DNA of 64,000 bases from a virus. Each line of letters starts with the position of its first letter. Positions within the stretch are counted from its first letter, which is position 1. The notes under the pieces were generated by a model that saw only the letters and a list, made by a program, of their open reading frames with translations, made no database searches and had not been told where the DNA came from. Below, piece after piece: positions 1 through 64,000 of the stretch. Location of the stretch: IMG/VR virus record IMGVR_UViG_3300023179_008779, positions 1 through 64,000 of that record. One strand, 5' to 3'. The translations under genes were made by a program, and so were the position numbers.

Positions 1-550
1 GGTATTGCTTGGTTACGTCTTGCTTTTGTTCTCTAAACCACCCTCTATTAGAGGTCTTCCAGTCAATGATCCAGTACAGGTCCTCCCCACGTTTTCCTTT
101 GCACTTGATCACGCCATCGATGAATCCCTTGAAAGCGTGTGAATGACCTTCAATAGGTTCGTATAGTGCATGCTCAGCATCGACTACTGACCACTCAGGG
201 AAATTCTCGTCTAAAAATGTAGGGATTTCTGCTAGAATTGCTGTTGATTCAACTACTGCATTTGTGTATGCAGCTTGAGTGAATCCATCAACGCCCTCAT
301 TTTTTTTCCAAGCTTCCTGGAGGTGATTGATGCATATCTCAGGTTTCATAACACGAGTAAGTAGATAGTCTTCACATGCAGCGTGAACTGCTGTGCCGAA
401 TTCTAAGACGGTCGATGGCTTAGATAGATCAACTTTTTTGACGTATGCTAGGTTGTGTCGATAAGAGCACTCCTTCCAGAGTTTCACTTCAGAGAACGAT
501 ACATGAGGCTTTCCAGTGGGGAGAGTCTCAAAATTCGACTTTTCTTGCAT
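1..550 (-). CDS. PD-(D/E)XK family nuclease (RecB/Cas4-like), partial
   Basis: The ATG is at 550 and the frame stays open to the window edge, so the C-terminus is missing (about 183 residues visible). The protein shows the order typical of RecB/Cas4-type PD-(D/E)XK nucleases: an early 'FGTAVHAACEDYL' (G-x-x-x-H-x-x-x-E helix), then 'FKGFIDGVIK' with the metal-binding Asp, then 'WIIDWKTSN' with the D-x-K pair. Such phage enzymes usually act as DNA exonucleases or recombination nucleases. The gene reads away from the glycan operon to its right, 165 nt apart. I am confident of the superfamily but not of the precise role; the QxxxY motif expected further on is outside the window. Confidence 0.85.
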   Translation of the reverse strand, partial: MQEKSNFETLPTGKPHVSFSEVKLWKECSYRHNLAYVKKVDLSKPSTVLEFGTAVHAACEDYLLTRVMKPEICINHLQEAWKKNEGVDGFTQAAYTNAVVESTAILAEIPTFLDENFPEWSVVDAEHALYEPIEGHSHAFKGFIDGVIKCKGKRGEDLYWIIDWKTSNRGWFREQKQDVTKQY

Positions 551-715
551 GGTGTTACCACCATACACTACGTCTTTTCTTTAGTTCAAAGAGACGACTT
601 CTTGGAGCTGTCTAACTGAACTGACTTTGATTCTTTTACAACATCAATCCCTAGAGACAAAAAATTCTTCTTTAGTCAATAGATAGATGTTGATGTCTGG
701 GTTTGGTCATGACGG

Positions 716-1648
716 TCACTGTTTAGTTTTTTTTGCAGAGACTGCTCTACCGATTAATTGTTCCCAGTCACGTTCTGGTCTTACTTCAAGATTTTTATCC
801 CACGCAGCCTTCATAACCTTGGCGTCAACATTAAGATCACTTGCAACACTGATCATGGCATTAATGTCCTTGCTGAAACAGCTACCCCCGAACCCGCGGT
901 GGCCATCCGGTCCAGGGACCGCCCAGTGGCTCTCTCCTAGTCGTCTGTCATATTTCGCATATTCGACAACCTTATCATAGTCCACATTAAGTCCGGATTT
1001 ATCCAGGGCCTCGCAGACCTGTGCCATCTCGTTTGCGAACGCTACCTTGACTGTGAGGAAGTTGTTAGTGAGATACTTCACCATCTCGGCGGTCGTGGAA
1101 GAAGTCTTCACAATAGGCACCTTTGGAAAAGCAGTGCCGAAGACCTGCTTCACAACATTGATCCACGGGCGAGGACCACCGAGGATGATTCGATTTTGTT
1201 CACGCATGTCATTCAGTGCATTTGCCTCAGTGAGGAACTCTGGATTGAAGACGATGTGGAGACCGGTCCCATCATACTTCTTGTTCCAATTTTCTGTAGT
1301 TCCAGGTGGAACTGTGGACTTAACCACCACAATTCTTTCTCCGGGGGTCGCTGCCAATTCTTCAAGAGCACCCTCTACGATTGATAAGTCAGCAGACCCA
1401 TCATCATACATTGGGGTGGGCAAGCAAACAAAATATACACCTGAAAAAGACTCTACTTTCTCTTCACAATGCTCAACGAGCCCTGATATGCTTGCCGCCT
1501 CACTCGAAAGTGTGATTGTTCCGGCCGCAGCTTTTCCTGCCTTGTCGTAGACGTATACGTTGAATCCTCTTTCTGCAAAGACTGTTGCCAGTGATCCACC
1601 CACAAATCCTTGACCAACTACCGCAATACTTTTCGTCTGAGTGTTCAT
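716..1648 (-). CDS. Nucleotide-sugar dehydrogenase (UDP-glucose/GDP-mannose dehydrogenase family)
   Basis: It would oxidise a UDP- or GDP-sugar to its uronic acid with two NAD+. An N-terminal Rossmann motif 'VGQGFVGGSLA' is followed by 'KSTVPPGTTE', 'FNPEFLTEA' and the catalytic-cysteine segment 'GFGGSCFSKD' near residue 255. At 310 residues it is about 100 shorter than the usual UDP-glucose dehydrogenase: it stops soon after the central helical domain and lacks most of the C-terminal nucleotide-sugar-binding domain. It may therefore be a trimmed phage version or have changed activity. The ATG overlaps the stop of the upstream aminotransferase by 4 nt (ATGA). It is the last gene of the minus-strand glycan operon. 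Substrate unknown. Confidence 0.88.
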   Translation of the reverse strand: MNTQTKSIAVVGQGFVGGSLATVFAERGFNVYVYDKAGKAAAGTITLSSEAASISGLVEHCEEKVESFSGVYFVCLPTPMYDDGSADLSIVEGALEELAATPGERIVVVKSTVPPGTTENWNKKYDGTGLHIVFNPEFLTEANALNDMREQNRIILGGPRPWINVVKQVFGTAFPKVPIVKTSSTTAEMVKYLTNNFLTVKVAFANEMAQVCEALDKSGLNVDYDKVVEYAKYDRRLGESHWAVPGPDGHRGFGGSCFSKDINAMISVASDLNVDAKVMKAAWDKNLEVRPERDWEQLIGRAVSAKKTKQ

Positions 1649-2895
1649 GTGTTCTTCCTAAAAATTGAAATTGATCTTTTACCCTGCAGCACAGAATCGA
1701 CCGCATCTTTATTAGCTGACACAGTCTGAAATGCCTTGTCGGCTGCTTCTAGAGTTTGTTGAATGTCATCTTCAGTATGTGCAAAATTGATGTAAATGAC
1801 GTTCGGGAATAGGATTTTTTGCTTTACCATCTCCTGAAAAAAGAGATCTTTCATGCCCAATTTATCAGGGTGTGTATCGCCAAACGAGAGATTGTGCCGT
1901 GGTCCTGACCCAGCAAAGTTGACATCTAGCTCGTGCTTTATTGCTAGCTGTCTCATACCGCTCTCCAGCATGTCACCCAGCTTCCAGATGTGAGAATAGT
2001 CTTTTTCTTTCAATTCTTTGATTGTCTCAATGGCCGCAGCTAATGAGAGACATTCACCTCCAAAGGTCATTGAGAAGAATGCTGTGTTTAGCTCTTTCAT
2101 GTATCTTGCCTTGCCAGCAATCGCAGATAATGGCATGCCATTTGCAATTGCTTTACCCAAGCACGTTAGATCAGGAATCACACCGAATCTCTCTTGTGCA
2201 CCTCCAAGAGACCACCTGAAACCCGTCACTACCTCGTCGAATATCAGTAGGGCACCGTATTTATCACACAACGACCGACACCCTTCGAGAAAACCGGGTG
2301 CAGGATGCGTTAGAGCTTGTGCTTCAAGTATCACTCCTGCAACAGAGTAGGTCTTGAGGACGTTTTCAAGTGAAGTCAGATCGTTATACTGGAATTCATG
2401 TATAAATTCTTTGAGCGTGGATGGCACACCCAAGGGATTCATGGACACAGCATGCCAATCGCCCCAACCGTGGTATCCACACTTAGCAATGTGCTCTCTT
2501 CCGGTTGCTGATCGAGCAATTCTCACTGCAGCAAGATCAGCATCGGTGCCGTTTTTTGCAAATCTAACTTGTTCTGCGGAGGGAACGACATCACAAATCA
2601 GTTGCGCTAATTCTTGCTCTAAGACCGTTGGAAGAGAAAAAATGATTCCCTTCTCAAGCTGAGCTTTTATTGCCGTGTTTGTTCTGTCATGGTTGTACCC
2701 CAAGATGATGGGTCCAAGAGCACACATATAGTCAAGGTATGATTCACCTGATGATGTGAAAATTTTTGTTCCTTTAGCGTGTGTAGCAAATTTTGGATAT
2801 ACACCGTCAACAAACTGATCGGGACATTTGCTCATCGTTTGAGTGCCTCGAGGCATCAAACGTAGTGCATTTTCCCAAAGCGCATTTTCGTCCAT
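1645..2895 (-). CDS. Class III PLP aminotransferase (glutamate-1-semialdehyde aminomutase-like)
   Basis: 416 residues, full length for the family. The PLP-binding features are clear: 'YHGWGDWHAVS', 'ILEAQAL', 'LIFDEVVTGFRWSLGG' with the conserved Asp, and 'CLGKAIANGMPLSAIAGK' with the Schiff-base lysine. The sequence is of the glutamate-1-semialdehyde 2,1-aminomutase type. Members of this type in glycan clusters transaminate sugar or side-chain carbonyls and do not make haem precursors. It starts 3 nt after the stop of the oxidoreductase gene and overlaps the next gene by 4 nt, so it is part of the same transcript. An amino-sugar role is inferred from context; the substrate cannot be read from the sequence. 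Confidence 0.85.
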   Translation of the reverse strand: MDENALWENALRLMPRGTQTMSKCPDQFVDGVYPKFATHAKGTKIFTSSGESYLDYMCALGPIILGYNHDRTNTAIKAQLEKGIIFSLPTVLEQELAQLICDVVPSAEQVRFAKNGTDADLAAVRIARSATGREHIAKCGYHGWGDWHAVSMNPLGVPSTLKEFIHEFQYNDLTSLENVLKTYSVAGVILEAQALTHPAPGFLEGCRSLCDKYGALLIFDEVVTGFRWSLGGAQERFGVIPDLTCLGKAIANGMPLSAIAGKARYMKELNTAFFSMTFGGECLSLAAAIETIKELKEKDYSHIWKLGDMLESGMRQLAIKHELDVNFAGSGPRHNLSFGDTHPDKLGMKDLFFQEMVKQKILFPNVIYINFAHTEDDIQQTLEAADKAFQTVSANKDAVDSVLQGKRSISIFRKNT

Positions 2896-2898
2896 TGT

Positions 2899-3708
2899 TC
2901 AACCTTCTAACAATTTGCCATATAACTGTAAGCAATCAGTGTAGGAATTTTTAGATCCATTTTGCAATAAATCTTCCCATTGTTTTGTATAAGATTTCTC
3001 TATATCGTCTTTTGTGATTTGAACTGTCACATTACTACCGTCTTCACATAAGACGTCGTACTTTCTAACATACTCTTTTGAACAATATGATAAAGAAAAA
3101 GTGATGTACGCCTTATCATAGGACCAAATCATAGAACAAGTATCATCAGAGTCGACTGTGAAATCTCTATGCAATCTTCCCTGAAAAATCTTCACTTCAT
3201 TGGGTAGCCCAAAAATACTATACACGTAGTCAGGTTCATGCACAAAATCCATGAGAACTCCGCCGCCCATCCGCCTATGGAATGAGTATGCTTTTCTGTG
3301 CGGGTCATCCCTCCATGCCAGGAGGTTTGACATGGAAGTAACGTTGACCAACCGAGCTTTGTCCTTAAGGTTCTTCAACTTTTCTATAGCATCAGTGTAT
3401 CTAATGTTACACCCGACATGCACGTTGGAAGTTGCAAGGTCTTTCCGTGAAGCTCTGATTTCTTCTAGCGATGTGTGTAGCGGCTTTTCTACAAACAGCA
3501 ATTTGCAAATGTCTTTTAGAGACATAGCATCTTCTAAATGTCTTGATGTGGCTGTACAGACTAGGCCTAATTCATACTGGTCTGATGGCTTATCGTTATA
3601 GCCTAAAAATGGATCATAAATATCCACAGTAATATTAGGAACTAATTGTTTGAGTATTCTGTGGTGCCTCTTGCCTATGCTGCCATATCCTACGATACAT
3701 GCTTTCAT
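2899..3708 (-). CDS. Gfo/Idh/MocA-family NAD(P)-dependent sugar oxidoreductase
   Basis: The N-terminal Rossmann fold has 'IVGYGSIGKRHHRIL', and the family-defining E-K-P motif is present in 'LLFVEKPLHTS'. The C-terminal alpha/beta domain contains 'GGGVLMDFVHEPDYV', which carries a conserved Asp/His region of the catalytic site. At 269 residues it is short for the family (usually 330-370), with a reduced C-terminal domain. Enzymes of this family oxidise or reduce sugar hydroxyl/keto groups and often act on nucleotide-activated sugars in surface-glycan clusters. It lies 13 nt downstream of the cytidylyltransferase and 3 nt upstream of the aminotransferase; this trio plus a PseB-type dehydratase recurs in flagellin and O-antigen sugar islands. 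Confidence 0.85.
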   Translation of the reverse strand: MKACIVGYGSIGKRHHRILKQLVPNITVDIYDPFLGYNDKPSDQYELGLVCTATSRHLEDAMSLKDICKLLFVEKPLHTSLEEIRASRKDLATSNVHVGCNIRYTDAIEKLKNLKDKARLVNVTSMSNLLAWRDDPHRKAYSFHRRMGGGVLMDFVHEPDYVYSIFGLPNEVKIFQGRLHRDFTVDSDDTCSMIWSYDKAYITFSLSYCSKEYVRKYDVLCEDGSNVTVQITKDDIEKSYTKQWEDLLQNGSKNSYTDCLQLYGKLLEG

Positions 3709-3721
3709 CGCTTAAATCACC

Positions 3722-4372
3722 TCAAAGAGGTGCTCTTCTCTGCGTTTTTAGACTTCGCAATAACTCGTAACTTTTCTCTAAGCGATCTAAATCTTCAGTC
3801 GTGTCAAGAGAGAATTTTCCCTCTACCGACAGCGCAAAATCGACAATATTGATTGATTTTTGCTTTCTCATCCAAGACGTTACGTGCTCTCTATCTTTAG
3901 GTTCAGTAGATGACCGATCTGCTTCTTCTAGCAGGTCATAAGTGAATATCTCAACATCAAATCCATCGGGGACGTGTGTCAACGACTCGTAAGAGTCTGG
4001 TGAATACGACACGTTCGTTACAAACCCACCTAGCTTTCTGTGTTCATCTACAACGGCTGATATGTGACTGCCGGGTAAGCATGGGCAATCACTTGTAATT
4101 CTTACGACGTTTGAAACACCGTTTGAGCGTGCACAAGATACAAACCTCGAAAGAACATCATTTTCAGGCCCAGCATGCACTTTGACATCAAAAGATTCTT
4201 TGAAGACAGATTCGTCTGAATACGGTACTAAAAGAAACGTTTCTAACCCGGTTTCATGACAAGCATTGATAACGTGATCAAGAACTCTTTTTCCAGCTAA
4301 GTTTTGCAAAACTTTCTTTGGAAATCTTTTTGACCCTAATCTTGCTTGAACAAATATTGCATAATCATGCAT
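3722..4372 (-). CDS. spsF: SpsF-type cytidylyltransferase (CMP-sugar synthetase-like)
   Basis: 216 residues. The N-terminus 'AIFVQARLGSKRFPKKVL' is the nucleotide-binding loop of the CMP-NeuAc/CMP-KDO synthetase superfamily (R-x-G-S-K-R-x-P), followed by 'RITSDCPCLPGS', the conserved metal-binding Asp region. SpsF homologues sit in spore-coat and flagellar glycan clusters, and some are thought to activate acidic sugars with CMP. Its ATG overlaps the stop of the PseB-like gene by 8 nt (ATGCATGA), so translation is coupled. The exact sugar is unknown. Confidence 0.85.
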   Translation of the reverse strand: MHDYAIFVQARLGSKRFPKKVLQNLAGKRVLDHVINACHETGLETFLLVPYSDESVFKESFDVKVHAGPENDVLSRFVSCARSNGVSNVVRITSDCPCLPGSHISAVVDEHRKLGGFVTNVSYSPDSYESLTHVPDGFDVEIFTYDLLEEADRSSTEPKDREHVTSWMRKQKSINIVDFALSVEGKFSLDTTEDLDRLEKSYELLRSLKTQRRAPL

Positions 4373-5393
4373 TGCAATATTCTTTTACCAAATCAAACAG
4401 GTGTTCATCATCAAGCAAAAAATCTTCATCTGAAGATGAAAAAGAAGTTCTTCTTGATTGGGTTGGATAAAGATCAGCAAGCTTATCAATAAGCTTATAA
4501 TCCCATCCCGGGTCTTCTGGGGGTACTATCACGTAGTTTTTACAATTAGAGATCCTCGATCTTGTAAATTCATTTCTTGCCATTAGTTGTTCATGAATTT
4601 TTTCACCGGGACGAGTGCCACCAACCGTATATTTGAATTCTTTGTTTGCAGCACGGCAAACAATTCTTGACATAGAGACGATGTCAGAAGAACCAGCGAA
4701 GGGTATTACCACTTCGCCACCGAGCATGTTGTCAAGTGTCCACAGGACCATTTCGACTGCTTGATTTATGGGTAGCCAAAAGCGAGTCATCTCAGGATCA
4801 GTGATGTTGATTGGCTTTTTAGAATCAACCATCTTTAAAATAGTCTCAACGATTGATCCTCTGCTCCCTATGATATTTCCATATCTAACTGAGGAAAGTC
4901 GAGTTCCAAAAGAAAAATTGTTGGAGTGCACGACATACTTTTCTGCAAGCTGCTTCGTAGACCCATAGAAATTTATGGGTTCACACGCTTTATCAGTGGA
5001 CAGATGAACTACTTTTGATACACCTGCTTTTGACGCAGCAGAACAAACATTCATCGTACCCATGACATTTGTCTTGACAGCTTCCTGTGGATTGTACTCA
5101 CACACAGGAACATGCTTCAACGCGGCGGCATTGATTACAAAATCGACGCCTCTAAATGCAGTTTCGAGTCTTGCTTCATCGCGAATGTCGCCTATGATAA
5201 AATTGACTCTACCATTAATCGAAGAAAATTTTGACTCAAGTCGAGACTTCATGTTGAATTGCTTGAATTCATCACGACTCAATATCACAATTTTCTTGAA
5301 GATGTTTTTTGACAAAGCATTGTCAACAAAGTTGTTACCAAAAGTACCCGTTCCACCTGTGATTAAAACAGTTTTATCGCAATAGTCATTCAT
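4365..5393 (-). CDS. pseB: PseB-like UDP-GlcNAc 4,6-dehydratase (SDR, polysaccharide biosynthesis)
   Basis: An extended short-chain dehydrogenase: 'LITGGTGTFGNNFVD' is the NAD(P) loop, 'FYGSTKQLAEKYV' holds the Y-x-x-x-K catalytic pair, and 'DPEMTRFWLPINQAVEMVL' is characteristic of the PseB/CapD/FlaA1 family. These enzymes dehydrate UDP-N-acetylglucosamine to a 4-keto-6-deoxy sugar, the first step of pseudaminic-acid-type and related sugars. I chose the ATG at 5393 because it overlaps the upstream stop by 8 nt (ATGAATGA), matching the coupling used by neighbours; the longer reading from 5417 would lie inside the upstream gene. 342 residues, normal length. PseC, NeuB-like and other later pathway enzymes are not seen here, so they may be supplied by the host or by the rest of the genome. 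Confidence 0.87.
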   Translation of the reverse strand: MNDYCDKTVLITGGTGTFGNNFVDNALSKNIFKKIVILSRDEFKQFNMKSRLESKFSSINGRVNFIIGDIRDEARLETAFRGVDFVINAAALKHVPVCEYNPQEAVKTNVMGTMNVCSAASKAGVSKVVHLSTDKACEPINFYGSTKQLAEKYVVHSNNFSFGTRLSSVRYGNIIGSRGSIVETILKMVDSKKPINITDPEMTRFWLPINQAVEMVLWTLDNMLGGEVVIPFAGSSDIVSMSRIVCRAANKEFKYTVGGTRPGEKIHEQLMARNEFTRSRISNCKNYVIVPPEDPGWDYKLIDKLADLYPTQSRRTSFSSSDEDFLLDDEHLFDLVKEYCNA

Positions 5394-6318
5394 AGATAAT
5401 CCGCTGTAAGAAATCAAAAATCACTAGGTCGTCGCATGGATTTGCTAGCTTTTCTTCTAAGGTAATTTCCTTATGTACCAATTTACAGAAATTTTGGTAG
5501 TAATCACTTGAAATAGATGTGAAGTTTTCTTTTTGTGGTTTGTAGTATTTTTTTGAATAATCAGGTATGCTAAGATCAATAAATTCTCTATTGAGATGCA
5601 CTAAATCAGTATAAGCTGATGTTCCAAGTCCAACTGAGAAATTGCTGATTATGGGTAGAAGTATCGATTCTGTTGGATACCAAAGATCATCGTAGAAAAC
5701 ATTTTCATATCCCTGCACGACGAGCTGATTTTTTAACCTCTGCTTGATGCAAATTTTGTAACCCAAGGACTCAAGTCGTTTTTTGACCAGCTGAAAAATA
5801 TCTTGTAATCCGCTCTCCGGATAAAAGAGCGTAGAAATCTTCTCAGACACGGGTACGCCGACAAGTCCAACATTGTCTATATAGAATTTCCAATCCCAAA
5901 AAGCTATTGGAGTGGGAGTTACTATTGCGCTTTTACCAAGCTTTTCTAGTTCATTTTTGAAATATTCTTCTGAGACTAGATAAGTCGATTTTGACTTATC
6001 ATGCAAAACGGTGTAATCAAACCCGTGCTGTATTGAATAACAATTCTCAAAAACAATCCCACCTGTTACATTCTCAATGCAAAACAAGCTTTTTACATGG
6101 TCAATCTGTTCTACGTTTTTTACTGTTATGTTGTTGTCTCTGCATATTGAAGCAAATCTACCCTTGTATCGATCGATTGAATTGTACTTGTGCAAATTTG
6201 CTTTTGAGTTGTACAGTAGAGGAACATCAACATTCAGCAAACGCTTTGTAGTTTTTATGAACGGGATAGCATACCTTAGAGAGGTCATATCTTCTACATA
6301 AAATGCGCCAATTGTCAT
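5386..6318 (-). CDS. Hypothetical glycan-operon protein, possible GT-B-like transferase
   Basis: 310 residues, family not recognised. The ATG at 6318 overlaps the upstream stop (ATGA), which decides the start. The N-terminus 'MTIGAFYVEDMTSLRYAIP' and the alternating strand/helix pattern suggest an alpha/beta protein. 'NFSVGLGTSAYTDLVHLNR' near residue 245 resembles the part of GT-B and CDP-glycerol-transferase-like proteins that precedes the nucleotide-binding region. There is no signal peptide or membrane helix. From its place between a methyltransferase and PseB, a transferase or sugar-modifying role is plausible but unproven. Confidence 0.6.
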   Translation of the reverse strand: MTIGAFYVEDMTSLRYAIPFIKTTKRLLNVDVPLLYNSKANLHKYNSIDRYKGRFASICRDNNITVKNVEQIDHVKSLFCIENVTGGIVFENCYSIQHGFDYTVLHDKSKSTYLVSEEYFKNELEKLGKSAIVTPTPIAFWDWKFYIDNVGLVGVPVSEKISTLFYPESGLQDIFQLVKKRLESLGYKICIKQRLKNQLVVQGYENVFYDDLWYPTESILLPIISNFSVGLGTSAYTDLVHLNREFIDLSIPDYSKKYYKPQKENFTSISSDYYQNFCKLVHKEITLEEKLANPCDDLVIFDFLQRIIYE

Positions 6319-6908
6319 TTTTTGATTCCGTTGATAAAGCAATATTTGTAATGGGGGTTGCCCCACAGTGTAAGATCAAACCTTGAACTGAGTAGATCTA
6401 TTGCGTTTTTGTAGTTTTTATTTGGCACATGCGAATTGTGGACTTCCATCACAAAGCAATTCACAATATCAAAAAAACCTCCCTCAATCAACGAGTATTC
6501 TGCACCCTCAATATTGCATTTGACAAAATCTATCTGTGAAAAGATAGATTTATAGTCATACACATTTACTGTCTTTTTAGTTGAAGGGCCATAACATCCA
6601 TCCCTGTCTGAAAATAGATTTCCTGATTGATCGTTGTCATTCTCTAATTGGAAAAATTCTAATTTTCCACTTTTAGAACCCAAGACTCCGTCGATTAATC
6701 TAAGCTTTGCATTGGGATATTTTGATATTAGATTTTTGATGTTGGGTGTACAGCGATCCGAAGGTTCGACAAATGTATAAGATGCTTCTGGATAATTGAC
6801 TCCGAACAGCTCATACCCTTCACCGTATCGTGCACCCAAGTCAACGATCGATAAAGTAGATCGCCCTTCGTTGATCTTGTTGCATGCATCATAAATGTCT
6901 TTGTACAT
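6315..6908 (-). CDS. FkbM-family SAM-dependent methyltransferase
   Basis: 197 residues. 'SIVDLGARYGEGYELFG' is the SAM-binding motif I, 'YTFVEPSDRC' the motif II acidic loop, and 'DFVKCNIEGAEYSLIEGG' the hallmark of FkbM methyltransferases (D-x-x-K-x-D/N-x-E-G-x-E). FkbM enzymes O-methylate sugars and polyketides and are common in O-antigen and capsule clusters. A TTG at 6920 is in frame, but the ATG at 6908, one base after the upstream stop, is the better start. Likely target: a hydroxyl on the phage-encoded or host glycan. Last methyltransferase before the PseB-side genes. Confidence 0.85.
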   Translation of the reverse strand: MYKDIYDACNKINEGRSTLSIVDLGARYGEGYELFGVNYPEASYTFVEPSDRCTPNIKNLISKYPNAKLRLIDGVLGSKSGKLEFFQLENDNDQSGNLFSDRDGCYGPSTKKTVNVYDYKSIFSQIDFVKCNIEGAEYSLIEGGFFDIVNCFVMEVHNSHVPNKNYKNAIDLLSSRFDLTLWGNPHYKYCFINGIKK

Positions 6909-6909
6909 T

Positions 6910-7536
6910 TCATTTCTCAAACAGGGTTATCGTATACAACTGTGGAGACTCAGGCCAAAGAAATCTATTGATTATCTTTTTGCAATCGTACGTCGTGATT
7001 CTAGGTACTTCTTGCCTGACAACGTCGAATAAAGAATCTGAATCTCTGTACCCAAACTTGGGATTTTGCTTTACTGCAGACCAAAATTTTTGCACTTCTT
7101 GATCTTCAAGAAGGGTATCATTCCAAAAACAAGAATGAAGAAAATTGTCTTCAAAATATGCCGACTCATGCTCTCCGTCTCTAACCCATCCGACCTTGTA
7201 ATTCTTGAACCGCCAGTGGTCTCCCAGACCCCAATCAACTAATGAAGAACCCTGGGGGTTCAAGTATCTTTTAATCCTCAACACAAAGTCATCAGGATTT
7301 TGCGAAAAATAGGCACACCTTGTACAGATTATCAGGTCATAGTTCTGTGAAAGTTTCCATTCACTATTGATGTCCCAGTTTCCTAAGGTGACATCATAAA
7401 AATGCTTTTCATTCGCACGTAGTGTTTGAGTAAAGTAATTCTCTTGCTGGAATCCCAAGAATGCTATGGAGTTGGCTGCAACACCTTCTAGCGCTGATCT
7501 GTATTCTTGAAAAATGTAAGGATCAGATTTCCCCAT
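6910..7536 (-). CDS. Class I SAM-dependent methyltransferase-like protein
   Basis: 208 residues. 'SIAFLGFQQENYF' lies where motif I of a class I methyltransferase should be but lacks the usual G-x-G-x-G. 'YDLIICTRCAYFSQNPDDFV' and 'YLNPQGSSLVDWGLGDHWRF' match motifs IV and V (strand 4 acidic end and post-IV strand) of the fold. Because motif I is degenerate, either SAM binding is unusual or the protein is a non-catalytic relative. It ends one base before the FkbM start codon, so the two are co-translated and may act on the same sugar. Confidence 0.65.
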   Translation of the reverse strand: MGKSDPYIFQEYRSALEGVAANSIAFLGFQQENYFTQTLRANEKHFYDVTLGNWDINSEWKLSQNYDLIICTRCAYFSQNPDDFVLRIKRYLNPQGSSLVDWGLGDHWRFKNYKVGWVRDGEHESAYFEDNFLHSCFWNDTLLEDQEVQKFWSAVKQNPKFGYRDSDSLFDVVRQEVPRITTYDCKKIINRFLWPESPQLYTITLFEK

Positions 7537-7544
7537 TGCATCTG

Positions 7545-8246
7545 TTACAATAGTTCTTCAATAAAACAGAATTGTACACGTTGTCTATCAATCCAAGTTA
7601 TTAATTGGCTAGCAAGGTCTTTGCTCAGATAGTTTTTGTCCCACTCACAAGCGTGATAAACAATCTCATTTTTTTCAAAGTGAGACAATGGGTCAAAGGG
7701 AGGATTGCAAGTGTAATAAACTACGTTGCCGAACGTATCATCAGACTTTGCATAAGTGCTTTTAGCATACTCCTTGGGCGATAGAGCAAGAGTCCGAATG
7801 CCAAAATCTTTTGCTGCTCTGATTGCATCGGGTGACATACGCCAGGCAGGAGGCCTAAACACAGGCTTGAAAACATCAGTTAATCCCGAATTAGTAATAA
7901 CCTCAGATATTTGTGAGAATTTATCAAGAGCTTCTTGATAAGTCAGATACTGGAATTCATCATTATCTGACTTGCCCGGTATACCATGGTAAAAACCATG
8001 CATGCATACCTCGAATGTTTCAGCGGGCAGACTTCTTATCTTGTTGCAAAATTCAGGAAATTTGTCAATCATCAATGGGTGCGGGGTTGCGATTCCGGGT
8101 CTAGTCGTCCGCCAGTATGCCACAGGTACAAACAACGATATTTTTACATCAGGAAATGCTTCAATTATTGGAGCGCAATTGTCTAATACTTTGGTCGAAG
8201 AAAACGGGTGAGGTGTTACATCATCAATGCTGATATTGAGTTTCAC
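7545..8246 (-). CDS. Polysaccharide deacetylase (NodB-homology domain)
   Basis: 233 residues. The N-terminal 'LNISIDDVTPHPF' supplies the catalytic/metal Asp pair (motif 1), 'CMHGFYHGIPG' the metal-binding histidines (motif 2) and 'FRPPAWRMS' the R-x-P-W-like motif 3. These metal-dependent enzymes remove N- or O-acetyl groups from sugars. There is no signal peptide, so it would act in the cytoplasm on nucleotide-linked or lipid-linked intermediates, not on finished surface polymer. Its ATG overlaps the stop of the glycosyltransferase upstream by 4 nt. Confidence 0.82.
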   Translation of the reverse strand: MKLNISIDDVTPHPFSSTKVLDNCAPIIEAFPDVKISLFVPVAYWRTTRPGIATPHPLMIDKFPEFCNKIRSLPAETFEVCMHGFYHGIPGKSDNDEFQYLTYQEALDKFSQISEVITNSGLTDVFKPVFRPPAWRMSPDAIRAAKDFGIRTLALSPKEYAKSTYAKSDDTFGNVVYYTCNPPFDPLSHFEKNEIVYHACEWDKNYLSKDLASQLITWIDRQRVQFCFIEELL

Positions 8247-9136
8247 TGCATCGTCTCCATCAGGTTAACGTATTCTCTAGCTGCATCAAGTGACGTACGA
8301 GTAAGAGGCAATACCTGCAGAGGAATATTCCCCTCGCTGATTATCGTCAATGCTTCCTCTGGTGTTGAATACTGGGCACCTCGACCTTTGCAGTATTCTG
8401 GGATGCTTCCACCATCTTTATGAAACAAGACGGGTAGTCCCAAGCCCATTGCTTCAAGCACATGGTTTGCCCCAGCTTCAAACAAAGAAGCCGTGAAGTA
8501 AACGTCGTGTTTTGGTAGCTCTTTCACCAGCCCGCAAACATCGAGCGGATTGATGTGGTTTGTGATCTGAAGGTCAATCGGTTTTCTTCCTATGAAAGTA
8601 AAAGAGAATCTGCCGTTGCTCTTGTTGCAGAGATCATCTAAACGCTTGTATGTGTCAAACCCCTTCATCATGTTGTCAGACCAGTGATGTGTGACTATCT
8701 TGACGGTGCCATTACTCTCGGAGACGGGCTTAGGGCTTATGAAATCAGGTAGTGGAGCGTTGTGTATGACTATACCGTCGGGTCTAGTACCCAGACTTTC
8801 TTTGGCCCATGTGCTTGGAAAAACTACTGTATTCGATTCAAGAGCTAATTCTTTTTGCAGCGTGAACAGTTCAGGTTTTCCGTGTGTCCCAAGATCACCG
8901 ACTCGCTGTAGAATTCTGACACCCTTCTTTTTAGCTCTAATCAAGTCCGTATGTGATCCGTACTGAGTCGGCCGAGGGTCCATACAAAAAATGGTGTCGA
9001 CATCAAAGAACGAAACTTCATTCTCAAAATAGACTTTGTGCCCCCTGCTAATACATTCATTGACTATTGAAGTCAGCATCTTTGACCCACCACCCCACGG
9101 TCCCTCTACGGGTTTTCTATTGAAATAGATCTTCAA
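8243..9136 (-). CDS. Glycosyltransferase, GT-B fold, family 1/4-like
   Basis: 297 residues. The C-terminal half has the retaining GT4-like signature E-x(7)-E in 'SLFEAGANHVLEAMGLGLP', followed by 'VLFHKDGGSIPEYC'. The N-terminal half contains 'NRKPVEGPWGGGSKML', a glycine-rich acceptor loop. It likely transfers one sugar from a nucleotide donor during glycan assembly. 4-nt overlaps at both ends (8243-8246 and 9133-9136) couple it to its neighbours. Donor and acceptor are not predictable. Confidence 0.85.
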   Translation of the reverse strand: MKIYFNRKPVEGPWGGGSKMLTSIVNECISRGHKVYFENEVSFFDVDTIFCMDPRPTQYGSHTDLIRAKKKGVRILQRVGDLGTHGKPELFTLQKELALESNTVVFPSTWAKESLGTRPDGIVIHNAPLPDFISPKPVSESNGTVKIVTHHWSDNMMKGFDTYKRLDDLCNKSNGRFSFTFIGRKPIDLQITNHINPLDVCGLVKELPKHDVYFTASLFEAGANHVLEAMGLGLPVLFHKDGGSIPEYCKGRGAQYSTPEEALTIISEGNIPLQVLPLTRTSLDAAREYVNLMETMQ

Positions 9137-10038
9137 GGTAACGTCTCCAAAAAGCGTCTATATCTCTGAAAGCTAGCGGGTATCTTTAGCAATTCCACTG
9201 AAGGGACGTTGGGTACTGCTAATTCCACATCGTCATTTATCGATTCACTGGGTAGAACATATGGTGCAATTCCAACGTTCCTTGACACAACAGGCACATC
9301 TAACAACCCACACTCGATCAGTGCTTGAGGACCACCTTCATACCTGGCTGTGACAGGATACAGGTCTAAAGTTTGATATAGTTCGTTTAGAGTGTGCTGA
9401 TCAGGAAGTTCAAAATACGAGAAATTAACTGAGTTTTCTTTCAACCGTGAGATGACATATTGACGGCGCCAACCCGCCAGCACAACGTGTAAGTTATGAC
9501 CTCCTAGTTTGTTATGCAGTTTTGTAACATAATCCGCGAATAAGTCCGGACCCTTTTCAAGCTTAGGTGTCTTTAGATCAAATCCTTCGGTGTCTCTTTG
9601 AAAGGACCCAACAATGTACGCTCTTAGCGGAAGTCTGTACTTGTTTCGTAGTGTAGTTTTATCTGACGTTTTTTTCCACACGTCTTGATTAGCCCAATAT
9701 TGCAATATTTGAATGGGTTTTTTAGATATTGACCTTACAAAATCGTAAGTGACTTGATTGTATACGTGATACGCTGTTACAAACTTATCTCTTTCGATGA
9801 AGTCAGCAAGCTTTAGATTATCAAACTTTTCGGGCACAACGTGGTGCACCGTGACGACTACTTTCTTCTTTGATAACAACGCTGGTGATAGTTTTCTCCA
9901 ACACCATCCCGCAAGGATCCATATCACGTCGGCTTCTTCGGGTACAAAAGTGGTAATATCACTATTACTTTCGGCCCACTCTTTGACGAATCGATCAACT
10001 ACCCAGTCTTCATGTGCGGGAAGAACATAGACCTTCAT
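9133..10038 (-). CDS. Glycosyltransferase, GT-B fold, family 1/4-like
   Basis: 301 residues. The E-x(7)-E motif of retaining GT-B enzymes is seen in 'ARYEGGPQALIECGLLDVPV', with 'VSRNVGIAPYVL' after it. A conserved strand 'IVGSFQRDTEGFDLKTPK' opens the C-terminal nucleotide-sugar domain. The N-terminus 'MKVYVLPAHEDWVVDRF' starts the first Rossmann domain. Coupled by 4-nt overlap to the gene on each side. One of five glycosyltransferases in the operon, so the product is probably an oligosaccharide of several residues. Confidence 0.82.
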   Translation of the reverse strand: MKVYVLPAHEDWVVDRFVKEWAESNSDITTFVPEEADVIWILAGWCWRKLSPALLSKKKVVVTVHHVVPEKFDNLKLADFIERDKFVTAYHVYNQVTYDFVRSISKKPIQILQYWANQDVWKKTSDKTTLRNKYRLPLRAYIVGSFQRDTEGFDLKTPKLEKGPDLFADYVTKLHNKLGGHNLHVVLAGWRRQYVISRLKENSVNFSYFELPDQHTLNELYQTLDLYPVTARYEGGPQALIECGLLDVPVVSRNVGIAPYVLPSESINDDVELAVPNVPSVELLKIPASFQRYRRFLETLP

Positions 10039-10406
10039 GACCTTTTCTTCACGGTGTGGACGAATATGGGTGCAAATGCTGTACCATTAAACATAGTTGC
10101 CAACATAGCAATTTCTCTAGTTTCGATATTTTCTAATTTTGCTCTCTTATCAAATACGTTGGGATCAAGCTCTTGGGAATTTCCGTTATTGTCTCTTATG
10201 TTTATTGAATCGTAATACATCTGAGACACTAGATTCAATGCTTCATTCGAGAGATTTGCCTGTGTTTCTTGAAACACCTCTACTAAGCACTCAAAAATAT
10301 CACGATAGATAGTCGTGCAAGTTTCTTTGTTGAGCCGACTGCCGTTGTGCTTCTCTAGTCTCTTGACGAGTAGTTGGCTTAGAGAATCATGGATCTGTTT
10401 CTTCAT
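10035..10406 (-). CDS. Small hypothetical protein within glycan operon
   Basis: 123 residues, no family recognised. Largely helical and charged, with no membrane segment or signal peptide. The start codon is preceded by an AGAGGAAATA ribosome-binding region and lies 20 nt inside the end of the upstream glycosyltransferase; it ends in a 4-nt overlap with the next gene. The strict coupling on both sides argues that it is real. It may be a small partner of the flanking glycosyltransferases, but nothing in the sequence shows this. Confidence 0.7.
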   Translation of the reverse strand: MKKQIHDSLSQLLVKRLEKHNGSRLNKETCTTIYRDIFECLVEVFQETQANLSNEALNLVSQMYYDSINIRDNNGNSQELDPNVFDKRAKLENIETREIAMLATMFNGTAFAPIFVHTVKKRS

Positions 10407-11310
10407 TATTTCCTCTTACCATTGACTCGATAGCATCAACGTATCTCAATGCTACTTGTCCAATGTCTATGCTGGATTCTATCTTATTCAAAAAAGAGTC
10501 AGCTGGGTTGAGCAGTGGTGGTGAATAAAGGTCAAGTGGTCTAAGATCCCACTCCGCGTCTTTTACGACGATTGCATTTGGACCTGCAATTTCTCGAGTC
10601 CCACCCGATCCTGCAACAACGATTTCACATCCTGAAGCTCGAGCGTCGACTACTACGTTGGGACAATGGTCTAGAAAAGCTAGGTGTATGAATTTCTTGC
10701 ATCTTTTGTAGATCGATATGCAAGTCTCCCACGACTGTTTTCCGACGTATAGTATGTTTGGATCGTTGATTACGTAATCTGGGTTTTCACCCAAGACAAT
10801 AAGACCTGCAGAGGCAGGTCGCATTTCTAAGAAGTATTCAACGTTAGACTTTAGGCGTTTGTGTGGACGCCAAGAAGAAGAACAGCACCAGATTTCGCTA
10901 AACGAGTCTAGCCTTGTATGTTGTATCTTTTCAATCCTGCTGATGTCATCTAGCGACGTTCCATTGCCTATCACTACTGACTTCTTCGATGATCCAAAGT
11001 ATTTTTCTGTCAACCTCTTGTTGAAATTAGACTGATAAATGACTAGATCGGCTAAGTCATGCGAAGCTTTGATTGGAGTGTTCATGGCATTCCAATCCTG
11101 TCGTGTATTGAAATAGATGCCGTCTAGGCGAAGTGCTATCTTAGAAGCTAAGCGTCGATTGATTGATATGAATGACAACTGTGCATCGGGTTCTTTGAGT
11201 TCAACTGATGCTTCATGTCCCTGCCTCTGAAGCTCATTCATCAATTTTCTGCCAAAAGAGTTGGGTCCTGATGACGAACCTGGGTTGACATTGTCAAATA
11301 AAACTTTCAA
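10387..11310 (-). CDS. Glycosyltransferase, GT-B fold
   Basis: 307 residues. 'MKVLFDNVNPGSSSGPNSFG' is a typical N-terminal strand plus acceptor loop. 'EIWCCSSSWRPHKRLKSNVE' matches the start of the donor domain (the 'GRL-x-x-x-K' region of GT4 enzymes). 'LAFLDHCPNVVVDARASGCE' sits where the E-x(7)-E motif normally occurs; the first acidic residue is Asp and the second is also Asp, a conservative but unusual pair. 'VVAGSGGTREIAG' follows as in GT4 proteins. 4-nt overlap upstream, 20-nt overlap downstream. Confidence 0.8.
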   Translation of the reverse strand: MKVLFDNVNPGSSSGPNSFGRKLMNELQRQGHEASVELKEPDAQLSFISINRRLASKIALRLDGIYFNTRQDWNAMNTPIKASHDLADLVIYQSNFNKRLTEKYFGSSKKSVVIGNGTSLDDISRIEKIQHTRLDSFSEIWCCSSSWRPHKRLKSNVEYFLEMRPASAGLIVLGENPDYVINDPNILYVGKQSWETCISIYKRCKKFIHLAFLDHCPNVVVDARASGCEIVVAGSGGTREIAGPNAIVVKDAEWDLRPLDLYSPPLLNPADSFLNKIESSIDIGQVALRYVDAIESMVRGNNEETDP

Positions 11311-12050
11311 CTGACAAACCCTCGTGCTCTTATTCTTTCTGCAGACATCTTTTGTCTGACTGACCTCTCACTAGTAAACAAATTCTTGTTTGTTAGATCA
11401 ATGTTGTAGTGATACCCAACAATGGGTATAAATTGAAGCTTTTTTCCGTCTTGATTTGCAAGGTGCATCATTGGAAGAAAGACAGCTTGATCACAAGCAA
11501 TCATGATGTAATTTCCATCGTCATCTTTGAAATTAGCTTCTGGGACCCTCTTTAGATGCTTACACCTAAAAGTCTTAAGATGAGAAGACACCCACGGGTG
11601 TTGGTACACCGTCTGGTTAGGTGAGAGATTCATGGGTCCTGATATGTTCTGAGTTGTGTACGACCACCGGTGGGCTGTCCATGCAATTGCCACATCAGGA
11701 TCTTCGTATACACTATTGATAATATACAACAAGTCATTTTCTGTCAACCAGTCACCGCCGTCGAGCCGACATACAACATCATTGTCATCAATATTGCGTA
11801 CAGTCTTTATTGTATTTCGCACTTCACCGTGCTTCTCTGTATTGTCGACAAGCAAAAACTTACACTGTAGTTGAGGCGGTAACGATTCTACTGTTTCTTT
11901 GACGACAAGTTGAGTTTTATCGGTTGACATATCATTGATAAGAACTACTCTCCAGTCGTCATAAGACTGTGAAATGATTGAATATATCGTTTTTCTTATG
12001 TCTTCTTCACAGTTGAAGTATGGGATTATAAAGACAAACTTGTTTTTCAT
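11307..12050 (-). CDS. Glycosyltransferase family 2 (GT-A fold)
   Basis: 247 residues. The N-terminus 'KNKFVFIIPYFNCEEDIRKT' and 'VVLINDMSTDKTQLVV' are the UDP-binding half of a GT2 enzyme, and 'VCRLDGGDWLTEND' is the D-x-D-like metal site. A longer in-frame reading begins at 12107, but the ATG at 12050 overlaps the upstream stop (ATGA), as elsewhere in the operon, and places the conserved first strand directly at the N-terminus. It probably adds a sugar with inversion. No membrane anchor is visible. Confidence 0.87.
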   Translation of the reverse strand: MKNKFVFIIPYFNCEEDIRKTIYSIISQSYDDWRVVLINDMSTDKTQLVVKETVESLPPQLQCKFLLVDNTEKHGEVRNTIKTVRNIDDNDVVCRLDGGDWLTENDLLYIINSVYEDPDVAIAWTAHRWSYTTQNISGPMNLSPNQTVYQHPWVSSHLKTFRCKHLKRVPEANFKDDDGNYIMIACDQAVFLPMMHLANQDGKKLQFIPIVGYHYNIDLTNKNLFTSERSVRQKMSAERIRARGFVS

Positions 12051-13960
12051 GAGAGCTTTGGTTCGCCTCTCTTTACTTCGATGTGTGGCAATCTCTGTCC
12101 CTTCCATTTTCTATGCCAAATCCACCCACCCGTACCTTGTTTTATCTCTTCAGCTCTCTTCTCGATCATCTCATCTGTTACTTCACTCCATGGGACGTCA
12201 AAGAACATGTTGTTTTCTGCGGTATCTTCGACCTTCTTATCATAAAGCGATAACCAATGCTTGGTCCAATACCCCTTATATGTCTTGATCTTTCTTGGCA
12301 TGTTGTACCAAGAATAGTGGTGAACCCCAGGGATGTTGTCGACTACGTTATTGAACCATTCACTGTATGCTCTTAGAGCGTCTGCATTCCCTTGAAGAGC
12401 AGCTTGTCGTGCATTTTCAGCGTCTTGATTGTGGAAGGTGACATGTGGCAATCTTTCTCCAGTTGCTGAATGAATCATGTCACATCCATCGGTACCCTCC
12501 AAAGCGTAAAGATTTCCCTCTGAATCAGTCTTTCGAAGCTCTTTTGGAATTCCATGCGTAATGTGTGGTGCATTTCGTGATAACCTCCACTTCCACGGTT
12601 GGATATCACATCTTACTTTTTCAGGGCCACCCCAATATTCGATGACGGGAAGAGAGATTATGTCAGCACCGGTGGGCATCTTGGCTGCCAGATCAACAAT
12701 CTTAGTTGCATCGATCTCATGTACAATTTCGTCTGAGTCCATCTGCCAGCAGAAGTCACCCGTGCACATCTTGCGTGCCTCTGCCTTCTGCATCCCATCG
12801 AATACCGCAAACCTCGGATGATTCCAGTCCCTCTCTACCCTCTTCACCTTCACCTTGCCGGATGACTCATCAGCGAGGGCCTGCAACTTTTCAAGTGTTC
12901 CATCCGTGCTCCCGCCGTCGACCACACATACTTCACTGCAGAATTGAAGCATGCTTCGGATGCTCACCTCGAAGGGATAACCCTGAGACACACAGTTGTA
13001 GGTGGTGGTGTAGCCGGAGATGCTGGGCTTGTATTCCATTATTGCTCTAATTCCCTTCCAAAAAAGTCCGGGTGCAGAGAAGAGATAATCATGAATATCA
13101 TCGAGATTGTCCGTGGCAAACCACTCCTCAGATGCATGCTGGACATTATCATTGAGGTGCATCTTACAGCCCAATAGCTTGGCCTCAATTACCATCCTTG
13201 GGCATGTATCTGCGCCGGCAGGAAGATAAACAAATCCCTCTGCATGCGCCATCTTCTCAAGAACCTGATCGTATGGAAGATCCCAGACAACCTCGTACTT
13301 CTTTCCTTCGGCCTCGCACCAAGCCTTCGCAGCCTCAAATCCCTTGACCCAAGACTGAGAGCCAAGAACAATCCAACCCTGGCGAGGTGTGGAGGAGGTC
13401 TCAGCTTGGCCACGAAGCCACTTCAGAAGGCCCAGGGTTTTCTTTGAAAACACCGATGATAGGACCACGTTGTCTTTTTCTGCCAAAAACGGGAATAGGC
13501 TGTGGTACCTCTGCTTTTGTCCCTCTGACATCCACCACAGTGAAGTTGCACCGTAGTAGAAAGCAGAAACAAGCTTTCCTGTCATCTGTTCGTGGCAGTC
13601 ACATGGAGAACCCGTGGCTGCAGTATGCTTTTCTGGGGATCTGAACTTACAGTACTTGTAATCATATTCAAGAATGGCATACTTCAGATTGGCCACAATC
13701 GATGGGATCAGCTCTGGGTTGAGCTGAGCAAAATTTCCAAAGACCCAAAATTTGTCCTTGCCCTGTGAGAGTGCAGATAGATTCACGTCTTTTGAATGAA
13801 TTTTCTGGACTATGAAGGGTGCCTCCTCAACCAGGGCTTCGGTTGTAAGCTCTGCTCCGCCCGAATAATCATTGGCAAACAGATCTGCTACAAACACTAT
13901 CTGTGTTTGACTATCAATCAGTTTTCGGGGATCAACAAATACTTGTTCTTTAAGATTCAT
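12047..13960 (-). CDS. Two-domain glycosyltransferase (N-terminal GT-B-like + C-terminal GT2)
   Basis: 637 residues, first gene of the minus-strand operon. Residues about 1-310 resemble a GT-B transferase: 'IVFVADLFANDYSGGAELTTE' near the start, and 'EGFVYLPAGADTCPRMVIEA' at the place of the donor-binding E-x(7)-E helix. Residues about 315-637 are a GT-A family 2 domain with 'CSEVCVVDGGSTDGTLEKL' and the metal-binding 'FCWQMDSDEIVHEID'. Such tandem enzymes can add two sugars in sequence. A Cys/His-rich patch, 'ATGSPCDCHEQMTG', lies near residue 115. The start has no strong ribosome-binding site; the 57-nt divergent gap with the next gene must hold the operon promoter. Confidence 0.83.
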   Translation of the reverse strand: MNLKEQVFVDPRKLIDSQTQIVFVADLFANDYSGGAELTTEALVEEAPFIVQKIHSKDVNLSALSQGKDKFWVFGNFAQLNPELIPSIVANLKYAILEYDYKYCKFRSPEKHTAATGSPCDCHEQMTGKLVSAFYYGATSLWWMSEGQKQRYHSLFPFLAEKDNVVLSSVFSKKTLGLLKWLRGQAETSSTPRQGWIVLGSQSWVKGFEAAKAWCEAEGKKYEVVWDLPYDQVLEKMAHAEGFVYLPAGADTCPRMVIEAKLLGCKMHLNDNVQHASEEWFATDNLDDIHDYLFSAPGLFWKGIRAIMEYKPSISGYTTTYNCVSQGYPFEVSIRSMLQFCSEVCVVDGGSTDGTLEKLQALADESSGKVKVKRVERDWNHPRFAVFDGMQKAEARKMCTGDFCWQMDSDEIVHEIDATKIVDLAAKMPTGADIISLPVIEYWGGPEKVRCDIQPWKWRLSRNAPHITHGIPKELRKTDSEGNLYALEGTDGCDMIHSATGERLPHVTFHNQDAENARQAALQGNADALRAYSEWFNNVVDNIPGVHHYSWYNMPRKIKTYKGYWTKHWLSLYDKKVEDTAENNMFFDVPWSEVTDEMIEKRAEEIKQGTGGWIWHRKWKGQRLPHIEVKRGEPKLS

Positions 13961-14017
13961 GTTTAAATTTTTCAGCTATTTAAGAACAGAATCTACAGTT
14001 AACAAAGGCAGCTGTAC
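13961..14017. promoter_or_regulatory. Divergent promoter region between glycan operon and + strand genes
   Basis: This 57-nt gap separates the leftward glycan operon from the rightward genes and must serve both. On the minus strand it contains CTTAAATA at 13984-13977, one to two changes from the T4 late-promoter box TATAAATA and about 16 nt before the ATG at 13960. On the plus strand the same bases read TATTTAAG, followed by an AAAGG ribosome-binding site before the ATG at 14018. Assignment is by position and resemblance only. Confidence 0.4.
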
Positions 14018-14521
14018 ATGAAAAAAGTTGTGTCAAAGCTAAAAACTACCCAGCAGCCAAAAACTGACGTCCTTGATGACATCCATAAAAAAATCCATAA
14101 CAGCGCGGCTCTCAATGGTGGATTCGATGCTTTGATCCACAAGATTGACAAGATAGAACACGGACAAGGCCAGCTTGTCAGCAAAGTCGATAAGATTCAC
14201 GATGCAATCTATGATCCCAACGACGGTATTTTTTCTAGACTCAACGATTACAAAATAGAAAATTCAGAAAAATTTGCTGAAATATCGCAACACATGTCTG
14301 AAATTAACGAATGGAAGAAACATCGTGAACGTGAGGATGTAAAAAATGATGAATCGTTTGATGAGTCAAATGAAAAAGTCATACATCTTGAAAAATCCGT
14401 TGACTCATTAGTGAAAAGCAAGACAGCAACTTGGGCGTTCGTGAAGTGGATCTTAATAGCCATTGGCGGCGCAACAGTCACATTGCTGTTCAATTGGATC
14501 GAAACCAAGCTGCATCCTTAA
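14018..14521 (+). CDS. Coiled-coil protein with C-terminal membrane anchor (XhlA/holin-accessory-like)
   Basis: 167 residues. About 135 residues of charged helix with heptad-like repeats ('IDKIEHGQGQLVSKVDKIHD', 'LEKSVDSLVK') are followed by one hydrophobic segment, 'FVKWILIAIGGATVTLLFNW' (about residues 142-161), and a short tail. This plan (coiled coil then a single C-terminal membrane helix) is that of XhlA-type haemolysin/holin-associated proteins and of some spanin-like phage proteins. A lysis or envelope role is possible, but no lysin is next to it. An AAAGG site 9 nt before the ATG supports the start. Confidence 0.65.
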   Translation: MKKVVSKLKTTQQPKTDVLDDIHKKIHNSAALNGGFDALIHKIDKIEHGQGQLVSKVDKIHDAIYDPNDGIFSRLNDYKIENSEKFAEISQHMSEINEWKKHREREDVKNDESFDESNEKVIHLEKSVDSLVKSKTATWAFVKWILIAIGGATVTLLFNWIETKLHP

Positions 14522-14553
14522 ACAACTGTCAAATGCTAGCTTAAAATAGCTTT

Positions 14554-15672
14554 GTGACTCCGCTACAAGAAGTAAAAAAGATTATTTCTGAAAATTTGAA
14601 TGTCCATTCTTCTCTTAAAGAAGAGAAGGGGTCTAATCATTTTTTAAGTGGATTACAGCACTTTATTTCGCATAGACCTTCTACAAAAGCTCTAAAGCTA
14701 TATGAACTAGTATTGACTAGTGCGTTATCAGCAGAACAATCTGCTCCAAATGCTGGTATTGTTATGCTGCAGAAATTCGTGGGGGTGTCTAATAAACAAC
14801 TTCTGCGACCTGTCTACAAGTCTGATATCGTTGATGGATTGCAACAATATTCTTTTGATAAAGACGTCAATGAGTTACTTTTATGTGCCTTAGAATATAG
14901 TGCAAGCAATACAAACATTGCTATCAAAAAGTCAACTTCTAAAAAACAGTATGTAGAGATAGTTGATGGGTACAGATTTGAACTGAAGTGTCAACTTCCG
15001 CTTGAGAAAACAATTGCAATTAATAATTGCAAGTTGGTCAGCATTGATGGTTACGTCGAGTCTGTTTCTGAAATTCATCACTTGCTTGAAAGAGCAAGTG
15101 ATAACAAAGATGCCATAGTGCTAGCGTGCCGTGGATTTAGTAATGATGTGCTACACACGCTAAAAATCAATCTAGATCGTAAGACTTTGCTGGTCTACCC
15201 GTACTATTCAAGTTTTGATGCTGAGTCTGCTAACACTCTTGTAGATTTAGCAATCATTGCTGGGTCTGACCTGGTGTCATCTTTACGAGGTGATCTCATA
15301 TCTTCAATCAATCTAGATTCTTATCTGAAGCTGGAAGAGTGCATACTTTCAAGTGACGGAATCAGAATACGGAACAGGAATTCAAGCACACGAGCCGCTA
15401 AGCATGTGCTTGAGTTGAAAAAAAGAATTGTTGAAAGACCCGAGTTGGATTCATATCTGAGCAAGAGAATTGCAACGTTAACAGCGCAGTGTATTGATAT
15501 CGGTGTGCCTCAAGATATGTTTTATTACTCCAAGTCACTTCAATTAGACATGGGAATTAGATATATTTCTGCAGCTCTGAACGGAAGATCTTCAGTCGAA
15601 GATGCCGCTTCAACCGCCTACAAGAGCCTGCTGTCACTAATTGACTCTCTAGACATCCAGACTTTTACTTGA
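14554..15672 (+). CDS. Divergent, shortened GroEL-like chaperonin
   Basis: 372 residues, GTG start. The middle follows the GroEL apical domain segment by segment: 'KQYVEIVDGYRFELKCQL' matches GroEL 'LDVVEGMQFDRGYLS'; 'CKLVSIDGYVESVSEIHHLL' matches 'FILLADKKISNIREMLPVL'; 'DAIVLACRGFSNDVLHTL' matches 'PLLIIAEDVEGEALATL'; and 'HVLELKKRIVERPELDSYL' plus 'IATLTAQCIDIGV' match the region ending in 'RVAKLAGGVAVIKVG'. GroEL is about 548 residues. Here the N- and C-terminal equatorial parts are cut down, and the ATP-binding G-D-G-T-T-T loop is not visible. It may modify host GroEL rings or act as an ATP-independent holdase (inference). A TAAAAT box at 14542 lies 6 nt before the GTG. Confidence 0.72.
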   Translation: MTPLQEVKKIISENLNVHSSLKEEKGSNHFLSGLQHFISHRPSTKALKLYELVLTSALSAEQSAPNAGIVMLQKFVGVSNKQLLRPVYKSDIVDGLQQYSFDKDVNELLLCALEYSASNTNIAIKKSTSKKQYVEIVDGYRFELKCQLPLEKTIAINNCKLVSIDGYVESVSEIHHLLERASDNKDAIVLACRGFSNDVLHTLKINLDRKTLLVYPYYSSFDAESANTLVDLAIIAGSDLVSSLRGDLISSINLDSYLKLEECILSSDGIRIRNRNSSTRAAKHVLELKKRIVERPELDSYLSKRIATLTAQCIDIGVPQDMFYYSKSLQLDMGIRYISAALNGRSSVEDAASTAYKSLLSLIDSLDIQTFT

Positions 15673-15700
15673 ATCTGAAATTTGTTATGTTCTTTCTATC

Positions 15701-15919
15701 ATGGACAAATCAGATAACATCGTTAAAGAGTCAAGAATACTTGTTGATTCAGTCAAGGACACGTTAGCTTCAAATCTCCTGTCTGCTGTAAGAAGCAGCA
15801 TGGTTAGCCTTCCTGAGTCTGATCTGAACAAGCTTATCAACATAGTCAATCTTTCAGTGGATGAAGCTTATCAGAAAGCGCTGCCGATTTACCACCGGGC
15901 AGTCAAGAAACATACATGA
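15701..15919 (+). CDS. Small hypothetical protein
   Basis: 72 residues, no family recognised. Predicted mostly helical ('NIVKESRILVDSVKDTLAS', 'LNKLINIVNLSVDEAYQKA'), with no cysteines, membrane segment or signal peptide. Its stop overlaps the ATG of the next gene by 4 nt (ATGA), suggesting that the two are translated together. It sits between the chaperonin-like gene and a zinc-ribbon protein. Function unknown. Confidence 0.6.
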   Translation: MDKSDNIVKESRILVDSVKDTLASNLLSAVRSSMVSLPESDLNKLINIVNLSVDEAYQKALPIYHRAVKKHT

Positions 15920-16404
15920 GGGGACAAAGACACCTCGTTTATTGTCGATGTGTGTTACCGCAGTTTAAGTCATTACCTGACCCGCCAAAGCATCAATTTG
16001 TCGTGTTTTCCGTCATTGATGATGATGACAATGCAGTACCAAAGTATGCTCAATGCAATAACTGCGGATTAGTGCACAAAGTTGTCGACATATGCAAGTC
16101 TGAGATTCTTTCAAAGAAAGAATCGATCGCTTCTATCATTTCTATCGATGACATAAAAACATCGCTTCCTCCCAACCTTGTTGACATTCTTGAGCGCCAC
16201 AATGTCGAAATTGCTACATGGGAACAGGCTCAACACATTCTTGAAAACAAAGAGTGGGGTAGCTTTGTCACACTCACAGGAGAAGAGGAAGATGGCATGC
16301 GCCACGGTAAGTACGTAAGAATGATGTCTGAATCTTTCTTTAAGATTGAGACATTCTCAAGAGACAGCGTAGTCGTCTTAGATGAGGTGAAAAAAGATGA
16401 ATGA
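15916..16404 (+). CDS. Zinc-ribbon-like conserved phage protein
   Basis: 162 residues. The N-terminal third has 'YCRCVLPQ' and 'YAQCNNCGLVHKVVDIC', together giving C-x-C and C-x-x-C pairs able to form a zinc ribbon (about residues 9-65). The rest, including 'IKTSLPPNLVDILERHNVEI' and 'LENKEWGSFVTLTGEEEDG', is a mixed alpha/beta region that I cannot assign. Linked by overlaps of 4 nt upstream and 8 nt downstream to small genes leading to the ClpP-like protease, so these four genes form one coupled block. Binding to nucleic acid or to a protein partner are both possible. Confidence 0.65.
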   Translation: MRGQRHLVYCRCVLPQFKSLPDPPKHQFVVFSVIDDDDNAVPKYAQCNNCGLVHKVVDICKSEILSKKESIASIISIDDIKTSLPPNLVDILERHNVEIATWEQAQHILENKEWGSFVTLTGEEEDGMRHGKYVRMMSESFFKIETFSRDSVVVLDEVKKDE

Positions 16405-16651
16405 ACAATTTACTTACGGTGAGCTTCAATCAGAGAAGCTCACTACCGAAAGCAACATTGCGCGACAGATTGTCAAGGAAATCAACACGTTTGGAATCAA
16501 CGATCGTCAGCGCTGGTTGATCATGTACTATCTTTCACTTGAACTAGAGACCGTTGAGGACATGAAAGAACTGTCAAGCTTTATTCGTGAAAAGAAAGGC
16601 AATTCACTTTTTGTTACAAAGATTTATGGGCAGGAGGAAGACAATGGGTAG
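16397..16651 (+). CDS. Small hypothetical protein upstream of ClpP
   Basis: 84 residues, mostly helical and acidic, not recognised. 'ESNIARQIVKEINTFGINDR' and 'WLIMYYLSLELETVEDMKEL' look like an amphipathic helical bundle. It overlaps the gene before it by 8 nt (ATGAATGA) and the ClpP start by 8 nt (ATGGGTAG), so the three are strictly coupled. It could be a small regulator or adaptor of the protease; this is inferred from arrangement only. Confidence 0.65.
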   Translation: MNEQFTYGELQSEKLTTESNIARQIVKEINTFGINDRQRWLIMYYLSLELETVEDMKELSSFIREKKGNSLFVTKIYGQEEDNG

Positions 16652-17240
16652 GAAAGTTCTTGAATCAAAGTCAGAATCGAAGAAGAACTCTGAGGAGATG
16701 TTACAGATTGCTACTGTGTCTAATCCATCTGATTCTTCGCGACTAGTTGTTCTTCATGGAGATGTCAATGAGTCTTCAATCTCAATGGTCGTTGCCCAGA
16801 TGCTTCATCTTGCTTCTATTAATCATAAGCCTATTCATCTTGTCATATCAACGTACGGGGGATCTGTTGATGAGATGTTCACTCTTTACGACACGATCAA
16901 ATTCTTGCCATGCCCAGTGCACACAATAGCGCTTGGTAAAGTCATGAGTGCCGGTGTACTTTTGCTTGCATCAGGTACAAAGGGTAGGAGAATGATAGGT
17001 AAGAACGCTCGTGTGATGATCCATCCGGTGAGCGGCGGCGCTGGCGGCAACGTGTTTGAAGTCATGGCGGAGTCAAAGGAACACAAACGACTCCAGGACC
17101 AGATGGTAGATGCAATCGTGGGTGAGACAAGGTCAACTCGTGAGCAAATCGAAAAAATCATGAAGCGTGGACATGATGTCTATCTACTCCCCGAAGAGGC
17201 AATCAAGATGGGAATTGTTGATAAGATCATCGGAGTTTGA
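16644..17240 (+). CDS. clpP: ClpP-like serine protease
   Basis: 198 residues from the ATG at 16644, the ClpP size. The catalytic triad is visible: Ser102 in 'GKVMSAGVLLLASG', His127 in 'NARVMIHPVSGG' and Asp178 in 'RGHDVYLLPEEA'. 'ISTYGGSVDEMFTLYD' is the conserved G-G-S-V loop. The start is taken at 16644, where it overlaps the preceding stop, and not at the longer in-frame 16587. Phage ClpP-like proteins may act as capsid-maturation or general proteases. This phage also has a T4-type gp21 protease, so this one more likely works in protein turnover with a host Clp ATPase or alone. The neighbouring GroEL-like protein suggests a proteostasis cluster. Confidence 0.9.
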   Translation: MGRKVLESKSESKKNSEEMLQIATVSNPSDSSRLVVLHGDVNESSISMVVAQMLHLASINHKPIHLVISTYGGSVDEMFTLYDTIKFLPCPVHTIALGKVMSAGVLLLASGTKGRRMIGKNARVMIHPVSGGAGGNVFEVMAESKEHKRLQDQMVDAIVGETRSTREQIEKIMKRGHDVYLLPEEAIKMGIVDKIIGV

Positions 17241-17266
17241 TGCGGTGCAAAGTGTATACCCTTTGG

Positions 17267-17274
17267 TATATTGT
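17267..17274 (+). promoter_or_regulatory. Promoter-like TATATTGT before helicase gene
   Basis: An 8-mer related to the NATANTTA motif found before many genes here. It lies after GGTATACC-like bases, with only CTAAAAA (7 nt) between it and the ATG at 17282. No ribosome-binding site is present in between. Assignment rests on recurrence and position. Confidence 0.35.
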
Positions 17275-17281
17275 CTAAAAA

Positions 17282-18928
17282 ATGCCCACTCATGATTACC
17301 TGAAGTATTTCCCATTTCCCAACATTCGACAGGAACAGCGTAAGGCAATTGAGTTTGCACTTGATGCTTACGAATCAGGAAAAAAAGCAGTACTTCTAGA
17401 GATGGGTACTGGTACCGGTAAATCAGCTACCGGTATCACGATTGCCCGTTACATGGAGATGCATGCTCCGCCCGTCCGAAATTCGGACGGAGATCTGATG
17501 ACAGGAGCATATGTTATCACAACACAAAAGATACTTCAACAACAGTATCTTGACGACTTTGGTCCGCAAAGCGGCAAAGGATTAGTGCGATCGATCAAGT
17601 CGTCTGCAAACTACCAATGCAAGCATTACACCGATCAGACTTGTGCAGAATCAAAGCGCGTACTTGTTAAAATGGGTAAACATCTTAAGGGTACAGAGTT
17701 CGAGAAACAGTGCAAGAATAACTGCACTTACTCATTAGAGAAACAGGATTTTATTGAATCGCCAATCTCCATCACCAATTTCTCTTATTTTCTAGCGGAG
17801 ACGACGTATGCAGGAAAGCTTGAACCTCGAGCCCTGCTCATCATCGACGAATGTCACAACATTGAATCTGAAGTTGGCAAGTTCGTTGAGGTCACATTCT
17901 CTGAAAAATTTGCACGTGACACATTGAAGTGCAAGATTCCAAGACTCGATACCCAAGATGCAGTTCTTGAATGGGTTCGCATTCCTTACCGTAAGGCAGT
18001 AAGCAAATACATGCGTGAACTTGAGAAGAACATGGTCAAACTCTCAGATCAGATAGAGGGATACGGGGAGTTTTCAAAGCAGTACGAGATGCTTGATAAG
18101 CATATCTGCAAAGTCAACCGTTTCCTTGATTCCTACACACATGATAACTGGGTCATGAATATTTCTTATCCGCCTGAAGGATCAAAGAGAGGTGCTCGTA
18201 AGTTCGAGTTTAAGCCTGTTGACGTCGCGCCTGAATCACAAGTGCTCTTCAAGTCAGGTGCACGACTTCTCATGATGTCAGCAACGGTAGTTGATAAAGA
18301 CGTGTTTTGCACTTCAATTGGACTTGATCCAAGTGAAGTTGCGTACCTCAGGATTCCGTCTCCATTCCCAATCGAGAATCGACCTATCCATGTCGTACCT
18401 GCTGGATCGATGTCAAAAGACAACATTGACCGCACGTTACCCATCATGGCCGAGGCAGTCAAACTTCTCTTAGATAAACACCCCAATGAGAAGGGAATCA
18501 TCCACACTACCAACTTTAAAGTTGCACGCTATCTCATTGAAAACATCATGACAGAAAGATTTCTGTCACATGATTCTGCTAACCGTGATGAGGTCTTACG
18601 TCGGCATATAGAGAGTCCGGATCCGACAGTCTTGATCAGCCCATCTATGATGGAGGGAGTCGATCTTGCTGACGATGCGTCAAGATTTCAGATCATATGT
18701 AAGACACCGTTCCCGTATCTAGGGGATCTCGTGGTCAAGAAGCGTATGGAACGCAACAAGATGTGGTACCCATACATGACAGCCAAAGCAGTCATCCAAT
18801 CGCTTGGACGTTCGATCAGGAATGAACAGGATCACGCTGTGTCTTATATCCTGGATGCAGATTGGCAACGTTTCTACTCAAGGAATCTGCACATGTTCCC
18901 CGAGGAGTTCAAGCTGTCCTTTCAATGA
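17282..18928 (+). CDS. DinG/XPD-like superfamily 2 helicase with Fe-S cluster cysteines
   Basis: 548 residues. Walker A 'EMGTGTGKSATG' lies at about residues 40-51, the D-E-C-H box at 189-192 in 'LLIIDECHNIES', motif III-like 'LLMMSATVVD', and the C-terminal helicase motifs 'SPSMMEGVDLADDASRFQII' and 'AVIQSLGRSIRNEQDH'. Between Walker A and the D-E-C-H box are four cysteines, 113, 121, 144 and 148 ('YQCKHYTDQTCAES', 'EKQCKNNCTY'), placed as the 4Fe-4S ligands of XPD/DinG helicases. It would unwind DNA 5'-3', or R-loops, in replication or repair. TATATTGT at 17267 ends 7 nt before the ATG. Confidence 0.9.
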   Translation: MPTHDYLKYFPFPNIRQEQRKAIEFALDAYESGKKAVLLEMGTGTGKSATGITIARYMEMHAPPVRNSDGDLMTGAYVITTQKILQQQYLDDFGPQSGKGLVRSIKSSANYQCKHYTDQTCAESKRVLVKMGKHLKGTEFEKQCKNNCTYSLEKQDFIESPISITNFSYFLAETTYAGKLEPRALLIIDECHNIESEVGKFVEVTFSEKFARDTLKCKIPRLDTQDAVLEWVRIPYRKAVSKYMRELEKNMVKLSDQIEGYGEFSKQYEMLDKHICKVNRFLDSYTHDNWVMNISYPPEGSKRGARKFEFKPVDVAPESQVLFKSGARLLMMSATVVDKDVFCTSIGLDPSEVAYLRIPSPFPIENRPIHVVPAGSMSKDNIDRTLPIMAEAVKLLLDKHPNEKGIIHTTNFKVARYLIENIMTERFLSHDSANRDEVLRRHIESPDPTVLISPSMMEGVDLADDASRFQIICKTPFPYLGDLVVKKRMERNKMWYPYMTAKAVIQSLGRSIRNEQDHAVSYILDADWQRFYSRNLHMFPEEFKLSFQ

Positions 18929-18954
18929 ATTGTTTACTTTTATTCTACAGAACC

Positions 18955-18962
18955 TATATTTC
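18955..18962 (+). promoter_or_regulatory. Promoter-like TATATTTC before histone-like gene
   Basis: A member of the NATANTTA-like family, in the gap after the helicase stop. It is followed by CTGGAGG (18966-18972), a good ribosome-binding site 11 nt before the ATG at 18984, so this copy would give a leadered transcript. An earlier ATG at 18974 opens a 5-codon ORF only. Confidence 0.4.
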
Positions 18963-18983
18963 TGTCTGGAGGAATGATTTTCA

Positions 18984-19193
18984 ATGAGTGACGATAGCCC
19001 AGTTTTGAATAAGTGGAATGAGCTTAAGGCTCTAGTCGAGGCGCTTGAGCTTGACGTAGCAAAGAACGCCAAGGGAGTTGCCGCCGCAGGTGTCCGTGTT
19101 CGTAAGGGTCTTCGAGCTCTTGCAGCGGCTGCAAGAGACCTTGGCAAGGTGACCCTTGAGACTGATAAGGCAAGCAAAGAGTCAAAAGACTGA
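18984..19193 (+). CDS. Histone H1-like (Hc1/bacterial H1) DNA-binding protein
   Basis: 69 residues. The pattern 'WNELKALVEALELDVAKNAK' followed by 'AAAGVRVRKGLRALAAAARD' parallels small bacterial H1/Hc1-type proteins, in which an 'F-x-x-L-K-x-L-V' helix precedes a 'G-x-R-x-R-K-G-x-x-x-L' helix. The basic, alanine-rich second helix fits DNA binding. It could coat phage or host DNA, or accompany DNA in the capsid. It has its own promoter-like box and GGAGG site and is followed directly by a strong terminator, so it is probably expressed as a single-gene unit. Confidence 0.7.
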   Translation: MSDDSPVLNKWNELKALVEALELDVAKNAKGVAAAGVRVRKGLRALAAAARDLGKVTLETDKASKESKD

Positions 19194-19217
19194 CTTAAAT
19201 TCAAGCCTACTTTGTTG

Positions 19218-19253
19218 CAAGGGAAGTGCGTATGTGTACTTCCCTTGTTTGTT
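19218..19253 (+). terminator. Intrinsic terminator after histone-like gene
   Basis: A perfect 10-bp stem, CAAGGGAAGT (19218-19227) with ACTTCCCTTG (19238-19247), a 10-nt loop and then TTTGTT. It lies 25 nt after the stop of the H1-like gene and just before the ribosome-binding site (GGAG) of the next gene. Confidence 0.8.
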
Positions 19254-19267
19254 ATCGGAGAAAAACA

Positions 19268-19549
19268 ATGAGAAATAGAGAACTTATCTTACGAGAGATT
19301 GCTTTACACGATCTTGATCCCAATGTTAAGCATGTAATTCATAAAAACAAATTGACACCTGAAAAGAAGTCCGAAGCACCCCAGACTGCACCCGATTTAG
19401 AGGTGAAGGAAGAGCGCACAGTGTCTGTTTCATCTGTCTACGATAGCGCACCCATTCAAGAGGGCGTATCTGAGAATGAAACTTCCGTAGATTCAGAAAA
19501 GAAGAAGAAGCCCAATCTTAAAAAGAAACCTGCAATTACGCCCGCATGA
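19268..19549 (+). CDS. Small acidic/basic low-complexity protein
   Basis: 93 residues from the ATG at 19268, which follows a CGGAG site by about 8 nt. A longer in-frame reading from 19226 overlaps the terminator hairpin and is rejected. After a helical N-terminus ('RNRELILREIALHDLDPNV') the chain is disordered, rich in Ser/Glu, and ends in a lysine-rich tail 'EKKKKPNLKKKP'. No family recognised. It converges with the minus-strand sigma-like gene and overlaps it by 14 nt. Confidence 0.6.
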   Translation: MRNRELILREIALHDLDPNVKHVIHKNKLTPEKKSEAPQTAPDLEVKEERTVSVSSVYDSAPIQEGVSENETSVDSEKKKKPNLKKKPAITPA

Positions 19550-19808
19550 AGTTTCGAATCTTTTGGTATATCCCCTTTTCGATCTGACAAATTCGCATCC
19601 GTGTCAGTCCGTAAATCTTTCCAATTTCATTCAAGGTAAGAGGACCCTGTTGCGTCGTGATCAATAGGCAATTTTTGCCTTGCTCAAACTCAATCCACTT
19701 GCTACACTTTTTTCTTTGGCAGGTGCAAGAAGATTTGTCAATTGCTTCATAGCATGTAGTCTCTGGAATAAGTTGTAGCTTCTTGTTTCTTTTTGAGTTG
19801 AGTTCCAT
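19536..19808 (-). CDS. Sigma-70 region-4-like helix-turn-helix protein with Cys cluster
   Basis: 90 residues, the only minus-strand gene in a long plus-strand block. The C-terminal half 'GPLTLNEIGKIYGLTRMRIC' continuing 'QIEKGIYQKIR' matches the sigma-70 region 4.2 helix-turn-helix (L-T-L-x-E-I-G-x-x-x-G-x-x-R-x-R-x-x-Q-I-E-x-x). Upstream, 'SSCTCQRKKCSKWIEFEQG' holds a small Cys cluster that may bind metal. There is no region 2, so it cannot be a full sigma factor. It could be an anti-sigma, co-activator or promoter-recognition adaptor that redirects host RNA polymerase, as small T4 proteins do (inference). Confidence 0.78.
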   Translation of the reverse strand: MELNSKRNKKLQLIPETTCYEAIDKSSCTCQRKKCSKWIEFEQGKNCLLITTQQGPLTLNEIGKIYGLTRMRICQIEKGIYQKIRNFMRA

Positions 19809-19872
19809 AGTTCTGTGTATGATATTTTCGTGAGGAACTTACTTTGTATAAGAAAACCTCAAATTTCACAAC
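19809..19872. promoter_or_regulatory. Divergent promoter gap (sigma-like gene / phoH)
   Basis: 64 nt between two divergent genes. The centre contains TTGTATAAG on the plus strand, a good sigma-70-like -10 (TATAAG), which reads CTTATACAA on the minus strand. Both directions could therefore use overlapping -10 boxes, so that expression of one gene would hinder the other. No clear -35 for either direction. Confidence 0.4.
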
Positions 19873-21267
19873 ATGAAAAAGACATATATCCTGGACACCA
19901 ACGTTCTTTTGAGTGATCCCAACTGTTTGCGGAATTTTCAAGATAACGATCTTGTCATCCCAATCCTCGTTCTAGAAGAACTTGATCGGCACAAGGGACG
20001 GTCAGACGAGGTCGGCAGAAACTGTCGAGAGATAAGCAGAACTCTTGACTTGTTAGGCGAAACAGGCAGCCTCAAAGACGGTGTCAATCTGCCCAGCGGC
20101 GGGTTTTTAAGAATTATGTCTTCCTCTTCGGGATATGATGAGTTGTTGCCTCCTGAATTGACTAAGGGCTCTTCAGTCGACAACATGATCATTGGATTCG
20201 TGTTGAAGCTTCAGAAGACTGTGCCCAATGCGATTCTTGTCAGCAAGGATATCAATGTTCGTGTCAAGTGCTCTTCGTTGGGTATTGAGGCACAGGATTA
20301 TCTAAGCATTCGTGTATCAGATTCGATGGATTCTTTATACACTGGTGTCAAAGTCATATTGACCAGTGAGGATCTAATCAATGATTTCTATATGGGGGGT
20401 GCATACAAGGTGTCCGACGTCACGGAAGACACAATCTATCCTAATCAGATTTTAGTTCTCAAGTCAGTAGATGCAGAAGGCAATACTATAAATTCAGTCT
20501 TGACTCGAGCTCTATCTGATATGTCATTGAAACAACTTACACGATACGACGGCATATTTGGAGTTCGTCCTAGAAATAAAGAGCAGTCATTTTCAATTGA
20601 GTTGTTGATGGATCCAAGTGTGAAACTACTGACTCTGACCGGCCGCGCTGGTTGCGGCAAGACTCTCATTGCTCTCGCCGCCGGGCTGGACCAGCTTCAG
20701 TCAATCGGTCAAAATTCTGTATATCAAAAGCTCATCGTGTCCCGTCCCGTCCAGCCTGTCGGACGTGATATCGGATTTCTTCCTGGTACACTTGAAGAAA
20801 AGATGGAACCGTGGATTGCTCCAATCAGAGATAACCTAGAATTTCTTCTGGGAAATTCGGGATTTAGTAAAAAGAACCAGGCAACCCAGAAAAAAAAGAG
20901 ATCTGAGGAGTCAATCGGAGGGTTCAAAGATCCGTATCTTGACCTCATGCAGCAGAGAGGGCTTATTGAGCTTGAGGCAATCTCTTTTATCAGAGGAAGA
21001 TCAATCCCAAACGCTTTCATAATCATTGATGAAGCACAGAATCTATCGATGCATGAGTTGAAGACAATCGTCACTCGAGCAGGTGAAGGAACTAAGATAG
21101 TATTGACGGGAGACGTTGAGCAGATTGACAATGTTCACGTCGACACATTCACTAATGGTCTTACTTACGCAGTTGAGAAATTCAAGGAATACGACTTGTC
21201 GGGGCACGTCACTCTTCTCAAGGGGGAACGTAGCGCTCTAGCAACTTTGGCATCGCAGATTCTTTAG
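19873..21267 (+). CDS. phoH: PIN-PhoH fusion (PhoH2-like: RNase domain + ATPase)
   Basis: 464 residues. Residues 1-145 form a PIN ribonuclease domain: Asp8 in 'YILDTNVLLSD', Glu35/36 in 'VLEELDRHKG' and Asp125 in 'LVSKDINVRVKC'. Residues about 225-464 are the PhoH P-loop ATPase: Walker A 'GRAGCGKTLIALAAG' (257-), 'VSRPVQPVGRDIGFLPG', Walker B 'AFIIIDEAQNLS' and sensor 'IVLTGDVEQIDN'. PhoH2 proteins of bacteria are reported RNA helicase-RNases. Most cyanophage PhoH proteins lack the PIN half, so the full fusion is notable. It would act on RNA in the infected cell; a link to phosphate stress is by family name only. Confidence 0.92.
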   Translation: MKKTYILDTNVLLSDPNCLRNFQDNDLVIPILVLEELDRHKGRSDEVGRNCREISRTLDLLGETGSLKDGVNLPSGGFLRIMSSSSGYDELLPPELTKGSSVDNMIIGFVLKLQKTVPNAILVSKDINVRVKCSSLGIEAQDYLSIRVSDSMDSLYTGVKVILTSEDLINDFYMGGAYKVSDVTEDTIYPNQILVLKSVDAEGNTINSVLTRALSDMSLKQLTRYDGIFGVRPRNKEQSFSIELLMDPSVKLLTLTGRAGCGKTLIALAAGLDQLQSIGQNSVYQKLIVSRPVQPVGRDIGFLPGTLEEKMEPWIAPIRDNLEFLLGNSGFSKKNQATQKKKRSEESIGGFKDPYLDLMQQRGLIELEAISFIRGRSIPNAFIIIDEAQNLSMHELKTIVTRAGEGTKIVLTGDVEQIDNVHVDTFTNGLTYAVEKFKEYDLSGHVTLLKGERSALATLASQIL

Positions 21268-21346
21268 AAATCGAAATTAGTAGCTGTGTTATCAAAGATT
21301 CTTTGACATAGCTGCTCATATGTCGGTCTGTGAAAGATTCCCGAAG

Positions 21347-21354
21347 TATATTTG
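21347..21354 (+). promoter_or_regulatory. Promoter-like TATATTTG before structural operon
   Basis: A NATANTTA-type box 8 nt before the ATG at 21363, at the head of the large structural-gene run. The leader left for a ribosome-binding site is almost nil (TGTAGAGC). It fits a T4-like late promoter giving a leaderless or very short-leader mRNA. Confidence 0.5.
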
Positions 21355-21362
21355 TGTAGAGC

Positions 21363-22775
21363 ATGAGTGGAATTCTCAACAACCGTTCCAGAGTGATAGA
21401 CGCAATCCTCACGTCTGAAGGTCGCCGCCAAATGGCAGCCGGCAATTTTGACGTTAAGTATGTCACGTTCAGTGACATGGGCGTGTCATATATTCCTGAC
21501 CCCAGCAGTGGTCATGAAGATCCAACACCCAAGATATACTTTGAAGTAGCAAATTTGCCGCAGGATCAAATAACGTTTGAGGCAAATGATGAAGGCAAGT
21601 TAGTTCCCTTTCGATATCAAGACATAAAAACTAGTAACAATAGTACGATTCCGTCTCTTACATCACAGGCCAGTCTTATCAACGGACAGCTTGTGTCATA
21701 TCAATACCACCACGGACGGCGTGTTCAAACAAGCACTTTGCTTGAAAATCCCAATGACTTGAACTGCGGATTTGTTTACAGCGATCTGAGCAACGTGACA
21801 GGCTCTGTGTTGATTGATCCTAAATTAGTCGCAGGAACTATAACCAAATCTGGGCCTCCGTACGTAGCTTACATTGGAAGTGCCGGCGGCCTGGGGTCTC
21901 CTCAGTTTGCCTCTGCAATATCAGGTGCTATTGCTTCTTTGACAAACATTGGCGGCCCTGATGTCAATTGCATTGTTTACAACAATTCAGTTTTTCTAGA
22001 CACAGCTAAAGCTTTTTTGGGTACTAAAATTTTTCTTACTGGCACTCTTTCTTCACCTCTTATTGTTGAAGAAGGTGTGATTGGCGGCAATTTGCTTACG
22101 GATAGCGTTCAAAATGCAGATTTTGCTACGCAGATAAAGGGAATACTTACATCTTCTTTCGATAACTTCAATAAGCAGCAGCTTTTAGCATCAATTGATC
22201 GATTTTACGGAGATCAAGATTTTGTCTTATCAACAAACAACATTCAATTTGATACTTCAAAGTTAGATAAAGACACGAGGCAAAGAGTCACCAATGTTCC
22301 CCAGTTGAACAATATTGATTCTATCTTTAACGATGGAAGATTTAGCCACTTAGATAATTTCTTGTACCTACCACCAATTGTCAAAGTATCAGATTCTGTT
22401 GCTCCCGATAAGTCAAACGTCGACAGTCTAAAACCCTACTATTTGGGGAACTATCCTTCTTGGGGTGACAATCACAAGAAGCTGAGCTTTGCTGACATTA
22501 AGCAACTCTTAACGGGACTCGAGTCTTCTAATCTAGAGTTTGTTATGACCTCTAATTCAAACAACGTGATAGGGCAGTTATTTGAAGTCAATGGCACTGA
22601 GGTTACTAAATTAGATATTGTTGAATATGGCGACATATTGAATGCTGCTGACAGCAAACGTGAAGTGACAAATCGTGTATTTTTTGTTGGAAAGACGTAC
22701 GTCGATGACCGCGGTACAAATGTGTTTATCAATATATTCACGCTTGTTTTCTCTAGGCCAAAGACAATCCGATGA
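21363..22775 (+). CDS. Virion structural protein (neck/tail or fibre family)
   Basis: 470 residues, first gene of the structural block. The N-terminal 'NNRSRVIDAILTSEGRRQMA' with 'FDVKYVTFSDMGVSYI' is the same small domain seen in the protein at 31407 ('ILDAVLTDYGRQRLA'), a domain found in virion proteins of T4-like marine phages. The rest is beta-rich, glycine/serine-rich and has no cysteine cluster, as expected for a tail-associated protein. No catalytic motif was found. Exact position in the particle unknown. Confidence 0.72.
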   Translation: MSGILNNRSRVIDAILTSEGRRQMAAGNFDVKYVTFSDMGVSYIPDPSSGHEDPTPKIYFEVANLPQDQITFEANDEGKLVPFRYQDIKTSNNSTIPSLTSQASLINGQLVSYQYHHGRRVQTSTLLENPNDLNCGFVYSDLSNVTGSVLIDPKLVAGTITKSGPPYVAYIGSAGGLGSPQFASAISGAIASLTNIGGPDVNCIVYNNSVFLDTAKAFLGTKIFLTGTLSSPLIVEEGVIGGNLLTDSVQNADFATQIKGILTSSFDNFNKQQLLASIDRFYGDQDFVLSTNNIQFDTSKLDKDTRQRVTNVPQLNNIDSIFNDGRFSHLDNFLYLPPIVKVSDSVAPDKSNVDSLKPYYLGNYPSWGDNHKKLSFADIKQLLTGLESSNLEFVMTSNSNNVIGQLFEVNGTEVTKLDIVEYGDILNAADSKREVTNRVFFVGKTYVDDRGTNVFINIFTLVFSRPKTIR

Positions 22776-22797
22776 CTGACAGAGAAGGTTGCTAAAG

Positions 22798-25419
22798 ATG
22801 AAACTGTTTGTTAAAAGAAGTGTTGATTCAAGCATAGTTGCAAACTCTTCTGTACTGCGCGTCGATCCAGACACGTTTGCTGAATTAGTAGAGTTGAACA
22901 ACGACCTTTACTATTTCAATTTTTCATTTAGCATTTTCTTAAAATCACAAAAGAAAAATCCGCTGGACTACGATAGGGTTGTAATCAAGGTATTGAAAAC
23001 ATCGTCTGGTATGCAATCAACACAAGCGACAAATGCGTATAAGCTTATCAATGATTCTAATAATGATAAATTTGCAAACGTTGCAAATGCCTTGCAACCA
23101 CGATCAAATAACATCAGGCTCCAACCCAAATTTAATCAGAAGCTGAACGACAAGATATTCTCTAGCGTGCAAGCTTTTAGCGATCTACAGAATAAAGACG
23201 AGGATCTACTCGCTGCAGTCGACGTCTCGATTGGCTCTCAAATAGCACAAGCACTACAAAGCTATTTCACATTAACAGAAGTTTATGCCCCTGAATACAA
23301 AATTAATCCAAAAAGTCTAAGAATCGAATCAAAGAATTTTAGGATGAATCAGTTACAAAGAAACATGAAGGGTGATGTGGCACAGGGAGCTTCGGGCGCT
23401 GATGCATCAAATCAACTTGATCCTCTACATGTAATCAACAGAATGAATCATGATTTAGTTGATGTCACGTCTGTTGTAACAGACTCGGTGTTGTCTCATT
23501 ATACTTCTCAGACTGATTTAGACAACCCAGCGTATAAAAAACGCGTATTGGATATGGGCAAAAAAGAACTGCAATATGAGTCTATAAGATATCTTCTGGA
23601 CTACATTGCTTCTTCACCCGAAGAGAACAAGATGGCCGTGTATGAGAATAGAGTTACTACCAAACAGCTGTCTGATGTTATTGTTACATCCCAGGTACAG
23701 ATAAAATCTGGCAACAAAAATGTACCTTTGATTGCAAGGTTTGAGTTATACAAAAAGAATGGTTCGATACCCGAAGAAAGCGTCGATGTTGAATTTACAC
23801 CACTGAACCACGTAGAAGCATTTGACACGGTGTTGACACCGCCCGATGTCAACGTCCAGATTACGCATGCTAATTCAAAAAAGCTAAATACATCTCAGTA
23901 TACGGCTGTCGTTACTGATAAAGATACTTCGGGACGTGTAAAGAAATTCAACATTTATCTTAAGGACATTGACACTAAGGGAAATTCTGGGAGATATGAG
24001 AAGATAGGCGTCTTAGAGAACGGTTCTGTAAATCATTTTAGCTTTTTGGCTAAGTCTAATCTCTCTATTCTAAGAGTTGTGCCTGTTGATCTGCATAACA
24101 GGGAAGCTTATGTTTACACAAACACGGTCGTCGGCGCAGGTCATGATGCCGTGTGCTCGTTGGCAATAGTCGTTAGTAGCTTTGTGAACTCAAGGACAAG
24201 AATAGACGTGTATGGAGTTCCTGACAATGCTTCTTCTTTGACGCTATATAGACGTGACTGTACTCAACATGTTGACGAACTCTTCCAAGTTATTGACAGA
24301 ATCGAGCAAGTCGCAAAAGGCACTTCTAATTTTTCATTTACTGATCGCTCATCGCAAGTCGGAAGAGTTTATGAGTACTATTGCATAGTTGGCGTGAAAA
24401 AAGGCAATAACGAAGTCACTATTCCATCAAACTATGTTTTATTTCAAAACATACCATATTCAGCTGACAATAGCAAGGCAGTGAACGTTACTACTACATC
24501 TCCATTCAATGCAATTGACAGCGGTGGAAATCGATTTTGCAACTTTCAGATAAACATCAGCGTACCATCATCTGAAAAACAAAGTATTACTGATTTTCTT
24601 AAAGAGCAATTGGGCGAATTATACGAGCAATACTTGAATCCTGCAAACAACTTGTCGTCACCCTTAGGTGACGACGGTGGCATACCCGAGTATGCTGATC
24701 TTTTCTTTCACGAGGTAGTTCGTACAAACCTAAACACTTCAGAAAGAGAAGTGTTTGCGTTGGTGTCTAGTGGAGCTTTTTCTGATAACACAACTACGCA
24801 AAAAAAGTCTAACATCAAGCCGATAAACCCTCTGCATGATTACATTTACAGCGTTTTTACGTACAGAAAAAATCCGATTGAGTTATTCAAAAACTTTATA
24901 GCTAAAGGTACTGATTCGCACGGTATTGAGTGGTTTTATTCACCCTACAAGTGGAGAAATTCATCAGCTAAAGCAGGGTATCTATACGCTGACGATCCAA
25001 GCACCAATATCCCGTCTATAAGTGCATATGAGAATTTTAGATCTGAGTGCTACGGATTGACAGCATCAGTAATGTCGATGGGGTCAAAAAAATACTCTGA
25101 ATTGACACAGGTTGTAGCTAACAGAATTAATAAGAGCGCTGTGAAGATCTCTTGGAGCGTTCCTGACAACAATATCTATGATGCTTTTGTCGTTATGAAA
25201 GTTGTCAATGGTGTCAGGAGCTTGGTCGGAAGATCAAGAAAGAATTTTATCTATCACTCGATTACGCCCCAAGACATTGGGACAGTCTATTATATTGTCG
25301 TGCCGATATCTTCCAATTTTGTTATCGACTCTCCTGGGTATACAAGTTCAATACTGATATTGCCCGACATGATTACACCTCGGACTGTAGCATTACCCAA
25401 CAACACTAATGTCTTGTAG
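22798..25419 (+). CDS. Large virion structural protein with fibronectin-III-like modules
   Basis: 873 residues. I prefer the ATG at 22798, 10 nt after AGAGAAGG, over the upstream TTG at 22789. Two or more Ig/FN3-like stretches are visible, clearest at the C-terminus: 'AVKISWSVPDNNIYDAFVVM' to 'YHSITPQDIGTVYYIVVP'. The first 300 residues are more helical. Such proteins occur in baseplate, neck or fibre attachments of large myophages. It is tightly followed by two more giant structural genes (20 and 1 nt gaps), so these are made together, probably late. Confidence 0.72.
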   Translation: MKLFVKRSVDSSIVANSSVLRVDPDTFAELVELNNDLYYFNFSFSIFLKSQKKNPLDYDRVVIKVLKTSSGMQSTQATNAYKLINDSNNDKFANVANALQPRSNNIRLQPKFNQKLNDKIFSSVQAFSDLQNKDEDLLAAVDVSIGSQIAQALQSYFTLTEVYAPEYKINPKSLRIESKNFRMNQLQRNMKGDVAQGASGADASNQLDPLHVINRMNHDLVDVTSVVTDSVLSHYTSQTDLDNPAYKKRVLDMGKKELQYESIRYLLDYIASSPEENKMAVYENRVTTKQLSDVIVTSQVQIKSGNKNVPLIARFELYKKNGSIPEESVDVEFTPLNHVEAFDTVLTPPDVNVQITHANSKKLNTSQYTAVVTDKDTSGRVKKFNIYLKDIDTKGNSGRYEKIGVLENGSVNHFSFLAKSNLSILRVVPVDLHNREAYVYTNTVVGAGHDAVCSLAIVVSSFVNSRTRIDVYGVPDNASSLTLYRRDCTQHVDELFQVIDRIEQVAKGTSNFSFTDRSSQVGRVYEYYCIVGVKKGNNEVTIPSNYVLFQNIPYSADNSKAVNVTTTSPFNAIDSGGNRFCNFQINISVPSSEKQSITDFLKEQLGELYEQYLNPANNLSSPLGDDGGIPEYADLFFHEVVRTNLNTSEREVFALVSSGAFSDNTTTQKKSNIKPINPLHDYIYSVFTYRKNPIELFKNFIAKGTDSHGIEWFYSPYKWRNSSAKAGYLYADDPSTNIPSISAYENFRSECYGLTASVMSMGSKKYSELTQVVANRINKSAVKISWSVPDNNIYDAFVVMKVVNGVRSLVGRSRKNFIYHSITPQDIGTVYYIVVPISSNFVIDSPGYTSSILILPDMITPRTVALPNNTNVL

Positions 25420-25439
25420 ATGTTTGACGATGGAGCATT

Positions 25440-28400
25440 ATGAAATTTTCTAAATCTTCTACAGGAAACCCGACAAACCAATCGGCGGTCGTGTATCACT
25501 CAACCCCTGTCTCTAGCAAAAGTGATCCAAAGAGTGCTGTGTATTCATTGGCAAATCCAGTTTTAATAAGCACTTACAATGCTGTCGACAGGCATCTTGA
25601 TGCTCCAACTGAAGCAGACAACATTGAAGTCTATTCACAAAATACGGGCATGCCACAGGACAGGCCAATCATCTTGCTTCTGTCTGACTTTTCTCCACTA
25701 TACGAAGGTGATGCTAGATCTAGCGTGGGAGACGCAGTCTTTCACAAAGAGGTTTCGAAGCTTATCACAGCCCGTGCAGCATGCTCAATGTTAATCAATG
25801 AAGAATCTTTGAATTTGGTCAAAGACAACAAGCAAGCGCTGCAGGATTTTGTATCTACTGAGAAGTCTTTTATACTTCAACTCAATAAATTGATGTCGGA
25901 TGCATTTGACAGTCTCAACATCTTGACTTACAAAGATGTTTCTATCATCCCGGGATTTTATGGAATTCTTGCCGGCGCGGGGTATAGAAAATCTGACATA
26001 CAAGTATATTCTGCAACCAAGCTTTGGCAACAGTCATTGCTTGAGTTGAAGTATAAGATACTGTCCCACACCCGACAGCTTCTGGTCGACACTTTCACAC
26101 GCAACAATGTGATAACTGACAAAGATCAATATCAACTCTCTGACGTAGTTGTCGTATCCGACAACGTCAAGCGCTTGTGGATATATGACGCTCAAGACCT
26201 GGGATTACCAACCGCTGCTGCCCTGAGTGACAACACATACTCTGCAAATAATCAGATTAAGTTGCTGAATGACTTCTCTAACAGTTATTTGATCAATATT
26301 GCAAATAGAGGGACAAACAAGGAATTTCTTTCCAACTCGTCTCTTGATGCTTTTCAAGCGTCCGGCAGAGACATAAGTGTCTTGGCAAATTGCCTCTTCA
26401 AAGAGTTCAGTTTCTCAGAATATCTTTCTAAGAAAGAAAATCGCGATAACCTCATGGACGAATATGGTTACTCATATTCGAGTAAGGGAAATCATGCTAT
26501 CTTTGATTACCTTATCGGCAATTTCAACAAGTCCGTTCTCTTGCCTGTAAAAAAGCCTGTTGGAAACGGAAAGTCTTTGGTTGGTCTATCACAGGACTAC
26601 GTCTCCACAGATAAAAACACGTTCTACAACGTGTTGACGTTTGAAAATACGTTTAATGATGAGCTTAAGATAACGCCTGGTTCTTATTACTATATCGATA
26701 GCTCTGTTTCTGTCGTGGGTGGGAATAGGTTTGACACCAGTCGAATTACGAAGCTGGTTGACAGATGCAATGCTTCCCATGACGCACTCGCTACTATGGT
26801 CGATATGTTGGGTTATGACATGAACCCGCCGACCACTACGGCTCTTCTTAGCAATGGATTCAAAGCAAAGGACTCATATGTTGCTAAAGATCCCAACTCT
26901 TTGTCTTTGGGATCTGTCAAGAACAGTCTTTCTTTAGTCTCTAAGCTGTATTCAAAACTGACCACTGTTTCAGACGGATACCTGTCTGGGATTGATCCTC
27001 AGCTAGTGAAGTCTAATGTTCCTCTTGGTGAACAAAATTCCGTTAGACTTGCTGCCATTATCTGCAAATCGGCAATTGAGCCACACACAAATTACGCTTC
27101 TGTTTCACAGACACTCAAGTACTACCTGTTTGCTTCGATAATGTCTGTTGTGTCACAGCAGGTTGATGGAACCAACAATTCCGTGCAAATCGATCAGTTT
27201 AAGGGAAAGATTGCAGGTCTCTTGCAGAAAGTTCTTGCTTCTGTCAGCCCTGATGATATATCTTTAGCTGCTTCAGAAGGAAGAACAATCGTAACAATTG
27301 CAGGCACAGCACCATCTGTCAATGAAAACGTGTACAACTATTCACAGTTCAGTGATATAAAACTTGAAAGCAGGGATGACGAACTTGGATGGTCTTGGAC
27401 ATCTCCCAATAAGACCTCGTACTACCAGCTTTTTGAAAAAGTCATGGGTCGACCGTTTAACCAAAAACAAGACGCACCCACCCGGGATCCAGACACTAAT
27501 GAAATTTTGCTTCCGTTTGTTGATGAAATGAACGCGGAGATATCACAAGAGCGTCGTCAAGCTTATTTTGCATATACTGGTGCGACGTTGGCACGAACGT
27601 TTGCAATAGACTTTGATCGAGGTCTGTGGAAGTCTTTGGTTGACTGCATGAGTACTGTCTACAAAAGCCCGATATACGACGGTGAGCAGACTTTCTATTC
27701 AGGCATGAATAGAACAGCTTACATGTTTGCATATTTCGACATGTTGCTACGAATTGTTGCGGCTCAAACTCCCGAAAATCTTGCTGGTTTTTATACAACT
27801 GATTACAATATAGAGTCTAACTACATCACTGAAGATCCCAACGGTAGCACATTAACAATCCACAATGAGGCGGGTTATCTTATCGATAGCTCAACTTCTG
27901 AGCAGGTAAATGAACTTTTTGAATACTCAGTCGGAGTTCAAGACACCAGTATCACACTTTCACCCAAGCGTGTAACATCTGCTGTGGCACAGCTCGATGC
28001 TAGCCTACATTCAACACTGAAAGACATTAGCCTAATAAGAAACTACGTCAATAGCGCTAGCAAAAAGCTAAAAGCTTTCAAAGATTTCCTAAATAAGTCA
28101 TTTCAGACGCACATTGGACAAATTCAGCCGCTGTATGCATCAGACAAATCACTCACTGAAGACCAAAAGAATGCTCTCATAAATCTGTCACTGACTGAAG
28201 AGCAAATAATCCAATCACAGTTTATTGGATCAGAAATATCAGATCGTCTGAACCCTGCAAGTGATCTTGAATCAAAATTACTTACAACTCCATATTACGC
28301 GAATTTCCCTACTAAGTTCACTGATTATGTGAGCGTCAACGACATTGACACAATTTCATATCCGTTGCTTTCATCTTATTTCAAGAGCGCTGATATGCAA

Positions 28401-29441
28401 GGTGTGCCTGCGTATAACAAGAAGATCATGTCCATAGGGATGCCACAGCGTCATTTGAGAGCTCTTCGAAGCATAACGGGTAATTTGACCAGCGCCGAGT
28501 CTGCCTTCAATAACGTAATCAAGCTGTATGTTTACAAGATAGATTGGCGTCATCCCAGCATCGTCTATTCACCAAAAAAGTTTCTTTTTGAGACAAGAAG
28601 ATTTCCAACACGTGAACTTGTCAACTGGAAATTAGAGTTGCTCGATAGTAATGACACAAACCTGCTTGACATACCCACGAAGTTATTCACTGTCGATTCA
28701 GGATTTGTAACGTGCAAAGATTTCGATAGTGCATTTCCCACAAGTGTCTATGGATCAAACAACTTCTTAAGTTTAGCTGAGCGCCAAGAGATCATTTCAA
28801 ATCATGCAATGAGCTTTATTCTAGATGAATATCTCAGGTGGTTTACTGACGCAAAGTTTGATGAGACGCGCTATACTAACTTTAGTCCGTTGTCTCCAAA
28901 CATCGAAAAAGTAGAAATGCAGTATGAATCTTTTGTGAATTCAATCCCAAGGAACACGAACCCTAACAAGTCGGGAACAGCCATCGCTCTGTTTGAAAAA
29001 TCTTCAAAACAAGTGATCTTGTCACCTGACAATCCACCTTCAGTACCTGCAGCTAATCAGCCCAACGGATCGCCCCCAGCACAAAATTATGTGATTCCGT
29101 CTGACTCCATTATTAGAGACCACTTTTACTATAACGACACGCTTCTATTAGATGTTGATTCATACAAGCGTAGAATGTTGTATCCAAAGAAGTTTGATAG
29201 AGTTTTCAACATTCTAATAGACCCTGACGATTTTTATGTAGATATTGCTAGCTCAAATTCAACCGAAACAGGTATTACTGAATTGAAGACGCTGATTGAT
29301 GAAGGTGTTCTTATCAACATCAGTGAAGACCCCAACAACCCTCAATACAGGCATAGAGACACTAGTGACTCTGATGTCAGCTTAGATGAATATTTCGTTT
29401 CGGTAGTGAATTACGATTATTCAACACAATACGAGATATAA
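25440..29441 (+). CDS. Giant virion structural protein, 1333 aa
   Basis: The largest protein of the window, family not recognised. A TGGAG site lies 4-5 nt before the ATG. No enzyme motif, signal peptide or membrane helix. It has alternating helical and beta regions, a helical stretch with coiled-coil character around residues 850-900 ('DASLHSTLKDISLIRNYVNS'), and a proline-rich linker 'SPDNPPSVPAANQPNGSPPA' near residue 1205. Its place between two FN3-containing structural proteins makes a baseplate, tail or fibre component likely. It is not a tape measure by sequence, because it lacks long repetitive helices. Confidence 0.65.
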   Translation: MKFSKSSTGNPTNQSAVVYHSTPVSSKSDPKSAVYSLANPVLISTYNAVDRHLDAPTEADNIEVYSQNTGMPQDRPIILLLSDFSPLYEGDARSSVGDAVFHKEVSKLITARAACSMLINEESLNLVKDNKQALQDFVSTEKSFILQLNKLMSDAFDSLNILTYKDVSIIPGFYGILAGAGYRKSDIQVYSATKLWQQSLLELKYKILSHTRQLLVDTFTRNNVITDKDQYQLSDVVVVSDNVKRLWIYDAQDLGLPTAAALSDNTYSANNQIKLLNDFSNSYLINIANRGTNKEFLSNSSLDAFQASGRDISVLANCLFKEFSFSEYLSKKENRDNLMDEYGYSYSSKGNHAIFDYLIGNFNKSVLLPVKKPVGNGKSLVGLSQDYVSTDKNTFYNVLTFENTFNDELKITPGSYYYIDSSVSVVGGNRFDTSRITKLVDRCNASHDALATMVDMLGYDMNPPTTTALLSNGFKAKDSYVAKDPNSLSLGSVKNSLSLVSKLYSKLTTVSDGYLSGIDPQLVKSNVPLGEQNSVRLAAIICKSAIEPHTNYASVSQTLKYYLFASIMSVVSQQVDGTNNSVQIDQFKGKIAGLLQKVLASVSPDDISLAASEGRTIVTIAGTAPSVNENVYNYSQFSDIKLESRDDELGWSWTSPNKTSYYQLFEKVMGRPFNQKQDAPTRDPDTNEILLPFVDEMNAEISQERRQAYFAYTGATLARTFAIDFDRGLWKSLVDCMSTVYKSPIYDGEQTFYSGMNRTAYMFAYFDMLLRIVAAQTPENLAGFYTTDYNIESNYITEDPNGSTLTIHNEAGYLIDSSTSEQVNELFEYSVGVQDTSITLSPKRVTSAVAQLDASLHSTLKDISLIRNYVNSASKKLKAFKDFLNKSFQTHIGQIQPLYASDKSLTEDQKNALINLSLTEEQIIQSQFIGSEISDRLNPASDLESKLLTTPYYANFPTKFTDYVSVNDIDTISYPLLSSYFKSADMQGVPAYNKKIMSIGMPQRHLRALRSITGNLTSAESAFNNVIKLYVYKIDWRHPSIVYSPKKFLFETRRFPTRELVNWKLELLDSNDTNLLDIPTKLFTVDSGFVTCKDFDSAFPTSVYGSNNFLSLAERQEIISNHAMSFILDEYLRWFTDAKFDETRYTNFSPLSPNIEKVEMQYESFVNSIPRNTNPNKSGTAIALFEKSSKQVILSPDNPPSVPAANQPNGSPPAQNYVIPSDSIIRDHFYYNDTLLLDVDSYKRRMLYPKKFDRVFNILIDPDDFYVDIASSNSTETGITELKTLIDEGVLINISEDPNNPQYRHRDTSDSDVSLDEYFVSVVNYDYSTQYEI

Positions 29442-29442
29442 C

Positions 29443-31299
29443 ATGCCACAGTTTCCCAACGCATCTAATCCATCGAAATCTTTTGATGTTGTGCATGTGC
29501 CACCAGTCAAAAATTTCTCTACTAAGTTTGTATATAACTTTTATGTTGATGATGAGAGACTGTCAGCTCCAAGAGCAATCGATTCCAGAGGCAACAGGTT
29601 ACCGCTTTCAAAAATTGCACGATACATAACCCTGAACTGGTCCGCGCCTTCTTTGTCTGATTTCGAGCTTCAAAAACAAAGCGTTAGCAAGGTTGACAAT
29701 TCATCAGAATTTTCAATTCGTAATCAGCACGAAAAAATACTGTCTGAAGTTGATTTTTTCAATTCAGGATTTGTGTCTGTGGTGTTTGCTGACCCTACAC
29801 TCGTAGAAAAGTCAAGTGATAACATTGAGACAATCAGCCGAATACAAGCGCACGGTGTTGAAAGCATGTCCGCAATGGCCAAGGCACAATTGAAAGATAT
29901 ATCGACTCAATCAACTAAAAATGACAAAAAATATACTGACGCGCTAGATGAATTGAGCAAAGCTTATTTGCAGCTGGCTGATTCTCCAAGAAATGCTCTC
30001 GGTCTCAGGATCTATGACGACCGCGGCAACGCAAAAGACAACGATGATTTTTTAAGATCAATTGCAGACAATCTTTCCCTAAACGTCAGAATCAACTCTA
30101 ACGTCATACCTGATGTATTGGGAGAGTCTAATCAAAAATTGAATAGTGGGTTTAGAACGCTTAACAGTGCATATGCTGCATCTTTAAATGCAGCACAGTA
30201 CAATTCTGAAGGTATGTTTGCAACCCCCATTTTTTATGACAAGAATGCTTCAAATGCCCTAAAAGTCCCAGTGCAGTTTGTGGGGTACATCATAGACAGA
30301 TACAGGTATTCTTCAAAGACAAGCTCGTTTTTTCTAGAAGAGACTTTCTATATTGAAGATCCACAGACCATGGGCATGGATGACACTTCTGTGCTCTATG
30401 GAGAGACATACGTTTATTCGATTAGATCTATTGCAGCCGTAAGGTTGCTAACTTACGTTCAAGACAGCACAAATTCGTCCGTGGGCGTTTATTACGTGAG
30501 TTCAAGAACTGTGTCAAGTTCTGCTGAGTGCTTTGAATATATCCCACCTCCCGAGCCGAATGACATCAGATTCATATTCGACTATCTAAAGAGAAGTCTA
30601 CACATCGTGTGGGACACACCCGTCAACCCACAGGGCGATATAAAACAGTTCCAGATCTTTAGAAGATCTAGTATCAAGCATCCGTTTGAATTGATTGCAC
30701 AGATAGGATTTGACCGCACAAAGTTAGGTCCCGGGACCGACGGAAGATACAGGACGGGCGAGCTTGTTGATGCTAATAATTTGCTCGGTACACCCGCAGA
30801 CTTGAAGTACTTGATTAGTGACAACGATTTTGCGCAATACTCTTTTGTTGATGAAGACTTTACAGTTGATCCTGAGCTTTACATCTCTTCGGATTACATT
30901 TACGCGTTATGCTCTATTGACGCCCACGGGATAATATCAAACTATTCAACGCAATATCAAGTCACTTTTGATTCGTACAAAAACAAGATCGTGACCCGCA
31001 CTGTGTGTGATGCGGGATCACCCCGTCCGTATCCCAACATGAACTTGCGCATGGACGCATTCAAAGACGTGTTGTCGCTGCAGGGTGATTCTACAAAGCA
31101 AGTCGATGTATATTTCAGCCCGGACTATTTCCGTGTTAAAGACAGCTCAGGACACGTGACGGATATAGTTGAGGCCCAGTACGATTCAGCTCCCTCAAAA
31201 TCGTATTATGTCATGCAGCTTATCAATCTTGATAACCAAAAGACTAATCTTGTACAAATTTCTATACGTGATCCCGAGCGTTTAACAAACTCAGCTTGA
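29443..31299 (+). CDS. Virion structural protein with fibronectin-III-like domain
   Basis: 618 residues, starting one base after the previous stop. A long FN3-like module spans about residues 365-510: 'LHIVWDTPVNPQGDIKQFQI' with later 'YIYALCSIDAHGIISNYSTQ'. The N-terminal third includes 'RYITLNWSAPSLSDFELQK', a second FN3-like edge. No enzymatic residues seen. The two flanking FN3-bearing proteins and shared beta-rich character suggest parts of one external structure that contacts host surface sugars or neighbouring tail proteins. Confidence 0.7.
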   Translation: MPQFPNASNPSKSFDVVHVPPVKNFSTKFVYNFYVDDERLSAPRAIDSRGNRLPLSKIARYITLNWSAPSLSDFELQKQSVSKVDNSSEFSIRNQHEKILSEVDFFNSGFVSVVFADPTLVEKSSDNIETISRIQAHGVESMSAMAKAQLKDISTQSTKNDKKYTDALDELSKAYLQLADSPRNALGLRIYDDRGNAKDNDDFLRSIADNLSLNVRINSNVIPDVLGESNQKLNSGFRTLNSAYAASLNAAQYNSEGMFATPIFYDKNASNALKVPVQFVGYIIDRYRYSSKTSSFFLEETFYIEDPQTMGMDDTSVLYGETYVYSIRSIAAVRLLTYVQDSTNSSVGVYYVSSRTVSSSAECFEYIPPPEPNDIRFIFDYLKRSLHIVWDTPVNPQGDIKQFQIFRRSSIKHPFELIAQIGFDRTKLGPGTDGRYRTGELVDANNLLGTPADLKYLISDNDFAQYSFVDEDFTVDPELYISSDYIYALCSIDAHGIISNYSTQYQVTFDSYKNKIVTRTVCDAGSPRPYPNMNLRMDAFKDVLSLQGDSTKQVDVYFSPDYFRVKDSSGHVTDIVEAQYDSAPSKSYYVMQLINLDNQKTNLVQISIRDPERLTNSA

Positions 31300-31406
31300 G
31301 CAAATCGGCAGTTTAACGCGCACTGATATGTCATACCATGTTCTAAAGGTTGTCAAAAAAGTTTTGTTTCTGATATTTGTATGTTCAGATAGCGAGGTTC
31401 ATCGAT

Positions 31407-32150
31407 ATGGGTTGGTTAGATCATTCAACTAATAACATCATTCTAGATGCTGTTCTTACCGATTACGGTCGCCAGCGCTTAGCAATGGCAAACAGCGCTT
31501 TTAACATCAAGAAATACGCTTTGGGAGACGATGAGATTGATTATCGTATGATCAAAAAATACGGTAGAACAGTCGGAAAAGAAAAGATCGAAAAGAACAC
31601 ACCCATATTCGAAGCACTTACTAATCCGTCGATCGCGCTCAAGTATAAGCTTGTGGGCCGTGATCCACCCGGCAATGCTTCAATTTCGACAATCTACATG
31701 CCTGTCTTGACATATGTTAAGTCGCCCGCTTTGACCACGTCTACACCGTCTGATACTGTTACAGTGAATCTTTCTTACAACAATTCGCAAAATATTCCTG
31801 CTGAGTTAGCACAGACAGTGTACAAGATAAAGGTATCAGATCGGTTCTTCACGATCGATTCTCCCACCAACGGTACTTTGACTTCAGTGGATTCAGCGGC
31901 ATCTAGTGTTAGTGCGGGTGACCCAAACAGGATTGCCACTTATACTTTCACGACTTCTTCTGGCAAGATTGTCACGTCTATTTCTTTCAAAGTTTCTGCA
32001 AGATCAATAGACAACACGACACTTTCAGTGTATGGCAGAGCTTCAAGCTCAACAAACCGTCAAATAAATAGCTATATCACAGTAACCGGCGAAAGACACG
32101 GCTGCAGCGTTGATATACCCGTGACGTATACAGCAACACTTTCAACCTGA
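31407..32150 (+). CDS. Virion structural protein with 'ILDAVLTDYGRQRLA' domain
   Basis: 247 residues from the ATG at 31407, which has GCGAGG about 9 nt upstream; an in-frame TTG at 31377 is less likely. The N-terminal 100 residues ('NNIILDAVLTDYGRQRLAMA', 'IKKYALGDDEIDYRM') match a recurring phage structural domain and are paralogous to the N-terminus of the protein at 21363. The C-terminal half is beta-rich and Ser/Thr-rich with an Ig-like look ('SSGKIVTSISFKVSARSIDN'). Particle location unknown. Confidence 0.72.
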   Translation: MGWLDHSTNNIILDAVLTDYGRQRLAMANSAFNIKKYALGDDEIDYRMIKKYGRTVGKEKIEKNTPIFEALTNPSIALKYKLVGRDPPGNASISTIYMPVLTYVKSPALTTSTPSDTVTVNLSYNNSQNIPAELAQTVYKIKVSDRFFTIDSPTNGTLTSVDSAASSVSAGDPNRIATYTFTTSSGKIVTSISFKVSARSIDNTTLSVYGRASSSTNRQINSYITVTGERHGCSVDIPVTYTATLST

Positions 32151-32160
32151 CGGATCTTAC

Positions 32161-33510
32161 ATGGCTACAACTAAAGACATATCAGAGAGTGACAAGAAGA
32201 CAACTCGATCATTCCTCAATCAGCTAATCGATGTACTGCAACAGGATATTAGCTCTTCTGTTTCAAGAAGAAAATATCAGGTTTTCGTTACAGGGGGCGT
32301 CGGTCCCGGAGTAACGTCTTCCCTTTTTCAAACAGTATACGATCAAGATTTCACGCTTCAGACAGCTAACCCTATATTCGATATCACTTTTGGATTGGCT
32401 GCACCCGATGCAGCCAAAGGGACTGATAACCCAGTCAATAACGCTGGTACTCCAAACGCTGCGGGAATAGCTGGTGTTGCATCAACCGGCAAGGACGTAA
32501 CAGGCAAATATCTGTATCGAAGCAGCTCTCTTATGATGAGGGAGAAGACAGACATCTATAGCCAATTCTCCCAGATGCTTTTGGGGAATAGATCTAGAAT
32601 GTTTAGGTTGCCCAAAGACGCGACTTTCACCACGGATATAACAAACCAGGTCGATATTGACGCTGCGGTGTTCATTGCCTTTAAGAGACTCTTTGCAAGA
32701 GATCAGATCAAGAGAGAGACTTTTGCAATGAGGTTCTATCAATCAGCGTCATATGTTGATAAAACCTTCAAGGGCGGCACTGGAAATGGCGATGAACCCT
32801 CATCCAATGATGCTGACAACGTGCCCAATCTATTTTTTACTTCAACGACAGGATCAACGATATACACAGATATCGGTTCTTCAGACTCTAGATTCTTCGA
32901 AGTGGGTGGTCAATACGGGTATCTAGTTGACGCTTCAGCAGTTAGCAGAGCTGTCGGCCTCATGTTTTATGACAGCGGTATAGCAGTCCTTGATGCTAGC
33001 AGGATAACATCAGGTTCTCAGTTCATCTCTGGCACGATATCTGCAATGCATCCACTGGGTAAAATTAATCTTGGCGGCCCGGGCACTGAAACTGCGTTCA
33101 AAGCCAAGGTCATACCCGACCTAGTTGTCTCCGCTTCTATAGATGACATAGTTGATCACTTTTGCTATGCGAGGTTCGGTGACTCAAATCTCACGGCAAT
33201 AACTTTCCAAAATGTCACCAACATCAATTCTTCTCTCGTGTTCTGTAGAGCCCTGCCTGATGACTTCAACTATTCATCAAATCCAACTTACATCGATTCA
33301 AAGACAGACTCTTCAACATCAAGCGTTAAAGGCCGCCTGACGATCTACGATCCAGCACTGCCTGAAGAATCACAAGATACATTTACTTACATAACGACAA
33401 TAGGACTCTACGATAACGACAATGGTCTTCTTGCCGTCGCTAAATTAAGTCGCCCTGTCGAAAAGAACCCAGGCAGAGATCTGACGTTCAGAGTAAGACT
33501 TGACTTCTAG
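32161..33510 (+). CDS. Virion structural protein sharing C-terminal domain with 33596 protein
   Basis: 449 residues. The C-terminal 95 residues ('SNPTYIDSKTD', 'FTYITTIGLYDNDNGLLAVA', 'KLSRPVEKNPGR', ending R-L-D-F) are clearly related to the C-terminus of the next protein. The shared end may be a docking domain for a common platform such as the baseplate or neck. The N-terminus 'SFLNQLIDVLQQDISSSVSR' is helical. It follows the previous gene by 10 nt and precedes an 85-nt gap with a promoter-like box. Confidence 0.72.
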   Translation: MATTKDISESDKKTTRSFLNQLIDVLQQDISSSVSRRKYQVFVTGGVGPGVTSSLFQTVYDQDFTLQTANPIFDITFGLAAPDAAKGTDNPVNNAGTPNAAGIAGVASTGKDVTGKYLYRSSSLMMREKTDIYSQFSQMLLGNRSRMFRLPKDATFTTDITNQVDIDAAVFIAFKRLFARDQIKRETFAMRFYQSASYVDKTFKGGTGNGDEPSSNDADNVPNLFFTSTTGSTIYTDIGSSDSRFFEVGGQYGYLVDASAVSRAVGLMFYDSGIAVLDASRITSGSQFISGTISAMHPLGKINLGGPGTETAFKAKVIPDLVVSASIDDIVDHFCYARFGDSNLTAITFQNVTNINSSLVFCRALPDDFNYSSNPTYIDSKTDSSTSSVKGRLTIYDPALPEESQDTFTYITTIGLYDNDNGLLAVAKLSRPVEKNPGRDLTFRVRLDF

Positions 33511-33579
33511 TCAGCACACCTGGGTAACGTGCCGGGACTGATGAGATATTTTTGTCGAGTCAACGTTCTGGCACCGTCT

Positions 33580-33587
33580 TATAGTTA
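33580..33587 (+). promoter_or_regulatory. Promoter-like TATAGTTA before LamG-domain protein
   Basis: An exact NATANTTA match, 8 nt (CGTGTAGC) before the ATG at 33596. No ribosome-binding site fits in the interval. It lies in the 85-nt gap that separates this gene from the previous structural gene. Confidence 0.5.
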
Positions 33588-33595
33588 CGTGTAGC

Positions 33596-36118
33596 ATGTC
33601 GATCGTCAGAATCATACCCGCCAACGATATAGAGACCTTTACGCTGGTCACAACTGCGCATAGAAGCTATATCTCAAGCTCAACTCTGGGTGTGACTGGG
33701 TCTATAAAGGTCAGGCCCCGACAATCTACTCTCGAGCGTGACACTGCAAAATCATTGCAGTTTAATGACATCAACGGTCTTGTAGTCGTTGATTCCTCCT
33801 ATGATAAAACAGCCGAATCGTTGGTCAACAAGGCAAGGACACTTAGGGCTAGCGGTCAACCAATCACTTCACAAGCTGAAAAATTCGTTAGTTTGGCTAA
33901 TGCAGTATCTACTCGAGAAACCGCTGTTCTTGATGTAGAAAGATTCACTCCAACGACGAGAGTTACCAAAAGGACTTTTCAAAAAAACAACGTAAAAGAC
34001 ATGCTAATGCCACATTACAGGGTTGAATACCCTCATGCGCATTGGGCATACACAAATTACAATTCTTTGAATTTTTTTACTTCGCACAGCGGAGCAAAGC
34101 AATTAGTTCCTGACTCTTCTGTGCTTCTATTTCCAAACGCAGTTGACGCCGATGTGCCGGGACAAGACGGATATGTTTCAGGGTCATATTGTCTTACGGG
34201 AGGGTTTAGCTTTGATTTCTACATCAACCCGAGATATACCTCAGACAGCTCTGACAAGAACTCATTCACTGCTGGCACGATATTCCATCTATCATCAAGT
34301 TATGCACTGTCTCTTGTTACAGGATCTAAGAAGGACTACAACGGTGTTGCGCAAGGGTACCGCATGCTATTGCAACTCAGTCACTCTGCGGATATAAAGC
34401 CCTCCGCTGCCTTGCCGGGCAACTACCCAAGTGACTTAGTTTTTCTTTCTGAAGACAATAGCTTACTGCATAACAACTGGCATCACGTCGTTGTGAGGTG
34501 GGGCACTTCTACCATTAATAACGGGACAGGTTCTTTTGTTGTCGATGGCGTCAATAGAGGAAATTTTGTTATACCAAGTGGTACGATCATGCCCCGTAAA
34601 TTTGCAAATTCTCTTAATCCTGATGTCCTCAGCGTGGGCAATTACTACGAGGGTAAAAACCTAGGAACATCCGCACAAAGTATGTTCTTTGCTGCACGTA
34701 CCGCTGAAAGAGAGGGTCTAGTTCAATTAACGGCTGACAACCTGCAAGATGAACCCGATCATTACACTTTTGCCCACCCTCTTAAGGCTGAGCTTCACGA
34801 CCTATCAATCCGTCGACACTATCTTTCTGACAGTGAACTTGATTACACTGGATCATTTGGTGTGGGAATTGCAGCATTGGATAAGCAAGATTTTGTGTTC
34901 TACATGCCGCCGTTTTTCGTGCAGTCATCTCCCATCAGAAAGTATGTCGGTGATCACGGAGGCATACTACAGACTCCTTTCTTTGAGGTCGACGGTACAA
35001 CTTCAGATCCCTTCAACATTGCGATGTCGTTTGGTGTTGGAGGTCATTACATCAACCTTGAAAACTTTACGAAGGATTTTGCAACGGGCCGTTTCCCTCG
35101 GTTGCTTAATCTGACGGGCACTGCAATCGATCACACGACAATTGCTCGAGAAGCAAATGCATTTTTGTATGATGACGGCGGCGTCGCAAAAAGAAATCTT
35201 ACGATACTGCCCTGTGACGACGGCAACTTTGTACCGAACTATTCACTTCTTGCCATAGAGACGTATTCTGATAGGTTCACTGACTCCAACGGCGCACCCG
35301 ATTACAGTTACATCAATCTTGAGAACATGCTCACTGGTGCTGTTGCACTCGATGCTGCGGGACTGGGTCAGCTCGATCCCGACAGCGCTTCGACCGATGC
35401 TTTCTTACAGACTCTGATCGGTCCGACACCTGATAACCCTGGGTTGGTCACGGGAAGCGCATACTCAAATGCAATCAAGAAGATCCAGAGTGCAATTGAT
35501 TCGGGCGATTACACAGCAGGAATCGAAAAGGGCGTACCGCTCACAATATTCCAGCGCACTTTAGATCCATCATCTAATCAGGTCACGTTCTTCAATATCA
35601 GCAACTTGTACTATGGCCGTAGAATACAACCTGGGTCGTTCATGATTAGAGATGCATCGATCAGCGGATCATACGGTGCAATGTCGATCACCCTAAGGGA
35701 TGACTACATGGGCAACTTGTATCGTGCTGATGCTACGACAACCCACTACAAACAAAGTACCGTCGGCAACATCTTCTATGATGAAGGCATCGTCGTCATA
35801 AAGAATCCACACTTATATTTCTTTGGCAAAGAGCAGTATGAAGTGTCGTTCAACGGTGTTCAAAATCTATATACCACGAAGTATGAGATTCTTGCTGGGT
35901 CTGGGCTGTTGAATTCTTCATCTAACCCAACGTATATCAAGAACGTCGATTCACTTAAACCGTCTCCCTCCCCCGTCGATAATGAGCCCTTTATCTACAT
36001 CAGCGGTCTTAATTTTCACGATGAAAATATGAATATAGTTGCAAAGGCCCGCCTCGCGCAACCCGTAATAAAAAGAGAGGGTGATAAGGTCCTCTACAAG
36101 ATAGCTTTTGATTTTTGA
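33596..36118 (+). CDS. Large structural protein with LamG/concanavalin-like domain
   Basis: 840 residues. Residues about 195-335 form a LamG-like beta-sandwich: 'GFSFDFYINPRYTSDSSDKN', then 'NNWHHVVVRWGTSTINNGTG' and 'FVVDGVNRGNFVIPSG', the usual W-H-H-V-x-x-x-W/Y and D-G patterns. The C-terminal about 75 residues resemble the end of the protein at 32161 ('SSNPTYIKNVDS', 'FIYISGLNFHDENMNIVAKA', 'RLAQPVIK', ending A-F-D-F). A carbohydrate-binding role on the virion surface is a reasonable inference. It is the last of the big structural genes. Confidence 0.78.
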   Translation: MSIVRIIPANDIETFTLVTTAHRSYISSSTLGVTGSIKVRPRQSTLERDTAKSLQFNDINGLVVVDSSYDKTAESLVNKARTLRASGQPITSQAEKFVSLANAVSTRETAVLDVERFTPTTRVTKRTFQKNNVKDMLMPHYRVEYPHAHWAYTNYNSLNFFTSHSGAKQLVPDSSVLLFPNAVDADVPGQDGYVSGSYCLTGGFSFDFYINPRYTSDSSDKNSFTAGTIFHLSSSYALSLVTGSKKDYNGVAQGYRMLLQLSHSADIKPSAALPGNYPSDLVFLSEDNSLLHNNWHHVVVRWGTSTINNGTGSFVVDGVNRGNFVIPSGTIMPRKFANSLNPDVLSVGNYYEGKNLGTSAQSMFFAARTAEREGLVQLTADNLQDEPDHYTFAHPLKAELHDLSIRRHYLSDSELDYTGSFGVGIAALDKQDFVFYMPPFFVQSSPIRKYVGDHGGILQTPFFEVDGTTSDPFNIAMSFGVGGHYINLENFTKDFATGRFPRLLNLTGTAIDHTTIAREANAFLYDDGGVAKRNLTILPCDDGNFVPNYSLLAIETYSDRFTDSNGAPDYSYINLENMLTGAVALDAAGLGQLDPDSASTDAFLQTLIGPTPDNPGLVTGSAYSNAIKKIQSAIDSGDYTAGIEKGVPLTIFQRTLDPSSNQVTFFNISNLYYGRRIQPGSFMIRDASISGSYGAMSITLRDDYMGNLYRADATTTHYKQSTVGNIFYDEGIVVIKNPHLYFFGKEQYEVSFNGVQNLYTTKYEILAGSGLLNSSSNPTYIKNVDSLKPSPSPVDNEPFIYISGLNFHDENMNIVAKARLAQPVIKREGDKVLYKIAFDF

Positions 36119-36127
36119 TCCGACGCT

Positions 36128-36532
36128 ATGCCTCCTAAAAAACGTAAGAGACAAAAGAGAAAAGGTCGCTATCATCGAGGCGAATACGTCTCTATCAAGA
36201 CAGGGCAGGTTTGTAAGTTTCGTAGCGGGTGGGAAGAGAAGGTGATGGTTCACTTGGACGCTGACCCCGGGGTGGAACTCTGGACCTATGAGCAGACAGT
36301 CATCGAGTATCTCTCTAATATTCGGACAAAAAAGTTCCGTAGATACTACCCAGACTTTTATGTCAAATATTCAGATGGTCGTGAAGAGATCGTAGAGGTA
36401 AAGCCCAAGAGAAAGCTTGGGCAGATCACCGTGAAGAAGAAGGCTAATGCTGCTCGAGAATGGTGTGCATCTCGCGGTATAGCTTTTAAAATCATTACAG
36501 AGGTCGAGTTGAAAGAGATGGGACTCTTGTAA
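36128..36532 (+). CDS. Small PD-(D/E)XK nuclease (TnsA/head-completion-like)
   Basis: 134 residues. A basic N-terminus ('PPKKRKRQKRKGRYHRGEYV') precedes a compact nuclease: 'CKFRSGWEEKVMVHLD' (helix with catalytic Glu), 'RRYYPDFYVKY' (catalytic Asp in P-D-F) and 'EEIVEVKPKRKLG' (E-x-K). The same domain forms the C-terminal half of the homing-endonuclease-like protein at 56138, and its last segment matches the relic at 58453. Related T4-like phage proteins are linked to head completion or DNA-end processing. Lying between the structural genes and a RuvC-like resolvase, it may process DNA during packaging. Confidence 0.78.
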   Translation: MPPKKRKRQKRKGRYHRGEYVSIKTGQVCKFRSGWEEKVMVHLDADPGVELWTYEQTVIEYLSNIRTKKFRRYYPDFYVKYSDGREEIVEVKPKRKLGQITVKKKANAAREWCASRGIAFKIITEVELKEMGLL

Positions 36533-36542
36533 GCATTTACTA

Positions 36543-36570
36543 GTGTGCAATCTGTTGGAGGATTGCACAC
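36543..36570 (+). promoter_or_regulatory. RNA hairpin enclosing the ribosome-binding site of the RuvC-like gene
   Basis: A perfect 10-bp inverted repeat, GTGTGCAATC (36543-36552) and GATTGCACAC (36561-36570), ends on the base before the ATG at 36571. The 8-nt loop TGTTGGAG carries the ribosome-binding site, with a further G in the stem. Such placement would keep the site in a loop and press the stem against the start codon, which suggests translational control or mRNA-end protection. Confidence 0.65.
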
Positions 36571-37125
36571 ATGCCACGGTTGATTTTAGGGTTAGATGTT
36601 TCTACTTCTTGCACAGGGGTATGCGTCATTGATTCGGATGTGCAACCCGACGACAAAGGAAGCCACATCATCTACCTTGATCGTATAGAATTCAAGGGAT
36701 GCAACACACTTTTTGAGAAGGCCGATCGCATCCGTTCTATCTTACAAGAAAAGCAATCTTCAGGATGGAAGATTGACTTGCTGGCCTTAGAGGAACCTCT
36801 CATGGGATTTCAAAAAGGCATGTCTTCCGCCGCAACTATCACCACCCTCATGCGTTTCAACGGCATCACGTCATACATCGGCCGTGACATTTTTAAAGTT
36901 GATCCAACTTACATCTCAGCTGCTCATGCTCGCAAGCTCTGCGGTATCAAGATGCAGCGCACTTCAGTCGCTGGGATGAGCGGCAAGGAGCAGGTCTTCA
37001 AGCACATGTCTGAACACGACCTGAAGCACGTGGTGTGGGCTACGAAGAAGAACGGTTTGCCCATCGATGCTTCTCGAGATATGACTGATGCGTATGTGAT
37101 TGCAAGAGCGGCATCTTTGATGTGA
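36571..37125 (+). CDS. RuvC-like Holliday-junction resolvase / RNase H-fold nuclease
   Basis: 184 residues. Asp9 in 'LILGLDVSTSCTGVCVI' is the first acidic residue of the RNase H fold, Glu74/75 in 'IDLLALEEPLMGF' the second, and 'SRDMTDAYVIARAA' at the C-terminus the last acidic pair. This arrangement is that of RuvC-type resolvases. T4 instead uses endonuclease VII (gp49) to debranch DNA before packaging; this protein may do that job here. The start codon follows a hairpin that holds its ribosome-binding site. No overlap with neighbours. Confidence 0.83.
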   Translation: MPRLILGLDVSTSCTGVCVIDSDVQPDDKGSHIIYLDRIEFKGCNTLFEKADRIRSILQEKQSSGWKIDLLALEEPLMGFQKGMSSAATITTLMRFNGITSYIGRDIFKVDPTYISAAHARKLCGIKMQRTSVAGMSGKEQVFKHMSEHDLKHVVWATKKNGLPIDASRDMTDAYVIARAASLM

Positions 37126-37129
37126 ACCG

Positions 37130-37137
37130 CATACTTA
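37130..37137 (+). promoter_or_regulatory. Promoter-like CATACTTA before cargo-type gene
   Basis: A NATANTTA-type box directly after the RuvC-like stop. The transcript would have a short leader containing a GAGAAG ribosome-binding site before the ATG at 37160. The same CATACTTA 8-mer occurs at 58666. Confidence 0.5.
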
Positions 37138-37159
37138 TAATCATCTCACAGAGAAGAAA

Positions 37160-37540
37160 ATGAAGATAACAGTAAACCAGCTACGTAGAATCATCAAGGA
37201 AGAAGTAAAGAGATCGTTGCTCAGAGAGATGGAAGAAGAGGCAGATGCATCCTTCGAAATTCCAGAGATCTCTGTACGTGCTGAAGGCGCAGACATGTCT
37301 GTTCATGAGTTCGTTGGCATGGTCAAGGGAATGGCAAAGAAGTACAAGTCCATCACGTTCGAACCGGCAAATGCCCTCGACAAGGGCGATGGATACTCCG
37401 CGGAGTATGATTCCCTCCTCTCCTACGGTAGCAGGTCTGAACTCAAATCTCTTGCTCGTGACCTCGATGAGGAACTCATGGGTGGTGCACAATCGATCAG
37501 TGATGAGGACAGCTTCACCAATTACGTCTATTCTGCCTAG
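37160..37540 (+). CDS. Putative head-cargo protein with N-terminal QLRRIIKEE signature
   Basis: 126 residues. The N-terminus 'MKITVNQLRRIIKEEVKRSL' is the clearest copy of a signature on eleven proteins of this window, followed by 'LREMEEEADASFEIP'. The rest ('VHEFVGMVKGMAKKYKSITF', 'SELKSLARDLDEELMGGAQS') is a small alpha/beta domain of unknown family. By analogy with T4 internal proteins, whose short N-terminal peptide targets them into the prohead and is removed by gp21, I infer that this is packaged in the head. That is not shown by the sequence alone. Function after delivery unknown. Confidence 0.72.
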   Translation: MKITVNQLRRIIKEEVKRSLLREMEEEADASFEIPEISVRAEGADMSVHEFVGMVKGMAKKYKSITFEPANALDKGDGYSAEYDSLLSYGSRSELKSLARDLDEELMGGAQSISDEDSFTNYVYSA

Positions 37541-37552
37541 AGGCAAATGAGC

Positions 37553-38038
37553 ATGAGAATCACGGTCAATCAGCTTCGCAGAATCATCAAGGAAGAAGTT
37601 CGACATGCTACGCTGAGAGAGGCTCTCGCCCCCATTGATTTCAATGTCGGTGATACCGTCCGCACGAAGAACAATCGTTATGCGGCGCCTCTCTACGGTG
37701 TGCGATCGAACGGAAGCCCAGACATGAGGGGAAAGATTGGTGAATTGTCTCCCACTGACATCGCCACGGTCGTATCCTTCGATCCCGCCGAACCCAATCA
37801 GGTGCTTCTCAAGCTTTCAGATGGCTCTGATGCATTCGTGTTGCATTATACACTTTTAGCTCCTGCTACAGGCCCAGCAAGAATTGCTCCTATTGGCAAC
37901 GAGTACTACGTCACATATTATGACAGGGTAGGCAATTCCCGCAACAAAAAAATTCTTGCAAAGGATTTAGCAGCGGCTGAGATTGAAGCTCGGCGCCAAG
38001 CCAAACGTGGCGAAGAGATCGAAATAAGCGAAATATAA
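37553..38038 (+). CDS. Putative head-cargo protein with N-terminal QLRRIIKEE signature
   Basis: 161 residues. Start taken at 37553, 9 nt after AGAGG; the ATG at 37547 leaves no room for the ribosome-binding site. The N-terminus 'MRITVNQLRRIIKEEVRHAT' nearly repeats that of the previous gene and is followed at once by 'LREALAPI', an L-x-E|A site as cut by T4-type prohead protease. The next part ('FNVGDTVRTKNNRYAAPLYG', 'GKIGELSPTDIATVVSFDPA') looks like a small SH3-like beta barrel. The C-terminus is helical. Probably a duplicate of the targeting sequence on a different cargo. Confidence 0.72.
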   Translation: MRITVNQLRRIIKEEVRHATLREALAPIDFNVGDTVRTKNNRYAAPLYGVRSNGSPDMRGKIGELSPTDIATVVSFDPAEPNQVLLKLSDGSDAFVLHYTLLAPATGPARIAPIGNEYYVTYYDRVGNSRNKKILAKDLAAAEIEARRQAKRGEEIEISEI

Positions 38039-38076
38039 TCTTCATGATGTATGAAGATTGAACAAGTGAACACTTG
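38037..38076 (+). repeat. Two small hairpins after cargo gene
   Basis: A 9-bp stem AATCTTCAT (38037-38045) / ATGAAGATT (38051-38059) overlapping the stop codon is followed by CAAGTG/CACTTG (38063-38076). There is no T-run, so they may be a weak terminator, an mRNA 3'-end stabiliser or a processing site before the primase gene. Confidence 0.45.
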
Positions 38077-38101
38077 ACTCTTCCCGTGTTACGTTTGGAC
38101 C

Positions 38102-39085
38102 GTGGCCATACGCTCGGTCTCCGATAGCATAGCGTTTTACGAGTCTGTCTTTGGAAGGGGGCGCATATCTGCGAACGGCATCAACTTCGATGTTCGTTGC
38201 CCAATATGCGCCCCTTCCGATCCGTCAAAGAAGAAGCTGTCGATCAGGACCGACACTTCGGCAAATCATTGCTGGGTGTGTGGGTTCAAGTCACGATCGA
38301 TCGCTCCACTGATCAGAAAGTACGGGACTCAATCACAGCTCTCTGCTTTCAAGGAGCTGTTCGGATTGAACGATCAAGCGTCCCAGCTCGTCACGGGCGA
38401 ACGTGAGGACGAAAGAAGGGCAGTCTTGCCACCTGACTTTCAACTGCTCACGGTAGCACCAGTCTCAGACCCCGACGTCAAAGCTGCCTGGCGGTACCTC
38501 GTGGGGAGAGGTCTCACCGAGAAAGACGCGTGGTACTTCAAGTTCGGTCTGTCCAACGAACCGAGATGGAAGCGAAGGATTCTCATGCCCTCCTTTGACT
38601 CGTCCGGCAACCTCAACTACTTCACTGCTCGTGCAATCGACAAGGACAGGAAGCCGAAGTACGACAATCCCGACGTCGACAAGAACCCCGTCGTTTTCAA
38701 CGACATCAATCTTGTCTGGACGAAACAGGTCGTCCTCGTCGAAGGTCCCTTCGACCTCGTGAAGTGTCCCGAGAACACCACAGCACTCCTCGGATCTGAA
38801 CTGGACGAGAGGCATGAGATCTTCAACAAGATCTTGATCAACAACACGCCCGTTGCGTTGGCCCTCGACGGTGACATGTGGGACACCAAGACTCCCAAGA
38901 TTGCCAAGAAGCTTGCAGAATATGACGTCGATTATGTGGTGGTAGACGTCAGGGCTTGGGGCGATCCAGGTAGCATGTCGAAGGCTGAGTTCGAGAAGGC
39001 CTTGGCGGAGGCATCACGTCCCACTTGGGAAGACGAATTCAGCAGAAAGCTTAAAAGAGCAGGACAAGTTAGTTTGCGTCTCTAA
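38102..39085 (+). CDS. DnaG-type DNA primase with zinc-binding and Toprim domains
   Basis: 327 residues, GTG start. The zinc finger is 'VRCPICAPSD' with 'NHCWVCGFKS' (C-x-x-C ... H-C-x-x-C). The catalytic core shows 'RYLVGRGLTEKDAWYFKFGL', a DnaG-like core segment, and the Toprim motif 'QVVLVEGPFDLVK' with acid pair, then 'PVALALDGDMWDTK' (D-x-D). It makes RNA primers for lagging-strand synthesis, the role of T4 gp61, but at DnaG-like minimal size and without a helicase-binding C-terminus. Its codons are markedly richer in C/G-ending triplets than those of the flanking genes, hinting at separate acquisition. Confidence 0.88.
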   Translation: MAIRSVSDSIAFYESVFGRGRISANGINFDVRCPICAPSDPSKKKLSIRTDTSANHCWVCGFKSRSIAPLIRKYGTQSQLSAFKELFGLNDQASQLVTGEREDERRAVLPPDFQLLTVAPVSDPDVKAAWRYLVGRGLTEKDAWYFKFGLSNEPRWKRRILMPSFDSSGNLNYFTARAIDKDRKPKYDNPDVDKNPVVFNDINLVWTKQVVLVEGPFDLVKCPENTTALLGSELDERHEIFNKILINNTPVALALDGDMWDTKTPKIAKKLAEYDVDYVVVDVRAWGDPGSMSKAEFEKALAEASRPTWEDEFSRKLKRAGQVSLRL

Positions 39086-39109
39086 GATCATGATATTTAG
39101 CGATCATGA
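39086..39109 (+). promoter_or_regulatory. NATANTTA box flanked by GATCATGA direct repeats
   Basis: GATATTTA (39092-39099) lies 6 nt before the ATG at 39106 and is flanked by two GATCATGA copies (39086-39093 and 39102-39109), the second spanning the start codon. Regulator binding to the repeats or a leaderless start are both possible. Confidence 0.5.
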
Positions 39110-40155
39110 AGTCACCCCGCGCTAAGAAAAGACCCCAGATCACGGAATCACAGCTACGTCGTATTGTTAGGAGTGAGATTGCGTATAGAGCACTTGTCAA
39201 CGAGGGCTTTCTAGAAAAGCTCAAGGGTGGACTAAAGAAGATCGAAGGCTCCGTCAAGAAAAAAATTGCTGAGAAATCAAAAGAAGTTCTTACCAAGCTA
39301 AAAGACGGAACTGAGAAATTAGAAATTCCCGAAGGTATGAAGGAGTTCTTAGAGCAGATACCCAAGCAAGAAGGCGGAGAATCTCTTGACAAGATAACTG
39401 CTCAAATTTCTGGGTTTAAGGAAGCCAAAGCCAAATTAGAAAAAATGGCATCTGTCGATCTATCTGCAGTGATGAGTTCAGGCGGCGGCAAGCCTAAGGC
39501 TGAGTCAATAAATCGAAGTGAACTTAACATGTTCTTCATTCTAGAAGAAGAGCGACTTGCTCAGAAAATATATGAAAATGATCTTCGGTTGGCAAGAATT
39601 TATGCTAAATCAGCAAATCTGATTAAGGAAGAGGTCGTTCTTGCTGCTCTAGCTGCTTGGTTTACTGCAATCAAGACTGTTTTTGCTGTTCTTGGTAGTT
39701 TTATTTTGGCATCTAAGTTCATGAAGTGGGTCTCAGGCAAATTGGGATTTGAAAAAGCTGAAAAGTTTTTTGAGCAATCAACTGAAGTGCTAGAAGAGTG
39801 GGAAAAAATGTTTAGAGACAAGGTCGCATTCCCACAACCGCTGCAGTATGCAGCATACAGGGCTGCCGCAGCTGCCAAGGGACTACTGGGCAAAAAAGAA
39901 GACATACTTTCATACGACGATTTTGAGGGGTCAGACGCTCAGAAGAAGGTCGGAAAAACTCTACACTTTGCAGTTTTGATAGTCGGGTTTGTTGAAGCTG
40001 CTCATGAGCTTGGCGAGCACCTGCACGAGCTCATTGAAGATTTTGCTGAGGAGACTCTGAAGCATAGTGCGGGAGCTGCTGCGGAATTTGGTAAAGAGGC
40101 AATTGAGACAGGTGGCGAAGCAGTCAAGTCTTTAGCAAAGACTGCACAGGGTTGA
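39106..40155 (+). CDS. Putative head-cargo protein with hydrophobic helices
   Basis: 349 residues. A basic extension is followed by 'ITESQLRRIVRSEIAYRA' and then 'LVNEGFLEK', which carries a V-N-E|G candidate prohead-protease site. A lysine-rich coiled region (residues 40-90) leads to two strongly hydrophobic segments near residues 180-206 ('EVVLAALAAWFTAIKTVFAV') and 285-300 ('LHFAVLIVGFVEAAHE'). The end is Ala/Glu-rich. A head protein with membrane-inserting helices could help DNA or proteins cross the host membrane, as ejection proteins do; this is inference. No known family recognised. Confidence 0.68.
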   Translation: MKSPRAKKRPQITESQLRRIVRSEIAYRALVNEGFLEKLKGGLKKIEGSVKKKIAEKSKEVLTKLKDGTEKLEIPEGMKEFLEQIPKQEGGESLDKITAQISGFKEAKAKLEKMASVDLSAVMSSGGGKPKAESINRSELNMFFILEEERLAQKIYENDLRLARIYAKSANLIKEEVVLAALAAWFTAIKTVFAVLGSFILASKFMKWVSGKLGFEKAEKFFEQSTEVLEEWEKMFRDKVAFPQPLQYAAYRAAAAAKGLLGKKEDILSYDDFEGSDAQKKVGKTLHFAVLIVGFVEAAHELGEHLHELIEDFAEETLKHSAGAAAEFGKEAIETGGEAVKSLAKTAQG

Positions 40156-40189
40156 TACAAGCCCACAGCCTAAGATAATAATCGTATGG

Positions 40190-43100
40190 ATGCGTATTGC
40201 TCACACAGCTGACATTCACATTCGTGCTCTTTCCCGTCATGACGAGTATCGAGAGACATTTCAAGACTTTATAGACGATTGTCGATCTCAGCGTGTGGAC
40301 CACATCTTCGTGGGCGGAGACATCTTCCACACAAAGACTACAGGCATCTCACCTGAGTACATTGACCTTTTGACCTGGTGGCTCAAGTCGATGGCTGAGG
40401 TTGCACCTGTGCATCTGATACTCGGAAATCACGACGGCAATCTTGTGAACGCGTCCAGACAAGACGCTGTGTCTCCCATTGTCGATGCATTGGGTGATGA
40501 CAGGATCAAGCTCTACAAGAAGAGCGGAGCCTACGAGTTGCAGCCCGGATACAGCCTCTGTGTCTTTTCAATCTTTGATGAGGACGGGTGGAAAGATGTC
40601 AGTCCCGTCGACGGCTCGGTAAACATTGCTGCATATCACGGACCTGTCTGGGGTAGCCAGACAGAGACTGATTGGCTTGTTGAAGATGGTATGCGGACGG
40701 GTTTTTTCGACAAGTACGACTTCACCCTGCTCGGTGATATTCATAAGAGACAAGATCTTCTACTGCGCGACGGGCGCCCGGTCATGTGTTACCCAGGTAC
40801 CCTGATCCAGCAGAATTATGCAGAAGAATTAGTCCACGGGTATCTTATCTGGGATATTCAGAGTTCTTTAGACTGGAACGTCGAGTTCAGGAAACTAAAG
40901 AACAGGAAGCCCTATGTGACTATTGATTGGTCTGGAAGCGTTGATGATACATTCACCGCTGCAAAGAGATATCCTAAAGGAAGTAGATTTAGATTCAGAT
41001 TTCATGAACATGTGACACAAGATGATGTCCACCTTCTGTCAGAGAAAGTAAAGACTGCACTTCATGCTACTGAAGTGACGTATAAGTCTGATGCCCCTCC
41101 TGAGTCACGTGTGTCTCTACTAGACTCTGACAGTGAGGACTTTGCAGAAGACATTAGGTCACCCGATGCAATTGTCAAGCTTATCAAAGAGCATCACAGT
41201 GAAAAAGAGATAAGTGATGAAGACTTACAGATCATCACTTCTCAAGTCAAGACTTGTCTCTCTGCGGCTTCTACGGGGGAAGAGGTAACAAGGGGTGCAA
41301 AGTGGACCCTGAATCACATGAAGTGGGATAACGTGTTTGTCTATGGAGAAGACAACACCATCGACTTTGATAAGCTCAAGGGTATCGTTGGGATATTTGG
41401 GCCCAACCGTATAGGGAAATCTTCGGTCGTTGGTACCATCATGTATTCACTATTCAACACGACTGATCGTGGTCCCATGAAGAACTTGCATGTGTGCAAC
41501 ATGAGGAAGCCGTACTGTTCTTCAAAAGTGATAATAACACACAATGGAACACCTTACGTGATTGAGAGACAGACGACTAAATCTACCAACCGCCGCGGCG
41601 TGACATCGGCTTCAACTGATCTCAATTTATACCGAATTCGAGAAGACGGAGAATTTGAAGACATGTGCGGCGAGCAGCGCAATGACACAGAAAAAACAAT
41701 CAGAAATTTGATTGGTAGTGCTGATGACTTTTTACTAACTTCCCTCTCTGCGCAAGGCGATGCAAATGCATTTATCTCACAGGGGTCATCGAAGCGCCGT
41801 CAGGTGCTTACTCGTTTTCTTGACCTAGATGTATTTGATCGTATGCATGACGTCGCAAGTAAGGACCTAAACCTTCTAAAGGGTCAATTGCGAAATTTCC
41901 CTGAGCGGGATTGGTCGACGCTGGAGAAGGGCAACAAGACTGAGCTTGCAAGTCTGACTGACCTACTTGACAGAATCAACAGTGTATTTGAAGAAAACCA
42001 AAGTCGACTTACAATGTTGCGCTCTGAAATGTCGACGCACAATGCTAAACCCGTGACCCAGCACGATGTTGAAGTGCAAGAAGAGAGAGTTTCTACTCTT
42101 GAAAAGAAGTCAGAAGACTGTACAGAGTTAATTGCAAACCTCACTGCTGAGAAGAATGATCTTGAGACGAAGCTCGATGCAATTGAGACTGTGATATCAC
42201 GATATGATGTCACCGCCTTAAAAAGAAAGCAAGATGCTCAACGCACGCTTGAGAAAGCAATAGTTGAACTTCGCCATTCTGCTGATCGTGAATTGACTAC
42301 TCTAACTCAGCAGAAGAAGTCTCTAAAGATATTAGACGAAGTTCCATGCGGAGACGATTATCCTACGTGCAAGTTCATCAAAGACGCTCATGGTATTAAG
42401 CTGAAGCTGTCTCAACAAGAGCAAGCTGTGACTCGGGCACAGGATGCCTTGAAAGAAGCTGAGACTGCAGCTGTAGCAGCTAAAGATGATACGATTGACG
42501 ATAAATTGTCAAAGCATGCTAAAGCTTCAGATCTTGCAGCAAAGTTGCGGTTAGAGATATCACGCAAAGAGACTGAACTTGAGCGCCAGAGATCTACTTG
42601 TGATTCATGCGGTTCTTCGCTCGATGAGGCAAAGAAGACGCTTGTTGCACTAAAGTCTGCCTTGAACGAGAAGGAGAGCAAGATCGTCTCAAGGATTAGG
42701 ATCGAGATGGACGAGATATCACGCAAGCTTAAAGCACTAGAAGAGAAGAAGATCACGGCAATCGACTCTCGTAGTAAGCTCAAAGCAATGATTGACAATC
42801 TGCGTGTCGAGAAAGAAAGACGAGACGAGCTGCTTGCAAAAATGAGAGTCCAAGAGCTTGTCTCTACTGCTTTTTCTAAGAAGGGCATCCCGATGCTTAT
42901 TACAAAGACTCAGCTGCCAAGGATCAACGCTGAGGTTTCTAAAGTCCTTCAAGGCATTGTTGACTTCACAATTGAGCTTGAGAATGATGAAGAGTCTGAT
43001 GCTTTGGAGATTTACATCAATTATGGTGACTCTAAGCGGGTTGTAGAGTTGTGTAGTGGCATGGAAAAGACGATTGCTTCAATCGCCCTCCGTGCGGCCA

Positions 43101-43327
43101 TGACCAACATCACCACACTTCCAAAACCTGACATCTTCATTATTGATGAAGGGTTTGGCACCCTGGACAATGCGGGCGTCGAGTCTTGTAATCGTCTTCT
43201 TGCATCGCTGAAGAATCAATTCAAGACTGTTGTAGTGATCACTCATGTCGATGGGATAAAGGACGCTGCTGATCACATCATTGAAATCACAAGAAATGAG
43301 AAAGATTCAAGAGTCGAGATAGCGTGA
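40190..43327 (+). CDS. Single-chain Mre11-Rad50 (gp47-gp46 / SbcD-SbcC) fusion
   Basis: 1045 residues. Residues 1-340 are an Mre11/SbcD phosphoesterase: 'RIAHTADIHIRAL', 'IFVGGDIFHTKT', 'LILGNHDGNLV', 'IAAYHGPVWG' and 'FTLLGDIHKRQD' supply all metal ligands. Residues about 395-1045 are Rad50/SbcC: Walker A 'GIFGPNRIGKSSVVG' (about 403), two coiled-coil arms around zinc-hook-like 'TCDSCGSS' (about 803), signature 'ELCSGMEKTIASIALRAAM' (about 952) and Walker B 'DIFIIDEGFGTLDN' (about 981). T4 encodes these as separate genes 47 and 46. The complex resects DNA ends for recombination-dependent replication and degrades host DNA. No stop or frameshift is seen at the junction. Confidence 0.93.
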   Translation: MRIAHTADIHIRALSRHDEYRETFQDFIDDCRSQRVDHIFVGGDIFHTKTTGISPEYIDLLTWWLKSMAEVAPVHLILGNHDGNLVNASRQDAVSPIVDALGDDRIKLYKKSGAYELQPGYSLCVFSIFDEDGWKDVSPVDGSVNIAAYHGPVWGSQTETDWLVEDGMRTGFFDKYDFTLLGDIHKRQDLLLRDGRPVMCYPGTLIQQNYAEELVHGYLIWDIQSSLDWNVEFRKLKNRKPYVTIDWSGSVDDTFTAAKRYPKGSRFRFRFHEHVTQDDVHLLSEKVKTALHATEVTYKSDAPPESRVSLLDSDSEDFAEDIRSPDAIVKLIKEHHSEKEISDEDLQIITSQVKTCLSAASTGEEVTRGAKWTLNHMKWDNVFVYGEDNTIDFDKLKGIVGIFGPNRIGKSSVVGTIMYSLFNTTDRGPMKNLHVCNMRKPYCSSKVIITHNGTPYVIERQTTKSTNRRGVTSASTDLNLYRIREDGEFEDMCGEQRNDTEKTIRNLIGSADDFLLTSLSAQGDANAFISQGSSKRRQVLTRFLDLDVFDRMHDVASKDLNLLKGQLRNFPERDWSTLEKGNKTELASLTDLLDRINSVFEENQSRLTMLRSEMSTHNAKPVTQHDVEVQEERVSTLEKKSEDCTELIANLTAEKNDLETKLDAIETVISRYDVTALKRKQDAQRTLEKAIVELRHSADRELTTLTQQKKSLKILDEVPCGDDYPTCKFIKDAHGIKLKLSQQEQAVTRAQDALKEAETAAVAAKDDTIDDKLSKHAKASDLAAKLRLEISRKETELERQRSTCDSCGSSLDEAKKTLVALKSALNEKESKIVSRIRIEMDEISRKLKALEEKKITAIDSRSKLKAMIDNLRVEKERRDELLAKMRVQELVSTAFSKKGIPMLITKTQLPRINAEVSKVLQGIVDFTIELENDEESDALEIYINYGDSKRVVELCSGMEKTIASIALRAAMTNITTLPKPDIFIIDEGFGTLDNAGVESCNRLLASLKNQFKTVVVITHVDGIKDAADHIIEITRNEKDSRVEIA

Positions 43328-43590
43328 TGGACTGGAAACCATACCTTAAAGATAGATTGATTGCAGAACACCGTGCTGGATTCTATGTAATAAAGCCCAA
43401 GTATGAACTTTCACAATCGCAACCCGTCTTCTGTCCCCTGTGTGAAAGAATCATGAATTCGCATTATGACAACGAGGCATACGAAAAGTTCTGCGTGTGC
43501 GATCTATGTTCTTCAAAGTGGGCCAGACCCGACCCAGCAAGATGGGAAAGCGGATGGAGACCCGCAAAAGAAGACCTAATTAAATCCTGA
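43327..43590 (+). CDS. Small double-CxxC zinc-ribbon protein
   Basis: 87 residues. The ATG at 43327 shares one base with the Mre11-Rad50 stop (TGATG), so I prefer it to the GTG at 43324. 'PVFCPLCERIMNSHYDNEAY' plus 'FCVCDLCSSKWARPDPARW' give two C-x-x-C knuckles about 30 residues apart, a classical zinc ribbon. The C-terminus 'GWRPAKEDLIKS' is short. Translational coupling suggests it works with the nuclease fusion or simply shares its expression. Confidence 0.75.
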   Translation: MDWKPYLKDRLIAEHRAGFYVIKPKYELSQSQPVFCPLCERIMNSHYDNEAYEKFCVCDLCSSKWARPDPARWESGWRPAKEDLIKS

Positions 43591-43595
43591 CGCTT

Positions 43596-43603
43596 TATAT
43601 TTA
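43596..43603 (+). promoter_or_regulatory. Promoter-like TATATTTA at head of packaging module
   Basis: A perfect NATANTTA match just after the zinc-ribbon stop, followed by CAGGAG before the ATG at 43624. It is placed to drive the packaging and head module. Confidence 0.55.
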
Positions 43604-43623
43604 TGTAATGCAGGAGTCTCATA

Positions 43624-44007
43624 ATGCCTAAGACGATCAACATCAACGCCCTTGGCCAAGCCATCGATACGACCTGGGGTCGCTCTTCAACACCACACAC
43701 GGCTTCATACTCAGTAAAGTTTACACTGTTGGGTGGTGACAGGATGCTGGCGTCTTACCAAGTGGTCACCAATTTCGTCTCTGAGAAAGAAATGATCCTT
43801 ATGAAGCGTCAATGTCAGCGGGAGTCTGATGACGTCATCGCAGAGCATGTTAAGGCTGTCAAAGAAACATACAGGCAGCTTACAGGAGATAGTCTCACCG
43901 TCAAAGAAGATAGCTCCACTGATTCTCTAGAGATCATTGGTTTCAATGTCCACAATCCAAAGAGGACGGCATACTTTCGTAAAAAGACTGTATTTGAGCT
44001 TGTATGA
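43624..44007 (+). CDS. Conserved small protein preceding terminase
   Basis: 127 residues, not recognised as a named family. CAGGAG lies just upstream of the ATG, and the stop overlaps the terminase ATG by 4 nt. The N-terminus 'MPKTININALGQAIDTTWGR' and 'DRMLASYQVVTNFVSEKEMI' suggest an alpha/beta protein. Its position directly before the large terminase could mean a packaging accessory, but it lacks a helix-turn-helix and does not resemble T4 gp16 in an obvious way. I leave the function open. Confidence 0.65.
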   Translation: MPKTININALGQAIDTTWGRSSTPHTASYSVKFTLLGGDRMLASYQVVTNFVSEKEMILMKRQCQRESDDVIAEHVKAVKETYRQLTGDSLTVKEDSSTDSLEIIGFNVHNPKRTAYFRKKTVFELV

Positions 44008-45638
44008 GTAGCAATCCGCAAGCCTCACCACCCATGTCTCGGCAGGCAATTGTCGCCGAGATCTTGAAGTGCGGCAGGAATCCTGTGTACTTCATGAAAA
44101 AGTACTGCAAGATCCAGCACCAACTTCGAGGACTAATACCCTTTGAGACCTATGACTTCCAGGATGACTGTGTCAACCAGTTTCAAGAGCATCGATTCAA
44201 CATAGTCCTCAAATCTCGCCAGTTGGGTCTCTCCACTGTCACGGCGGCATACTGCGTCTGGTACGCCATCTTCAAGAAGGACAAGAACATCCTCGTCATC
44301 GCGACGAAGCTTAACACGGCCATCAACTTCATCAAGAAGGTGAAGACGATGCTGGACTCTCTCCCGCAGTGGCTTCTTCTCACTAAGTTCGAACCCACAA
44401 AACAGTCAATAAGATTCACCAATGGGTCTACCATCACTGCAGTCCCAACTTCACCTGATGCAGGTCGTTCTGAGGCATTAGCACTGTTGATAGTAGATGA
44501 GGCAGCTTTTATTAGAGATTTTGATGAGATCTGGACGTCACTATACCCGACACTATCAACCGGTGGTTCTGCAATCATCCTTTCAACTCCGAATGGTGTG
44601 GGAGGACAATATTACAAATTGTGGATGGAGGCAGAGAGCGGCGCAAACGACTTCAATCCAATAAGATTGTCATGGAATGTCCACCCAGAGCATGATCAGG
44701 CGTGGTTTGAAAAAGAGACCAAGAACCTGCCAAAGAGGAAGGTTGCCCAAGAGTTTCTTTGTGACTTTATATCATCAGGTGACACGTTCCTACAACCCGG
44801 CGAATTTGAGAAGCTGAGGGGAATGCTTAAGCCACCCATAGAGAAACGCGGCCACCAAAATGGTGTGTGGGTGTGGTCTAAGCCTGAAGTTGGTAGAAAG
44901 TATGTTTTGTCAGCCGACGTCGCCCGCGGCGATGCTGCAGATTTCTCAACTTTTCACATCATCGACTATGATACATGTGAAGTTGCAGTCGAGTTTATGG
45001 GCAAGATACCTCCCGATAAATTTGCTGATATACTCAGTGAATATGGCAAAGAGTATAATGACGCCCTAATATGTCCTGAACAGAATACGTTCGGATATTT
45101 TGCTTGTGTGAAGCTTCGAGATATGGGATATCCAAGGCTATATTACCAAAATCACACAGGTGATGCTTATGAATATCACTCTATCAATCCCGACGCAATC
45201 CCTGGTTTTTCTACACAGACAAAGACCCGTACTCAAATTCTTGCCAAGCTTGAAGAGCTTGTAAGAAATGGGAAATTGCGCACCTATTCACAACGACTTT
45301 TTGATCAGCTTCAAGCGTTTGTTTGGAACGGATCAAAAGCCATGGCTTCTAAAGATGCTCACGACGATCTTATCATGAGCTTAGCGATCGGTACGTGGAT
45401 CGTTGCGGGTGATAGTTCATACAATGAAGCAGGTATGAATATGGCGTATGCAATCCTCAAGGCAACGCAGCGTGACAATAGAGGCGTCGAGACTCTACCC
45501 GGTGGCATCAACGATGTACGACCCGTACCAAATCCGCACATGCAAGGGATGACTCCCCAGAGTGTTTCAAGACCTCGACCGTCTGACCAGGCTGGTCATT
45601 ACGGAAACATGACAGATTATTCTTGGCTCTTAAAGTGA
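44004..45638 (+). CDS. 17: Large terminase subunit (T4 gp17-like)
   Basis: 544 residues. The ATPase half has the Walker A-like 'VLKSRQLGLSTVT' (about 68-80), Walker B 'ALLIVDEAAFIRD' (Asp165-Glu166) and coupling motif 'AIILSTPNG'. The nuclease half is RNase H-like: Asp306 in 'YVLSADVARGDAADFS', Glu360 in 'ALICPEQNTFGYF' and 'HDDLIMSLAIG'. It cuts concatemeric phage DNA and pumps it into proheads through the portal. The first 400 nt use many C/G-ending codons and the rest does not, an internal composition step worth noting. Next in order come a small gene and the portal; sheath and tube genes, which lie between gp17 and gp20 in T4, are not here. Confidence 0.95.
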   Translation: MSSNPQASPPMSRQAIVAEILKCGRNPVYFMKKYCKIQHQLRGLIPFETYDFQDDCVNQFQEHRFNIVLKSRQLGLSTVTAAYCVWYAIFKKDKNILVIATKLNTAINFIKKVKTMLDSLPQWLLLTKFEPTKQSIRFTNGSTITAVPTSPDAGRSEALALLIVDEAAFIRDFDEIWTSLYPTLSTGGSAIILSTPNGVGGQYYKLWMEAESGANDFNPIRLSWNVHPEHDQAWFEKETKNLPKRKVAQEFLCDFISSGDTFLQPGEFEKLRGMLKPPIEKRGHQNGVWVWSKPEVGRKYVLSADVARGDAADFSTFHIIDYDTCEVAVEFMGKIPPDKFADILSEYGKEYNDALICPEQNTFGYFACVKLRDMGYPRLYYQNHTGDAYEYHSINPDAIPGFSTQTKTRTQILAKLEELVRNGKLRTYSQRLFDQLQAFVWNGSKAMASKDAHDDLIMSLAIGTWIVAGDSSYNEAGMNMAYAILKATQRDNRGVETLPGGINDVRPVPNPHMQGMTPQSVSRPRPSDQAGHYGNMTDYSWLLK

Positions 45639-45648
45639 GCTGCATACA

Positions 45649-45656
45649 TATACTTA
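45649..45656 (+). promoter_or_regulatory. Promoter-like TATACTTA before small cargo-type gene
   Basis: A NATANTTA match in the gap after terminase. The 19-nt leader contains AGAGGAAG before the ATG at 45676, so transcripts from here would be leadered. Confidence 0.5.
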
Positions 45657-45675
45657 GAACGTTATAGAGGAAGAC

Positions 45676-45978
45676 ATGCCACAGATCACACTAAAGAGAC
45701 TTCAACAGATAATTCGCGAAGAGCTCAGCCTCAACGAAGGAGCAGATCATGATTCTGCTGCTAAAGTGATGAGCAGCGCAACGAAGCTTCTCAAGGCAGT
45801 CGAGTCGTTCAAATCTGCTTCATCTGAGAAAGCTCGCTCTGAGATGGGCACTCATCTGGATGAAATTGAAAAGATTCTTAACAGGGTTGTTGGATCACCC
45901 ATGCAATATGTTGATGCAACGGAACCCGCAATGAAGAAGGTTACTTTAAAACCTGCCAAGGACGAAACAACGATGTAA
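45676..45978 (+). CDS. Small putative head protein with shared N-terminal signature
   Basis: 100 residues. The N-terminus 'MPQITLKRLQQIIREELS' is a variant of the QLRRIIKEE signature, followed by 'LNEGADHD', a textbook L-x-E|G site for a gp21-type protease. The rest is one long helix ('ATKLLKAVESFKSASSEKAR') plus a short tail. Its location between terminase and portal, in the head module, supports the idea that proteins with this signature enter the prohead. It could be a small core protein comparable to T4 gp67/gp68 (inference). Confidence 0.7.
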   Translation: MPQITLKRLQQIIREELSLNEGADHDSAAKVMSSATKLLKAVESFKSASSEKARSEMGTHLDEIEKILNRVVGSPMQYVDATEPAMKKVTLKPAKDETTM

Positions 45979-46022
45979 AGTAAGCACCCAAGGGCTGCAC
46001 CACCAATTGGGCAGCATACAAC

Positions 46023-49000
46023 ATGGCAAAGAAGAACGAAAATCTATTTCAAAAGCTTACAAAGCTCTTCAAGAGCGGACCGGTAGTAAAGAGGAAGATA
46101 CGCAACCTCGATACTACCGTTGCAGTTCCTGATCGCACAAAGAGCTCTGGTGCCCTGCTCTTCCAGAAGTCGATGGCGCCAACTTATGCTACCATCACTG
46201 CAAACGCTTATAACCTCTCTGAGCGCCTGATGAGATACCAGGACTTTGCAGAGATGGAATACACAGCTGAGATTGCATCTGCAATGGATATCTACGCGGA
46301 TGAAACTTGCGCACAAGATGATAAAGGGCGCGTCCTTCACGTCTACTCTGACAATGAAAAGGTTAGAGAGATACTTGAGGAACTTTTCTACAACACGCTC
46401 AACGTCGAGTTCAACCTCCGATCATGGGCGCGCAACCTCCCTGTCCACAAGGACACGGTGATCCCACTTCTCAACGGGACTGAGATCACGATAGAGAATC
46501 TCTCGAAAAGGATGAAGGAAGACCCAGCCTGGGTTCCGTGGGTTTACTCCGTGCAGGACGGGACACACAGGCTGGTGCCCGGCAAGGTGACCTGGTGCGG
46601 CCTCACACGGAGAGACTCGGAGCTCGTCAGGGTGTGGCTGGACGACGGGTCGTACGTCGACTGCACGCCGGATCATGAGTGGATTCTTCGCGACGGCAGC
46701 AGGAAGAAGGCCGAAGATCTCGTCACCGGTGACAGCATGATGCCCCTGTATAGGGACGTCTCCTCGAAGAAGAAAGGACATCGTCTCGAGGGATACGAGA
46801 GGACGTACGATCCTGGTACTGGAAAGTACGAGTACACGCACAGGTTGGTGTCCGAGTCCGCAGTGCCGTCTCCCGAGAACTGGCACGTTGTTCATCATGT
46901 CAACTTCGATAAGCGCAACAATGCTCCCGAAAACCTCAGGAAGATGACATGGAAGGATCACAGCCTCCTCCACATGAAGTCGTCGGATACCCTCAAGCGC
47001 CCCGACGTCGTCGAGAAGAGGATGTTAGGCATCGACAGGTGGCTCAGGTCCGAAGAACACAGGGCGGTAGCCAAAGGACAACTAAAGAAGCTTCAAGCTG
47101 CCGGACTCATGAAGACGTCGTGGTCGGAGTACAACAAGTCTTCCCTCCACACGGATCACAACGCTGTCAGGTCGAAGTCGATGAAGGCTCACTGGTCGGA
47201 CGAGGGAAAGAAGGCCCGATGGAAGGCGTCTCTAACAATAAAGTTCGATGCACGATGCATCGACATGTTAGTCGATCGCCTCGAGCGTCTAGGAAAGTAC
47301 GTCAGCCCTGTTGTCCTCGGGTCTCTCCTCAAGGAGGACGAGGAGTTCATGGCCCACTTCAGGTCGATCAACGTCGCGACGGGCAGGGACCTGACCAAGT
47401 CACTGTCGAGCCACGCCGGAATCGAGTCCCTGCTCATGAAGGTCGGAGTTAGTTCTTATATCGGCCTCGTCAAGGATAGGCTTCCCACGATCGCGTCCAC
47501 ACCATGGTTCAAGCGAGCGGAGCGGAAGAGCCTCCGGATGACCGGCAAGGCTCCTGGTATGAGGAGCCGTCGATCGTCCCGAACGAAGGAGACGTCACCC
47601 GAGCCAGCCTATATGAACCACAAGGTAGACAGGGTAGAGAGACTGAGCAGCACATCGGACGTGTATTGCATGGAGGTGCTGGGGCCGACTGGGGAGCATG
47701 ACAGACATAACTTCATGGTGCTCACACGTTTCTCCGACGGCACAACCAACCTAAATAGTGGAATTTGTTCACAAAATTGTAAGTATGGTGACATGTTCCT
47801 CTACAACGACGTCTCTCCTGATCACGGAGTGATCAATGCATTTCCCATCCCCGTCAACGAGATCGAGCGGGAGGAGAACTACGATCCGAACGATCCCATG
47901 GCCGTTCGCTATCGTTGGGTCACCCTCGGCAACCGCACCCTGGAGAACTGGGAAGTCACGCACTTCCGCCTCCTCGGCAACGACATGTTTCTCCCTTATG
48001 GATCCTCCATCATCGAACCCGCCCGACGTATCTGGCGCCAGTTGATCCTCATTGAGGATGCAATGTTAGTGTATCGTGTCGTCCGTGCCCCAGAGCGCCG
48101 CGTCTTCTATATTGACGTAGCAAACATTCCTCCTGAAAATGTGCCGATGTACGTTGAGGAACAGCGGAAGAACCTCCGCTCTTCTCAGGTAATCGACAGG
48201 ACTACCGGTCGAGTTGATCTTCGCTATAATCCCCTATCTGTAGATGAAGACTATTTCATACCTGTCCGCGGCGGTGAGAGCGGCACAAAGATTGATACGC
48301 TTGCCGGTGGTCAAAATGCTGCAGCAGTTGAGGATGTAGCGTATATCCAAAAGAAGCTATTTGCTGCTCTTAAAATTCCCAGAGCGTATCTTGGATATGA
48401 CGAGGCGCTATCGTCAAAGGCAACTCTAGCTCAAGAAGACATAAGGTTCTCGCGTACCATCAACGTCATCCAGAAGACGATCATTTCAGAGCTTAACAAG
48501 CTTGCAATCATCCATCTGTACGCTCACGGATTCGATTCTGAGGACCTACAGAATTTCACACTTCGGCTTTCGAACCCGTCGACTGTCGCACAACAGCAGA
48601 AGCTTGAGTTGTGGAGAGCAAAGTTTGAGATTGCAGGCAGCGCTCCCGAAGGTCAGGTCTCGAAGGAGTTCATCCGTAAGGAGATCTGGGGTCTCAATGA
48701 AGAGCAGTGCAAACAGCTCGATGATCAACGACTCAAAGAGAAGCTTGTCGATGGAGCAATCGAGAATGCCAAACCTGATGAGGGTGGCGGTGAGGCTGCT
48801 GGTGGCGGTGAAGAGGCTGCTGGTGGCGGTGAAGAGTCGGGTGGCGACGAGGGCGGGGGCGATGATCTCTTTTCAGGTGATGACATCTCTCAGAAAGAGC
48901 CTGGTCTTGATCTTATTACTGCAGGGGATGACCCAGGTGATGATGAAGACTTCCCGGTCAAGTTCTCTGTATCAGATATTGAAGTACCCGTCAAGGCACA

Positions 49001-49397
49001 GCGTCAACTTGATAGAGCTCTTTACAACAGGTCGAGGATCAAACACAACGGTGCATCTAAGACCCACATGCCTGATTTCTTGAAGATGACGACCCAAAGT
49101 CGTCAATCGGATAATGATCCATATGATAGTGACTGGGTTTCTTCATATGTTCGTAATCCGTTCGGTGAATCGGTAGAGAGACGCACTGAGGTCTATAAGA
49201 CTCCCATCAGCAATGACGTTATCTCAGCGTTGAGGATGATGAGCCTGTCTAAGAAATTCCAGAACCTACCGCAACAAGGTCAGCCTGATGCCCCTGCTTC
49301 ACAAGTCTTGAATGAATCTATAGAAGAAGCAGATGCAAAAGAATTCAAGGAAGTATACGTGATAGATGAAGACGACGATCGGAGTGACGAAACATGA
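46023..49397 (+). CDS. 20: Portal protein (T4 gp20-like), interrupted in frame by an intein
   Basis: 1124 residues including a 446-residue intein (140-585); the spliced protein would be about 678 residues. N-extein: 'YATITANAYNLSERLMRYQD' and 'LRSWARNL'. C-extein: 'CKYGDMFLYNDVSPDHGVIN', 'RRIWRQLILIEDAMLVYRVV', 'APERRVFYIDVANIPPENV' and 'AYLGYDEALSSKATLAQED', all typical of gp20-family portals. The dodecameric portal starts prohead assembly and is the packaging motor's channel. The C-terminal region has a glycine/glutamate-rich repeat (residues about 922-950) before an acidic tail, unlike T4. The stop overlaps the next ATG by 4 nt. Confidence 0.94.
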   Translation: MAKKNENLFQKLTKLFKSGPVVKRKIRNLDTTVAVPDRTKSSGALLFQKSMAPTYATITANAYNLSERLMRYQDFAEMEYTAEIASAMDIYADETCAQDDKGRVLHVYSDNEKVREILEELFYNTLNVEFNLRSWARNLPVHKDTVIPLLNGTEITIENLSKRMKEDPAWVPWVYSVQDGTHRLVPGKVTWCGLTRRDSELVRVWLDDGSYVDCTPDHEWILRDGSRKKAEDLVTGDSMMPLYRDVSSKKKGHRLEGYERTYDPGTGKYEYTHRLVSESAVPSPENWHVVHHVNFDKRNNAPENLRKMTWKDHSLLHMKSSDTLKRPDVVEKRMLGIDRWLRSEEHRAVAKGQLKKLQAAGLMKTSWSEYNKSSLHTDHNAVRSKSMKAHWSDEGKKARWKASLTIKFDARCIDMLVDRLERLGKYVSPVVLGSLLKEDEEFMAHFRSINVATGRDLTKSLSSHAGIESLLMKVGVSSYIGLVKDRLPTIASTPWFKRAERKSLRMTGKAPGMRSRRSSRTKETSPEPAYMNHKVDRVERLSSTSDVYCMEVLGPTGEHDRHNFMVLTRFSDGTTNLNSGICSQNCKYGDMFLYNDVSPDHGVINAFPIPVNEIEREENYDPNDPMAVRYRWVTLGNRTLENWEVTHFRLLGNDMFLPYGSSIIEPARRIWRQLILIEDAMLVYRVVRAPERRVFYIDVANIPPENVPMYVEEQRKNLRSSQVIDRTTGRVDLRYNPLSVDEDYFIPVRGGESGTKIDTLAGGQNAAAVEDVAYIQKKLFAALKIPRAYLGYDEALSSKATLAQEDIRFSRTINVIQKTIISELNKLAIIHLYAHGFDSEDLQNFTLRLSNPSTVAQQQKLELWRAKFEIAGSAPEGQVSKEFIRKEIWGLNEEQCKQLDDQRLKEKLVDGAIENAKPDEGGGEAAGGGEEAAGGGEESGGDEGGGDDLFSGDDISQKEPGLDLITAGDDPGDDEDFPVKFSVSDIEVPVKAQRQLDRALYNRSRIKHNGASKTHMPDFLKMTTQSRQSDNDPYDSDWVSSYVRNPFGESVERRTEVYKTPISNDVISALRMMSLSKKFQNLPQQGQPDAPASQVLNESIEEADAKEFKEVYVIDEDDDRSDET
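46440..47777 (+). mobile_element. Portal intein, class-3-like, with HNH homing endonuclease
   Basis: 446 residues inserted between portal Leu139 and Cys586 ('ARNL' | 'CKYGD'). It begins with Pro, not Cys/Ser. Block B is 'DCTPDHEW' (intein Thr76, His79, Trp81 = His+2), block F is 'DVYCMEVL' with Cys410 in the position normally held by Asp, and block G is 'SGICSQN' followed by Cys+1. Trp in B and Cys in F are two of the three marks of class 3 inteins; the third, Thr in G, is Ser here. An HNH-type nuclease lies at intein residues about 147-178 ('WHVVHHVNFDKRNNAPENL', 'WKDHSLLH'). Codon use is richer in C/G-ending triplets than in most of the portal. Confidence 0.88.
48781..48866 (+). repeat. Gly/Glu-rich short repeats in portal C-terminal region
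   Basis: GGTGGCGGTGAG-type units recur three to four times, coding for G-G-G-E-x-A-A-G-like linkers. They probably form a flexible acidic linker and are prone to slippage-driven length change. Confidence 0.7.
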
Positions 49398-50248
49398 CTA
49401 CGAAGACCCATAATAAGAAGAGAAATAGCCTTCTCATGTACGAGTTTCTTGTCCGTACAATCTCAGAGTCTTTGATCGATGGCAATAAGAAGAAGTCAGC
49501 AATTGCGCTGCGGATATTGCGTCGCCATTACAAGCCTGACACAGAGCTATATAGAGAATTCAGGTTGATGAATGCTCTTGCAAAGACTACAGTTACTTCA
49601 GAGCATGTAGCTGCGTCTATACTCAGCGAGGCAAGGGCAGCAGCTATTGCACTCGATGAACACGCACTAGACCGAGAGAAATCTTTATTAATCAGGAACA
49701 TAAATCATAGTCTGAATGATGAGAATTTCTATGATCAACACGTCAATGAATACAGGACACTTGCTACCATACAGACTCTGATCAACGAGTGGCGATCAAG
49801 TGACAAAGACATCCAGCGTGTCGCACAATTTGAAGACGGGCTTATGAGGCACCTTATGTCTGAGAAGACACAAGGCAATGATTCAGTGATATCAGAGGAT
49901 ACAAACGGCACTGCACGCTTGTTGATGAAGGTCATGACTAAAAAGCTCAACGAAAAATATTCTGATGTCCTAAACGAGCATCAGCGTAGTCTCATCAAGG
50001 CGTATGCTTACTCGACTGCCTCTTCGGATCAGACGTCGATACGCATGAAGCTTCAAGAGATCAAGGGTCAGCTTCTTGGCCTCATTGATAATTACGCTCA
50101 AGAAAATTCAACAGACTACGTTAATCCAAAGCTCCGGGAGACAAGGGATGAGTTGGTGTCTGAGGGATTTGACGTTATCGATGATGAGACGGTAACAAGA
50201 TTCATGCTTTATTCGCGGCTCGCAGATGAGCTGTCATCCAAGGAGTGA
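49394..50248 (+). CDS. Conserved head-module protein between portal and protease
   Basis: 284 residues, mostly helical, family not named. 'NSLLMYEFLVRTISESLIDG' at the N-terminus, 'IDNYAQENSTDYVNPKLRET' and 'DDETVTRFMLYSRLADELSS' near the C-terminus. No catalytic motif. Translationally coupled to the portal (ATGA) and ending 4 nt before the protease start. In T4 this slot holds the small core proteins gp67 and gp68. A prohead core or assembly role is therefore a reasonable inference, though it is much larger than they are. Several L-x-E segments ('ILSEARAA', 'LVSEGFDV') could be protease sites. Confidence 0.68.
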   Translation: MTTKTHNKKRNSLLMYEFLVRTISESLIDGNKKKSAIALRILRRHYKPDTELYREFRLMNALAKTTVTSEHVAASILSEARAAAIALDEHALDREKSLLIRNINHSLNDENFYDQHVNEYRTLATIQTLINEWRSSDKDIQRVAQFEDGLMRHLMSEKTQGNDSVISEDTNGTARLLMKVMTKKLNEKYSDVLNEHQRSLIKAYAYSTASSDQTSIRMKLQEIKGQLLGLIDNYAQENSTDYVNPKLRETRDELVSEGFDVIDDETVTRFMLYSRLADELSSKE

Positions 50249-50252
50249 TACA

Positions 50253-50867
50253 ATGGCACAGGACCTTAGACTACTCAATTCGTACGAAGTCTTCGATTAC
50301 ACTCCTGACATGATCAGGGAATCGAGGGAGAAGAACAACGGAAAGGTTGTCATGCGTGGCATCCTACAGAAGGCCGACACCCTCAACCAGAACGGTCGCA
50401 TCTATCCAATTGCCGTCCTCGAGAGGGAAGTAAGGAACTATCAGAAGTTTATTGCTGAAAATAGAGCACTAGGCGAATTAGACCACCCAGACTCCTCAGT
50501 TGTCAACCTCAAGAATGTTTCTCACATGGTCAGAGAAGCCTACCTGGAGAAGGGCGTCGTCTACGGATCTGTCGAGCTTCTCGACACACCCAGCGGCAAG
50601 ATTCTGCAGTCTCTCGTCGAGAGCGGTGTGAAGCTTGGTATCTCATCGCGCGGAGTTGGATCCACCAAGAAGCAAGGTGATTACCACGTTGTACAGGACG
50701 ACTTTCAGCTCATCTGCTGGGATTATGTCTCAGAGCCTTCGACACCAGGTGCGTTCATGCTGCCTGAAGGCAAGCAGATTAGTTCGCACGAGCTGAAGGC
50801 AATTTTCAACAAGAGCGATCGTATTGACCGTATTGTTAACGATATTTTTGCCTCGAGGAAGCGATGA
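50253..50867 (+). CDS. 21: Prohead core maturation protease (T4 gp21-like, U9/S78-type)
   Basis: 204 residues from the ATG at 50253, 7 nt after AGGAG; a longer reading from 50226 overlaps the previous gene. Family motifs: 'DTLNQNGRIYP', 'LGELDHPDSSVVNL' with catalytic His78, and 'SGVKLGISSRGVGS' with catalytic Ser131/132. This serine protease is built into the prohead, activates itself, and then cuts scaffold, capsid and internal proteins at L/I-x-E|A/G sites. Many proteins encoded nearby have such sites close to the N-terminus, which fits its expected substrate set. The stop overlaps the next ATG (ATGA). Confidence 0.93.
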   Translation: MAQDLRLLNSYEVFDYTPDMIRESREKNNGKVVMRGILQKADTLNQNGRIYPIAVLEREVRNYQKFIAENRALGELDHPDSSVVNLKNVSHMVREAYLEKGVVYGSVELLDTPSGKILQSLVESGVKLGISSRGVGSTKKQGDYHVVQDDFQLICWDYVSEPSTPGAFMLPEGKQISSHELKAIFNKSDRIDRIVNDIFASRKR

Positions 50868-51286
50868 GAACGACAAAGACTGAATTAAAGCAACTCATCA
50901 AAGAGTGTCTTGTGGAGATATTGGCAGAGGGACTTGGGCCAACTCTGCAAAATGAGGTAAAGTCACCTAGGTTATCAACAAACACATTTTCTAATAAACC
51001 CTCGACACCATCTCGTGTTCCCGAGCCCCGCCGTCCGACTCCTGCATTACGTGAGGCCATCCGCCGGGAGGCAGGCGGCAACAAGGTCATGGAGTCGATC
51101 TTTGCTGACACCGCTGCGACTACACTCGCAAGTCAATTAGCGAATGGAGACGTATCGCCGACTTCGACATCCAAGCAATTAGTCCAGCAGGAGCAGATCA
51201 GCGGTACACCTGAGCAGATATTCGGCGAAGAGGCTACCTCAAAGTGGGCAAACTTAGCTTTTATGGATTCGCCTACAAAGAAATGA
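50864..51286 (+). CDS. Small putative head/core protein with shared N-terminal signature
   Basis: 140 residues. The N-terminus 'MRTTKTELKQLIKECLVE' is a divergent member of the signature family, followed by 'ILAEGLGPTL', a clear L-x-E|G protease site. The middle is proline-rich and disordered ('PSTPSRVPEPRRPTPALREA'), with a second site L-R-E|A. The C-terminus 'SKWANLAFMDSPTKK' recalls the R-W-x-x-L-A-G-I ends of the scaffold (52153) and the ParB-like protein (62063). Translational coupling to the protease and these sites mark it as a likely prohead core protein that is cut during maturation. Confidence 0.7.
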   Translation: MRTTKTELKQLIKECLVEILAEGLGPTLQNEVKSPRLSTNTFSNKPSTPSRVPEPRRPTPALREAIRREAGGNKVMESIFADTAATTLASQLANGDVSPTSTSKQLVQQEQISGTPEQIFGEEATSKWANLAFMDSPTKK

Positions 51287-51303
51287 AAATTTCTCTGCAA
51301 CAC

Positions 51304-51311
51304 TATATTTA
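51304..51311 (+). promoter_or_regulatory. Promoter-like TATATTTA in head module
   Basis: A perfect NATANTTA match in the gap upstream of the ATG at 51339; GAGGA (51329-51333) provides the ribosome-binding site in a normal leader. Confidence 0.5.
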
Positions 51312-51338
51312 CCGGGTAGACCCCCAGTGAGGATTACA

Positions 51339-51572
51339 ATGAGACTAACAAACAGATTGCTACGTAGAATCATCGAAGAAGAAGTTGCCAAGTTTGGTGA
51401 CATGCAGGATGTCGAGAAGGTCAAGGCCGACGAGACTGATGCAGACGAGTATGCAGATGCACTCGAGAAGAAGATTGATTACATGAAGGCACTCAAGGTT
51501 GAGGAGTCACGTCTTCGTCGCCGTATAGCAAAGATCAATGAGACCCGTCGTCGTCTAACACGCGGTCTATGA
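51339..51572 (+). CDS. Small helical protein with shared N-terminal signature
   Basis: 77 residues from the ATG at 51339, which follows GAGGA; a GTG at 51327 is less suited. The N-terminus 'MRLTNRLLRRIIEEEVAKFG' matches the L-R-R-I-I-x-E-E core of the signature. The rest is helix: 'DEYADALEKKIDYMKALKVE' and 'RLRRRIAKINETRRRLTRGL'. No clear L-x-E|A/G site follows, so it may not be trimmed. It sits among head genes between the protease and the scaffold. Function unknown; a small core protein is possible. Confidence 0.65.
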   Translation: MRLTNRLLRRIIEEEVAKFGDMQDVEKVKADETDADEYADALEKKIDYMKALKVEESRLRRRIAKINETRRRLTRGL

Positions 51573-51603
51573 TTATTTAATTTAAATTACAAAGGAGAAC
51601 GCC

Positions 51604-52134
51604 ATGAGTGGACCAGGACAAGGAAGATACACAGCGTATGTTCCAAATGCTAGCGATAAAAATAAGATGCTTAGCAAGCTCTTTAACGAACGTTCTCCCA
51701 ACGGACGTGGCGAAATCTATGGTGCAGCGTATCAAACAGATCCTGCTGCTGCAGCCAAGTCTACTGTTGACAGGGCTATCGCAAATGTCACCAATGGAGT
51801 CGGCGGAGTGATTCCTGCTGATGGAATGCAGACAGGTGACATCAACATGTTTCCCACAGGTGTCAACCTCAACTTTGAAGGCGGTCCAAATACCGGTGAC
51901 GTCAAGTGGCAAAATCCAGGTGATCCTGCAAACGGTTACGTGCCTGATCTTTCGTCCCCCGGCGCCGGGCGCACCGACCCGACGCAGAAGGACGTTGATC
52001 CTGGTATCAAGCCTGCCGATGTCAAGCCCAATTATGTAGCGGGTACCCTTGGTTCAGGCACGCAGGCACCCAGCGCTCTTAGCGTCAAGTCGCCCATTGG
52101 GAAAAATTTAGTGATGGGTAAATCTTCAGTCTGA
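51604..52134 (+). CDS. Glycine/proline-rich head-module protein
   Basis: 176 residues, not recognised. A strong AAAGGAG site lies 8 nt before the ATG, suggesting high expression. The chain is low in helix, rich in Gly, Pro, Asn and Asp ('GVNLNFEGGPNTGDVKWQNP', 'YVPDLSSPGAGRTDPTQKDV'), and ends 'KSPIGKNLVMGKSSV'. It has neither the N-terminal signature nor a membrane segment. Lying immediately before the scaffold and capsid genes, it could be a minor capsid or decoration component; that is inferred from position alone. Confidence 0.6.
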   Translation: MSGPGQGRYTAYVPNASDKNKMLSKLFNERSPNGRGEIYGAAYQTDPAAAAKSTVDRAIANVTNGVGGVIPADGMQTGDINMFPTGVNLNFEGGPNTGDVKWQNPGDPANGYVPDLSSPGAGRTDPTQKDVDPGIKPADVKPNYVAGTLGSGTQAPSALSVKSPIGKNLVMGKSSV

Positions 52135-52152
52135 TTAGAGAAAGAACAAAAA

Positions 52153-54156
52153 ATGACTAAGCAACTGTATGAAGAAGCACTAGCAGACGTCAAGAAGCTC
52201 AAGGAGGTCGCCGAGGACAATGCCAAACGAGCTCTGCTCGAGGCAGTGACTCCTCGTATCAAGGATCTCATCGAGAATCAGCTTCTCAACAAAGAGATTG
52301 CTGTTGACGACGATAATCTCTTGATGGATGAGATTCCCGTTGATGCATCACCTGGCTTCGGCGATGCTGATGCAGCTGCTGATGCAATCTCCCTTCCCGA
52401 CGAGGAAGGTAAGGTGACTCTTGATCTTGACGCTCTCAAGGTTCCGGGTGCAGATGAGTATGAACTCAGCATGGAATCTGCTCGCTCACTGGGTCTATTA
52501 CAGACCGAAGGTAGCAACTTTGAGCGTAAGTTAGCATTTATACAGCGTAAGATAAAGCTGTTTGAATCGACGGGCAAGTTAGTCCGTGAGTCAAAGGGCT
52601 TTAATACTACTGTGAAGTCAACTATTTCTGAAGTGGAGCATATGTATTTCCACTTGCAGGACAAAATGAAGGACTCCAAGCTCAAGGGCAAATACGAGTC
52701 CATTCTAGAAAATTATTACTCAACCCTAAATGAGCTCACGGAGCAGAACATGAGAAGAAGGAATCTTTCTGAAGCAGACGTTACACTCAAGCTAACTGGC
52801 CTACCTGACGAGATCGATCTCGACTCTGTCGGCGTCGACCTTATCACTGGTGAAGGTGGTGAGGAAGGCGAAGGCGACGAAGAGGGTGGTGACGAAGACC
52901 TCGACCTCGGCGGTGAAGAGGGCGAAGATGAGGGTTCCGAAGAGGGCGCCGATGAAGACCTCGATCTCGGCGGCGACGAGGGCGAAGATGAGGGTTCCGA
53001 AGAGGAATCAGAAGAAGGAAGCCAGATGGAATCACGTAAGTTAAGCAATAATCTCGTTGTAGAGATCGATGAGAACATGCTCCGTAGAGAGATCAAGCGT
53101 ATGCGTACTCTTCGTGAAGCCGACGAGACGAAGCCACAGTCCTGGGGTCACGGCGCCGGCGAGGTTGCCGATGGTTTCGAGGACGACGACATGGGTGATC
53201 CATTTGTCGACATCGATCTCCGTGAGGATCAGGACAGAGATCAGGCGGACGAGGATCAGGACAACATGGACGAGCAGGAGGACGGTACTCTTACAATGGA
53301 TGAGGCCGATGGCATGGATCAGGACAACATGGACGAGCAGGAGGACGGTACTCTTACAATGGATGAGGCCGATGGCATGGATCAGGACGATGACGATCTT
53401 GATGAGCAGCAGATGGACCAGATGGATCAGGCCGAAGACACCATGCAATACGGCGGCCGTAAGGGTCGTCCCGGTGAGCAGTCCAACAAGCAGTCACGCC
53501 AGCCTGGCCAGACCGTAGAGTCTATCCGGCGCCGCCTCGCAGCTGAGGCTCGTCTGCAGCTTGAGGCCAAGAAGAAGGCCCAACAGGCAAAGAAGATGCA
53601 GGGCAAGAAGCAGCAGGAAGCCCAGCAGCAGGCCAAGAAGGGCCAGAAGAAGGGCGCCCAGCAGAAGAAGGCTCAGGCCAAGCAGATGCAGGAGGCCTAT
53701 AACTTCTACGCACGTAAGTTCAACGAGTCGGTGCGCCGCAGCCGCCGTCTCCAGGGTATGCTCACAGAGGCATCCCGTAACGGTCGCACCCTCAATGGTG
53801 CACCAGCAAGGTCCGCGGCAGAGACCTCAACACTCCGCAATAAGTTGGCAGAGACGAATCTGTTCAACGCGAAGCTACTATTCACGAACAAACTCCTCCA
53901 GAATGAGTCACTCACCAAGCGCCAGAAGGCCGAGGTAATCGAGCGTCTCGACGAGGCAAAGTCTGAGCGTGAAGTGAAGCTCGTGTACGAGAGCCTAGTG
54001 AAGACCCTGTCGAACAACGGCCGTTCATCGGTGAACGAGTCGGTAAACCGCGGTGTCATGGGCTCATCAAGCCGCCCACAGACCTCAGCAGCTGCCACCC
54101 TCAACGAGGGCATCGAGGCAGACCGCTGGGCACGCCTGGCCGGCATCGTGAAGTGA
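52153..54156 (+). CDS. Acidic prohead core scaffold protein (T4 gp22-like)
   Basis: 667 residues, between the protease and the major capsid as in T4. It is highly charged: a helical N-terminus, an Asp/Glu-rich centre (residues about 235-430), a Lys/Gln-rich helix ('QQAKKMQGKKQQEAQQQAKK') and a helical C-terminus ending 'DRWARLAGIVK'. L-x-E|A/G protease sites are scattered throughout: 'LLEAVTP', 'LSEADVT', 'LREADET', 'LTEASRN', 'LNEGIEA'. T4 gp22 is likewise cut to small peptides by gp21 and leaves the head. At over twice the size of T4 gp22 (269 aa), its growth is partly explained by the tandem repeats at 52891 and 53254. Confidence 0.82.
   Translation: MTKQLYEEALADVKKLKEVAEDNAKRALLEAVTPRIKDLIENQLLNKEIAVDDDNLLMDEIPVDASPGFGDADAAADAISLPDEEGKVTLDLDALKVPGADEYELSMESARSLGLLQTEGSNFERKLAFIQRKIKLFESTGKLVRESKGFNTTVKSTISEVEHMYFHLQDKMKDSKLKGKYESILENYYSTLNELTEQNMRRRNLSEADVTLKLTGLPDEIDLDSVGVDLITGEGGEEGEGDEEGGDEDLDLGGEEGEDEGSEEGADEDLDLGGDEGEDEGSEEESEEGSQMESRKLSNNLVVEIDENMLRREIKRMRTLREADETKPQSWGHGAGEVADGFEDDDMGDPFVDIDLREDQDRDQADEDQDNMDEQEDGTLTMDEADGMDQDNMDEQEDGTLTMDEADGMDQDDDDLDEQQMDQMDQAEDTMQYGGRKGRPGEQSNKQSRQPGQTVESIRRRLAAEARLQLEAKKKAQQAKKMQGKKQQEAQQQAKKGQKKGAQQKKAQAKQMQEAYNFYARKFNESVRRSRRLQGMLTEASRNGRTLNGAPARSAAETSTLRNKLAETNLFNAKLLFTNKLLQNESLTKRQKAEVIERLDEAKSEREVKLVYESLVKTLSNNGRSSVNESVNRGVMGSSSRPQTSAAATLNEGIEADRWARLAGIVK
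52891..53010 (+). repeat. 60-bp tandem repeat in scaffold gene (acidic)
   Basis: Two units with an exact 60-nt period (52891-52950 and 52951-53010, the second diverging at its end) code for E-D-L-D-L-G-G-(E/D)-E-G-E-D-E-G-S-E-E. GGCGAAGATGAGGGTTCCGA is identical in both (52921 and 52981). This is an in-frame duplication of an acidic 20-residue module. Confidence 0.85.
53254..53379 (+). repeat. 63-bp perfect tandem repeat in scaffold gene
   Basis: Two identical 63-nt units, 53254-53316 and 53317-53379, code twice for the 21-residue module D-Q-D-N-M-D-E-Q-E-D-G-T-L-T-M-D-E-A-D-G-M; a third partial copy begins at 53380. Identity at the DNA level points to a recent duplication. Confidence 0.92.
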
Positions 54157-54186
54157 ACAAATTCAAACAACTTTAGGAGAACTACA

Positions 54187-56037
54187 ATGAAGTATTTTAG
54201 TCTAGATCATCTTGCCGCAGGTATCCGCGACAAGCACGTCGGCGCCGAACGCGCCAGACTCACGGAGAAGTGGTCCCGCACGGGTCTTCTCCGCGGCCTC
54301 GACGGCACCCGCCGTGAGACCATGGCCCAGCTCCTGGAGAACCAGGCAGCACAGGTCCTCAAGGAGAACTCTGCTCTGTCCACCGGCGGTGGTAACCTCG
54401 CCGGCTCCGGTCAGCTCCAGGGCTTCAGCAACATCGCCTTCCCGATCGTCCGCAGGGTGTTCGGCGGCCTCGTTGCCAATGAGCTCGTCTCGATCCAGCC
54501 AATGAGCCTCCCCTCTGGCCTCATCTTCTACCTCGACTACACCTACGGCACGAACGTCGGTACGCCAGCAGGCGGCTCCGGTTCGACCTACACCAAGGGT
54601 CAGTCGGTCTATAACAACCCAACCGGCAAGGGCGTCCAGTCGGGCTCACTCGCAACCGGTGGTATGTACGACCTCGTCAACACGGGCTACTCCCGCGTTA
54701 CGGGTTCTGCCACGGGCCTCACGGTCACGGCGTTCGGTTCTTGGGGCGGCGCAAACGCAACGTCCTGGGTCAACGGCCAGCTCCTGACCTCGGACACGGA
54801 CTTCTCCGGTTCGAACGCCCGCTTCGCAGACTTCGACTCGCAGGTCCAGACCGCACTCGCAAACGATGACCTTGATGCAGCATTCGCAGTCATCCCGCTC
54901 TCTTCCCTCACCAACATGGACAAGCTCGCATTCAACCAGCTCTCCGTGTTTGCCGGCACGTTCGCAAACTGCACGGCATGGGGCGAGACCTACCAGGGTG
55001 GCACGGGCGTCCTCAACCTCCGCCGCCTCAACAAGCGCGGTAACTGGTCGGCCGGCGTATTCACCCCCGATGCACTGAACGGTACCCACGTCCTAACGCT
55101 CGTCAAGGGCGCAAACAACGCGGCAATCTCCGGCACAGTCGCCAGTGTCGCATACTCGATCTCCACGTCCCTCTCGGTCGACGGCAACGTTGGTTCGACC
55201 ATCACGGTCCCATCGTTCGAGTCTGACTTCTCGACCAACCCATCCCCCGCAATCCCCGAGATCGACATCAAGATCGAGGCAATCTCGATCACGGCCGAGA
55301 CCCGGAAGCTGCGTGCAAGGTGGAGCCCCGAGCTCGCACAGGACCTCAACGCGTACCACAGCATGGACGCCGAGGTCGAGCTCACCTCGATCCTCTCCGA
55401 GCAGATTGCTCTCGAGATCGACCGCGAGATCCTCAACGACCTCGTCTCCCAGGCAAACGGCGCCAACTACTACTGGAGCCGCAGCCCAGGCCGCTTCGTG
55501 GACAAGGTCACCGGCGCACGCCAGAACATGTCGAACTCGTTCCAGATCGGTCCGCAGTTCACCGGTACTGTCCGTGAGTGGTACGAGACCCTCATCGAGA
55601 CCGTCATCGACGTGGCAAACACCATCCACCGCAAGACCCTCCGCGGCTCCGCGAACTTCATGGTCACGGGCCCAGACGTCTGCACCATCCTCGAGGCTTC
55701 GGTTCTCTACAAGCCCAAGTTCTCGATCGACGGTGAGGGCCAGGTCGCCTCTCCCTTCACAGTGGGCGCCGAGGCAATCGGCACGATCAGCAACCGCTTC
55801 ACGGTCTACAAGGATCCTTACTTCAGCCGTAACAAGATCCTCGTGGGCTACAAGGGCGGCAGCTACCTCGAGACCGGCTACGTATACGCACCATACGTGC
55901 CGCTCATCGTGACGCCAACAATCTTCGCACCTGAAGATTTCACACCCCGCAAGGGCGTAATGACCCGGTACGGGAAGCGTACTGTCCGTAGCGATTTTTA
56001 CGGGACCGTCACCGTGCTCGACATGAACGTGATATAG
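54187..56037 (+). CDS. 23: Major capsid protein (T4 gp23-like)
   Basis: 616 residues with a TAGGAG site. 'MAQLLENQAAQVLKENSAL' matches the delta-domain end of gp23, with V-L-K-E|N as the likely but atypical cleavage point. Then come 'FSNIAFPIVRRVFGGLVANE', 'SIQPMSLPSGLIFYLDYTYG', 'RKLRARWSPELAQDLNAYHS' and the C-terminal 'TPTIFAPEDFTPRKGVMTRY', all canonical HK97-fold gp23 segments. It is about 95 residues longer than T4 gp23. The extra length probably lies in the Gly/Ser/Thr-rich region around 130-350, which may carry an added surface domain. Codon use is extremely biased to C-ending triplets, as for a very highly expressed gene. An intrinsic terminator follows. Confidence 0.95.
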   Translation: MKYFSLDHLAAGIRDKHVGAERARLTEKWSRTGLLRGLDGTRRETMAQLLENQAAQVLKENSALSTGGGNLAGSGQLQGFSNIAFPIVRRVFGGLVANELVSIQPMSLPSGLIFYLDYTYGTNVGTPAGGSGSTYTKGQSVYNNPTGKGVQSGSLATGGMYDLVNTGYSRVTGSATGLTVTAFGSWGGANATSWVNGQLLTSDTDFSGSNARFADFDSQVQTALANDDLDAAFAVIPLSSLTNMDKLAFNQLSVFAGTFANCTAWGETYQGGTGVLNLRRLNKRGNWSAGVFTPDALNGTHVLTLVKGANNAAISGTVASVAYSISTSLSVDGNVGSTITVPSFESDFSTNPSPAIPEIDIKIEAISITAETRKLRARWSPELAQDLNAYHSMDAEVELTSILSEQIALEIDREILNDLVSQANGANYYWSRSPGRFVDKVTGARQNMSNSFQIGPQFTGTVREWYETLIETVIDVANTIHRKTLRGSANFMVTGPDVCTILEASVLYKPKFSIDGEGQVASPFTVGAEAIGTISNRFTVYKDPYFSRNKILVGYKGGSYLETGYVYAPYVPLIVTPTIFAPEDFTPRKGVMTRYGKRTVRSDFYGTVTVLDMNVI

Positions 56038-56067
56038 TACAATAATATCAACTACTTAGGTTGATCT

Positions 56068-56102
56068 AGAAGGAGCTTCGAAAGAGGCTCCTTCTTTCTT
56101 TT
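56068..56102 (+). terminator. Intrinsic terminator after major capsid gene
   Basis: A perfect 9-bp stem AGAAGGAGC (56068-56076) / GCTCCTTCT (56087-56095), a 10-nt loop and TTCTTTT. It begins 31 nt after the capsid stop and closes the head module. Confidence 0.92.
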
Positions 56103-56124
56103 AATCACTTTTTAGTAAATGGTA

Positions 56125-56132
56125 TATAGTTA
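56125..56132 (+). promoter_or_regulatory. Promoter-like TATAGTTA before homing-endonuclease-like gene
   Basis: An exact NATANTTA match only 5 nt (TTCTT) before the ATG at 56138, directly after the capsid terminator. No ribosome-binding site is present, so transcription from here would be leaderless. Confidence 0.5.
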
Positions 56133-56137
56133 TTCTT

Positions 56138-56989
56138 ATGGTGCCATGCAAGGTTTGCAACAAAGAATTCGAGAACAACAAAGGGCTCTCGTATCACATC
56201 AGTCAAGTCCACAACATCAAGTTCTGTGACTATCTTGTGGAACATGAGCTAAATGGTGTATGGCCGCTATGCTCCTGCGGTTGCGGAGAAAAGGTCAACT
56301 TCTTCGGAGGAAAGTTTGCCAAACACATTGGAAGTCACGGTGTCATAGGCCTAAAGAGAACCGCTGAGACACGCAGAAAAATATCTGAAATACAGCGTGG
56401 TAGGAAACTAGCAGAAGAGCACAAGAATAAAATTGGTGCAGGTGTAAGGTTGCGTCTTGATGCAGATCAAACGATTGTAAAAAAGATAAGCCAAAAGCTA
56501 ACAGGTAAAAACAAATCAGAACAGCACTGCAAAAACATCTCAGAAACAAGAAAGAAGCTGATTGATGCAGGAGAAATCGTCATAAACAGAGACAAGATCT
56601 CCGCCGCCATCACCCAGCGCTATCTTGACGGTGGATTCGAGTGGTCCACGGGGCAATATACCTCCAGCAAGACAGGGGCAACCTGCAATTACCGCTCCTC
56701 CTGGGAGGCGGAGCTCATGGAGCTGCTCGATAGAGATCCTCGTGTGGAGATGTGGCACTATGAACCACTGACAATTCCATACATCCATGAGGGAAAGACC
56801 CGACGATATATTCCTGACTTTCTCGTCGTTCTTGACGGGCAGGACGTGTTGGTGGAGGTGAAGCCACCGTCCCTTACAGATACCGAGATGAATGCGCTAA
56901 AGAGGCAGGCAGCAATGGAGTTCTGTGACAAGAACGGTTGGAGATATTTGGTTTGGTCTCCTGAGAATGGCATGAATTTTGGGGCATAA
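56138..56989 (+). CDS. Homing-endonuclease-like protein: zinc finger + NUMOD3-like + TnsA-type nuclease
   Basis: 283 residues. The N-terminus has two Cys/His clusters ('CKVCNKEFENNKGLSYHISQ' and 'CSCGCGEKVNFFGGKFAKHI'). The middle holds NUMOD3-like DNA-binding repeats ('ETRRKISEIQRGRKLAEEHK' and 'GKNKSEQHCKNISETRKKL'). The C-terminal half is a PD-(D/E)XK nuclease: 'CNYRSSWEAELMELLDRDPR', 'RRYIPDFLVVL' and 'VLVEVKPPSL' supply Glu, Asp and E-x-K. That nuclease half is clearly homologous to the protein at 36128. NUMOD repeats are typical of free-standing phage homing endonucleases. It stands alone after the capsid terminator, in lower-GC DNA than its neighbours, as expected for a mobile gene. 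Confidence 0.82.
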   Translation: MVPCKVCNKEFENNKGLSYHISQVHNIKFCDYLVEHELNGVWPLCSCGCGEKVNFFGGKFAKHIGSHGVIGLKRTAETRRKISEIQRGRKLAEEHKNKIGAGVRLRLDADQTIVKKISQKLTGKNKSEQHCKNISETRKKLIDAGEIVINRDKISAAITQRYLDGGFEWSTGQYTSSKTGATCNYRSSWEAELMELLDRDPRVEMWHYEPLTIPYIHEGKTRRYIPDFLVVLDGQDVLVEVKPPSLTDTEMNALKRQAAMEFCDKNGWRYLVWSPENGMNFGA

Positions 56990-56990
56990 C

Positions 56991-58448
56991 ATGGACTGCA
57001 AGATCTGCGGACATTCTGACGAAGACCTCAAGAAGCTCACTAATCACATCAAGTCGGCTCACGGACTCAGCTCTGAGGAGTACACAATCAACATTTTCCA
57101 CGGCGGCATCAAGCCATCCTGCGCCGAGTGTGGAGCACCGACTCGATACGTTTCTTTTTCCTTTAAACGTTACTGCAAAGACCACGCTAAATTGGCAATG
57201 AAAATCGGCGGTTCAAAGGGAGGATTGGCAGAAGCTTGGAACAGGGGTAAGTCCAAGGAGACTGACGAAAGATTGGCCGCACATTCTGCCAAAGTGACAG
57301 GTGCCAACAACCACTTCTATGGAAAAAAGCATTCTTCTGAGACCATCCAGAAAATCAGTTTAAAGAAGACGTTGGCAACATCATCTATTGAGGAAAGAAT
57401 ATTCCAGAGGCAATCTGAACTACGTCTTCTGACACCGCTTGATGAGTATTATTCTCGACAGGCACAGTATCTGCAATTTGAATGCGTCAAGTGCGGAGAG
57501 CGGCAACCAAAAACACTTCAGGCATTTGAGCGAGGCAGTCGATGCTATAAGTGCCATCCCATCGGAAAATCCAATTGGGAACTGTCAGTCTACGAATTCG
57601 TCAAGTCTATTGCTTCAGACGCCGTCTCGGGAGATAAGAGTCAGTTGTCACCCAAGGAGATAGACATCTACGTTCCTTCTAAAAAATTTGGAATCGAGTG
57701 CCACGGCCTCTATTGGCACAGTGAAGCCGCATCTTCGGACGAACACTTCGACAAGAACAAACACATGAACAAATTCAAGTTGGCCGAAGAGAAGAAAATT
57801 AATCTTTTGCAGCTGTTTGAAGATGAGTGGAGAGATAAAAGAGCCATCTGTGAATCGATGATCAGGCACAGACTTGGACTTGACCCCGAGAGATGCAAGA
57901 CTTGGTCCACGACAGTCGTAGAACTCAGCACTGATGAGGAGAGAGAATTCTTTAATGCCACACACATCTCCGGATATACTCCCTCCAAGATTTGCTGGGG
58001 TCTACGTGACAGAAGCGGCAGAATAGTGGCCGCCCTGTCTCTTCGTGTTCCCCGTCACGCCTCCAAGTACAATAATTCAATTGAGATAGCACGATTCAGC
58101 ACAGCCCGAGGTGTCAATGTACCCGGAGGTCTATCTAAGCTTTTAAAGCATGCTCGGACGTGGTGCTCAAGTAAGGGATTTGAATCAATCATGACATATG
58201 TCGACCGCAGAATCGGCGCCGGGCGAGGATATGAAGCTGCCGGATTTAGTTTGACAAGTAGTACCGCGCCAGATTATTGGTACACAGACGGTGAACTTCG
58301 ATACGACAGATTCAAATTTAGAGCCCAAGAAGGAAAACCAGAAAAGATCGTAGCAGCCGAGGCCAAAGTCTTCCGCATTTGGGGTTGTGGCTCTCAGGTC
58401 ATGATATTTACCATCAACCAAACGGATGGAGAGCAATATCTCGAATAG
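56991..58448 (+). CDS. EDxHD (Vsr-like) homing endonuclease with NUMOD3 motif
   Basis: 485 residues; the ATG at 56991 lies one base after the previous stop, and the upstream in-frame TTG is ignored. The N-terminus has a Cys/His finger ('CKICGHSDEDLKKLTNHIKS') and 'PSCAECGAPTRYV'. A NUMOD3 motif ('GANNHFYGKKHSSETIQKIS') is followed by a Cys4-like site. The nuclease core has 'SNWELSVYEFVKSI' (E), 'PKEIDIYVPSKKFGIECHGL' (D), 'YWHSEA' (H) and 'LLQLFEDEWRDK' (D), the E-D-x-H-D pattern of the Vsr-like family that includes I-Bth0305I. The last 170 residues form an additional alpha/beta domain common to this family. Free-standing; its target is probably near here. Confidence 0.87.
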   Translation: MDCKICGHSDEDLKKLTNHIKSAHGLSSEEYTINIFHGGIKPSCAECGAPTRYVSFSFKRYCKDHAKLAMKIGGSKGGLAEAWNRGKSKETDERLAAHSAKVTGANNHFYGKKHSSETIQKISLKKTLATSSIEERIFQRQSELRLLTPLDEYYSRQAQYLQFECVKCGERQPKTLQAFERGSRCYKCHPIGKSNWELSVYEFVKSIASDAVSGDKSQLSPKEIDIYVPSKKFGIECHGLYWHSEAASSDEHFDKNKHMNKFKLAEEKKINLLQLFEDEWRDKRAICESMIRHRLGLDPERCKTWSTTVVELSTDEEREFFNATHISGYTPSKICWGLRDRSGRIVAALSLRVPRHASKYNNSIEIARFSTARGVNVPGGLSKLLKHARTWCSSKGFESIMTYVDRRIGAGRGYEAAGFSLTSSTAPDYWYTDGELRYDRFKFRAQEGKPEKIVAAEAKVFRIWGCGSQVMIFTINQTDGEQYLE

Positions 58449-58452
58449 GTGA

Positions 58453-58587
58453 ATCGCACCTTGTCTTCTAGGCAGTAAGCCTGATAAGATTCCACGACCG
58501 TGGGACGAGGCCAAGTGGGAGGCCGCGGCGCGCTTCTGTGAGGAGAAGGGTTGGCGGTTCGAGGTACTCTTCGAGGAGGAGTCATAG
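58453..58587 (+). pseudogene. Relic: C-terminal end of a TnsA-type PD-(D/E)XK nuclease
   Basis: An open stretch without start codon, ending in TAG at 58587. Its translation 'LGSKPDKIPRPWDEAKWEAA' continuing 'ARFCEEKGWRFEVLFEEES' matches the last segment of the protein at 36128 ('KKKANAAREWCASRGIAFKI') and of that at 56138 ('LKRQAAMEFCDKNGWRYLVW'): K-x-x-A-A-x-x-(F/W)-C-x-x-x-G-(W/I)-x-F/Y. The catalytic part is missing. Its GC-rich codons resemble the genes to its right, not the endonuclease gene to its left. It is best read as the tail of an older nuclease gene truncated by insertion of the endonuclease genes. Confidence 0.65.
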
Positions 58588-58665
58588 GGCTCTGTCAGAG
58601 AAACTCTTGGAAATACCGTGTGTGGAACAAGGGCGACATTCTCTGATTATTGATTACGATACGGT

Positions 58666-58673
58666 CATACTTA
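58666..58673 (+). promoter_or_regulatory. Promoter-like CATACTTA abutting cargo-type gene
   Basis: A NATANTTA-type box with TTCCCC (6 nt) before the ATG at 58680 and no ribosome-binding site. The same 8-mer occurs at 37130 before another gene of the signature family. Confidence 0.55.
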
Positions 58674-58679
58674 TTCCCC

Positions 58680-59345
58680 ATGAAGATCACAGTTCGTCAA
58701 CTTCGCAGAGTCATCTCAGAAGAAGCCAAGCGCGTCTTCGAGGCGGCGAACACCGTCAAAGACGCGCTCTCGGACAAACTCGCCCTCGCCGTCGTCGCCG
58801 GCGATCCAAAGTCCTTCATACTGTACGATCCAGAGCTGCTGATCAAGATAATCGAGGCGGACGAGGACGACGACAGCAGGGCATACAAGGCCATATACGC
58901 CGTGGTCATGGTGAATCGAGACAAAGAGGCTCCTCAGTGGGGTGCGAAGACTGTCAACGCCACTGCTGCCCGTGACGGATACGGACCGCTTCTCTACGAC
59001 ATTGCGATGGACGAATGTGGGGGTCTCGTGTCAGATAGGTCGTCTGTGTCTCCCCGGGCCAAGGCGGTCTGGAGATTCTACAGGGACAATCGGGAAGACG
59101 TGGTCAAGAAGCCCCTCGATGACATGGAAGATCCAAAGACTCCAACCAAAAAAGACGACACCGAAGAGTTACATCCCGGTGGCGCAAAGAACCCGTTGAA
59201 CTACGCGTATTTCATCAATGGCGGTCCCAACACTTCGCGCTTAAAAGCTAACCATGCTGCTTATGCGAAGCAGTTCCGAAGGCTGGGCATCACTCAAGAT
59301 CGACTGAGTTGGATTGCTCAGGAATTCTTCGATCGAAACTACTGA
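58680..59345 (+). CDS. Putative head-cargo protein, GNAT-like core
   Basis: 221 residues; the start at 58680 places 'MKITVRQLRRVISEEAKR' at the N-terminus, followed at once by 'VFEAANTV', a candidate V-x-E|A protease site. The body has strands 'SFILYDPELLIKII' and 'KAIYAVVMVNRDKEA', then 'ARDGYGPLLYDIAMDE', which resembles the acetyl-CoA-binding R-x-x-G-x-G/A loop and helix of GNAT acetyltransferases, and 'VSDRSSVSPRAKAVWRFYRD'. A GNAT assignment is tentative. If right, this would be an acetyltransferase packed in the head and delivered to the host. Confidence 0.68.
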   Translation: MKITVRQLRRVISEEAKRVFEAANTVKDALSDKLALAVVAGDPKSFILYDPELLIKIIEADEDDDSRAYKAIYAVVMVNRDKEAPQWGAKTVNATAARDGYGPLLYDIAMDECGGLVSDRSSVSPRAKAVWRFYRDNREDVVKKPLDDMEDPKTPTKKDDTEELHPGGAKNPLNYAYFINGGPNTSRLKANHAAYAKQFRRLGITQDRLSWIAQEFFDRNY

Positions 59346-59363
59346 CACGCCGTTCTCAGCAAG

Positions 59364-59371
59364 GATACTTA
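59364..59371 (+). promoter_or_regulatory. Promoter-like GATACTTA abutting cargo-type gene
   Basis: A NATANTTA-type box 5 nt (CTCCC) before the ATG at 59377. AAGGA overlaps its start and is 11 nt from the ATG, so a ribosome-binding site would exist only in read-through transcripts. Confidence 0.5.
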
Positions 59372-59376
59372 CTCCC

Positions 59377-59889
59377 ATGAAGATCCGTCTATCCCAACTC
59401 CGTTCCATCATCCGCCAGACCATCCTCACCGAAGAGAAGGATCGCAAGCTCAAGAGTGCCTGGTGGATCACACCGACCGGCGTACCCGAGGAGTTCGCCG
59501 AGGGCTACTACCACACGGACATCGGCACCATGTGGGCTCTCGGTGAATACACCGACGAGGAGACCAAGAAGCTCGCCTACGATACCGACCCTGACGAACC
59601 CGACTACGAACCCGACGAATACTCCTCTATAGACCACGAAAAGATGGAGACCGACATGATGAAGACCAAGGGCTTCGCCAAGGCCCGCCTGTGGAAAAAC
59701 GGCCGCCTCACGCTGGGCGCCTGGACCGTCACCGACGAGCACCTGGCGGGCCTCAAGTCGATTGCGGCCTCGTCCGGCCTCCGGGGCGATGCTCCCGTTG
59801 AGATCTCACAGGAGTCTCCCGGAAAGGCCGTGCAGCTCACCGTCAATGACGTCAGGCGGGCATATTCCGCTGCTGATTTAGACTGGTGA
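59377..59889 (+). CDS. Putative head-cargo protein with shared N-terminal signature
   Basis: 170 residues from the ATG at 59377. The N-terminus 'MKIRLSQLRSIIRQTI' is followed by 'LTEEKDRKLKS', a near-match to a protease site (L-T-E|E). The body begins 'AWWITPTGVPEEFAEGYYHT' and contains an acidic loop ('YDTDPDEPDYEPDEYSS') and 'ARLWKNGRLTLGAWTVTDEH'. Family not recognised. C/G-ending codons dominate, as in its neighbours to the right. The nearly identical first 15 codons in this and the next gene suggest spread of the N-terminal module by duplication or recombination. Confidence 0.68.
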   Translation: MKIRLSQLRSIIRQTILTEEKDRKLKSAWWITPTGVPEEFAEGYYHTDIGTMWALGEYTDEETKKLAYDTDPDEPDYEPDEYSSIDHEKMETDMMKTKGFAKARLWKNGRLTLGAWTVTDEHLAGLKSIAASSGLRGDAPVEISQESPGKAVQLTVNDVRRAYSAADLDW

Positions 59890-59909
59890 GTCAAGATCAA
59901 GCTTGAGGA

Positions 59910-59917
59910 CATATTTA
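59910..59917 (+). promoter_or_regulatory. Promoter-like CATATTTA abutting cargo-type gene
   Basis: A NATANTTA match 6 nt (CCCACC) before the ATG at 59924. GAGGA lies just upstream of the box, about 14 nt from the ATG, too far for a usual ribosome-binding site. Confidence 0.55.
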
Positions 59918-59923
59918 CCCACC

Positions 59924-60886
59924 ATGAAGATCCGTCTGTCCCAACTCCGCCACCTCATCCGCGAGGCGATCGTCTCCGAGATCTCCCGCTCCACCCCTGA
60001 GTTCGCAGAGGGCACCAAAAAGTTCGACGACATCACCCCGTTCGGCCACTATGGGGTCCTCCGTCCGCCCCAGACTGAAGAGGAGCGGGCGTTCGATGCC
60101 GAGTTCGTGGACTTCGCCGTGAAGAAGTTCGATGAGGTGTTCAAGACCGGCGGCTTCTACACGGCGAAGTTCCTCTCCCGCGGCCAGAAGGGGTTGCTCG
60201 TCCTGTGCGCCGACGACTACATCGACGAGGCATTCGGCGGGGACGTGGTCCACGCTCTGCTCCACGAGTCCACCATGAAGGGTGCCCACCAGCGCTTCAA
60301 GTTCCAAGGCCGTGATCCGGACCGTCCTGAGATGAACGACAACCTGTATGAGATCCTCGTGTACTGGGTGCAGTCGGGCATGGACCAGGCGAAGAGGGTG
60401 GGCGCCGACAACTCCAACATTGCTGTCTCGATCGCGCATCGTCTCCCCGCGCAGCCCAAGCCGACCCTTGAGGTCGTGAAGGACTTCTTCAACCGCTACG
60501 GCTCGCAGTTCGAGGAGAGCCTCATCGACCAGTACTTCCCCGACATGATCGACGAGCTGGGCGGCAATGAACCCGGTGCCCTGCCCCGCAACGTGCAGGA
60601 GGAGTGGCTCGCCGCGATGGACAACACGGTGGGCCGCATGGGACACGAGGGACGAGAGGGCAGGACCACGGCCCAAGCCTTCATCAACGAGGTGCTCCGC
60701 CGATTCATGAAGACTATGGGCGGTGATCCTTCTCTCGGCAAGGGCGCACGGAAGGACTATACCTCAGAGTCCCATGCCGGGGCACTGATGGCGTGGTACA
60801 ACCAGCTCCGCCTCAAGACCCAGGTCCTGTCCAAGAAGTACGGGATCGAGCTCACCGCGGTCCGCAGAAAGTTTGATAAGAAATGA
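59924..60886 (+). CDS. Putative head-cargo protein with shared N-terminal signature
   Basis: 320 residues. The N-terminus 'MKIRLSQLRHLIREAIVSE' is followed by 'PEFAEGTKKF', a possible F-x-E|G cut. The middle has 'KGLLVLCADDYIDEAFGGDV', 'HALLHESTMKGAHQRFKF' and 'ILVYWVQSGMDQAKRVGADN', a mixed alpha/beta domain I cannot place. The C-terminus is helical ('AFINEVLRRFMKTMGG', 'LKTQVLSKKYGIELTAVRRK'). The stop overlaps the next ATG (ATGA), so it is co-translated with the ADP-ribosyltransferase-like gene. It might be an accessory or immunity-type partner, but could equally be an independent cargo. Confidence 0.68.
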   Translation: MKIRLSQLRHLIREAIVSEISRSTPEFAEGTKKFDDITPFGHYGVLRPPQTEEERAFDAEFVDFAVKKFDEVFKTGGFYTAKFLSRGQKGLLVLCADDYIDEAFGGDVVHALLHESTMKGAHQRFKFQGRDPDRPEMNDNLYEILVYWVQSGMDQAKRVGADNSNIAVSIAHRLPAQPKPTLEVVKDFFNRYGSQFEESLIDQYFPDMIDELGGNEPGALPRNVQEEWLAAMDNTVGRMGHEGREGRTTAQAFINEVLRRFMKTMGGDPSLGKGARKDYTSESHAGALMAWYNQLRLKTQVLSKKYGIELTAVRRKFDKK

Positions 60887-61287
60887 AGCTAAGAATCTCC
60901 GACCTCCGTCACATCATCCGAGAGGTGCTGGAGGAGCAGGGTCTCACGTTCTACCACGGCACTCTGAAGGATGCTGTCCCATCCATATTGAGGACAGGCC
61001 TCCGTGCTGGACAGGGTTGGGGCGGCGCCGCCAAGCCGGGCGTCTTCTTGTCGACATCACCTGACTCTGCCTTATACTGGGCGAAGATGTCCTTCCTTAC
61101 CCGGCACGGCCTACCAGCAGAGGAGTCTTCCTTCGATCGGGTGGACCCGTCGCAGCTCGTCGTCCTGCGGGTCGATGTTCCGCCCGAAGAGAGGTCCAAC
61201 ATCGTGCCGCGGCAGAGGAGCTACAACCTCGCAGGAGACTCTCAGTACGTGGGAAGCGTCCCGCCTGGGTGGATAAGCGTCCTATAG
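60883..61287 (+). CDS. ADP-ribosyltransferase-fold protein with head-targeting signature (Alt-like candidate)
   Basis: 134 residues. The N-terminus 'MKLRISDLRHIIREVLEE' is the shared signature. Directly after it comes an ART/Tpt1-like fold: 'LTFYHGTLKDAVPSILRTGL' (His25, first NAD-binding residue), 'KPGVFLSTSPDSALYWAK' (Phe55 where Tyr/Phe is expected; S-T-S strand) and, at the C-terminus, 'DSQYVGSVPPGWISVL', where Gln121 sits at the place of the usual catalytic Glu. T4 packages Alt, an ADP-ribosyltransferase, in its head and injects it to modify host RNA polymerase. This much smaller protein could have a similar role (inference). An RNA-phosphotransferase-like activity is the main alternative. 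Confidence 0.72.
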   Translation: MKLRISDLRHIIREVLEEQGLTFYHGTLKDAVPSILRTGLRAGQGWGGAAKPGVFLSTSPDSALYWAKMSFLTRHGLPAEESSFDRVDPSQLVVLRVDVPPEERSNIVPRQRSYNLAGDSQYVGSVPPGWISVL

Positions 61288-61299
61288 TCTCAGAAAGTG

Positions 61300-61307
61300 T
61301 ATAGTTA
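61300..61307 (+). promoter_or_regulatory. Promoter-like TATAGTTA before flavoprotein gene
   Basis: An exact NATANTTA match 6 nt before an ATG at 61314. That ATG opens a short ORF of 8 codons (M-I-D-Q-E-L-K-S) whose stop overlaps the TTG start of the next gene as TTGA. Confidence 0.5.
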
Positions 61308-61313
61308 TTATCC

Positions 61314-61340
61314 ATGATCGATCAGGAGTTGAAGTCTTGA
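61314..61340 (+). CDS. Possible 8-codon leader ORF coupled to the flavoprotein gene
   Basis: ATG at 61314, TGA at 61338-61340. It lies 6 nt after a promoter-like box, contains the AGGAG that serves the next gene, and ends in a TTGA overlap with that gene's start. It could be a leaderless coupling ORF or chance. Confidence 0.3.
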   Translation: MIDQELKS

Positions 61341-61999
61341 AGGTGCTGCTGGTCTCCACCACGACCAACGAACGACGGTCGTCCTCCCGTGCTGCGCTGG
61401 CGCTGGTCGAGCGAGCGCTGGAAGGCCGCGGCCACGAGGTGAAGGTGATCGACGCCAACAAGATACACATCGTCAAGAATCTTTCCTGCTACGCGGACGG
61501 CGGCGAGCAGTGCGGTGACCCAGAGTCCGGTCCCTATCGATGCTGGGCACACAAGCACGCGGAAGAGGAGCCCGACAAGTACGGCGGCAAGGATGAGATG
61601 CCGCAGATCTATGACGGTCTGGCCTGGGCTGAAGCCGTTATCTTTGCCACCTCCGTGCGGTGGGGCAGCCACTCAGCCCTCCTCCAGACGATAATTGAGA
61701 GGATGAACACGCTGGAGAACCGCCACACAGTCTACGGTGAGCCCAACCCCCTGTGGGGCAAGAGGTGCGGCGTCGTGGTGACCGGTCAGCACTGGAAGGC
61801 TTCCGAGGTGGCCAACCGCCTCATCGAGGTGTTCGACCTCTACGGCTTCCACACATCACCCTCCGCGGTGCTCTCGTGGCAGCACGTGTCCGACATGGAC
61901 GAGGAGCTAGAGGACAACAACGTCGATCCATTCCGCCGCGAGATGCGTGAGGAGCGGTGGCTCCCAGTACTCAATCTGCTCCGCGCTCTGGATCTGTGA
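61337..61999 (+). CDS. NADPH-dependent FMN reductase / flavodoxin-fold protein
   Basis: 220 residues with a TTG start 8 nt after AGGAG; a GTG at 61343 is an alternative. The N-terminal strand 'KVLLVSTTTNERRSSSRAAL' has the phosphate-binding T/S-x-T/N-x-x-R/S loop of NADPH-dependent FMN reductases. 'AEAVIFATSVRWGSHSALLQ' is the second flavin loop (P/T-x-x-W-G-S-x-x-A), and 'GKRCGVVVTGQHWKASEVAN' follows. A Cys trio ('LSCYADGGEQCGDPESGPYR' and 'CWAHK') recalls iron-sulfur flavoproteins but is not a clear cluster motif. It would reduce flavins, quinones or nitro compounds with NAD(P)H. It lacks the head-targeting signature, so it likely acts in the infected cell. Confidence 0.82.
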   Translation: MKVLLVSTTTNERRSSSRAALALVERALEGRGHEVKVIDANKIHIVKNLSCYADGGEQCGDPESGPYRCWAHKHAEEEPDKYGGKDEMPQIYDGLAWAEAVIFATSVRWGSHSALLQTIIERMNTLENRHTVYGEPNPLWGKRCGVVVTGQHWKASEVANRLIEVFDLYGFHTSPSAVLSWQHVSDMDEELEDNNVDPFRREMREERWLPVLNLLRALDL

Positions 62000-62010
62000 T
62001 CACGTGATTT

Positions 62011-62018
62011 TATATTTG
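62011..62018 (+). promoter_or_regulatory. Promoter-like TATATTTG before ParB-like gene
   Basis: A NATANTTA-like box between TGTGATCA and TGGATCACA, which form an inverted repeat around it. The ATG at 62063 has its own CGGAG site, so this promoter would give a leader of about 40 nt. A second A/T-rich run (TATATAAACTATAGATA) lies at 62033-62049. Confidence 0.45.
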
Positions 62019-62062
62019 TGGATCACACACCATATATAAACTATAGATAACGGAGATTTTTC

Positions 62063-63043
62063 ATGAGAAAGAACCTGAATGAGAGTCGCTTGCGTAGCAT
62101 CCTTCGTGACGCTGCCAGATCTGCCTTGAAAGAGAATAGACGCCGCCGCATGTTTGAGGATGCAGATCCCAGCAAGATCGATTCGGATAAGTTTCCCAAC
62201 AAGCTGAGCGCCGTCGATCGCTCCACCGCGAAGCAGCTCGCCTCGGGAGGCCTCGAGGACAACGATAAGAAGGACGACATCGCGGGGGCGGAGAAGGTTT
62301 CCCTCGCCGCCGCGGCCCTGAAGGCCTCGCAGACCACGATGGACTTCGGTAAGTTCGTGGGCATGGCGATTCAGATGATGGGCAAGCTGGGCAGCTTCTC
62401 AAGCGGCGCCGGGGGAGACCTCGGGGCGATCATATCGTCCGACAATCACATCATGGACGGTCACCATCGCTGGGCCGCCACGCTCATGGTGGATCCCAAG
62501 GCCAACGTCGGGGGCCTGAAGGTTCAGCTCCCGGGCGAGAAGCTGGTGGGCGTCCTCAACGTCTGGACCGTCGCCCACGGCGGCGCCGGCAAGCCCTCCG
62601 ACACGGACCTTGCCTCTCTCACGAGCGACTCCGTCGCGGAGAAGTTTAAGGAGATGGCCTCGAAGGGCGGCAAGTTCCTTCCGTCCCCCGAGGAGATGCT
62701 GTCGGCCTTCAAGAAGTCGGGATTCGACTCCCTCGACGCCGCGGCCGCCCACGTCAAGAAGAACTGGGACGCCACGTCCAAGGCGCGCGCCGTCCTGGGA
62801 TGGATGCCCGCCAAGGTCGACATGCCCGCCATCGAGCCCGATCAGCTGCCACAGGTGGCGTCGGACATTGCCTCCGGCAAGATGGACATCAATCCGCCTT
62901 ACGCCGCGGACACAAAGGGTCAGGCGAAGGCCTCTTCGTCGGAGAAGGGGAGCGAGGCCTCCGTACAGAAGTCCGGATTCGACCGCGGCGGCGCCGTGAT
63001 GGTGGAGCGCTGGCAGCGCCTCGCCGGTATCATCAAGGGTTGA
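62063..63043 (+). CDS. ParB-like domain protein with head-targeting-type N- and C-terminal motifs
   Basis: 326 residues. The N-terminus 'RKNLNESRLRSILRDAARSA' is a variant of the shared signature, followed by 'RMFEDADPSK' (M-F-E|D). The core has 'LGAIISSDNHIMDGHHRWAA', the D-G-H-H-R motif of ParB/sulfiredoxin-fold proteins, which bind nucleotides (CTPase or nuclease activity in relatives). The C-terminus 'GAVMVERWQRLAGIIKG' closely matches the end of the scaffold protein ('DRWARLAGIVK'). Having both end motifs makes it the best candidate for a cargo that docks on the scaffold. A role on DNA in the head or in the host is possible. Confidence 0.78.
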   Translation: MRKNLNESRLRSILRDAARSALKENRRRRMFEDADPSKIDSDKFPNKLSAVDRSTAKQLASGGLEDNDKKDDIAGAEKVSLAAAALKASQTTMDFGKFVGMAIQMMGKLGSFSSGAGGDLGAIISSDNHIMDGHHRWAATLMVDPKANVGGLKVQLPGEKLVGVLNVWTVAHGGAGKPSDTDLASLTSDSVAEKFKEMASKGGKFLPSPEEMLSAFKKSGFDSLDAAAAHVKKNWDATSKARAVLGWMPAKVDMPAIEPDQLPQVASDIASGKMDINPPYAADTKGQAKASSSEKGSEASVQKSGFDRGGAVMVERWQRLAGIIKG

Positions 63044-63057
63044 TCAGGTGTCAGATT

Positions 63058-63087
63058 GACGAAGGGCTGCAAGGGTGGCCCTTCGTC
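63058..63087 (+). terminator. Strong hairpin after ParB-like gene
   Basis: A perfect 10-bp stem GACGAAGGGC (63058-63067) / GCCCTTCGTC (63078-63087) with a 10-nt loop, 14 nt after the stop codon. There is no immediate T-run; ATTTTAG comes about 15 nt later. It is probably a transcript end or stabiliser. Confidence 0.6.
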
Positions 63088-63156
63088 CACTCTTCCAGTA
63101 GCATTTTAGCAATATTCAAAGAATAGTTAGATCATGTAACTTTAGACAGGCTAGCT

Positions 63157-63329
63157 TCAGCCGACGCTGAGATCCGCACGACGACTCTTTTTATCTCGTG
63201 CTCTTCTGGCACTAACATCGACTATCAGGTGTTTTGTGGTCTTACCACAATTCCCGCAAATAATTTTCTGCTTCTTACAGGATCAAACGGACATCCCGGC
63301 GTCGGCTGATGAATTATATTCTTGGGCAT
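63157..63329 (-). pseudogene. Frameshifted minus-strand zinc-ribbon ORF
   Basis: From the ATG at 63329 the minus strand reads 'MPKNIIHQPTPGCPFDPVRS' in one frame. After a -1 shift near an A-rich AGAAAATTATTT it continues as 'KIICGNCGKTTKHLIVDVSA' then 'RRARDKKSRRADLSVG' to TGA at 63157. Neither frame alone gives a complete protein, but together they look like one 57-residue zinc-ribbon protein (C-P-x-D ... C-x-x-C, basic tail). It may be a broken gene, a sequencing error or programmed frameshifting. It overlaps the start of the plus-strand YkgJ-type gene by two bases. Confidence 0.42.
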
Positions 63330-63774
63330 GGAATCTTTGCCCGTTGTTAACGATAGACCCTGTGGTCCCTGCACGGGCTGCTGTGAGGGTTGGCTCTCGG
63401 CCGACATCAAAGGCCACCAGATGCATCCAGGACGTCCATGCTTCTTCCTCGCTGAGGGCAAGTGCACCGATTATGAGGGTCGTCCTGCAACGTGCAGGAC
63501 GTACAACTGTGCCTGGAAGGTAGAGGCATCCGTGTTTCCCACCTGGATGAGGCCCGACTTGAGTGGAGTCATCATCTCAAAGATCATCCTGCCCACCCGC
63601 CCGGATCTCGCGCACTACGAGGTCGCCGAGGCCCGAGGAAAGCTCGATGTGAAGACCCTCAACTGGCTGGTCCAATGGGCTCTGGACACGGGGAGCAACC
63701 TATTCTACCAGATCGACGGCAAGCACCACGCGATCGGATCTCAGGCCTTTAAGTCAGCCATGTCCGGGAGGTAG
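63328..63774 (+). CDS. YkgJ-family cysteine-cluster (metal-chelating) protein
   Basis: 148 residues from the ATG at 63328 (an in-frame TTG at 63322 is less likely). 'RPCGPCTGCCEGW' gives C-x-x-C-x-x-C-C, and 'GRPCFFLAEGKCTDYEGRPA' plus 'TCRTYNCAW' complete the eight-cysteine pattern of the YkgJ family (zinc- or iron-chelating; reported to hold Fe-S or Zn). The C-terminal part is a plain helical/strand region ('LNWLVQWALDTGSNLFYQID'). YkgJ proteins often lie near glycan or methyltransferase genes, and an RfbB-like gene follows here after 5 nt. Biochemical role unknown. Confidence 0.82.
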   Translation: MESLPVVNDRPCGPCTGCCEGWLSADIKGHQMHPGRPCFFLAEGKCTDYEGRPATCRTYNCAWKVEASVFPTWMRPDLSGVIISKIILPTRPDLAHYEVAEARGKLDVKTLNWLVQWALDTGSNLFYQIDGKHHAIGSQAFKSAMSGR

Positions 63775-63779
63775 TTGAG

Positions 63780-64000
63780 ATGAAGAATGTGTTGGTGACA
63801 GGCGGCGCCGGATTTATTGGATCACATCTTGTGGACCACCTGCTCACTCTCAGCGATGTTGAGGTGGTCGTGTGCTATGACGCAACCACATATGCAGGAT
63901 CGCGCTGGAACGTTTTTGATGCCTTCAAGGATCCACGATTCACATTCATCGATGGTAACATCTGCGATAAGCATAGATTTTTGGAAGCCCTCCGACGCTT
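63780..64000 (+). CDS. rfbB: dTDP-glucose 4,6-dehydratase-like SDR (RfbB), partial
   Basis: Runs off the right edge; 73 codons visible. 'KNVLVTGGAGFIGSHLVDHL' is the NAD-binding loop of extended SDR enzymes. 'CYDATTYAGSRWNVFDAF' and 'FIDGNICDKHRFLEAL' correspond to the RfbB 'D-x-L-T-Y-A-G-N-x-x-N-L' and 'G-D-I-C-D' segments. RfbB makes the 4-keto-6-deoxy intermediate of dTDP-rhamnose and related sugars. This suggests a second nucleotide-sugar pathway to the right of this window, complementing the glycan operon on the left. Confidence 0.85.
   Translation, partial: MKNVLVTGGAGFIGSHLVDHLLTLSDVEVVVCYDATTYAGSRWNVFDAFKDPRFTFIDGNICDKHRFLEALRR

Follow-up and report, generated by a model that had tools for sequence, protein, structure and literature searches.

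The start of the gene for a RuvC-like Holliday junction resolvase in a 64,000-nt stretch of DNA from an uncultured T4-like phage (the window, taken from a virus record of 69,249 bases) coincides with two superimposed features, a promoter-like element that recurs in relatives and a perfect 10-bp inverted repeat that ends immediately before the ATG. The best reading that we can offer, and it is a tentative one, is that a conserved leaderless promoter is combined with a lineage-specific translational lock. The resolvase would carry its own conserved sigma70-type promoter inside the gap that separates it from the head-closure gene upstream, with +1 at or beside the start codon, so that its own mRNA would be leaderless and free of the hairpin. 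In the phage of the window the perfect inverted repeat would overlie this promoter, and RNA reading through from the head-closure gene (assuming that such RNA is made) would contain the hairpin, in which GGAGG and the AUG are hidden. Mainly the promoter-made mRNA would then be translated, and the read-through copies would be silenced. The logic would be the same as that of genes e, soc and 49 of phage T4, i.e. a long transcript is locked while a promoter at the hairpin gives an unlocked one.

An earlier sequence-only reading had singled out the hairpin as a structure displaying a ribosome-binding site directly before the resolvase start; it missed the promoter-like element beneath. If the reading is right, start-codon hairpins should be interpreted jointly with any promoter that may lie inside them.

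The resolvase locus and its relatives

The features of the locus are as follows.

36128..36532, + strand: upstream neighbour, head-closure / TnsA-like nuclease gene (phrog_218, E 1.6e-27; PF08722, E 6.9e-18)
36536..36541, + strand: -35-like box TTTACT, core TTTAC, identified by conservation of the box in relatives
36543..36570, + strand: perfect 10-bp inverted repeat, arms 36543-36552 and 36561-36570, loop 36553-36560
36557..36561, + strand: GGAGG, possible Shine-Dalgarno sequence in read-through RNA only, 9 nt from the ATG
36558..36563, + strand: -10-like hexamer GAGGAT, 17 nt after TTTAC and 7 nt before the ATG
36570..36571, + strand: predicted transcription start, placed from the position of the -10 hexamer
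36571..37125, + strand: RuvC-like Holliday junction resolvase, 184 aa (phrog_159, E 1.6e-10)

The profile match of the resolvase to phrog_159 covers residues 1-181 of 184. A Pfam profile search at E 0.001 gave no family for the protein, and tblastn against annotated phages gave no match. The gap between the head-closure gene and the resolvase is 38 nt, and the head-closure gene is a possible source of read-through transcription into the resolvase. The window also encodes portal, head maturation protease and major head protein families, the portal being of the T4 type (Pfam Portal_T4).

Further observations concern other genes of the window. The T4-type portal gene (46023-49397) contains an insert that matches an HNH endonuclease and, below the cutoff, an intein-splicing family; the insert is likely to be an intein. 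The phrog_218 head-closure family is matched by two genes, at 36128-36532 and at 56138-56989, the second of which adjoins a homing endonuclease gene. The ORFs at 37160, 37547 and 39106 start with a similar stretch, i.e. KITVNQLRRIIKEEV, RITVNQLRRIIKEEV and, more distantly, ITESQLRRIVRSEI.

For comparison 64 loci with resolvase homologues were fetched. The start region is visible in 60 of these and missing in L056, L059, L061 and L062; 44 of the start regions are distinct, a set that still includes near-variants such as L019/L020/L027 and L026/L030. The nearest relative by identity is L001, at 78%. A scan with the L001 resolvase found, among the matches listed and judged by their identities to L001, none closer to the window than the 64-locus set. 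From the scan with the head-closure gene the best 80 of 255 relatives were kept.

We note that the gap preceding the resolvase resembles a hot spot for insertions (L008, L012, L015, L023, L025, L039, L041, L043 and L064). Between head closure and resolvase L039 has a methyltransferase-like ORF by Pfam, with similar-looking ORFs in L012, L025, L041 and L064. The gap holds a NUMOD3-bearing ORF in L015, a patatin-like one in L043, a small ORF in L008 and, in L023, a reverse-strand ORF without a Pfam family.

A conserved promoter-like element at the resolvase start

The sequence TTTA(C/T) lies 33-36 nt ahead of an in-frame start in 34 of the 44 distinct relatives and is missing at that distance in the other 10; this is a raw count without a shuffled control, in which several in-frame start candidates and four distances were permitted. 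The box is present in 29 of 32 relatives that have the head-closure gene directly upstream, and in 5 of 12 of the others.

The box-bearing sequences were compared in an alignment (A2) of 31 rows, comprising the window and 30 relatives selected for having the box; it leaves out box-less relatives, L008, L016 and near-duplicates. The variable position of the box is C in 28/31 rows. The best -10-like hexamer has A at position 2 and T at position 6 in 29/31 rows, and the mean hexamer score is 5.87, compared with 4.05 for shuffled sequences (sd 0.20, maximum 4.74 in 1000 shuffles). The spacer between box and hexamer is 17-18 nt in 28/31 rows, and the distance from the hexamer to the start is 5-7 nt in 30 rows and 8 nt in one, the search range covering nearby positions only. 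The hexamer of the window, GAGGAT, has a score of 5, which places it among the weaker ones; it is a weak match to a -10 sequence.

The signature of the element is thus TTTAC, 17-18 nt, NANNAT, 5-7 nt, start codon. Across the 214 ORFs of the window and the 30 box-bearing loci, 23 of the 24 matches to the full element are resolvase starts. It is present at 23 of 31 resolvases, compared with 7 of 2981 internal starts. Starting at the base that precedes the start codon, the loci L023 and L029 share 99.4% identity; their upstream sequences differ, and L023 has a reverse-strand ORF between the head-closure gene and the resolvase. Despite the differing gap L023 keeps the element, as TTTAC, 18 nt, TATAGT, 5 nt and GTG.

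From this conservation we infer that the element is a sigma70-type promoter of the resolvase. The end of the hexamer plus 7 nt places +1 at 36570-36571, i.e. at the start codon, so that transcription probably starts at the first codon and the mRNA should be leaderless. In a narrow search of open papers on leaderless phage promoters, no leaderless promoter element at a resolvase was found.

Pattern scans gave no support for the view that these phages use the element as a general class of promoter. In nine records the TTTAC/-10 pattern with NANNAT and a start codon gave 14 matches, seven of them known resolvase starts, versus four in the reversed control. The narrower pattern TTTAC-N17/18-AACAAT gave a single match, which is not at a resolvase, versus two control matches. 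A search for a general upstream motif in the window returned only a weak purine/SD-like signal (raw, and without a control) and no late promoter consensus; on reading 36520-36570 no word corresponding to the T4 late promoter TATAAATA was seen. In L041 a TTTAC/-10-like element precedes, by 35 nt, the start of the ORF inserted after head closure (at 1344), and the resolvase that follows this ORF has a TTTAT box at 34 nt. Since each of the two has a box, the L041 locus may carry the element twice.

Structure and stability of the hairpin

The hairpin had been described as a perfect 10-bp stem with an 8-nt loop, its last base directly preceding the ATG, and this is confirmed. The arms GTGTGCAATC (36543-36552) and GATTGCACAC (36561-36570) are 100% complementary, forming 10/10 pairs that enclose the loop TGTTGGAG (8 nt, 36553-36560), and the 3′ end of the hairpin is the base before the resolvase ATG at 36571. 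In 2000 dinucleotide shuffles of the 35-nt stretch from TTTAC to the ATG a 10-bp stem never arose (p 0.0005) and an equally good fold arose once (p 0.001); this analysis also drew on 34 relatives selected for having the box. A 101-nt stretch gave a weaker signal (z -2.34, with 5/200 shuffles as good), and the 61-nt stretch 36533-36593 has a minimum free energy (MFE) of -18.6 kcal/mol (z -2.22, with 7/200 shuffles as good).

The region from -35 to -1 folds at -16.3 kcal/mol, the most stable among 44 starts hand-picked from the ORF list, for which the next value is -11.8 and the median -2.75. The earlier statement that the hairpin is unlike any other start in the window therefore holds. Among 3198 sampled 35-mers eight fold as well as the hairpin region.

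In the MFE fold of 36533-36593 GGAGG is located in the loop and stem, and AUGC is paired with GCAU downstream of the head-closure stop codon, forming an outer helix. In the centroid fold the AUG is unpaired. SD-like words precede 15 of the 44 starts compared with 75 of 821 internal ATGs, so GGAGG could act as a Shine-Dalgarno sequence in read-through RNA. The GGAG that was earlier called the ribosome-binding site overlaps the -10-like hexamer of the conserved element. The hairpin would be absent from the gene's own transcript, because the promoter start would lie after it. That translation might depend on hairpin opening, as the sequence-only reading suggested, is physically plausible for read-through RNA, given the MFE fold and the example of T4 gene 49 (below), but the stem is not conserved.

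An intrinsic terminator was considered and rejected, since the stem is followed by ATGCCACGG without a T-run and the hairpin is absent from the list of terminators for 30000-45000. An Rfam search of 35900-37300 gave three matches at E up to 5, all far under their gathering scores.

The stem in relatives

Within A2 the ten pairs of the window are formed in 38.7% of cells, versus 39.0% in shuffles, and their covariation is 0.137 versus 0.141 shuffled, i.e. there is no excess of either. RNAalifold predicted no consensus pair for the alignment. A conserved structured RNA hairpin is therefore rejected. In 28 of the 30 relatives in A2 there is no stem of at least 6 bp ending at the base before the start. 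The compensatory changes that had been proposed as a check on the hairpin are thus not seen; the relatives lack the stem and nothing compensates for its loss, which is the outcome that the sequence-only reading had itself named as refuting it. Even L023, so nearly identical to L029 over the gene itself and the base preceding it, is without the 6-bp stem that L029 has.

The two exceptions are L001 (7 bp) and L029 (6 bp), with stems of unrelated sequence that end on the base before the start. Two such stems of at least 6 bp in 30 relatives compare with 0.14 expected (0.35 if the end may fall within 3 nt), in a test chosen after the data had been seen. The mean stem length of the 30 relatives is not clearly above that of shuffles, 22 of 300 of which reach it (99 of 300 when L001 too is left out). 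The hairpin as a trait of a single clade is not supported, as the three stem-bearing phages are ungrouped on the resolvase tree.

These results bear on the suggestion that a phage protein of the RegA or gp32 type binds the hairpin RNA and represses translation. The hairpin does overlap the initiation region; however, relatives do not conserve the stem, and mRNA made from the promoter would not contain it. No support for such a repressor emerged from this analysis, and we consider it very improbable. The lack of conservation and covariation of the stem also counts against the preferred reading of promoter plus lock, as do the weakness of GAGGAT as a -10 sequence, the ten relatives without the box and the raised background of perfect hairpins described below.

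Comparison with T4 genes and with leaderless mRNAs

One review (PMC3014915) describes sequestration of the SD and/or AUG in a helix in the e, soc, 49 and I-TevI mRNAs of T4, with late-promoter transcripts of gene e that are without the 5′ portion and well translated. The same review lists T4-type phages in which gene e is free of this kind of structure, and loss of the stem in relatives does not therefore of itself exclude a function. For I-TevI the same control by hairpin and late promoter, together with an autorepressing operator over the late promoter, is described in a second paper (PMC2988022).

The closest comparison is with T4 gene 49, which encodes endonuclease VII, a Holliday junction resolvase, so that a phage resolvase is concerned in both cases. 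The start of gene 49 (AF158101) folds at -16.3 kcal/mol (z -3.21). The SD-like AAGGTAAGG lies in the 3′ part of its hairpin together with the first two bases of the AUG, and the 5′ part contains the word AATAAATA, which resembles the T4 late promoter TATAAATA. The hairpin of the window is likewise at about -16 kcal/mol and would bury the ribosome-binding region in a long RNA. The resolvase families differ, that of the window being RuvC-like, which T4 endonuclease VII is not known to be. As for e and I-TevI (PMC3014915, PMC2988022), the predicted promoter of the window is placed such that the transcript would lack the 5′ arm. Unlike the T4 late promoter, the window element is of the -35/-10 type. 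Moreover the SD stays in the T4 late mRNA, whereas the mRNA predicted for the window would be without SD and leader because its start lies after the whole hairpin.

The leaderless mRNAs of mycobacteria have a short, fixed spacing between the -10 sequence and the start codon, and similarly the -10-like hexamer lies a short, fixed distance before the start codon of the resolvase. The mycobacterial mRNAs serve as the known comparison (see PMC4633059); by contrast, the leaderless state proposed here is predicted in a phage gene family from conservation alone.

A broader proposition, which we regard as unlikely, is that T4-like uncultured phages share a resolvase-specific leaderless promoter in the late region, and that members have repeatedly evolved unrelated hairpin locks abutting the start, convergent with T4 gene 49 and with an unlocked mRNA that needs no ribosome-binding site. 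If this were true, phages distantly related to T4 would control their resolvase by the logic of gene 49 using a leaderless messenger, and the signature given above would mark a dedicated resolvase promoter in uncultured phages.

Origin of the inverted repeat

The window has an excess of perfect hairpins, so the earlier view that the stem is too exact to be likely by chance, which the shuffles of the 35-nt stretch bear out, needs reading against a raised background. Perfect stems with a loop of 3-12 nt number 5 at a length of at least 10 bp (0.49 expected) and 19 at a length of at least 9 bp (2.12 expected), an excess of about nine- to ten-fold. The 64 loci, near-duplicates included, have 60 stems of at least 9 bp versus 15.6 expected. 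Of the 19 stems in the window 13 are inside genes and 6 are wholly or partly outside the gene list, although genes cover 95% of the window; this suggests a general mutational excess with an extra intergenic excess. Ladoukakis and Eyre-Walker reportedly found in 2008 an excess of small inverted repeats in prokaryotes, which the window resembles in having its own excess mostly within genes. Unlike typical repeats of this kind, the resolvase hairpin is directly adjacent to a start codon and lies over a promoter-like element.

It is nearly as likely as promoter plus lock that the promoter is real and the inverted repeat a neutral by-product of replication, formed by template switching between imperfect repeats and without a role. 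Template switching is known to make hairpins (PMC8794818). The excess of perfect stems in the window and in the 64 loci, the location of most of those in the window inside genes (not a likely place for regulation) and the lack of conservation of the stem all argue for such an origin. In addition 9 of 30 relatives share a word of at least 5 nt with the window at a similar offset, and the longest shared words begin in the 5′ arm (CAATCTGT in L022, GTGCAA in L064), as would be expected if the 3′ arm had been copied from the other. This sharing is only a hint, because the arms hardly differ by a column-frequency score, in which the window ranks 7/31 from the bottom with its 5′ arm and 6/31 with its 3′ arm. 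A neutral origin is harder to reconcile with the exact abutment on the start codon, with the same geometry in other sequences in L001 and L029, and with the hairpin region being the strongest of the 44 starts. Moreover the six stems wholly or partly outside genes are an excess such as selection (e.g. for terminators) would give.

The inverted repeat might alternatively be a DNA operator, in which a dimeric repressor bound to the 28-bp dyad blocks the promoter. The dyad covers the spacer, the -10 hexamer and the presumed start, and the words TGTGCAA/TTGCACA occur four times in 36544-36645, of eight occurrences in the window. We consider an operator improbable, however. Its half-sites would be 18 bp apart, an unusual spacing for the operator of a dimer, and 19 of the 20 relatives checked have neither word near the start, L029 having a single copy. 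The pattern of the inner 9 bp of the arms was found at two other sites in viral_contigs, from which near records were possibly omitted; both are inside unrelated ORFs and were dismissed as chance matches.

The four words are at 36544, 36563, 36609 and 36639, i.e. within 102 bp. Such clustering of a 7-mer was seen in none of 40 Markov simulations, and three other 7-mers cluster in this way in the real window.

Two further hairpins of the window may be mentioned. At 19218-19247 a perfect 10-bp hairpin is followed by TTTGTT and resembles a terminator; the GTG ORF at 19226 is unlikely to be a real gene. At 38037-38059 a perfect 9-bp inverted repeat lies at the stop of the ORF 37547-38038, ahead of a primase-like gene at 38102.

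Follow-up and report, generated by a model that had tools for sequence, protein, structure and literature searches.

The internal proteins IPI-IPIII and Alt of phage T4 carry an N-terminal capsid-targeting sequence (CTS) that is cut by gp21; in IPIII, ten N-terminal residues are enough to bring the protein into the head and are removed by gp21 (PMC9026906). In the giant phages phiKZ and SPN3US, the head propeptides are mostly longer than 100 residues and have A/S-x-E sites, and the protease is a diverged T4-type enzyme (PMC5694885). The N-terminal signal of DarB from phage P1 is sufficient to load a reporter into heads, and no consensus emerged among the Dar proteins (PMC9024508). Beyond T4, the giant phages and P1, we found no shared-tag cargo systems in the open literature.

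The DNA analysed here (the window) is a 64 kb stretch of a 69,249-base virus record. Eleven of its genes, all on the + strand between 37160 and 63043, encode proteins with a common basic amphipathic N-terminal peptide of consensus K-I-T-x-x-Q-L-R-R-I-I-x-E-E, hereafter tag A. All of them had been listed in a first-pass annotation of the window, and each reading frame exists with the peptide at its N-terminus. In the following, genes are named by the first coordinate of the tag and an arrow marks a cut:

37160 to 37228, + strand: tag A of gene 37160-37540, predicted cut LRE↓M
37553 to 37621, + strand: tag A of gene 37547/37553-38038, predicted cut LRE↓A
39106 to 39204, + strand: tag A, core about 10 residues in, of gene 39106-40155, predicted cut VNE↓G
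45676 to 45738, + strand: tag A of gene 45676-45978, between terminase and portal, predicted cut LNE↓G
50864 to 50929, + strand: divergent tag A of gene 50864-51286, directly after the protease, predicted cut LAE↓G
51339 to 51404, + strand: tag A of gene 51327/51339-51572, without an LxE site
58680 to 58742, + strand: tag A of gene 58680-59345, putative GNAT-like body, predicted cut VFE↓A
59377 to 59433, + strand: tag A of gene 59377-59889, predicted cut LTE↓E
59924 to 59980, + strand: tag A of gene 59924-60886, predicted cut VSE↓I
60883 to 60936, + strand: tag A of gene 60883-61287, body starting GLTFYHGT, predicted cut LEE↓Q
62063 to 62134, + strand: divergent tag A of gene 62063-63043, predicted cut LKE↓N

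The reading frame of 37553 has a further ATG at 37547, and that of 51339 a GTG at 51327; in 39106, the tag begins about 10 residues inside the protein.

We give a probability of about 0.8 to the reading that tag A is a capsid-targeting propeptide like that of the T4 internal proteins, which would load its carriers into the head and then be cut off, the bodies being ejected. A modular head-cargo system with a tag unlike that of T4 had been proposed from the first look at the window. This proposal draws its support from the enrichment of gp21-type sites and the end of conservation at the tag boundary, co-occurrence with the protease, selection at the level of the peptide, tag exchange and a scaffold tail found on cargo.

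As with the T4 CTS, a short N-terminal peptide is common to unrelated proteins (428 non-redundant bodies). It ends, except in the 51339 family, at a gp21-type L/I-x-E site, with a predicted cut after Glu, and an S77 protease and a cleavable scaffold are both encoded; affinity for the core followed by removal would be a further likeness. Tag A differs from the CTS in sequence and is longer, at about 18-24 residues, whereas 10 are enough in IPIII. Further differences are the existence of a second tag type, the number of tagged genes (up to ~40, some of them in tandem arrays) and a scaffold-tail motif on some cargo; the second type, tag B, resembles the CTS only loosely. Among the T4 head genes read, a set outside which the internal-protein genes fall, the tag profile finds no N-terminal tag, and homology of tag A to the CTS, which the mechanism does not call for, was not seen in this comparison. 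As in phiKZ and SPN3US, where inner head proteins are many, the N-terminal propeptides are predicted to be removed after Glu. In contrast to those long propeptides with A/S-x-E sites, the tags are short (18-24 residues), follow one consensus and end in L/I/V/M-x-E, with L/I/V/M at P3. The signal is N-terminal as in P1 DarB and would likewise load proteins into heads, but here one consensus is common to hundreds of proteins. The closest named relatives of the protease belong to Flavobacterium phage immuto and Microcystis phage Mel-JY01, whose scaffold tails are of the same kind as here (RWQKLAGIIK and RMKKLAGIVK, respectively). Phage immuto has one tag-A-like gene (L226:6532), and the head-module regions read in these two phages hold no tag arrays.

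With leave-one-out profiles run on 667 ORF segments of the window, nine of the eleven tagged genes rank first among non-training segments, while 62063 ranks 4th and 50864 56th. The tags of these two are weak alone in the window and clear in relatives: the 50864 family has the N-terminus MKITKSELKSIVKECLVEILxEG, with tag-profile scores of up to 22 bits, and 62063 has relatives in L017 and G004. The bodies had been described as unrelated, and no pair of them in the window gives a BLASTP match at E < 0.1. The tag is present in 41 of 57 homologous ORFs of 45676, 73 of 75 homologues of 50864 and all 74 of 51339. Tag and LREM of 37160 are unchanged in three relatives, the homologue of 59924 in L065 is also tagged, and the 20-residue tag of 60883 recurs, 75-80% identical, on unrelated bodies in L283-L288.

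A T4-type head module spans about 44-56 kb of the window:

44004 (start): terminase
46023 to 49397, + strand: T4-type portal gp20, split by an HNH intein
50226 to 50867, + strand: gp21-type prohead protease (Peptidase S77), PF03420; phrog_207, 2.4e-49
52153 to 54156, + strand: prohead core scaffold with many LxE sites, in excess over shuffles in relatives
54187 to 56037, + strand: T4-type major capsid protein gp23; phrog_138, 1.5e-71
54358 to 54366, + strand: predicted gp23 maturation site LKE↓N; relatives have LKE↓S/A or LRE↓A/S

The PF03420 domain (50346-50768) scores 86 bits against a curated cut-off of 27, and scaffold LxE sites exceed shuffles with z of 3-5 in 12 relatives; both the gp21-type protease and the site-rich scaffold recognised at first sight are thereby confirmed. 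Across major capsid proteins, VLKE↓[SAN] is kept at the expected maturation position.

The first-pass annotation had placed L/V-x-E↓A/G sites behind five of the tags (37553, 39106, 45676, 50864 and 58680). All five are present and the [LIVM]xE part of the rule holds, but its P1' restriction proved too narrow. When P1' is left free, [LIV]xE lies directly after the tag in 10 of the 11 window genes, 51339 being the one without; the added sites are LRE↓M (37160), LTE↓E (59377), VSE↓I (59924), LEE↓Q (60883) and LKE↓N (62063). Relatives of 39106 have LEE↓G, VQE↓G and IEE↓G. As P1' is loose, any single site is weak evidence. Over the 428 non-redundant tagged bodies, [LIVM]xE occurs at tag offsets 14-23 in 73%, compared with 17% for a control stretch (Fisher p about 3e-64), and 27%, the 51339 family among them, have none at the expected place. 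For loci found via the protease alone and not by the tag, the counts are 29/37 for the site and 3/37 for the control (p = 7e-10). The hydrophobic-x-Glu spacing reaches z = 22.5 versus within-segment shuffles; spacings 1 and 4-6 are depleted, and hydrophobic residues are enriched three positions ahead of Glu as well (z = 12), an effect that we ascribe to the frequency of LLxE. The information content of the tag drops to background directly after the Glu. Q, S, N, A, G and M are enriched at P1', a preference that correlates with P1' after scaffold LxE (rho 0.48, p 0.04) and shows no correlation with scaffold LxD, LxK, LxA or other ORFs.

Binding to membranes or nucleic acid is also within the reach of a basic amphipathic helix, and the peptide might target another site in the cell (membrane, replication compartment or host partner), LxE being merely where the helix ends. 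We consider such targeting very unlikely; among the points against it, the specific L-x-E spacing goes beyond helix composition and the tag P1' matches that of scaffold sites.

Another account of the shared 5' ends invokes a nucleotide-level feature, such as a translation start cassette or a recombination hot spot, the peptide having no role; tandem arrays with the same start sequence do suggest gene shuffling near the start codon. Yet third positions of the tag A codons vary while the residues are fixed, and upstream of tagged start codons only the ribosome site is conserved. Synonymous variation, with conservation ending at the start codon, indicates selection on the tag peptide; it largely refutes the nucleotide-level explanation, which we reject as extremely improbable.

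Tag A extends well beyond the window. The neighbourhoods of 80 closely related proteases hold ~175 tag-profile matches; with few exceptions, these lie at N-termini and share the strand of the protease. In IMG/VR, 115 stretches match a degenerate DNA pattern of tag A; in bacterial and archaeal genomes totalling 257 billion bases, it gives only six matches, and an S77 protease is present in two of the four cellular genomes that hold them. One of these cellular contigs is 101,404 bases long, as is one IMG/VR phage contig. Contigs of 180, 278, 284 and 201 kb contain 14, 24, 38 and 43 tagged ORFs, respectively. Five small tagged genes and an S77 protease are present in LR756508, a named huge phage of 484 kb; it is the only one found among named phages by short-peptide tblastn, a search whose low sensitivity keeps it from proving absence elsewhere. 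No tag was found in two cyanophage head regions.

PF03420 is present in all 14 tag-A IMG/VR contigs of 142 kb or more, in 24 of the 47 tag-A contigs overall, and in none of 16 control contigs drawn with a random 16-mer, a small set of shorter contigs. The protease-negative tagged contigs look like genome fragments, as they lack both portal and terminase: the T4 portal was found in none of the 23, the window terminase has no match in the twelve tested, and Terminase_6N gives nothing above cut-off in the sixteen tested. Wide occurrence of the tag in phages without a gp21-type protease had been named beforehand as an observation that would speak against a head-cargo system; we met no counter-example, the 14 largest contigs all being positive. 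This tight linkage to the S77 protease also counts against targeting to another cell site. The large arrays are a point in favour of such targeting: in contigs G019, G008 and G032, tandem runs of small genes starting MKITKRQLRRIIKEEKARLxxE are distant from head genes, and arrays of this kind could serve something else. The 22 distinct in-frame double tags were considered as polyproteins and discarded, their E[GS]K linkers probably being ribosome sites read through.

Tag B, M[KN]LLREYIRELLxE↓, is present in the same genomes as tag A. It stands on 46 non-redundant proteins, 44 of them with the LxE site, in runs of 5-8 genes; a few of the 46 are probably chance matches, the pattern being loose. 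A strict DNA pattern of tag B matches 30 stretches in IMG/VR, and all four new tag-B contigs of 119 kb or more carry the protease. Homologues of 58680 start with M[KRN]xLREYIRELLxE↓[SA] in place of tag A, and fourteen tag-B proteins have bodies homologous to tag-A proteins (for example, 68% identity over 187 residues and 74% over 54). The alignments of these bodies begin close to the tag boundary, near the LxE site. In the 58680 family alignment, one body bears tag A, tag B or a third N-terminus ending in LKE↓A. Among the genomic evidence for the N-terminal peptide being a module with a single function, we rate this exchange highest. Two different tags on the same bodies, both ending in LxE, argue once more against LxE as a simple helix end.

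Some cargo resembles the scaffold at the C-terminus and, perhaps, the tag resembles an internal scaffold segment:

53065 to 53121, + strand: conserved scaffold segment IDENMLRREIKRMRTLRE↓A, layout as tag A, statistically uneven
54124 to 54153, + strand: scaffold C-terminal tail RWARLAGIVK, similar in Mel-JY01 and immuto
51242 to 51283, + strand: scaffold-tail-like C-terminal tail KWANLAFMD of the 50864 protein, similar in G004, G019 and G032
63008 to 63040, + strand: scaffold-type C-terminal tail RWQRLAGIIKG on the 62063 cargo

Nearly every scaffold among the relatives terminates in RW[AQ][RK]LAGI[VI]K. The tail occurs on 62063-type cargo, including the L017 and G004 proteins that also bear tag A, and the 50864 family carries the variant KWAxLAF. 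From these motifs we infer that the tail may be a second way for cargo to bind the prohead; its presence on tagged cargo is a further point against a destination elsewhere in the cell. The scaffold segment, I[DS]xxMLRR[EN][IL]x...LRE↓, is conserved and has the same layout as tag A. That the tag mimics this segment (IDENMLRREI...LRE↓A in the window) is only suggestive: shuffle tests of the resemblance are mixed, not significant in all lineages, and the tag profile does not detect scaffolds, which score below zero.

It is conceivable that the tagged proteins are prohead-core parts, lost or destroyed at maturation, with the tag as a core-assembly helix and no loading of effectors. The two most conserved tagged families, 50864 and 51339, adjoin protease and scaffold in almost all relatives, a placement that resembles small T4 core proteins, and the 50864 protein ends in a scaffold-like tail. 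But the tagged bodies are for the most part variable and in some cases contain enzyme domains (YkuD, AAA_33/HAD, PAP2, DUF192, GNAT-like), and up to 43 different bodies per genome exceed the needs of a core, so that we consider this account unlikely.

Pfam gives few matches for 129 tag-A proteins: YkuD, HAD_SAK_1/tRNA ligase CPD, AAA_33, PAP2 and DUF5824. For 53 tag-B proteins, they are DUF192, DUF2608, YunG and a sub-cut-off ART-PolyVal match. AlphaFold predicts a confident body for the 58680 family (mean pLDDT 83), the N-terminal helix being less certain. Its viral structural neighbours include phage proteins with an NAT_SF domain (best named E 1.9e-4), and on this ground the body is probably acetyltransferase-like; in the PDB, the model has no significant structural match, and its weak matches are largely to acetyltransferases. 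The HGT...GL...FLSTS layout of 60883 suggests an ADP-ribosyltransferase-like fold, but neither Pfam nor searches of PDB sequences and phages support it; single-sequence AlphaFold of 60883 has a pLDDT of 40. Candidate activities of the cargo are acetyltransferase, ADP-ribosyltransferase-like, RNA-repair kinase/phosphatase and L,D-transpeptidase.

Under the capsid-targeting reading, tagged proteins would be made with an N-terminal basic amphipathic helix by which they attach to the prohead core during its assembly, the scaffold being the likeliest partner, and bodies of any fold would be trapped inside. Some cargo would additionally use a copy of the scaffold C-terminal tail RWxxLAGI[VI]K. Within the closed prohead, the active S77 protease would cut after [LIVM]-x-E at the tag end, as it would inside the scaffold and at the start of the mature capsid protein. 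The released bodies would remain in the head, probably be ejected with the DNA and act in the host. The sequences themselves show the tag, its site, the conservation boundary, the co-occurrence with the protease, the tag exchange and the common tail; the binding partner of the tag and the packaging, cutting and ejection of tagged proteins are all inferred by analogy with T4.

The principle is known from T4; the tag sequences, the two exchangeable tags, the arrays of dozens of genes and the borrowed scaffold tail appear to be new. We found none of these four in the literature (open papers), and a text search for QLRRII, LRRIIREE and LRRIIKEE found no paper. We lean towards a broader view, held less firmly than the capsid-targeting reading itself, in which a large group of uncultured T4-like phages uses a general head-loading code made of two interchangeable propeptides and a borrowed scaffold tail, with up to ~40-50 different effectors per phage, some of them encoded in tandem arrays. 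To our knowledge, such a repertoire would exceed any known capsid-delivered one. Should the reading prove correct, the many unknown genes of these aquatic phages could be sorted by a 15-residue signature that tells which of them have products that travel in the virion and are delivered when infection starts, and hundreds of orphan genes would become candidate injected effectors or counter-defence proteins. Capsid targeting would also become testable outside T4, with new tags for loading proteins into phage heads.

A second N-terminal tag, M[KN]LLREYIRELLxE (tag B, read as a capsid-targeting propeptide cut after its final glutamate), is found at the N-termini of proteins encoded in gene runs of related genomes. 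It is loosely similar to the capsid-targeting sequence (CTS) of T4. The runs lie in the following contigs or loci:

G008, 56-63 kb (reverse-complement): tag B gene run
G019, 82-89 kb: tag B gene run
G032, 102-107 kb: tag B gene run
L276 and L100: tag B gene runs

Some open frames, among them L188 (frame 2282), G019 (153284-154948), L100 (frame 5749) and roughly 20 more, hold two tags with no intervening stop. They represent either fused cargo or overlapping genes with a read-through ribosome site. In the Flavobacterium phage immuto, a motif resembling the C-terminal tail of the prohead scaffold, RRMQKLAGIITE, is located close to the N-terminus of a protein (L226:5019-5483), not at its C-terminus.

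The portal gene of the window is interrupted by an intein:

46023-49397: portal gene, split by an HNH intein with NL before it and CKYGD after it

The portal intein looks like a class 3-type element, devoid of the usual N-terminal nucleophile, because its predicted first residue would be Pro and its block F reads VYCMEV. In the 484 kb phage LR756508, a single 576-aa open frame (LR756508.1, 156507-158102) holds the gp21-type S77 prohead protease as two separate profile halves, which suggests an intein in that gene as well.

Other genes of the window include:

716-13960, minus strand: sugar-nucleotide, glycosyltransferase and aminotransferase-like block (translations judged by eye)
61337-61999: NADPH-dependent FMN reductase/flavodoxin-like gene (PF03358, 1.3e-15)

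The former spans about 13 kb, oriented opposite to the structural genes; the latter is untagged and lies within the tagged gene run.

Contigs of 101,404 bases occur in both collections (PBIO01000025.1, with loci L277 and L279, and IMGVR_UViG_2788500220_000014). PBIO01000025.1 carries several tags and is binned in a Halobacteriovorax MAG, which is either a hint of the host or a binning error.

Follow-up and report, generated by a model that had tools for sequence, protein, structure and literature searches.

How does an intein that begins with a proline start to splice, and from which inteins does it descend? These questions are raised by a portal gene in virus record IMGVR_UViG_3300023179_008779, which comprises 69,249 bases; a part of it, a stretch of 64,000 nt (the window), was analysed. 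The T4-like portal gene (gp20) lies at 46023..49397 on the + strand, as do all of its parts given below, and runs as a single open frame of 1124 codons with an in-frame intein inside. Its product matched Pfam Portal_T4 (2.2e-70) and PHROG 213, portal (1.3e-65). The genes for the terminase large subunit (44004-45638), the head maturation protease (50226-50867) and the major head protein (54187-56037) are located near it; i.e., terminase, portal, protease and major head protein around the intein form a T4-like head gene set. The window also contains, at 40190-43327, a 1045-residue ORF with an SbcD-like match at residues 1-362 and an SbcC-like match at 300-1043, an apparent SbcD-SbcC fusion.

Portal relatives were fetched from viral contigs with the C-extein, and the best 80 of 169 were kept (L001-L080). 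The insertion site of the window was empty in all of these 80. The N-extein match ran up to the junction and stopped at residue 139 (RNL), and the C-extein match began at residue 140 or 141 with 0 extra bases; the motif right after RNL in the empty relatives was [C/V]KYGD. The N-extein thus comprises portal residues 1-139 (46023..46439; the codon of Leu(-1) is CTC), the intein 446 residues (46440..47777) and the C-extein positions 47778..49397, with the best Portal_T4 stretch at residues 641-906 of the ORF product. The two extein matches also abut in Microcystis phage Mel-JY01 and in four Flavobacterium immuto records. In an AlphaFold model, Pro1 (CCT, 46440..46442) and Asn446 aligned with the first and last residues of solved inteins, e.g., M. 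tuberculosis RecA and the class 3 intein 6BS8. A chance reading frame was excluded by the 80 empty sites, and a wrong junction was dropped, as the predicted structure and the empty sites agree. The preliminary description had placed an intein with an HNH nuclease in the portal gene at 46440-47777 and had left its boundary, at Leu-Pro or Pro-Val, to be judged on homologous portals. The open frame, the Portal_T4 and HNH_3 matches and the empty sites bear out both the intein and its exact junctions, and with them the absence of an N-terminal nucleophile. A scan with two intein families found this to be the sole intein place in the 69,249-base record.

The first residue of the C-extein, Cys+1 (TGT, 47778..47780), is portal residue 140; this position holds Cys in 17 of the 80 empty-site relatives and Val in the other 63. 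Splicing requires Cys, Ser or Thr at this position, and portal alleles with Val140 may be immune to the window's intein. Among the best-80 loci, 28 full inteins were found at two other portal sites, 80/81 in 26 and 75/76 in 2; residue 1 was Cys in all of them except L048, which has Ser1. A 484-kb uncultured phage (L082; LR756508.1 143737-152297) carried three portal inteins at other sites and was empty at the window's site.

Translation confirmed the numbering given earlier for the active-site residues, i.e., His79-Glu80-Trp81, Cys410 in VYC and Ser444-Gln445-Asn446. Block B (T76-P-D-H79-E-W81) lies at 46665..46682, the HNH_3 endonuclease domain (intein residues 132-175) at 46833..46964, block F (DVYC410MEV...GEHDRHNF, residues 407-425) at 47658..47714 with Cys410 (TGC) at 47667..47669, and the end of block G (Ser444-Gln445-Asn446) at 47769..47777. 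HNH_3 was matched in the portal ORF and intein with Pfam E-values of 6.4e-9 to 1.9e-8; that is, an HNH domain is located between blocks B and F of a HINT domain, the arrangement of an HNH homing intein. The NCBIfam intein_Nterm match was over its cut-off, and the Pfam Intein_splicing match (3e-6) was under that family's gathering score. NCBIfam RtcB_rel_intein2 (NF052663) also matched the window intein (1.9e-26), which points to kin in RtcB-like genes. The G+C content was 0.562 in the intein versus 0.493 in the exteins.

For the window intein with ten extein residues per side, AlphaFold predicted a HINT fold (pLDDT 87.5), for which the NrdJ-1 split intein (8UBS) was the best solved match by fold (Z 20.4, rmsd 1.9). 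NrdJ-1, a class 1 intein, lacks an HNH domain, and the match covers only the splice domain. A natural 213-residue intein (L125) was also predicted to adopt the HINT fold (83.1), again with NrdJ-1 as the nearest solved chain (Z 20.7). Class 3 chains gave Z 15.7 to 16.6 against both models, although these chains are shorter, which lowers Z. The median dN/dS was 0.094 in the splice domain (167 pairs) versus 0.18 in the middle part (169 pairs); purifying selection is stronger on the splice domain.

When viral contigs were searched with the window intein as a single sequence, no relative was found, whereas an alignment to which class 1 portal inteins had been added as rows recovered relatives from the viral contigs. 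The full-length relatives share the window's site (RNL or RNT, then Pro; Asn, then CKYGD) and are approximately 39-62% identical to the window intein, the best being approximately 61% by tblastn. In a 16-row alignment with the window as one row (A2), Cys410 and Asn446 were present in 16/16 rows and Pro1, which aligns with Cys1 of class 1 relatives, in 15/16. I8-P-L-L11, W52-C53, His79, G415, E419, D421-R422-H423 and F425 were also invariant and Thr76 nearly so. Profiles of the two splice halves were then run over all fetched loci, and 277 N/C pairs were reduced to 239 and finally to 195 unique inteins. All counts exclude pairs that scored below 40 bits for the N half or 8 bits for the C half or whose end was unclear; the Pro1 rows seen in L099 and L101 were lost in this way, as were some Cys1 rows. 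A block B pattern for CTPDHEW gave 18 stretches, which served only as supplementary input to the mining.

One scan of genome contigs yielded two loci, one of them with a portal of the window's kind in a Wolfebacteria MAG contig. Named phage records yielded no Pro1 member, with 0 and 1 records covering at least 80% of the query. The single record was that of Aphanizomenon phage CL131, which has Cys1 and Cys at block F position 4 (Cys F:4). Its intein (L329, MG209611.1) lies in a dCTP deaminase gene that is annotated just as dCTP deaminase. Two of the weaker named-phage matches, Bacillus phage SP-15 and Streptococcus phage GXN1, have Cys1 with Asp F:4.

The states of residue 1 and F:4 in the 195 unique inteins were Pro/Cys in 65 (the window included), Cys/Asp in 81, Cys/Thr in 19, Cys/Cys in 17, Ser/Asp in 8, Cys/Asn in 4 and a gap at residue 1 with Asp in 1. 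That is, F:4 was Cys in 65/65 Pro1 inteins, whereas it was Asp in 89, Thr in 19, Cys in 17 and Asn in 4 of the 129 Cys1/Ser1 relatives. A +1 nucleophile was present in all 65 Pro1 inteins (Cys 58, Ser 6, Thr 1). The position of Trp81 (B:12) was more variable: Tyr in 33, Phe in 21, Trp in 9, and Ile and Val in 1 each. Trp81 falls in a subgroup of the family in which Trp is common, with Phe or Tyr there in most relatives; class 1 inteins also carry a large hydrophobic residue at this place, according to a passage of PMC7891396. At G:5, Leu was found in 32, Val in 27 and Ser in 6 of the 65, and Thr in 0. The penultimate residue (G:6) was Ser in 45, Lys in 7, Ala in 3, Met in 3, Gly in 2, Thr in 2, Gln in 2, Val in 1 and His in 0, compared with His in 95/129 Cys1/Ser1 rows. 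In ten Pro1 inteins of 175-331 residues, much or all of the nuclease is gone and the splice blocks are kept.

The marks of the family are therefore Pro1 and Cys F:4, and Trp is not a signature. The preliminary description had taken Trp at His+2 as a class mark and had read Ser in place of Thr and Gln in place of the penultimate His as departures from class 3. All three residues are indeed present here; nevertheless, Trp occurs in just 9/65 members, and Ser at G:5 and a residue other than His at G:6 are ordinary family states; the class 1 portal inteins at site 80/81 have Ser at G:5 as well. As Trp is unfixed and neither Thr G:5 nor a penultimate His was seen in the 65 Pro1 inteins, the W-C-S combination is not a relic of the Trp-Cys-Thr (WCT) triad. 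Nor is the portal insertion, which had been thought to look unusual with a W-C-S triad, an isolated case, since 58/65 unique Pro1 inteins occupy the same portal site (the window's own truncated locus and L260 included). Of the remaining seven, six share a second portal site, which follows LRYNPL or a similar sequence, and L143 occupies a third. A common origin of all 65 Pro1 sequences is probable, and hence the 65/65 association of Pro1 with Cys F:4 does not represent 65 independent events. A group with Cys1 and Cys F:4 (block F TGC.(N/T)V; L173, L186, L106, L258, L085, L104 and L107) was found after (L/M)RYNPM, a portal site that hosts Pro1 inteins in other phages. One portal ORF (L173/L091, IMGVR_UViG_3300010379_000183) contains five consecutive intein-like pairs of N and C splice domains, whose states at residue 1 and F:4 are mixed.

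We compared the window intein with the published class definitions. The definition of WCT class 3, as it appears in passages of PMC3196547 and PMC5222942, agrees with the window intein at residue 1, Cys F:4 and Trp B:12 and disagrees at G:5, where Thr is found in 0/65 Pro1 sequences versus 14/14 WCT comparators. A looser definition, worded in PMC7891396 as no Cys at residue 1 together with Cys F:4, describes Pro1 and Cys410. Class 1, which requires Cys, Ser or Thr at residue 1, does not accommodate Pro1. The window intein should be kept apart from WCT class 3, since it lacks Thr G:5 and its kinship lies elsewhere. It is a real, exactly bounded intein that, judged from its sequence, is most likely class-3-like.

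Fifteen WCT comparators were collected, with TerL of Mycobacterium phage Baka and a series of tblastn searches as sources; L326 was set aside as it has Cys1 with Gly at F:4. The 14 used came from named phages and showed Thr-His-Asn in 14/14 and Trp in 13/14. A class 1 HMM was built from 12 non-redundant rows with a nucleophile at residue 1 and without Cys F:4. The 65 Pro1 splice domains scored a median of 134.5 bits on this HMM versus 13.4 on that of WCT class 3, class 1 being higher in 65/65, a comparison that is not blind because the class 1 set came from searches begun with the Pro1 family. With hhalign, the family aligned with class 1 portal inteins over 317 columns, HNH part included (E 1.6e-37), and with WCT class 3 over 28 columns only. 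An A2 profile search of PDB sequences, which is blind in this respect, returned NrdJ-1 (7.3e-8, the best solved match) and DnaE (1.2e-5); the 52 matches listed (E up to 10) included no class 3 chain. The same database searched with the window intein alone gave weak matches, many of them chance matches to BamA. LAGLIDADG_3 was detected in 12/13 WCT comparators scanned, and HNH_3 in 21/34 rows of alignment A3 (31 family and 3 class 1 rows). A canonical class 3 intein whose WCT triad has degraded is thus not supported, as the HMMs, hhalign and the endonuclease type all point elsewhere.

One close resemblance was to the class 1 HNH inteins at portal site 80/81 of related T4-like phages (L007, L043, L072 and others), which share full-length homology, including HNH and linker, as well as Ser G:5; they differ in Cys1 or Ser1, Asp F:4, a penultimate His and the site itself. 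WCT class 3 inteins (MP-Be DnaB, Dra Snf2, M. smegmatis DnaBi1, M. chimaera DnaB1 and mycobacteriophage TerL) resemble the window intein in the lack of a residue-1 nucleophile, Cys F:4, His B:10, the terminal Asn, the +1 nucleophile and the HINT fold (VIA Z about 16). However, the window's family is remote from them in sequence, lacks Thr G:5 and the penultimate His, has no fixed Trp and carries HNH rather than LAGLIDADG. The split class 3 intein AceL NrdHF (6ZGQ), as presented in part of PMC7891396, is also similar in its deviating triad (M-C-T) and in the lack of a penultimate His, and splices via Cys F:4; unlike the window intein, it is split, keeps Thr G:5 and has no in-frame HNH. Its Z was 16.2, and it was not among the PDB profile matches listed. 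Pro1 alone is not new, because Pro is also the first residue of a WCT class 3 intein, that in TerL of Mycobacterium phage Bexan (L318).

A pattern that we assumed for the canonical class 3 block B, TA[DE]HRW[LF], was rejected as a class 3 finder: it gave 49 stretches, and those readable as inteins were Cys1. Seven of these were used as Cys1-WCT comparison rows. Six phage inteins among them (L274, L276, L278, L280, L285 and L291) combine Cys1 with the full Trp-Cys-Thr triad, and L269 has Cys at G:5; such Cys1-WCT inteins are possibly another type of intermediate between class 1 and class 3.

Trees were calculated with the columns of five traits removed, which left about 150 columns; tree 1 contained 128 of 210 rows and tree 2 contained 82 after thinning. 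WCT class 3 was one clade (support 98/97 in tree 1 and 100/100 in tree 2). The Pro1 rows formed another together with four Cys1/Cys F:4 rows (in tree 1, 82/80 with 40 rows and 99/96 with 38 of these; in tree 2, 99/93 with 22 rows), and its neighbours were Cys1 inteins with varied F:4. The phylogeny envisaged earlier thus separates the two groups; nonetheless, a clade uniting the Pro1 family with WCT class 3 was not rejected by AU tests (p 0.18 in tree 1, 0.395 in tree 2), and neither was one of the Pro1 family and the Cys1-WCT inteins when the class 3 rows were omitted (p 0.153). Therefore, a separate origin rests on similarity and architecture rather than on a decisive tree.

The four Cys1/Cys F:4 rows (L092, L250, L255 and L257) occupy the window's portal site and nest inside the Pro1 family. 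They share with the window intein the block F motif ExDRHNF and the lack of a penultimate His but have Cys1, and hence both possible first nucleophiles together. Their nesting suggests either a Pro1 to Cys1 reversal or repeated loss of Cys1, although Pro1 as one clade without them was not rejected (p 0.144). Conservation of Cys F:4 need not mean that it is used as the first nucleophile, because these Cys1 relatives keep it too. Within the Pro1 clade (tree length 17.8), 0 changes at F:4 were counted, where the rate outside the clade would predict 2.9 (P about 0.05). A change from Cys to Pro requires that two bases be replaced; the path may have led through Ser (TGY to TCY to CCY), which some inteins of these portal genes have at residue 1.

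In our main reading, to which we assign a probability of roughly 75%, the window carries a homing intein of T4-like portals that would splice in a class-3-like manner and belongs to a Pro1/Cys F:4 family derived from class 1 HNH phage inteins, apart from WCT class 3. Pro1 occupies the place of the class 1 nucleophile and cannot make the first attack, as its side chain is not nucleophilic. We propose that His79 and Thr76 would strain the Leu(-1)-Pro1 bond and that the Cys410 thiol would attack the Leu(-1) carbonyl, giving a thioester branch at Cys410. The N-extein would then pass to Cys+1 by transthioesterification, cyclisation of Asn446 would free the intein without a penultimate His, perhaps aided by D421-R422-H423, and an S-to-N shift would yield the portal ...RNL-CKYGD.... 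A start of splicing at the block F Cys, as proposed in the preliminary description, is the best reading of the residue counts (Pro1 with Cys F:4 in 65/65 versus Cys F:4 in 17/129 Cys1/Ser1 inteins). Two published observations are in line with such a scheme: AceL NrdHF, a class 3 intein with an altered triad and no penultimate His, splices well in the account of PMC7891396, and passages of PMC5222942 and PMC7891396 report the class 3 Thr to be dispensable at small to moderate cost and Cys F:4 not to be. Empty portal alleles with Cys140 are presumably the targets into which the HNH nuclease spreads the intein. A Cys1 ancestor probably had Cys F:4 already, and the loss of Cys1 would then have given the first step to Cys F:4.

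We considered three other explanations. The intein might be a member of the monophyletic WCT lineage whose triad has eroded to W-C-S. Trp B:12, Cys F:4, a non-nucleophilic residue 1 and the Pro1 of the Bexan TerL intein would fit, the AU tests allow a joint clade, and Hoffmann et al. (PMC7891396) mention, in one passage, rare deviations at the W and T positions. However, Trp in 9/65 and Thr G:5 in 0/65 Pro1 inteins, the low class 3 score against that of the class 1 model, the 28 hhalign columns, the difference in endonucleases and the well-supported WCT clade of its own make this unlikely. A class 2 route, in which Cys+1 attacks Leu(-1)-Pro1 directly and Cys410 merely tunes the active site, would also suit a non-nucleophilic residue 1 followed by Cys+1, and Cys F:4 is kept by Cys1 relatives as well; we regard it as still less likely, as +1 is Ser or Thr, poorer nucleophiles than Cys, in 7/65 Pro1 inteins and as Cys F:4 in 65/65 would be left unexplained while relatives vary there.

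The least probable explanation, which we consider very improbable, is that the intein is splicing-defective in this phage, the portal gene being a pseudogene or the portal being supplied by another copy. The lack of the penultimate His and of Thr G:5 could be read in this manner, and a second portal copy is possible because the record is a 69-kb virus contig. T4-like portals are essential, however, and the frame is open throughout, the same active-site set is found in 65 unique sequences with a splice-domain dN/dS near 0.09, and relatives with a shortened nuclease retain the splice blocks. Returning to our main reading, we lean towards the view that T4-like portals hold a second, independent class-3 lineage that is marked by Pro1 and Cys F:4, in which Trp, Thr and the penultimate His are unfixed and which is most closely related to class 1 HNH inteins found in these portal genes.

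The main interest lies in the family revealed by the window intein. Mycobacteriophage portal inteins are already described in a passage of PMC5050341; in the literature searched, with most subscription journals outside it, we found no account of a Pro1/Cys F:4 portal intein family. Hoffmann reported 1701 class 3 inteins under a definition which, as worded in PMC7891396, would fit this family, and that set may contain relatives of it. The origin of class 3 is an openly argued question. Tori and Perler, in a passage of PMC3196547, held class 3 to be monophyletic with one phage origin; Beyer et al. (PMC7664689) reported that grafting WCT did not make a class 1 intein splice as class 3 and proposed a different ancestry. 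The family would broaden the recognition rule for class-3-like inteins past WCT, and its HNH-bearing and shortened natural versions are available for protein ligation work. Members with Cys1/Cys F:4 and with Pro1/Cys F:4 at one portal site represent natural intermediates, in which the switch is testable residue by residue. If our reading is true, they would record a natural passage from class 1 to class 3, possibly a reversible one, against a monophyletic or a separate protease-like origin of class 3.
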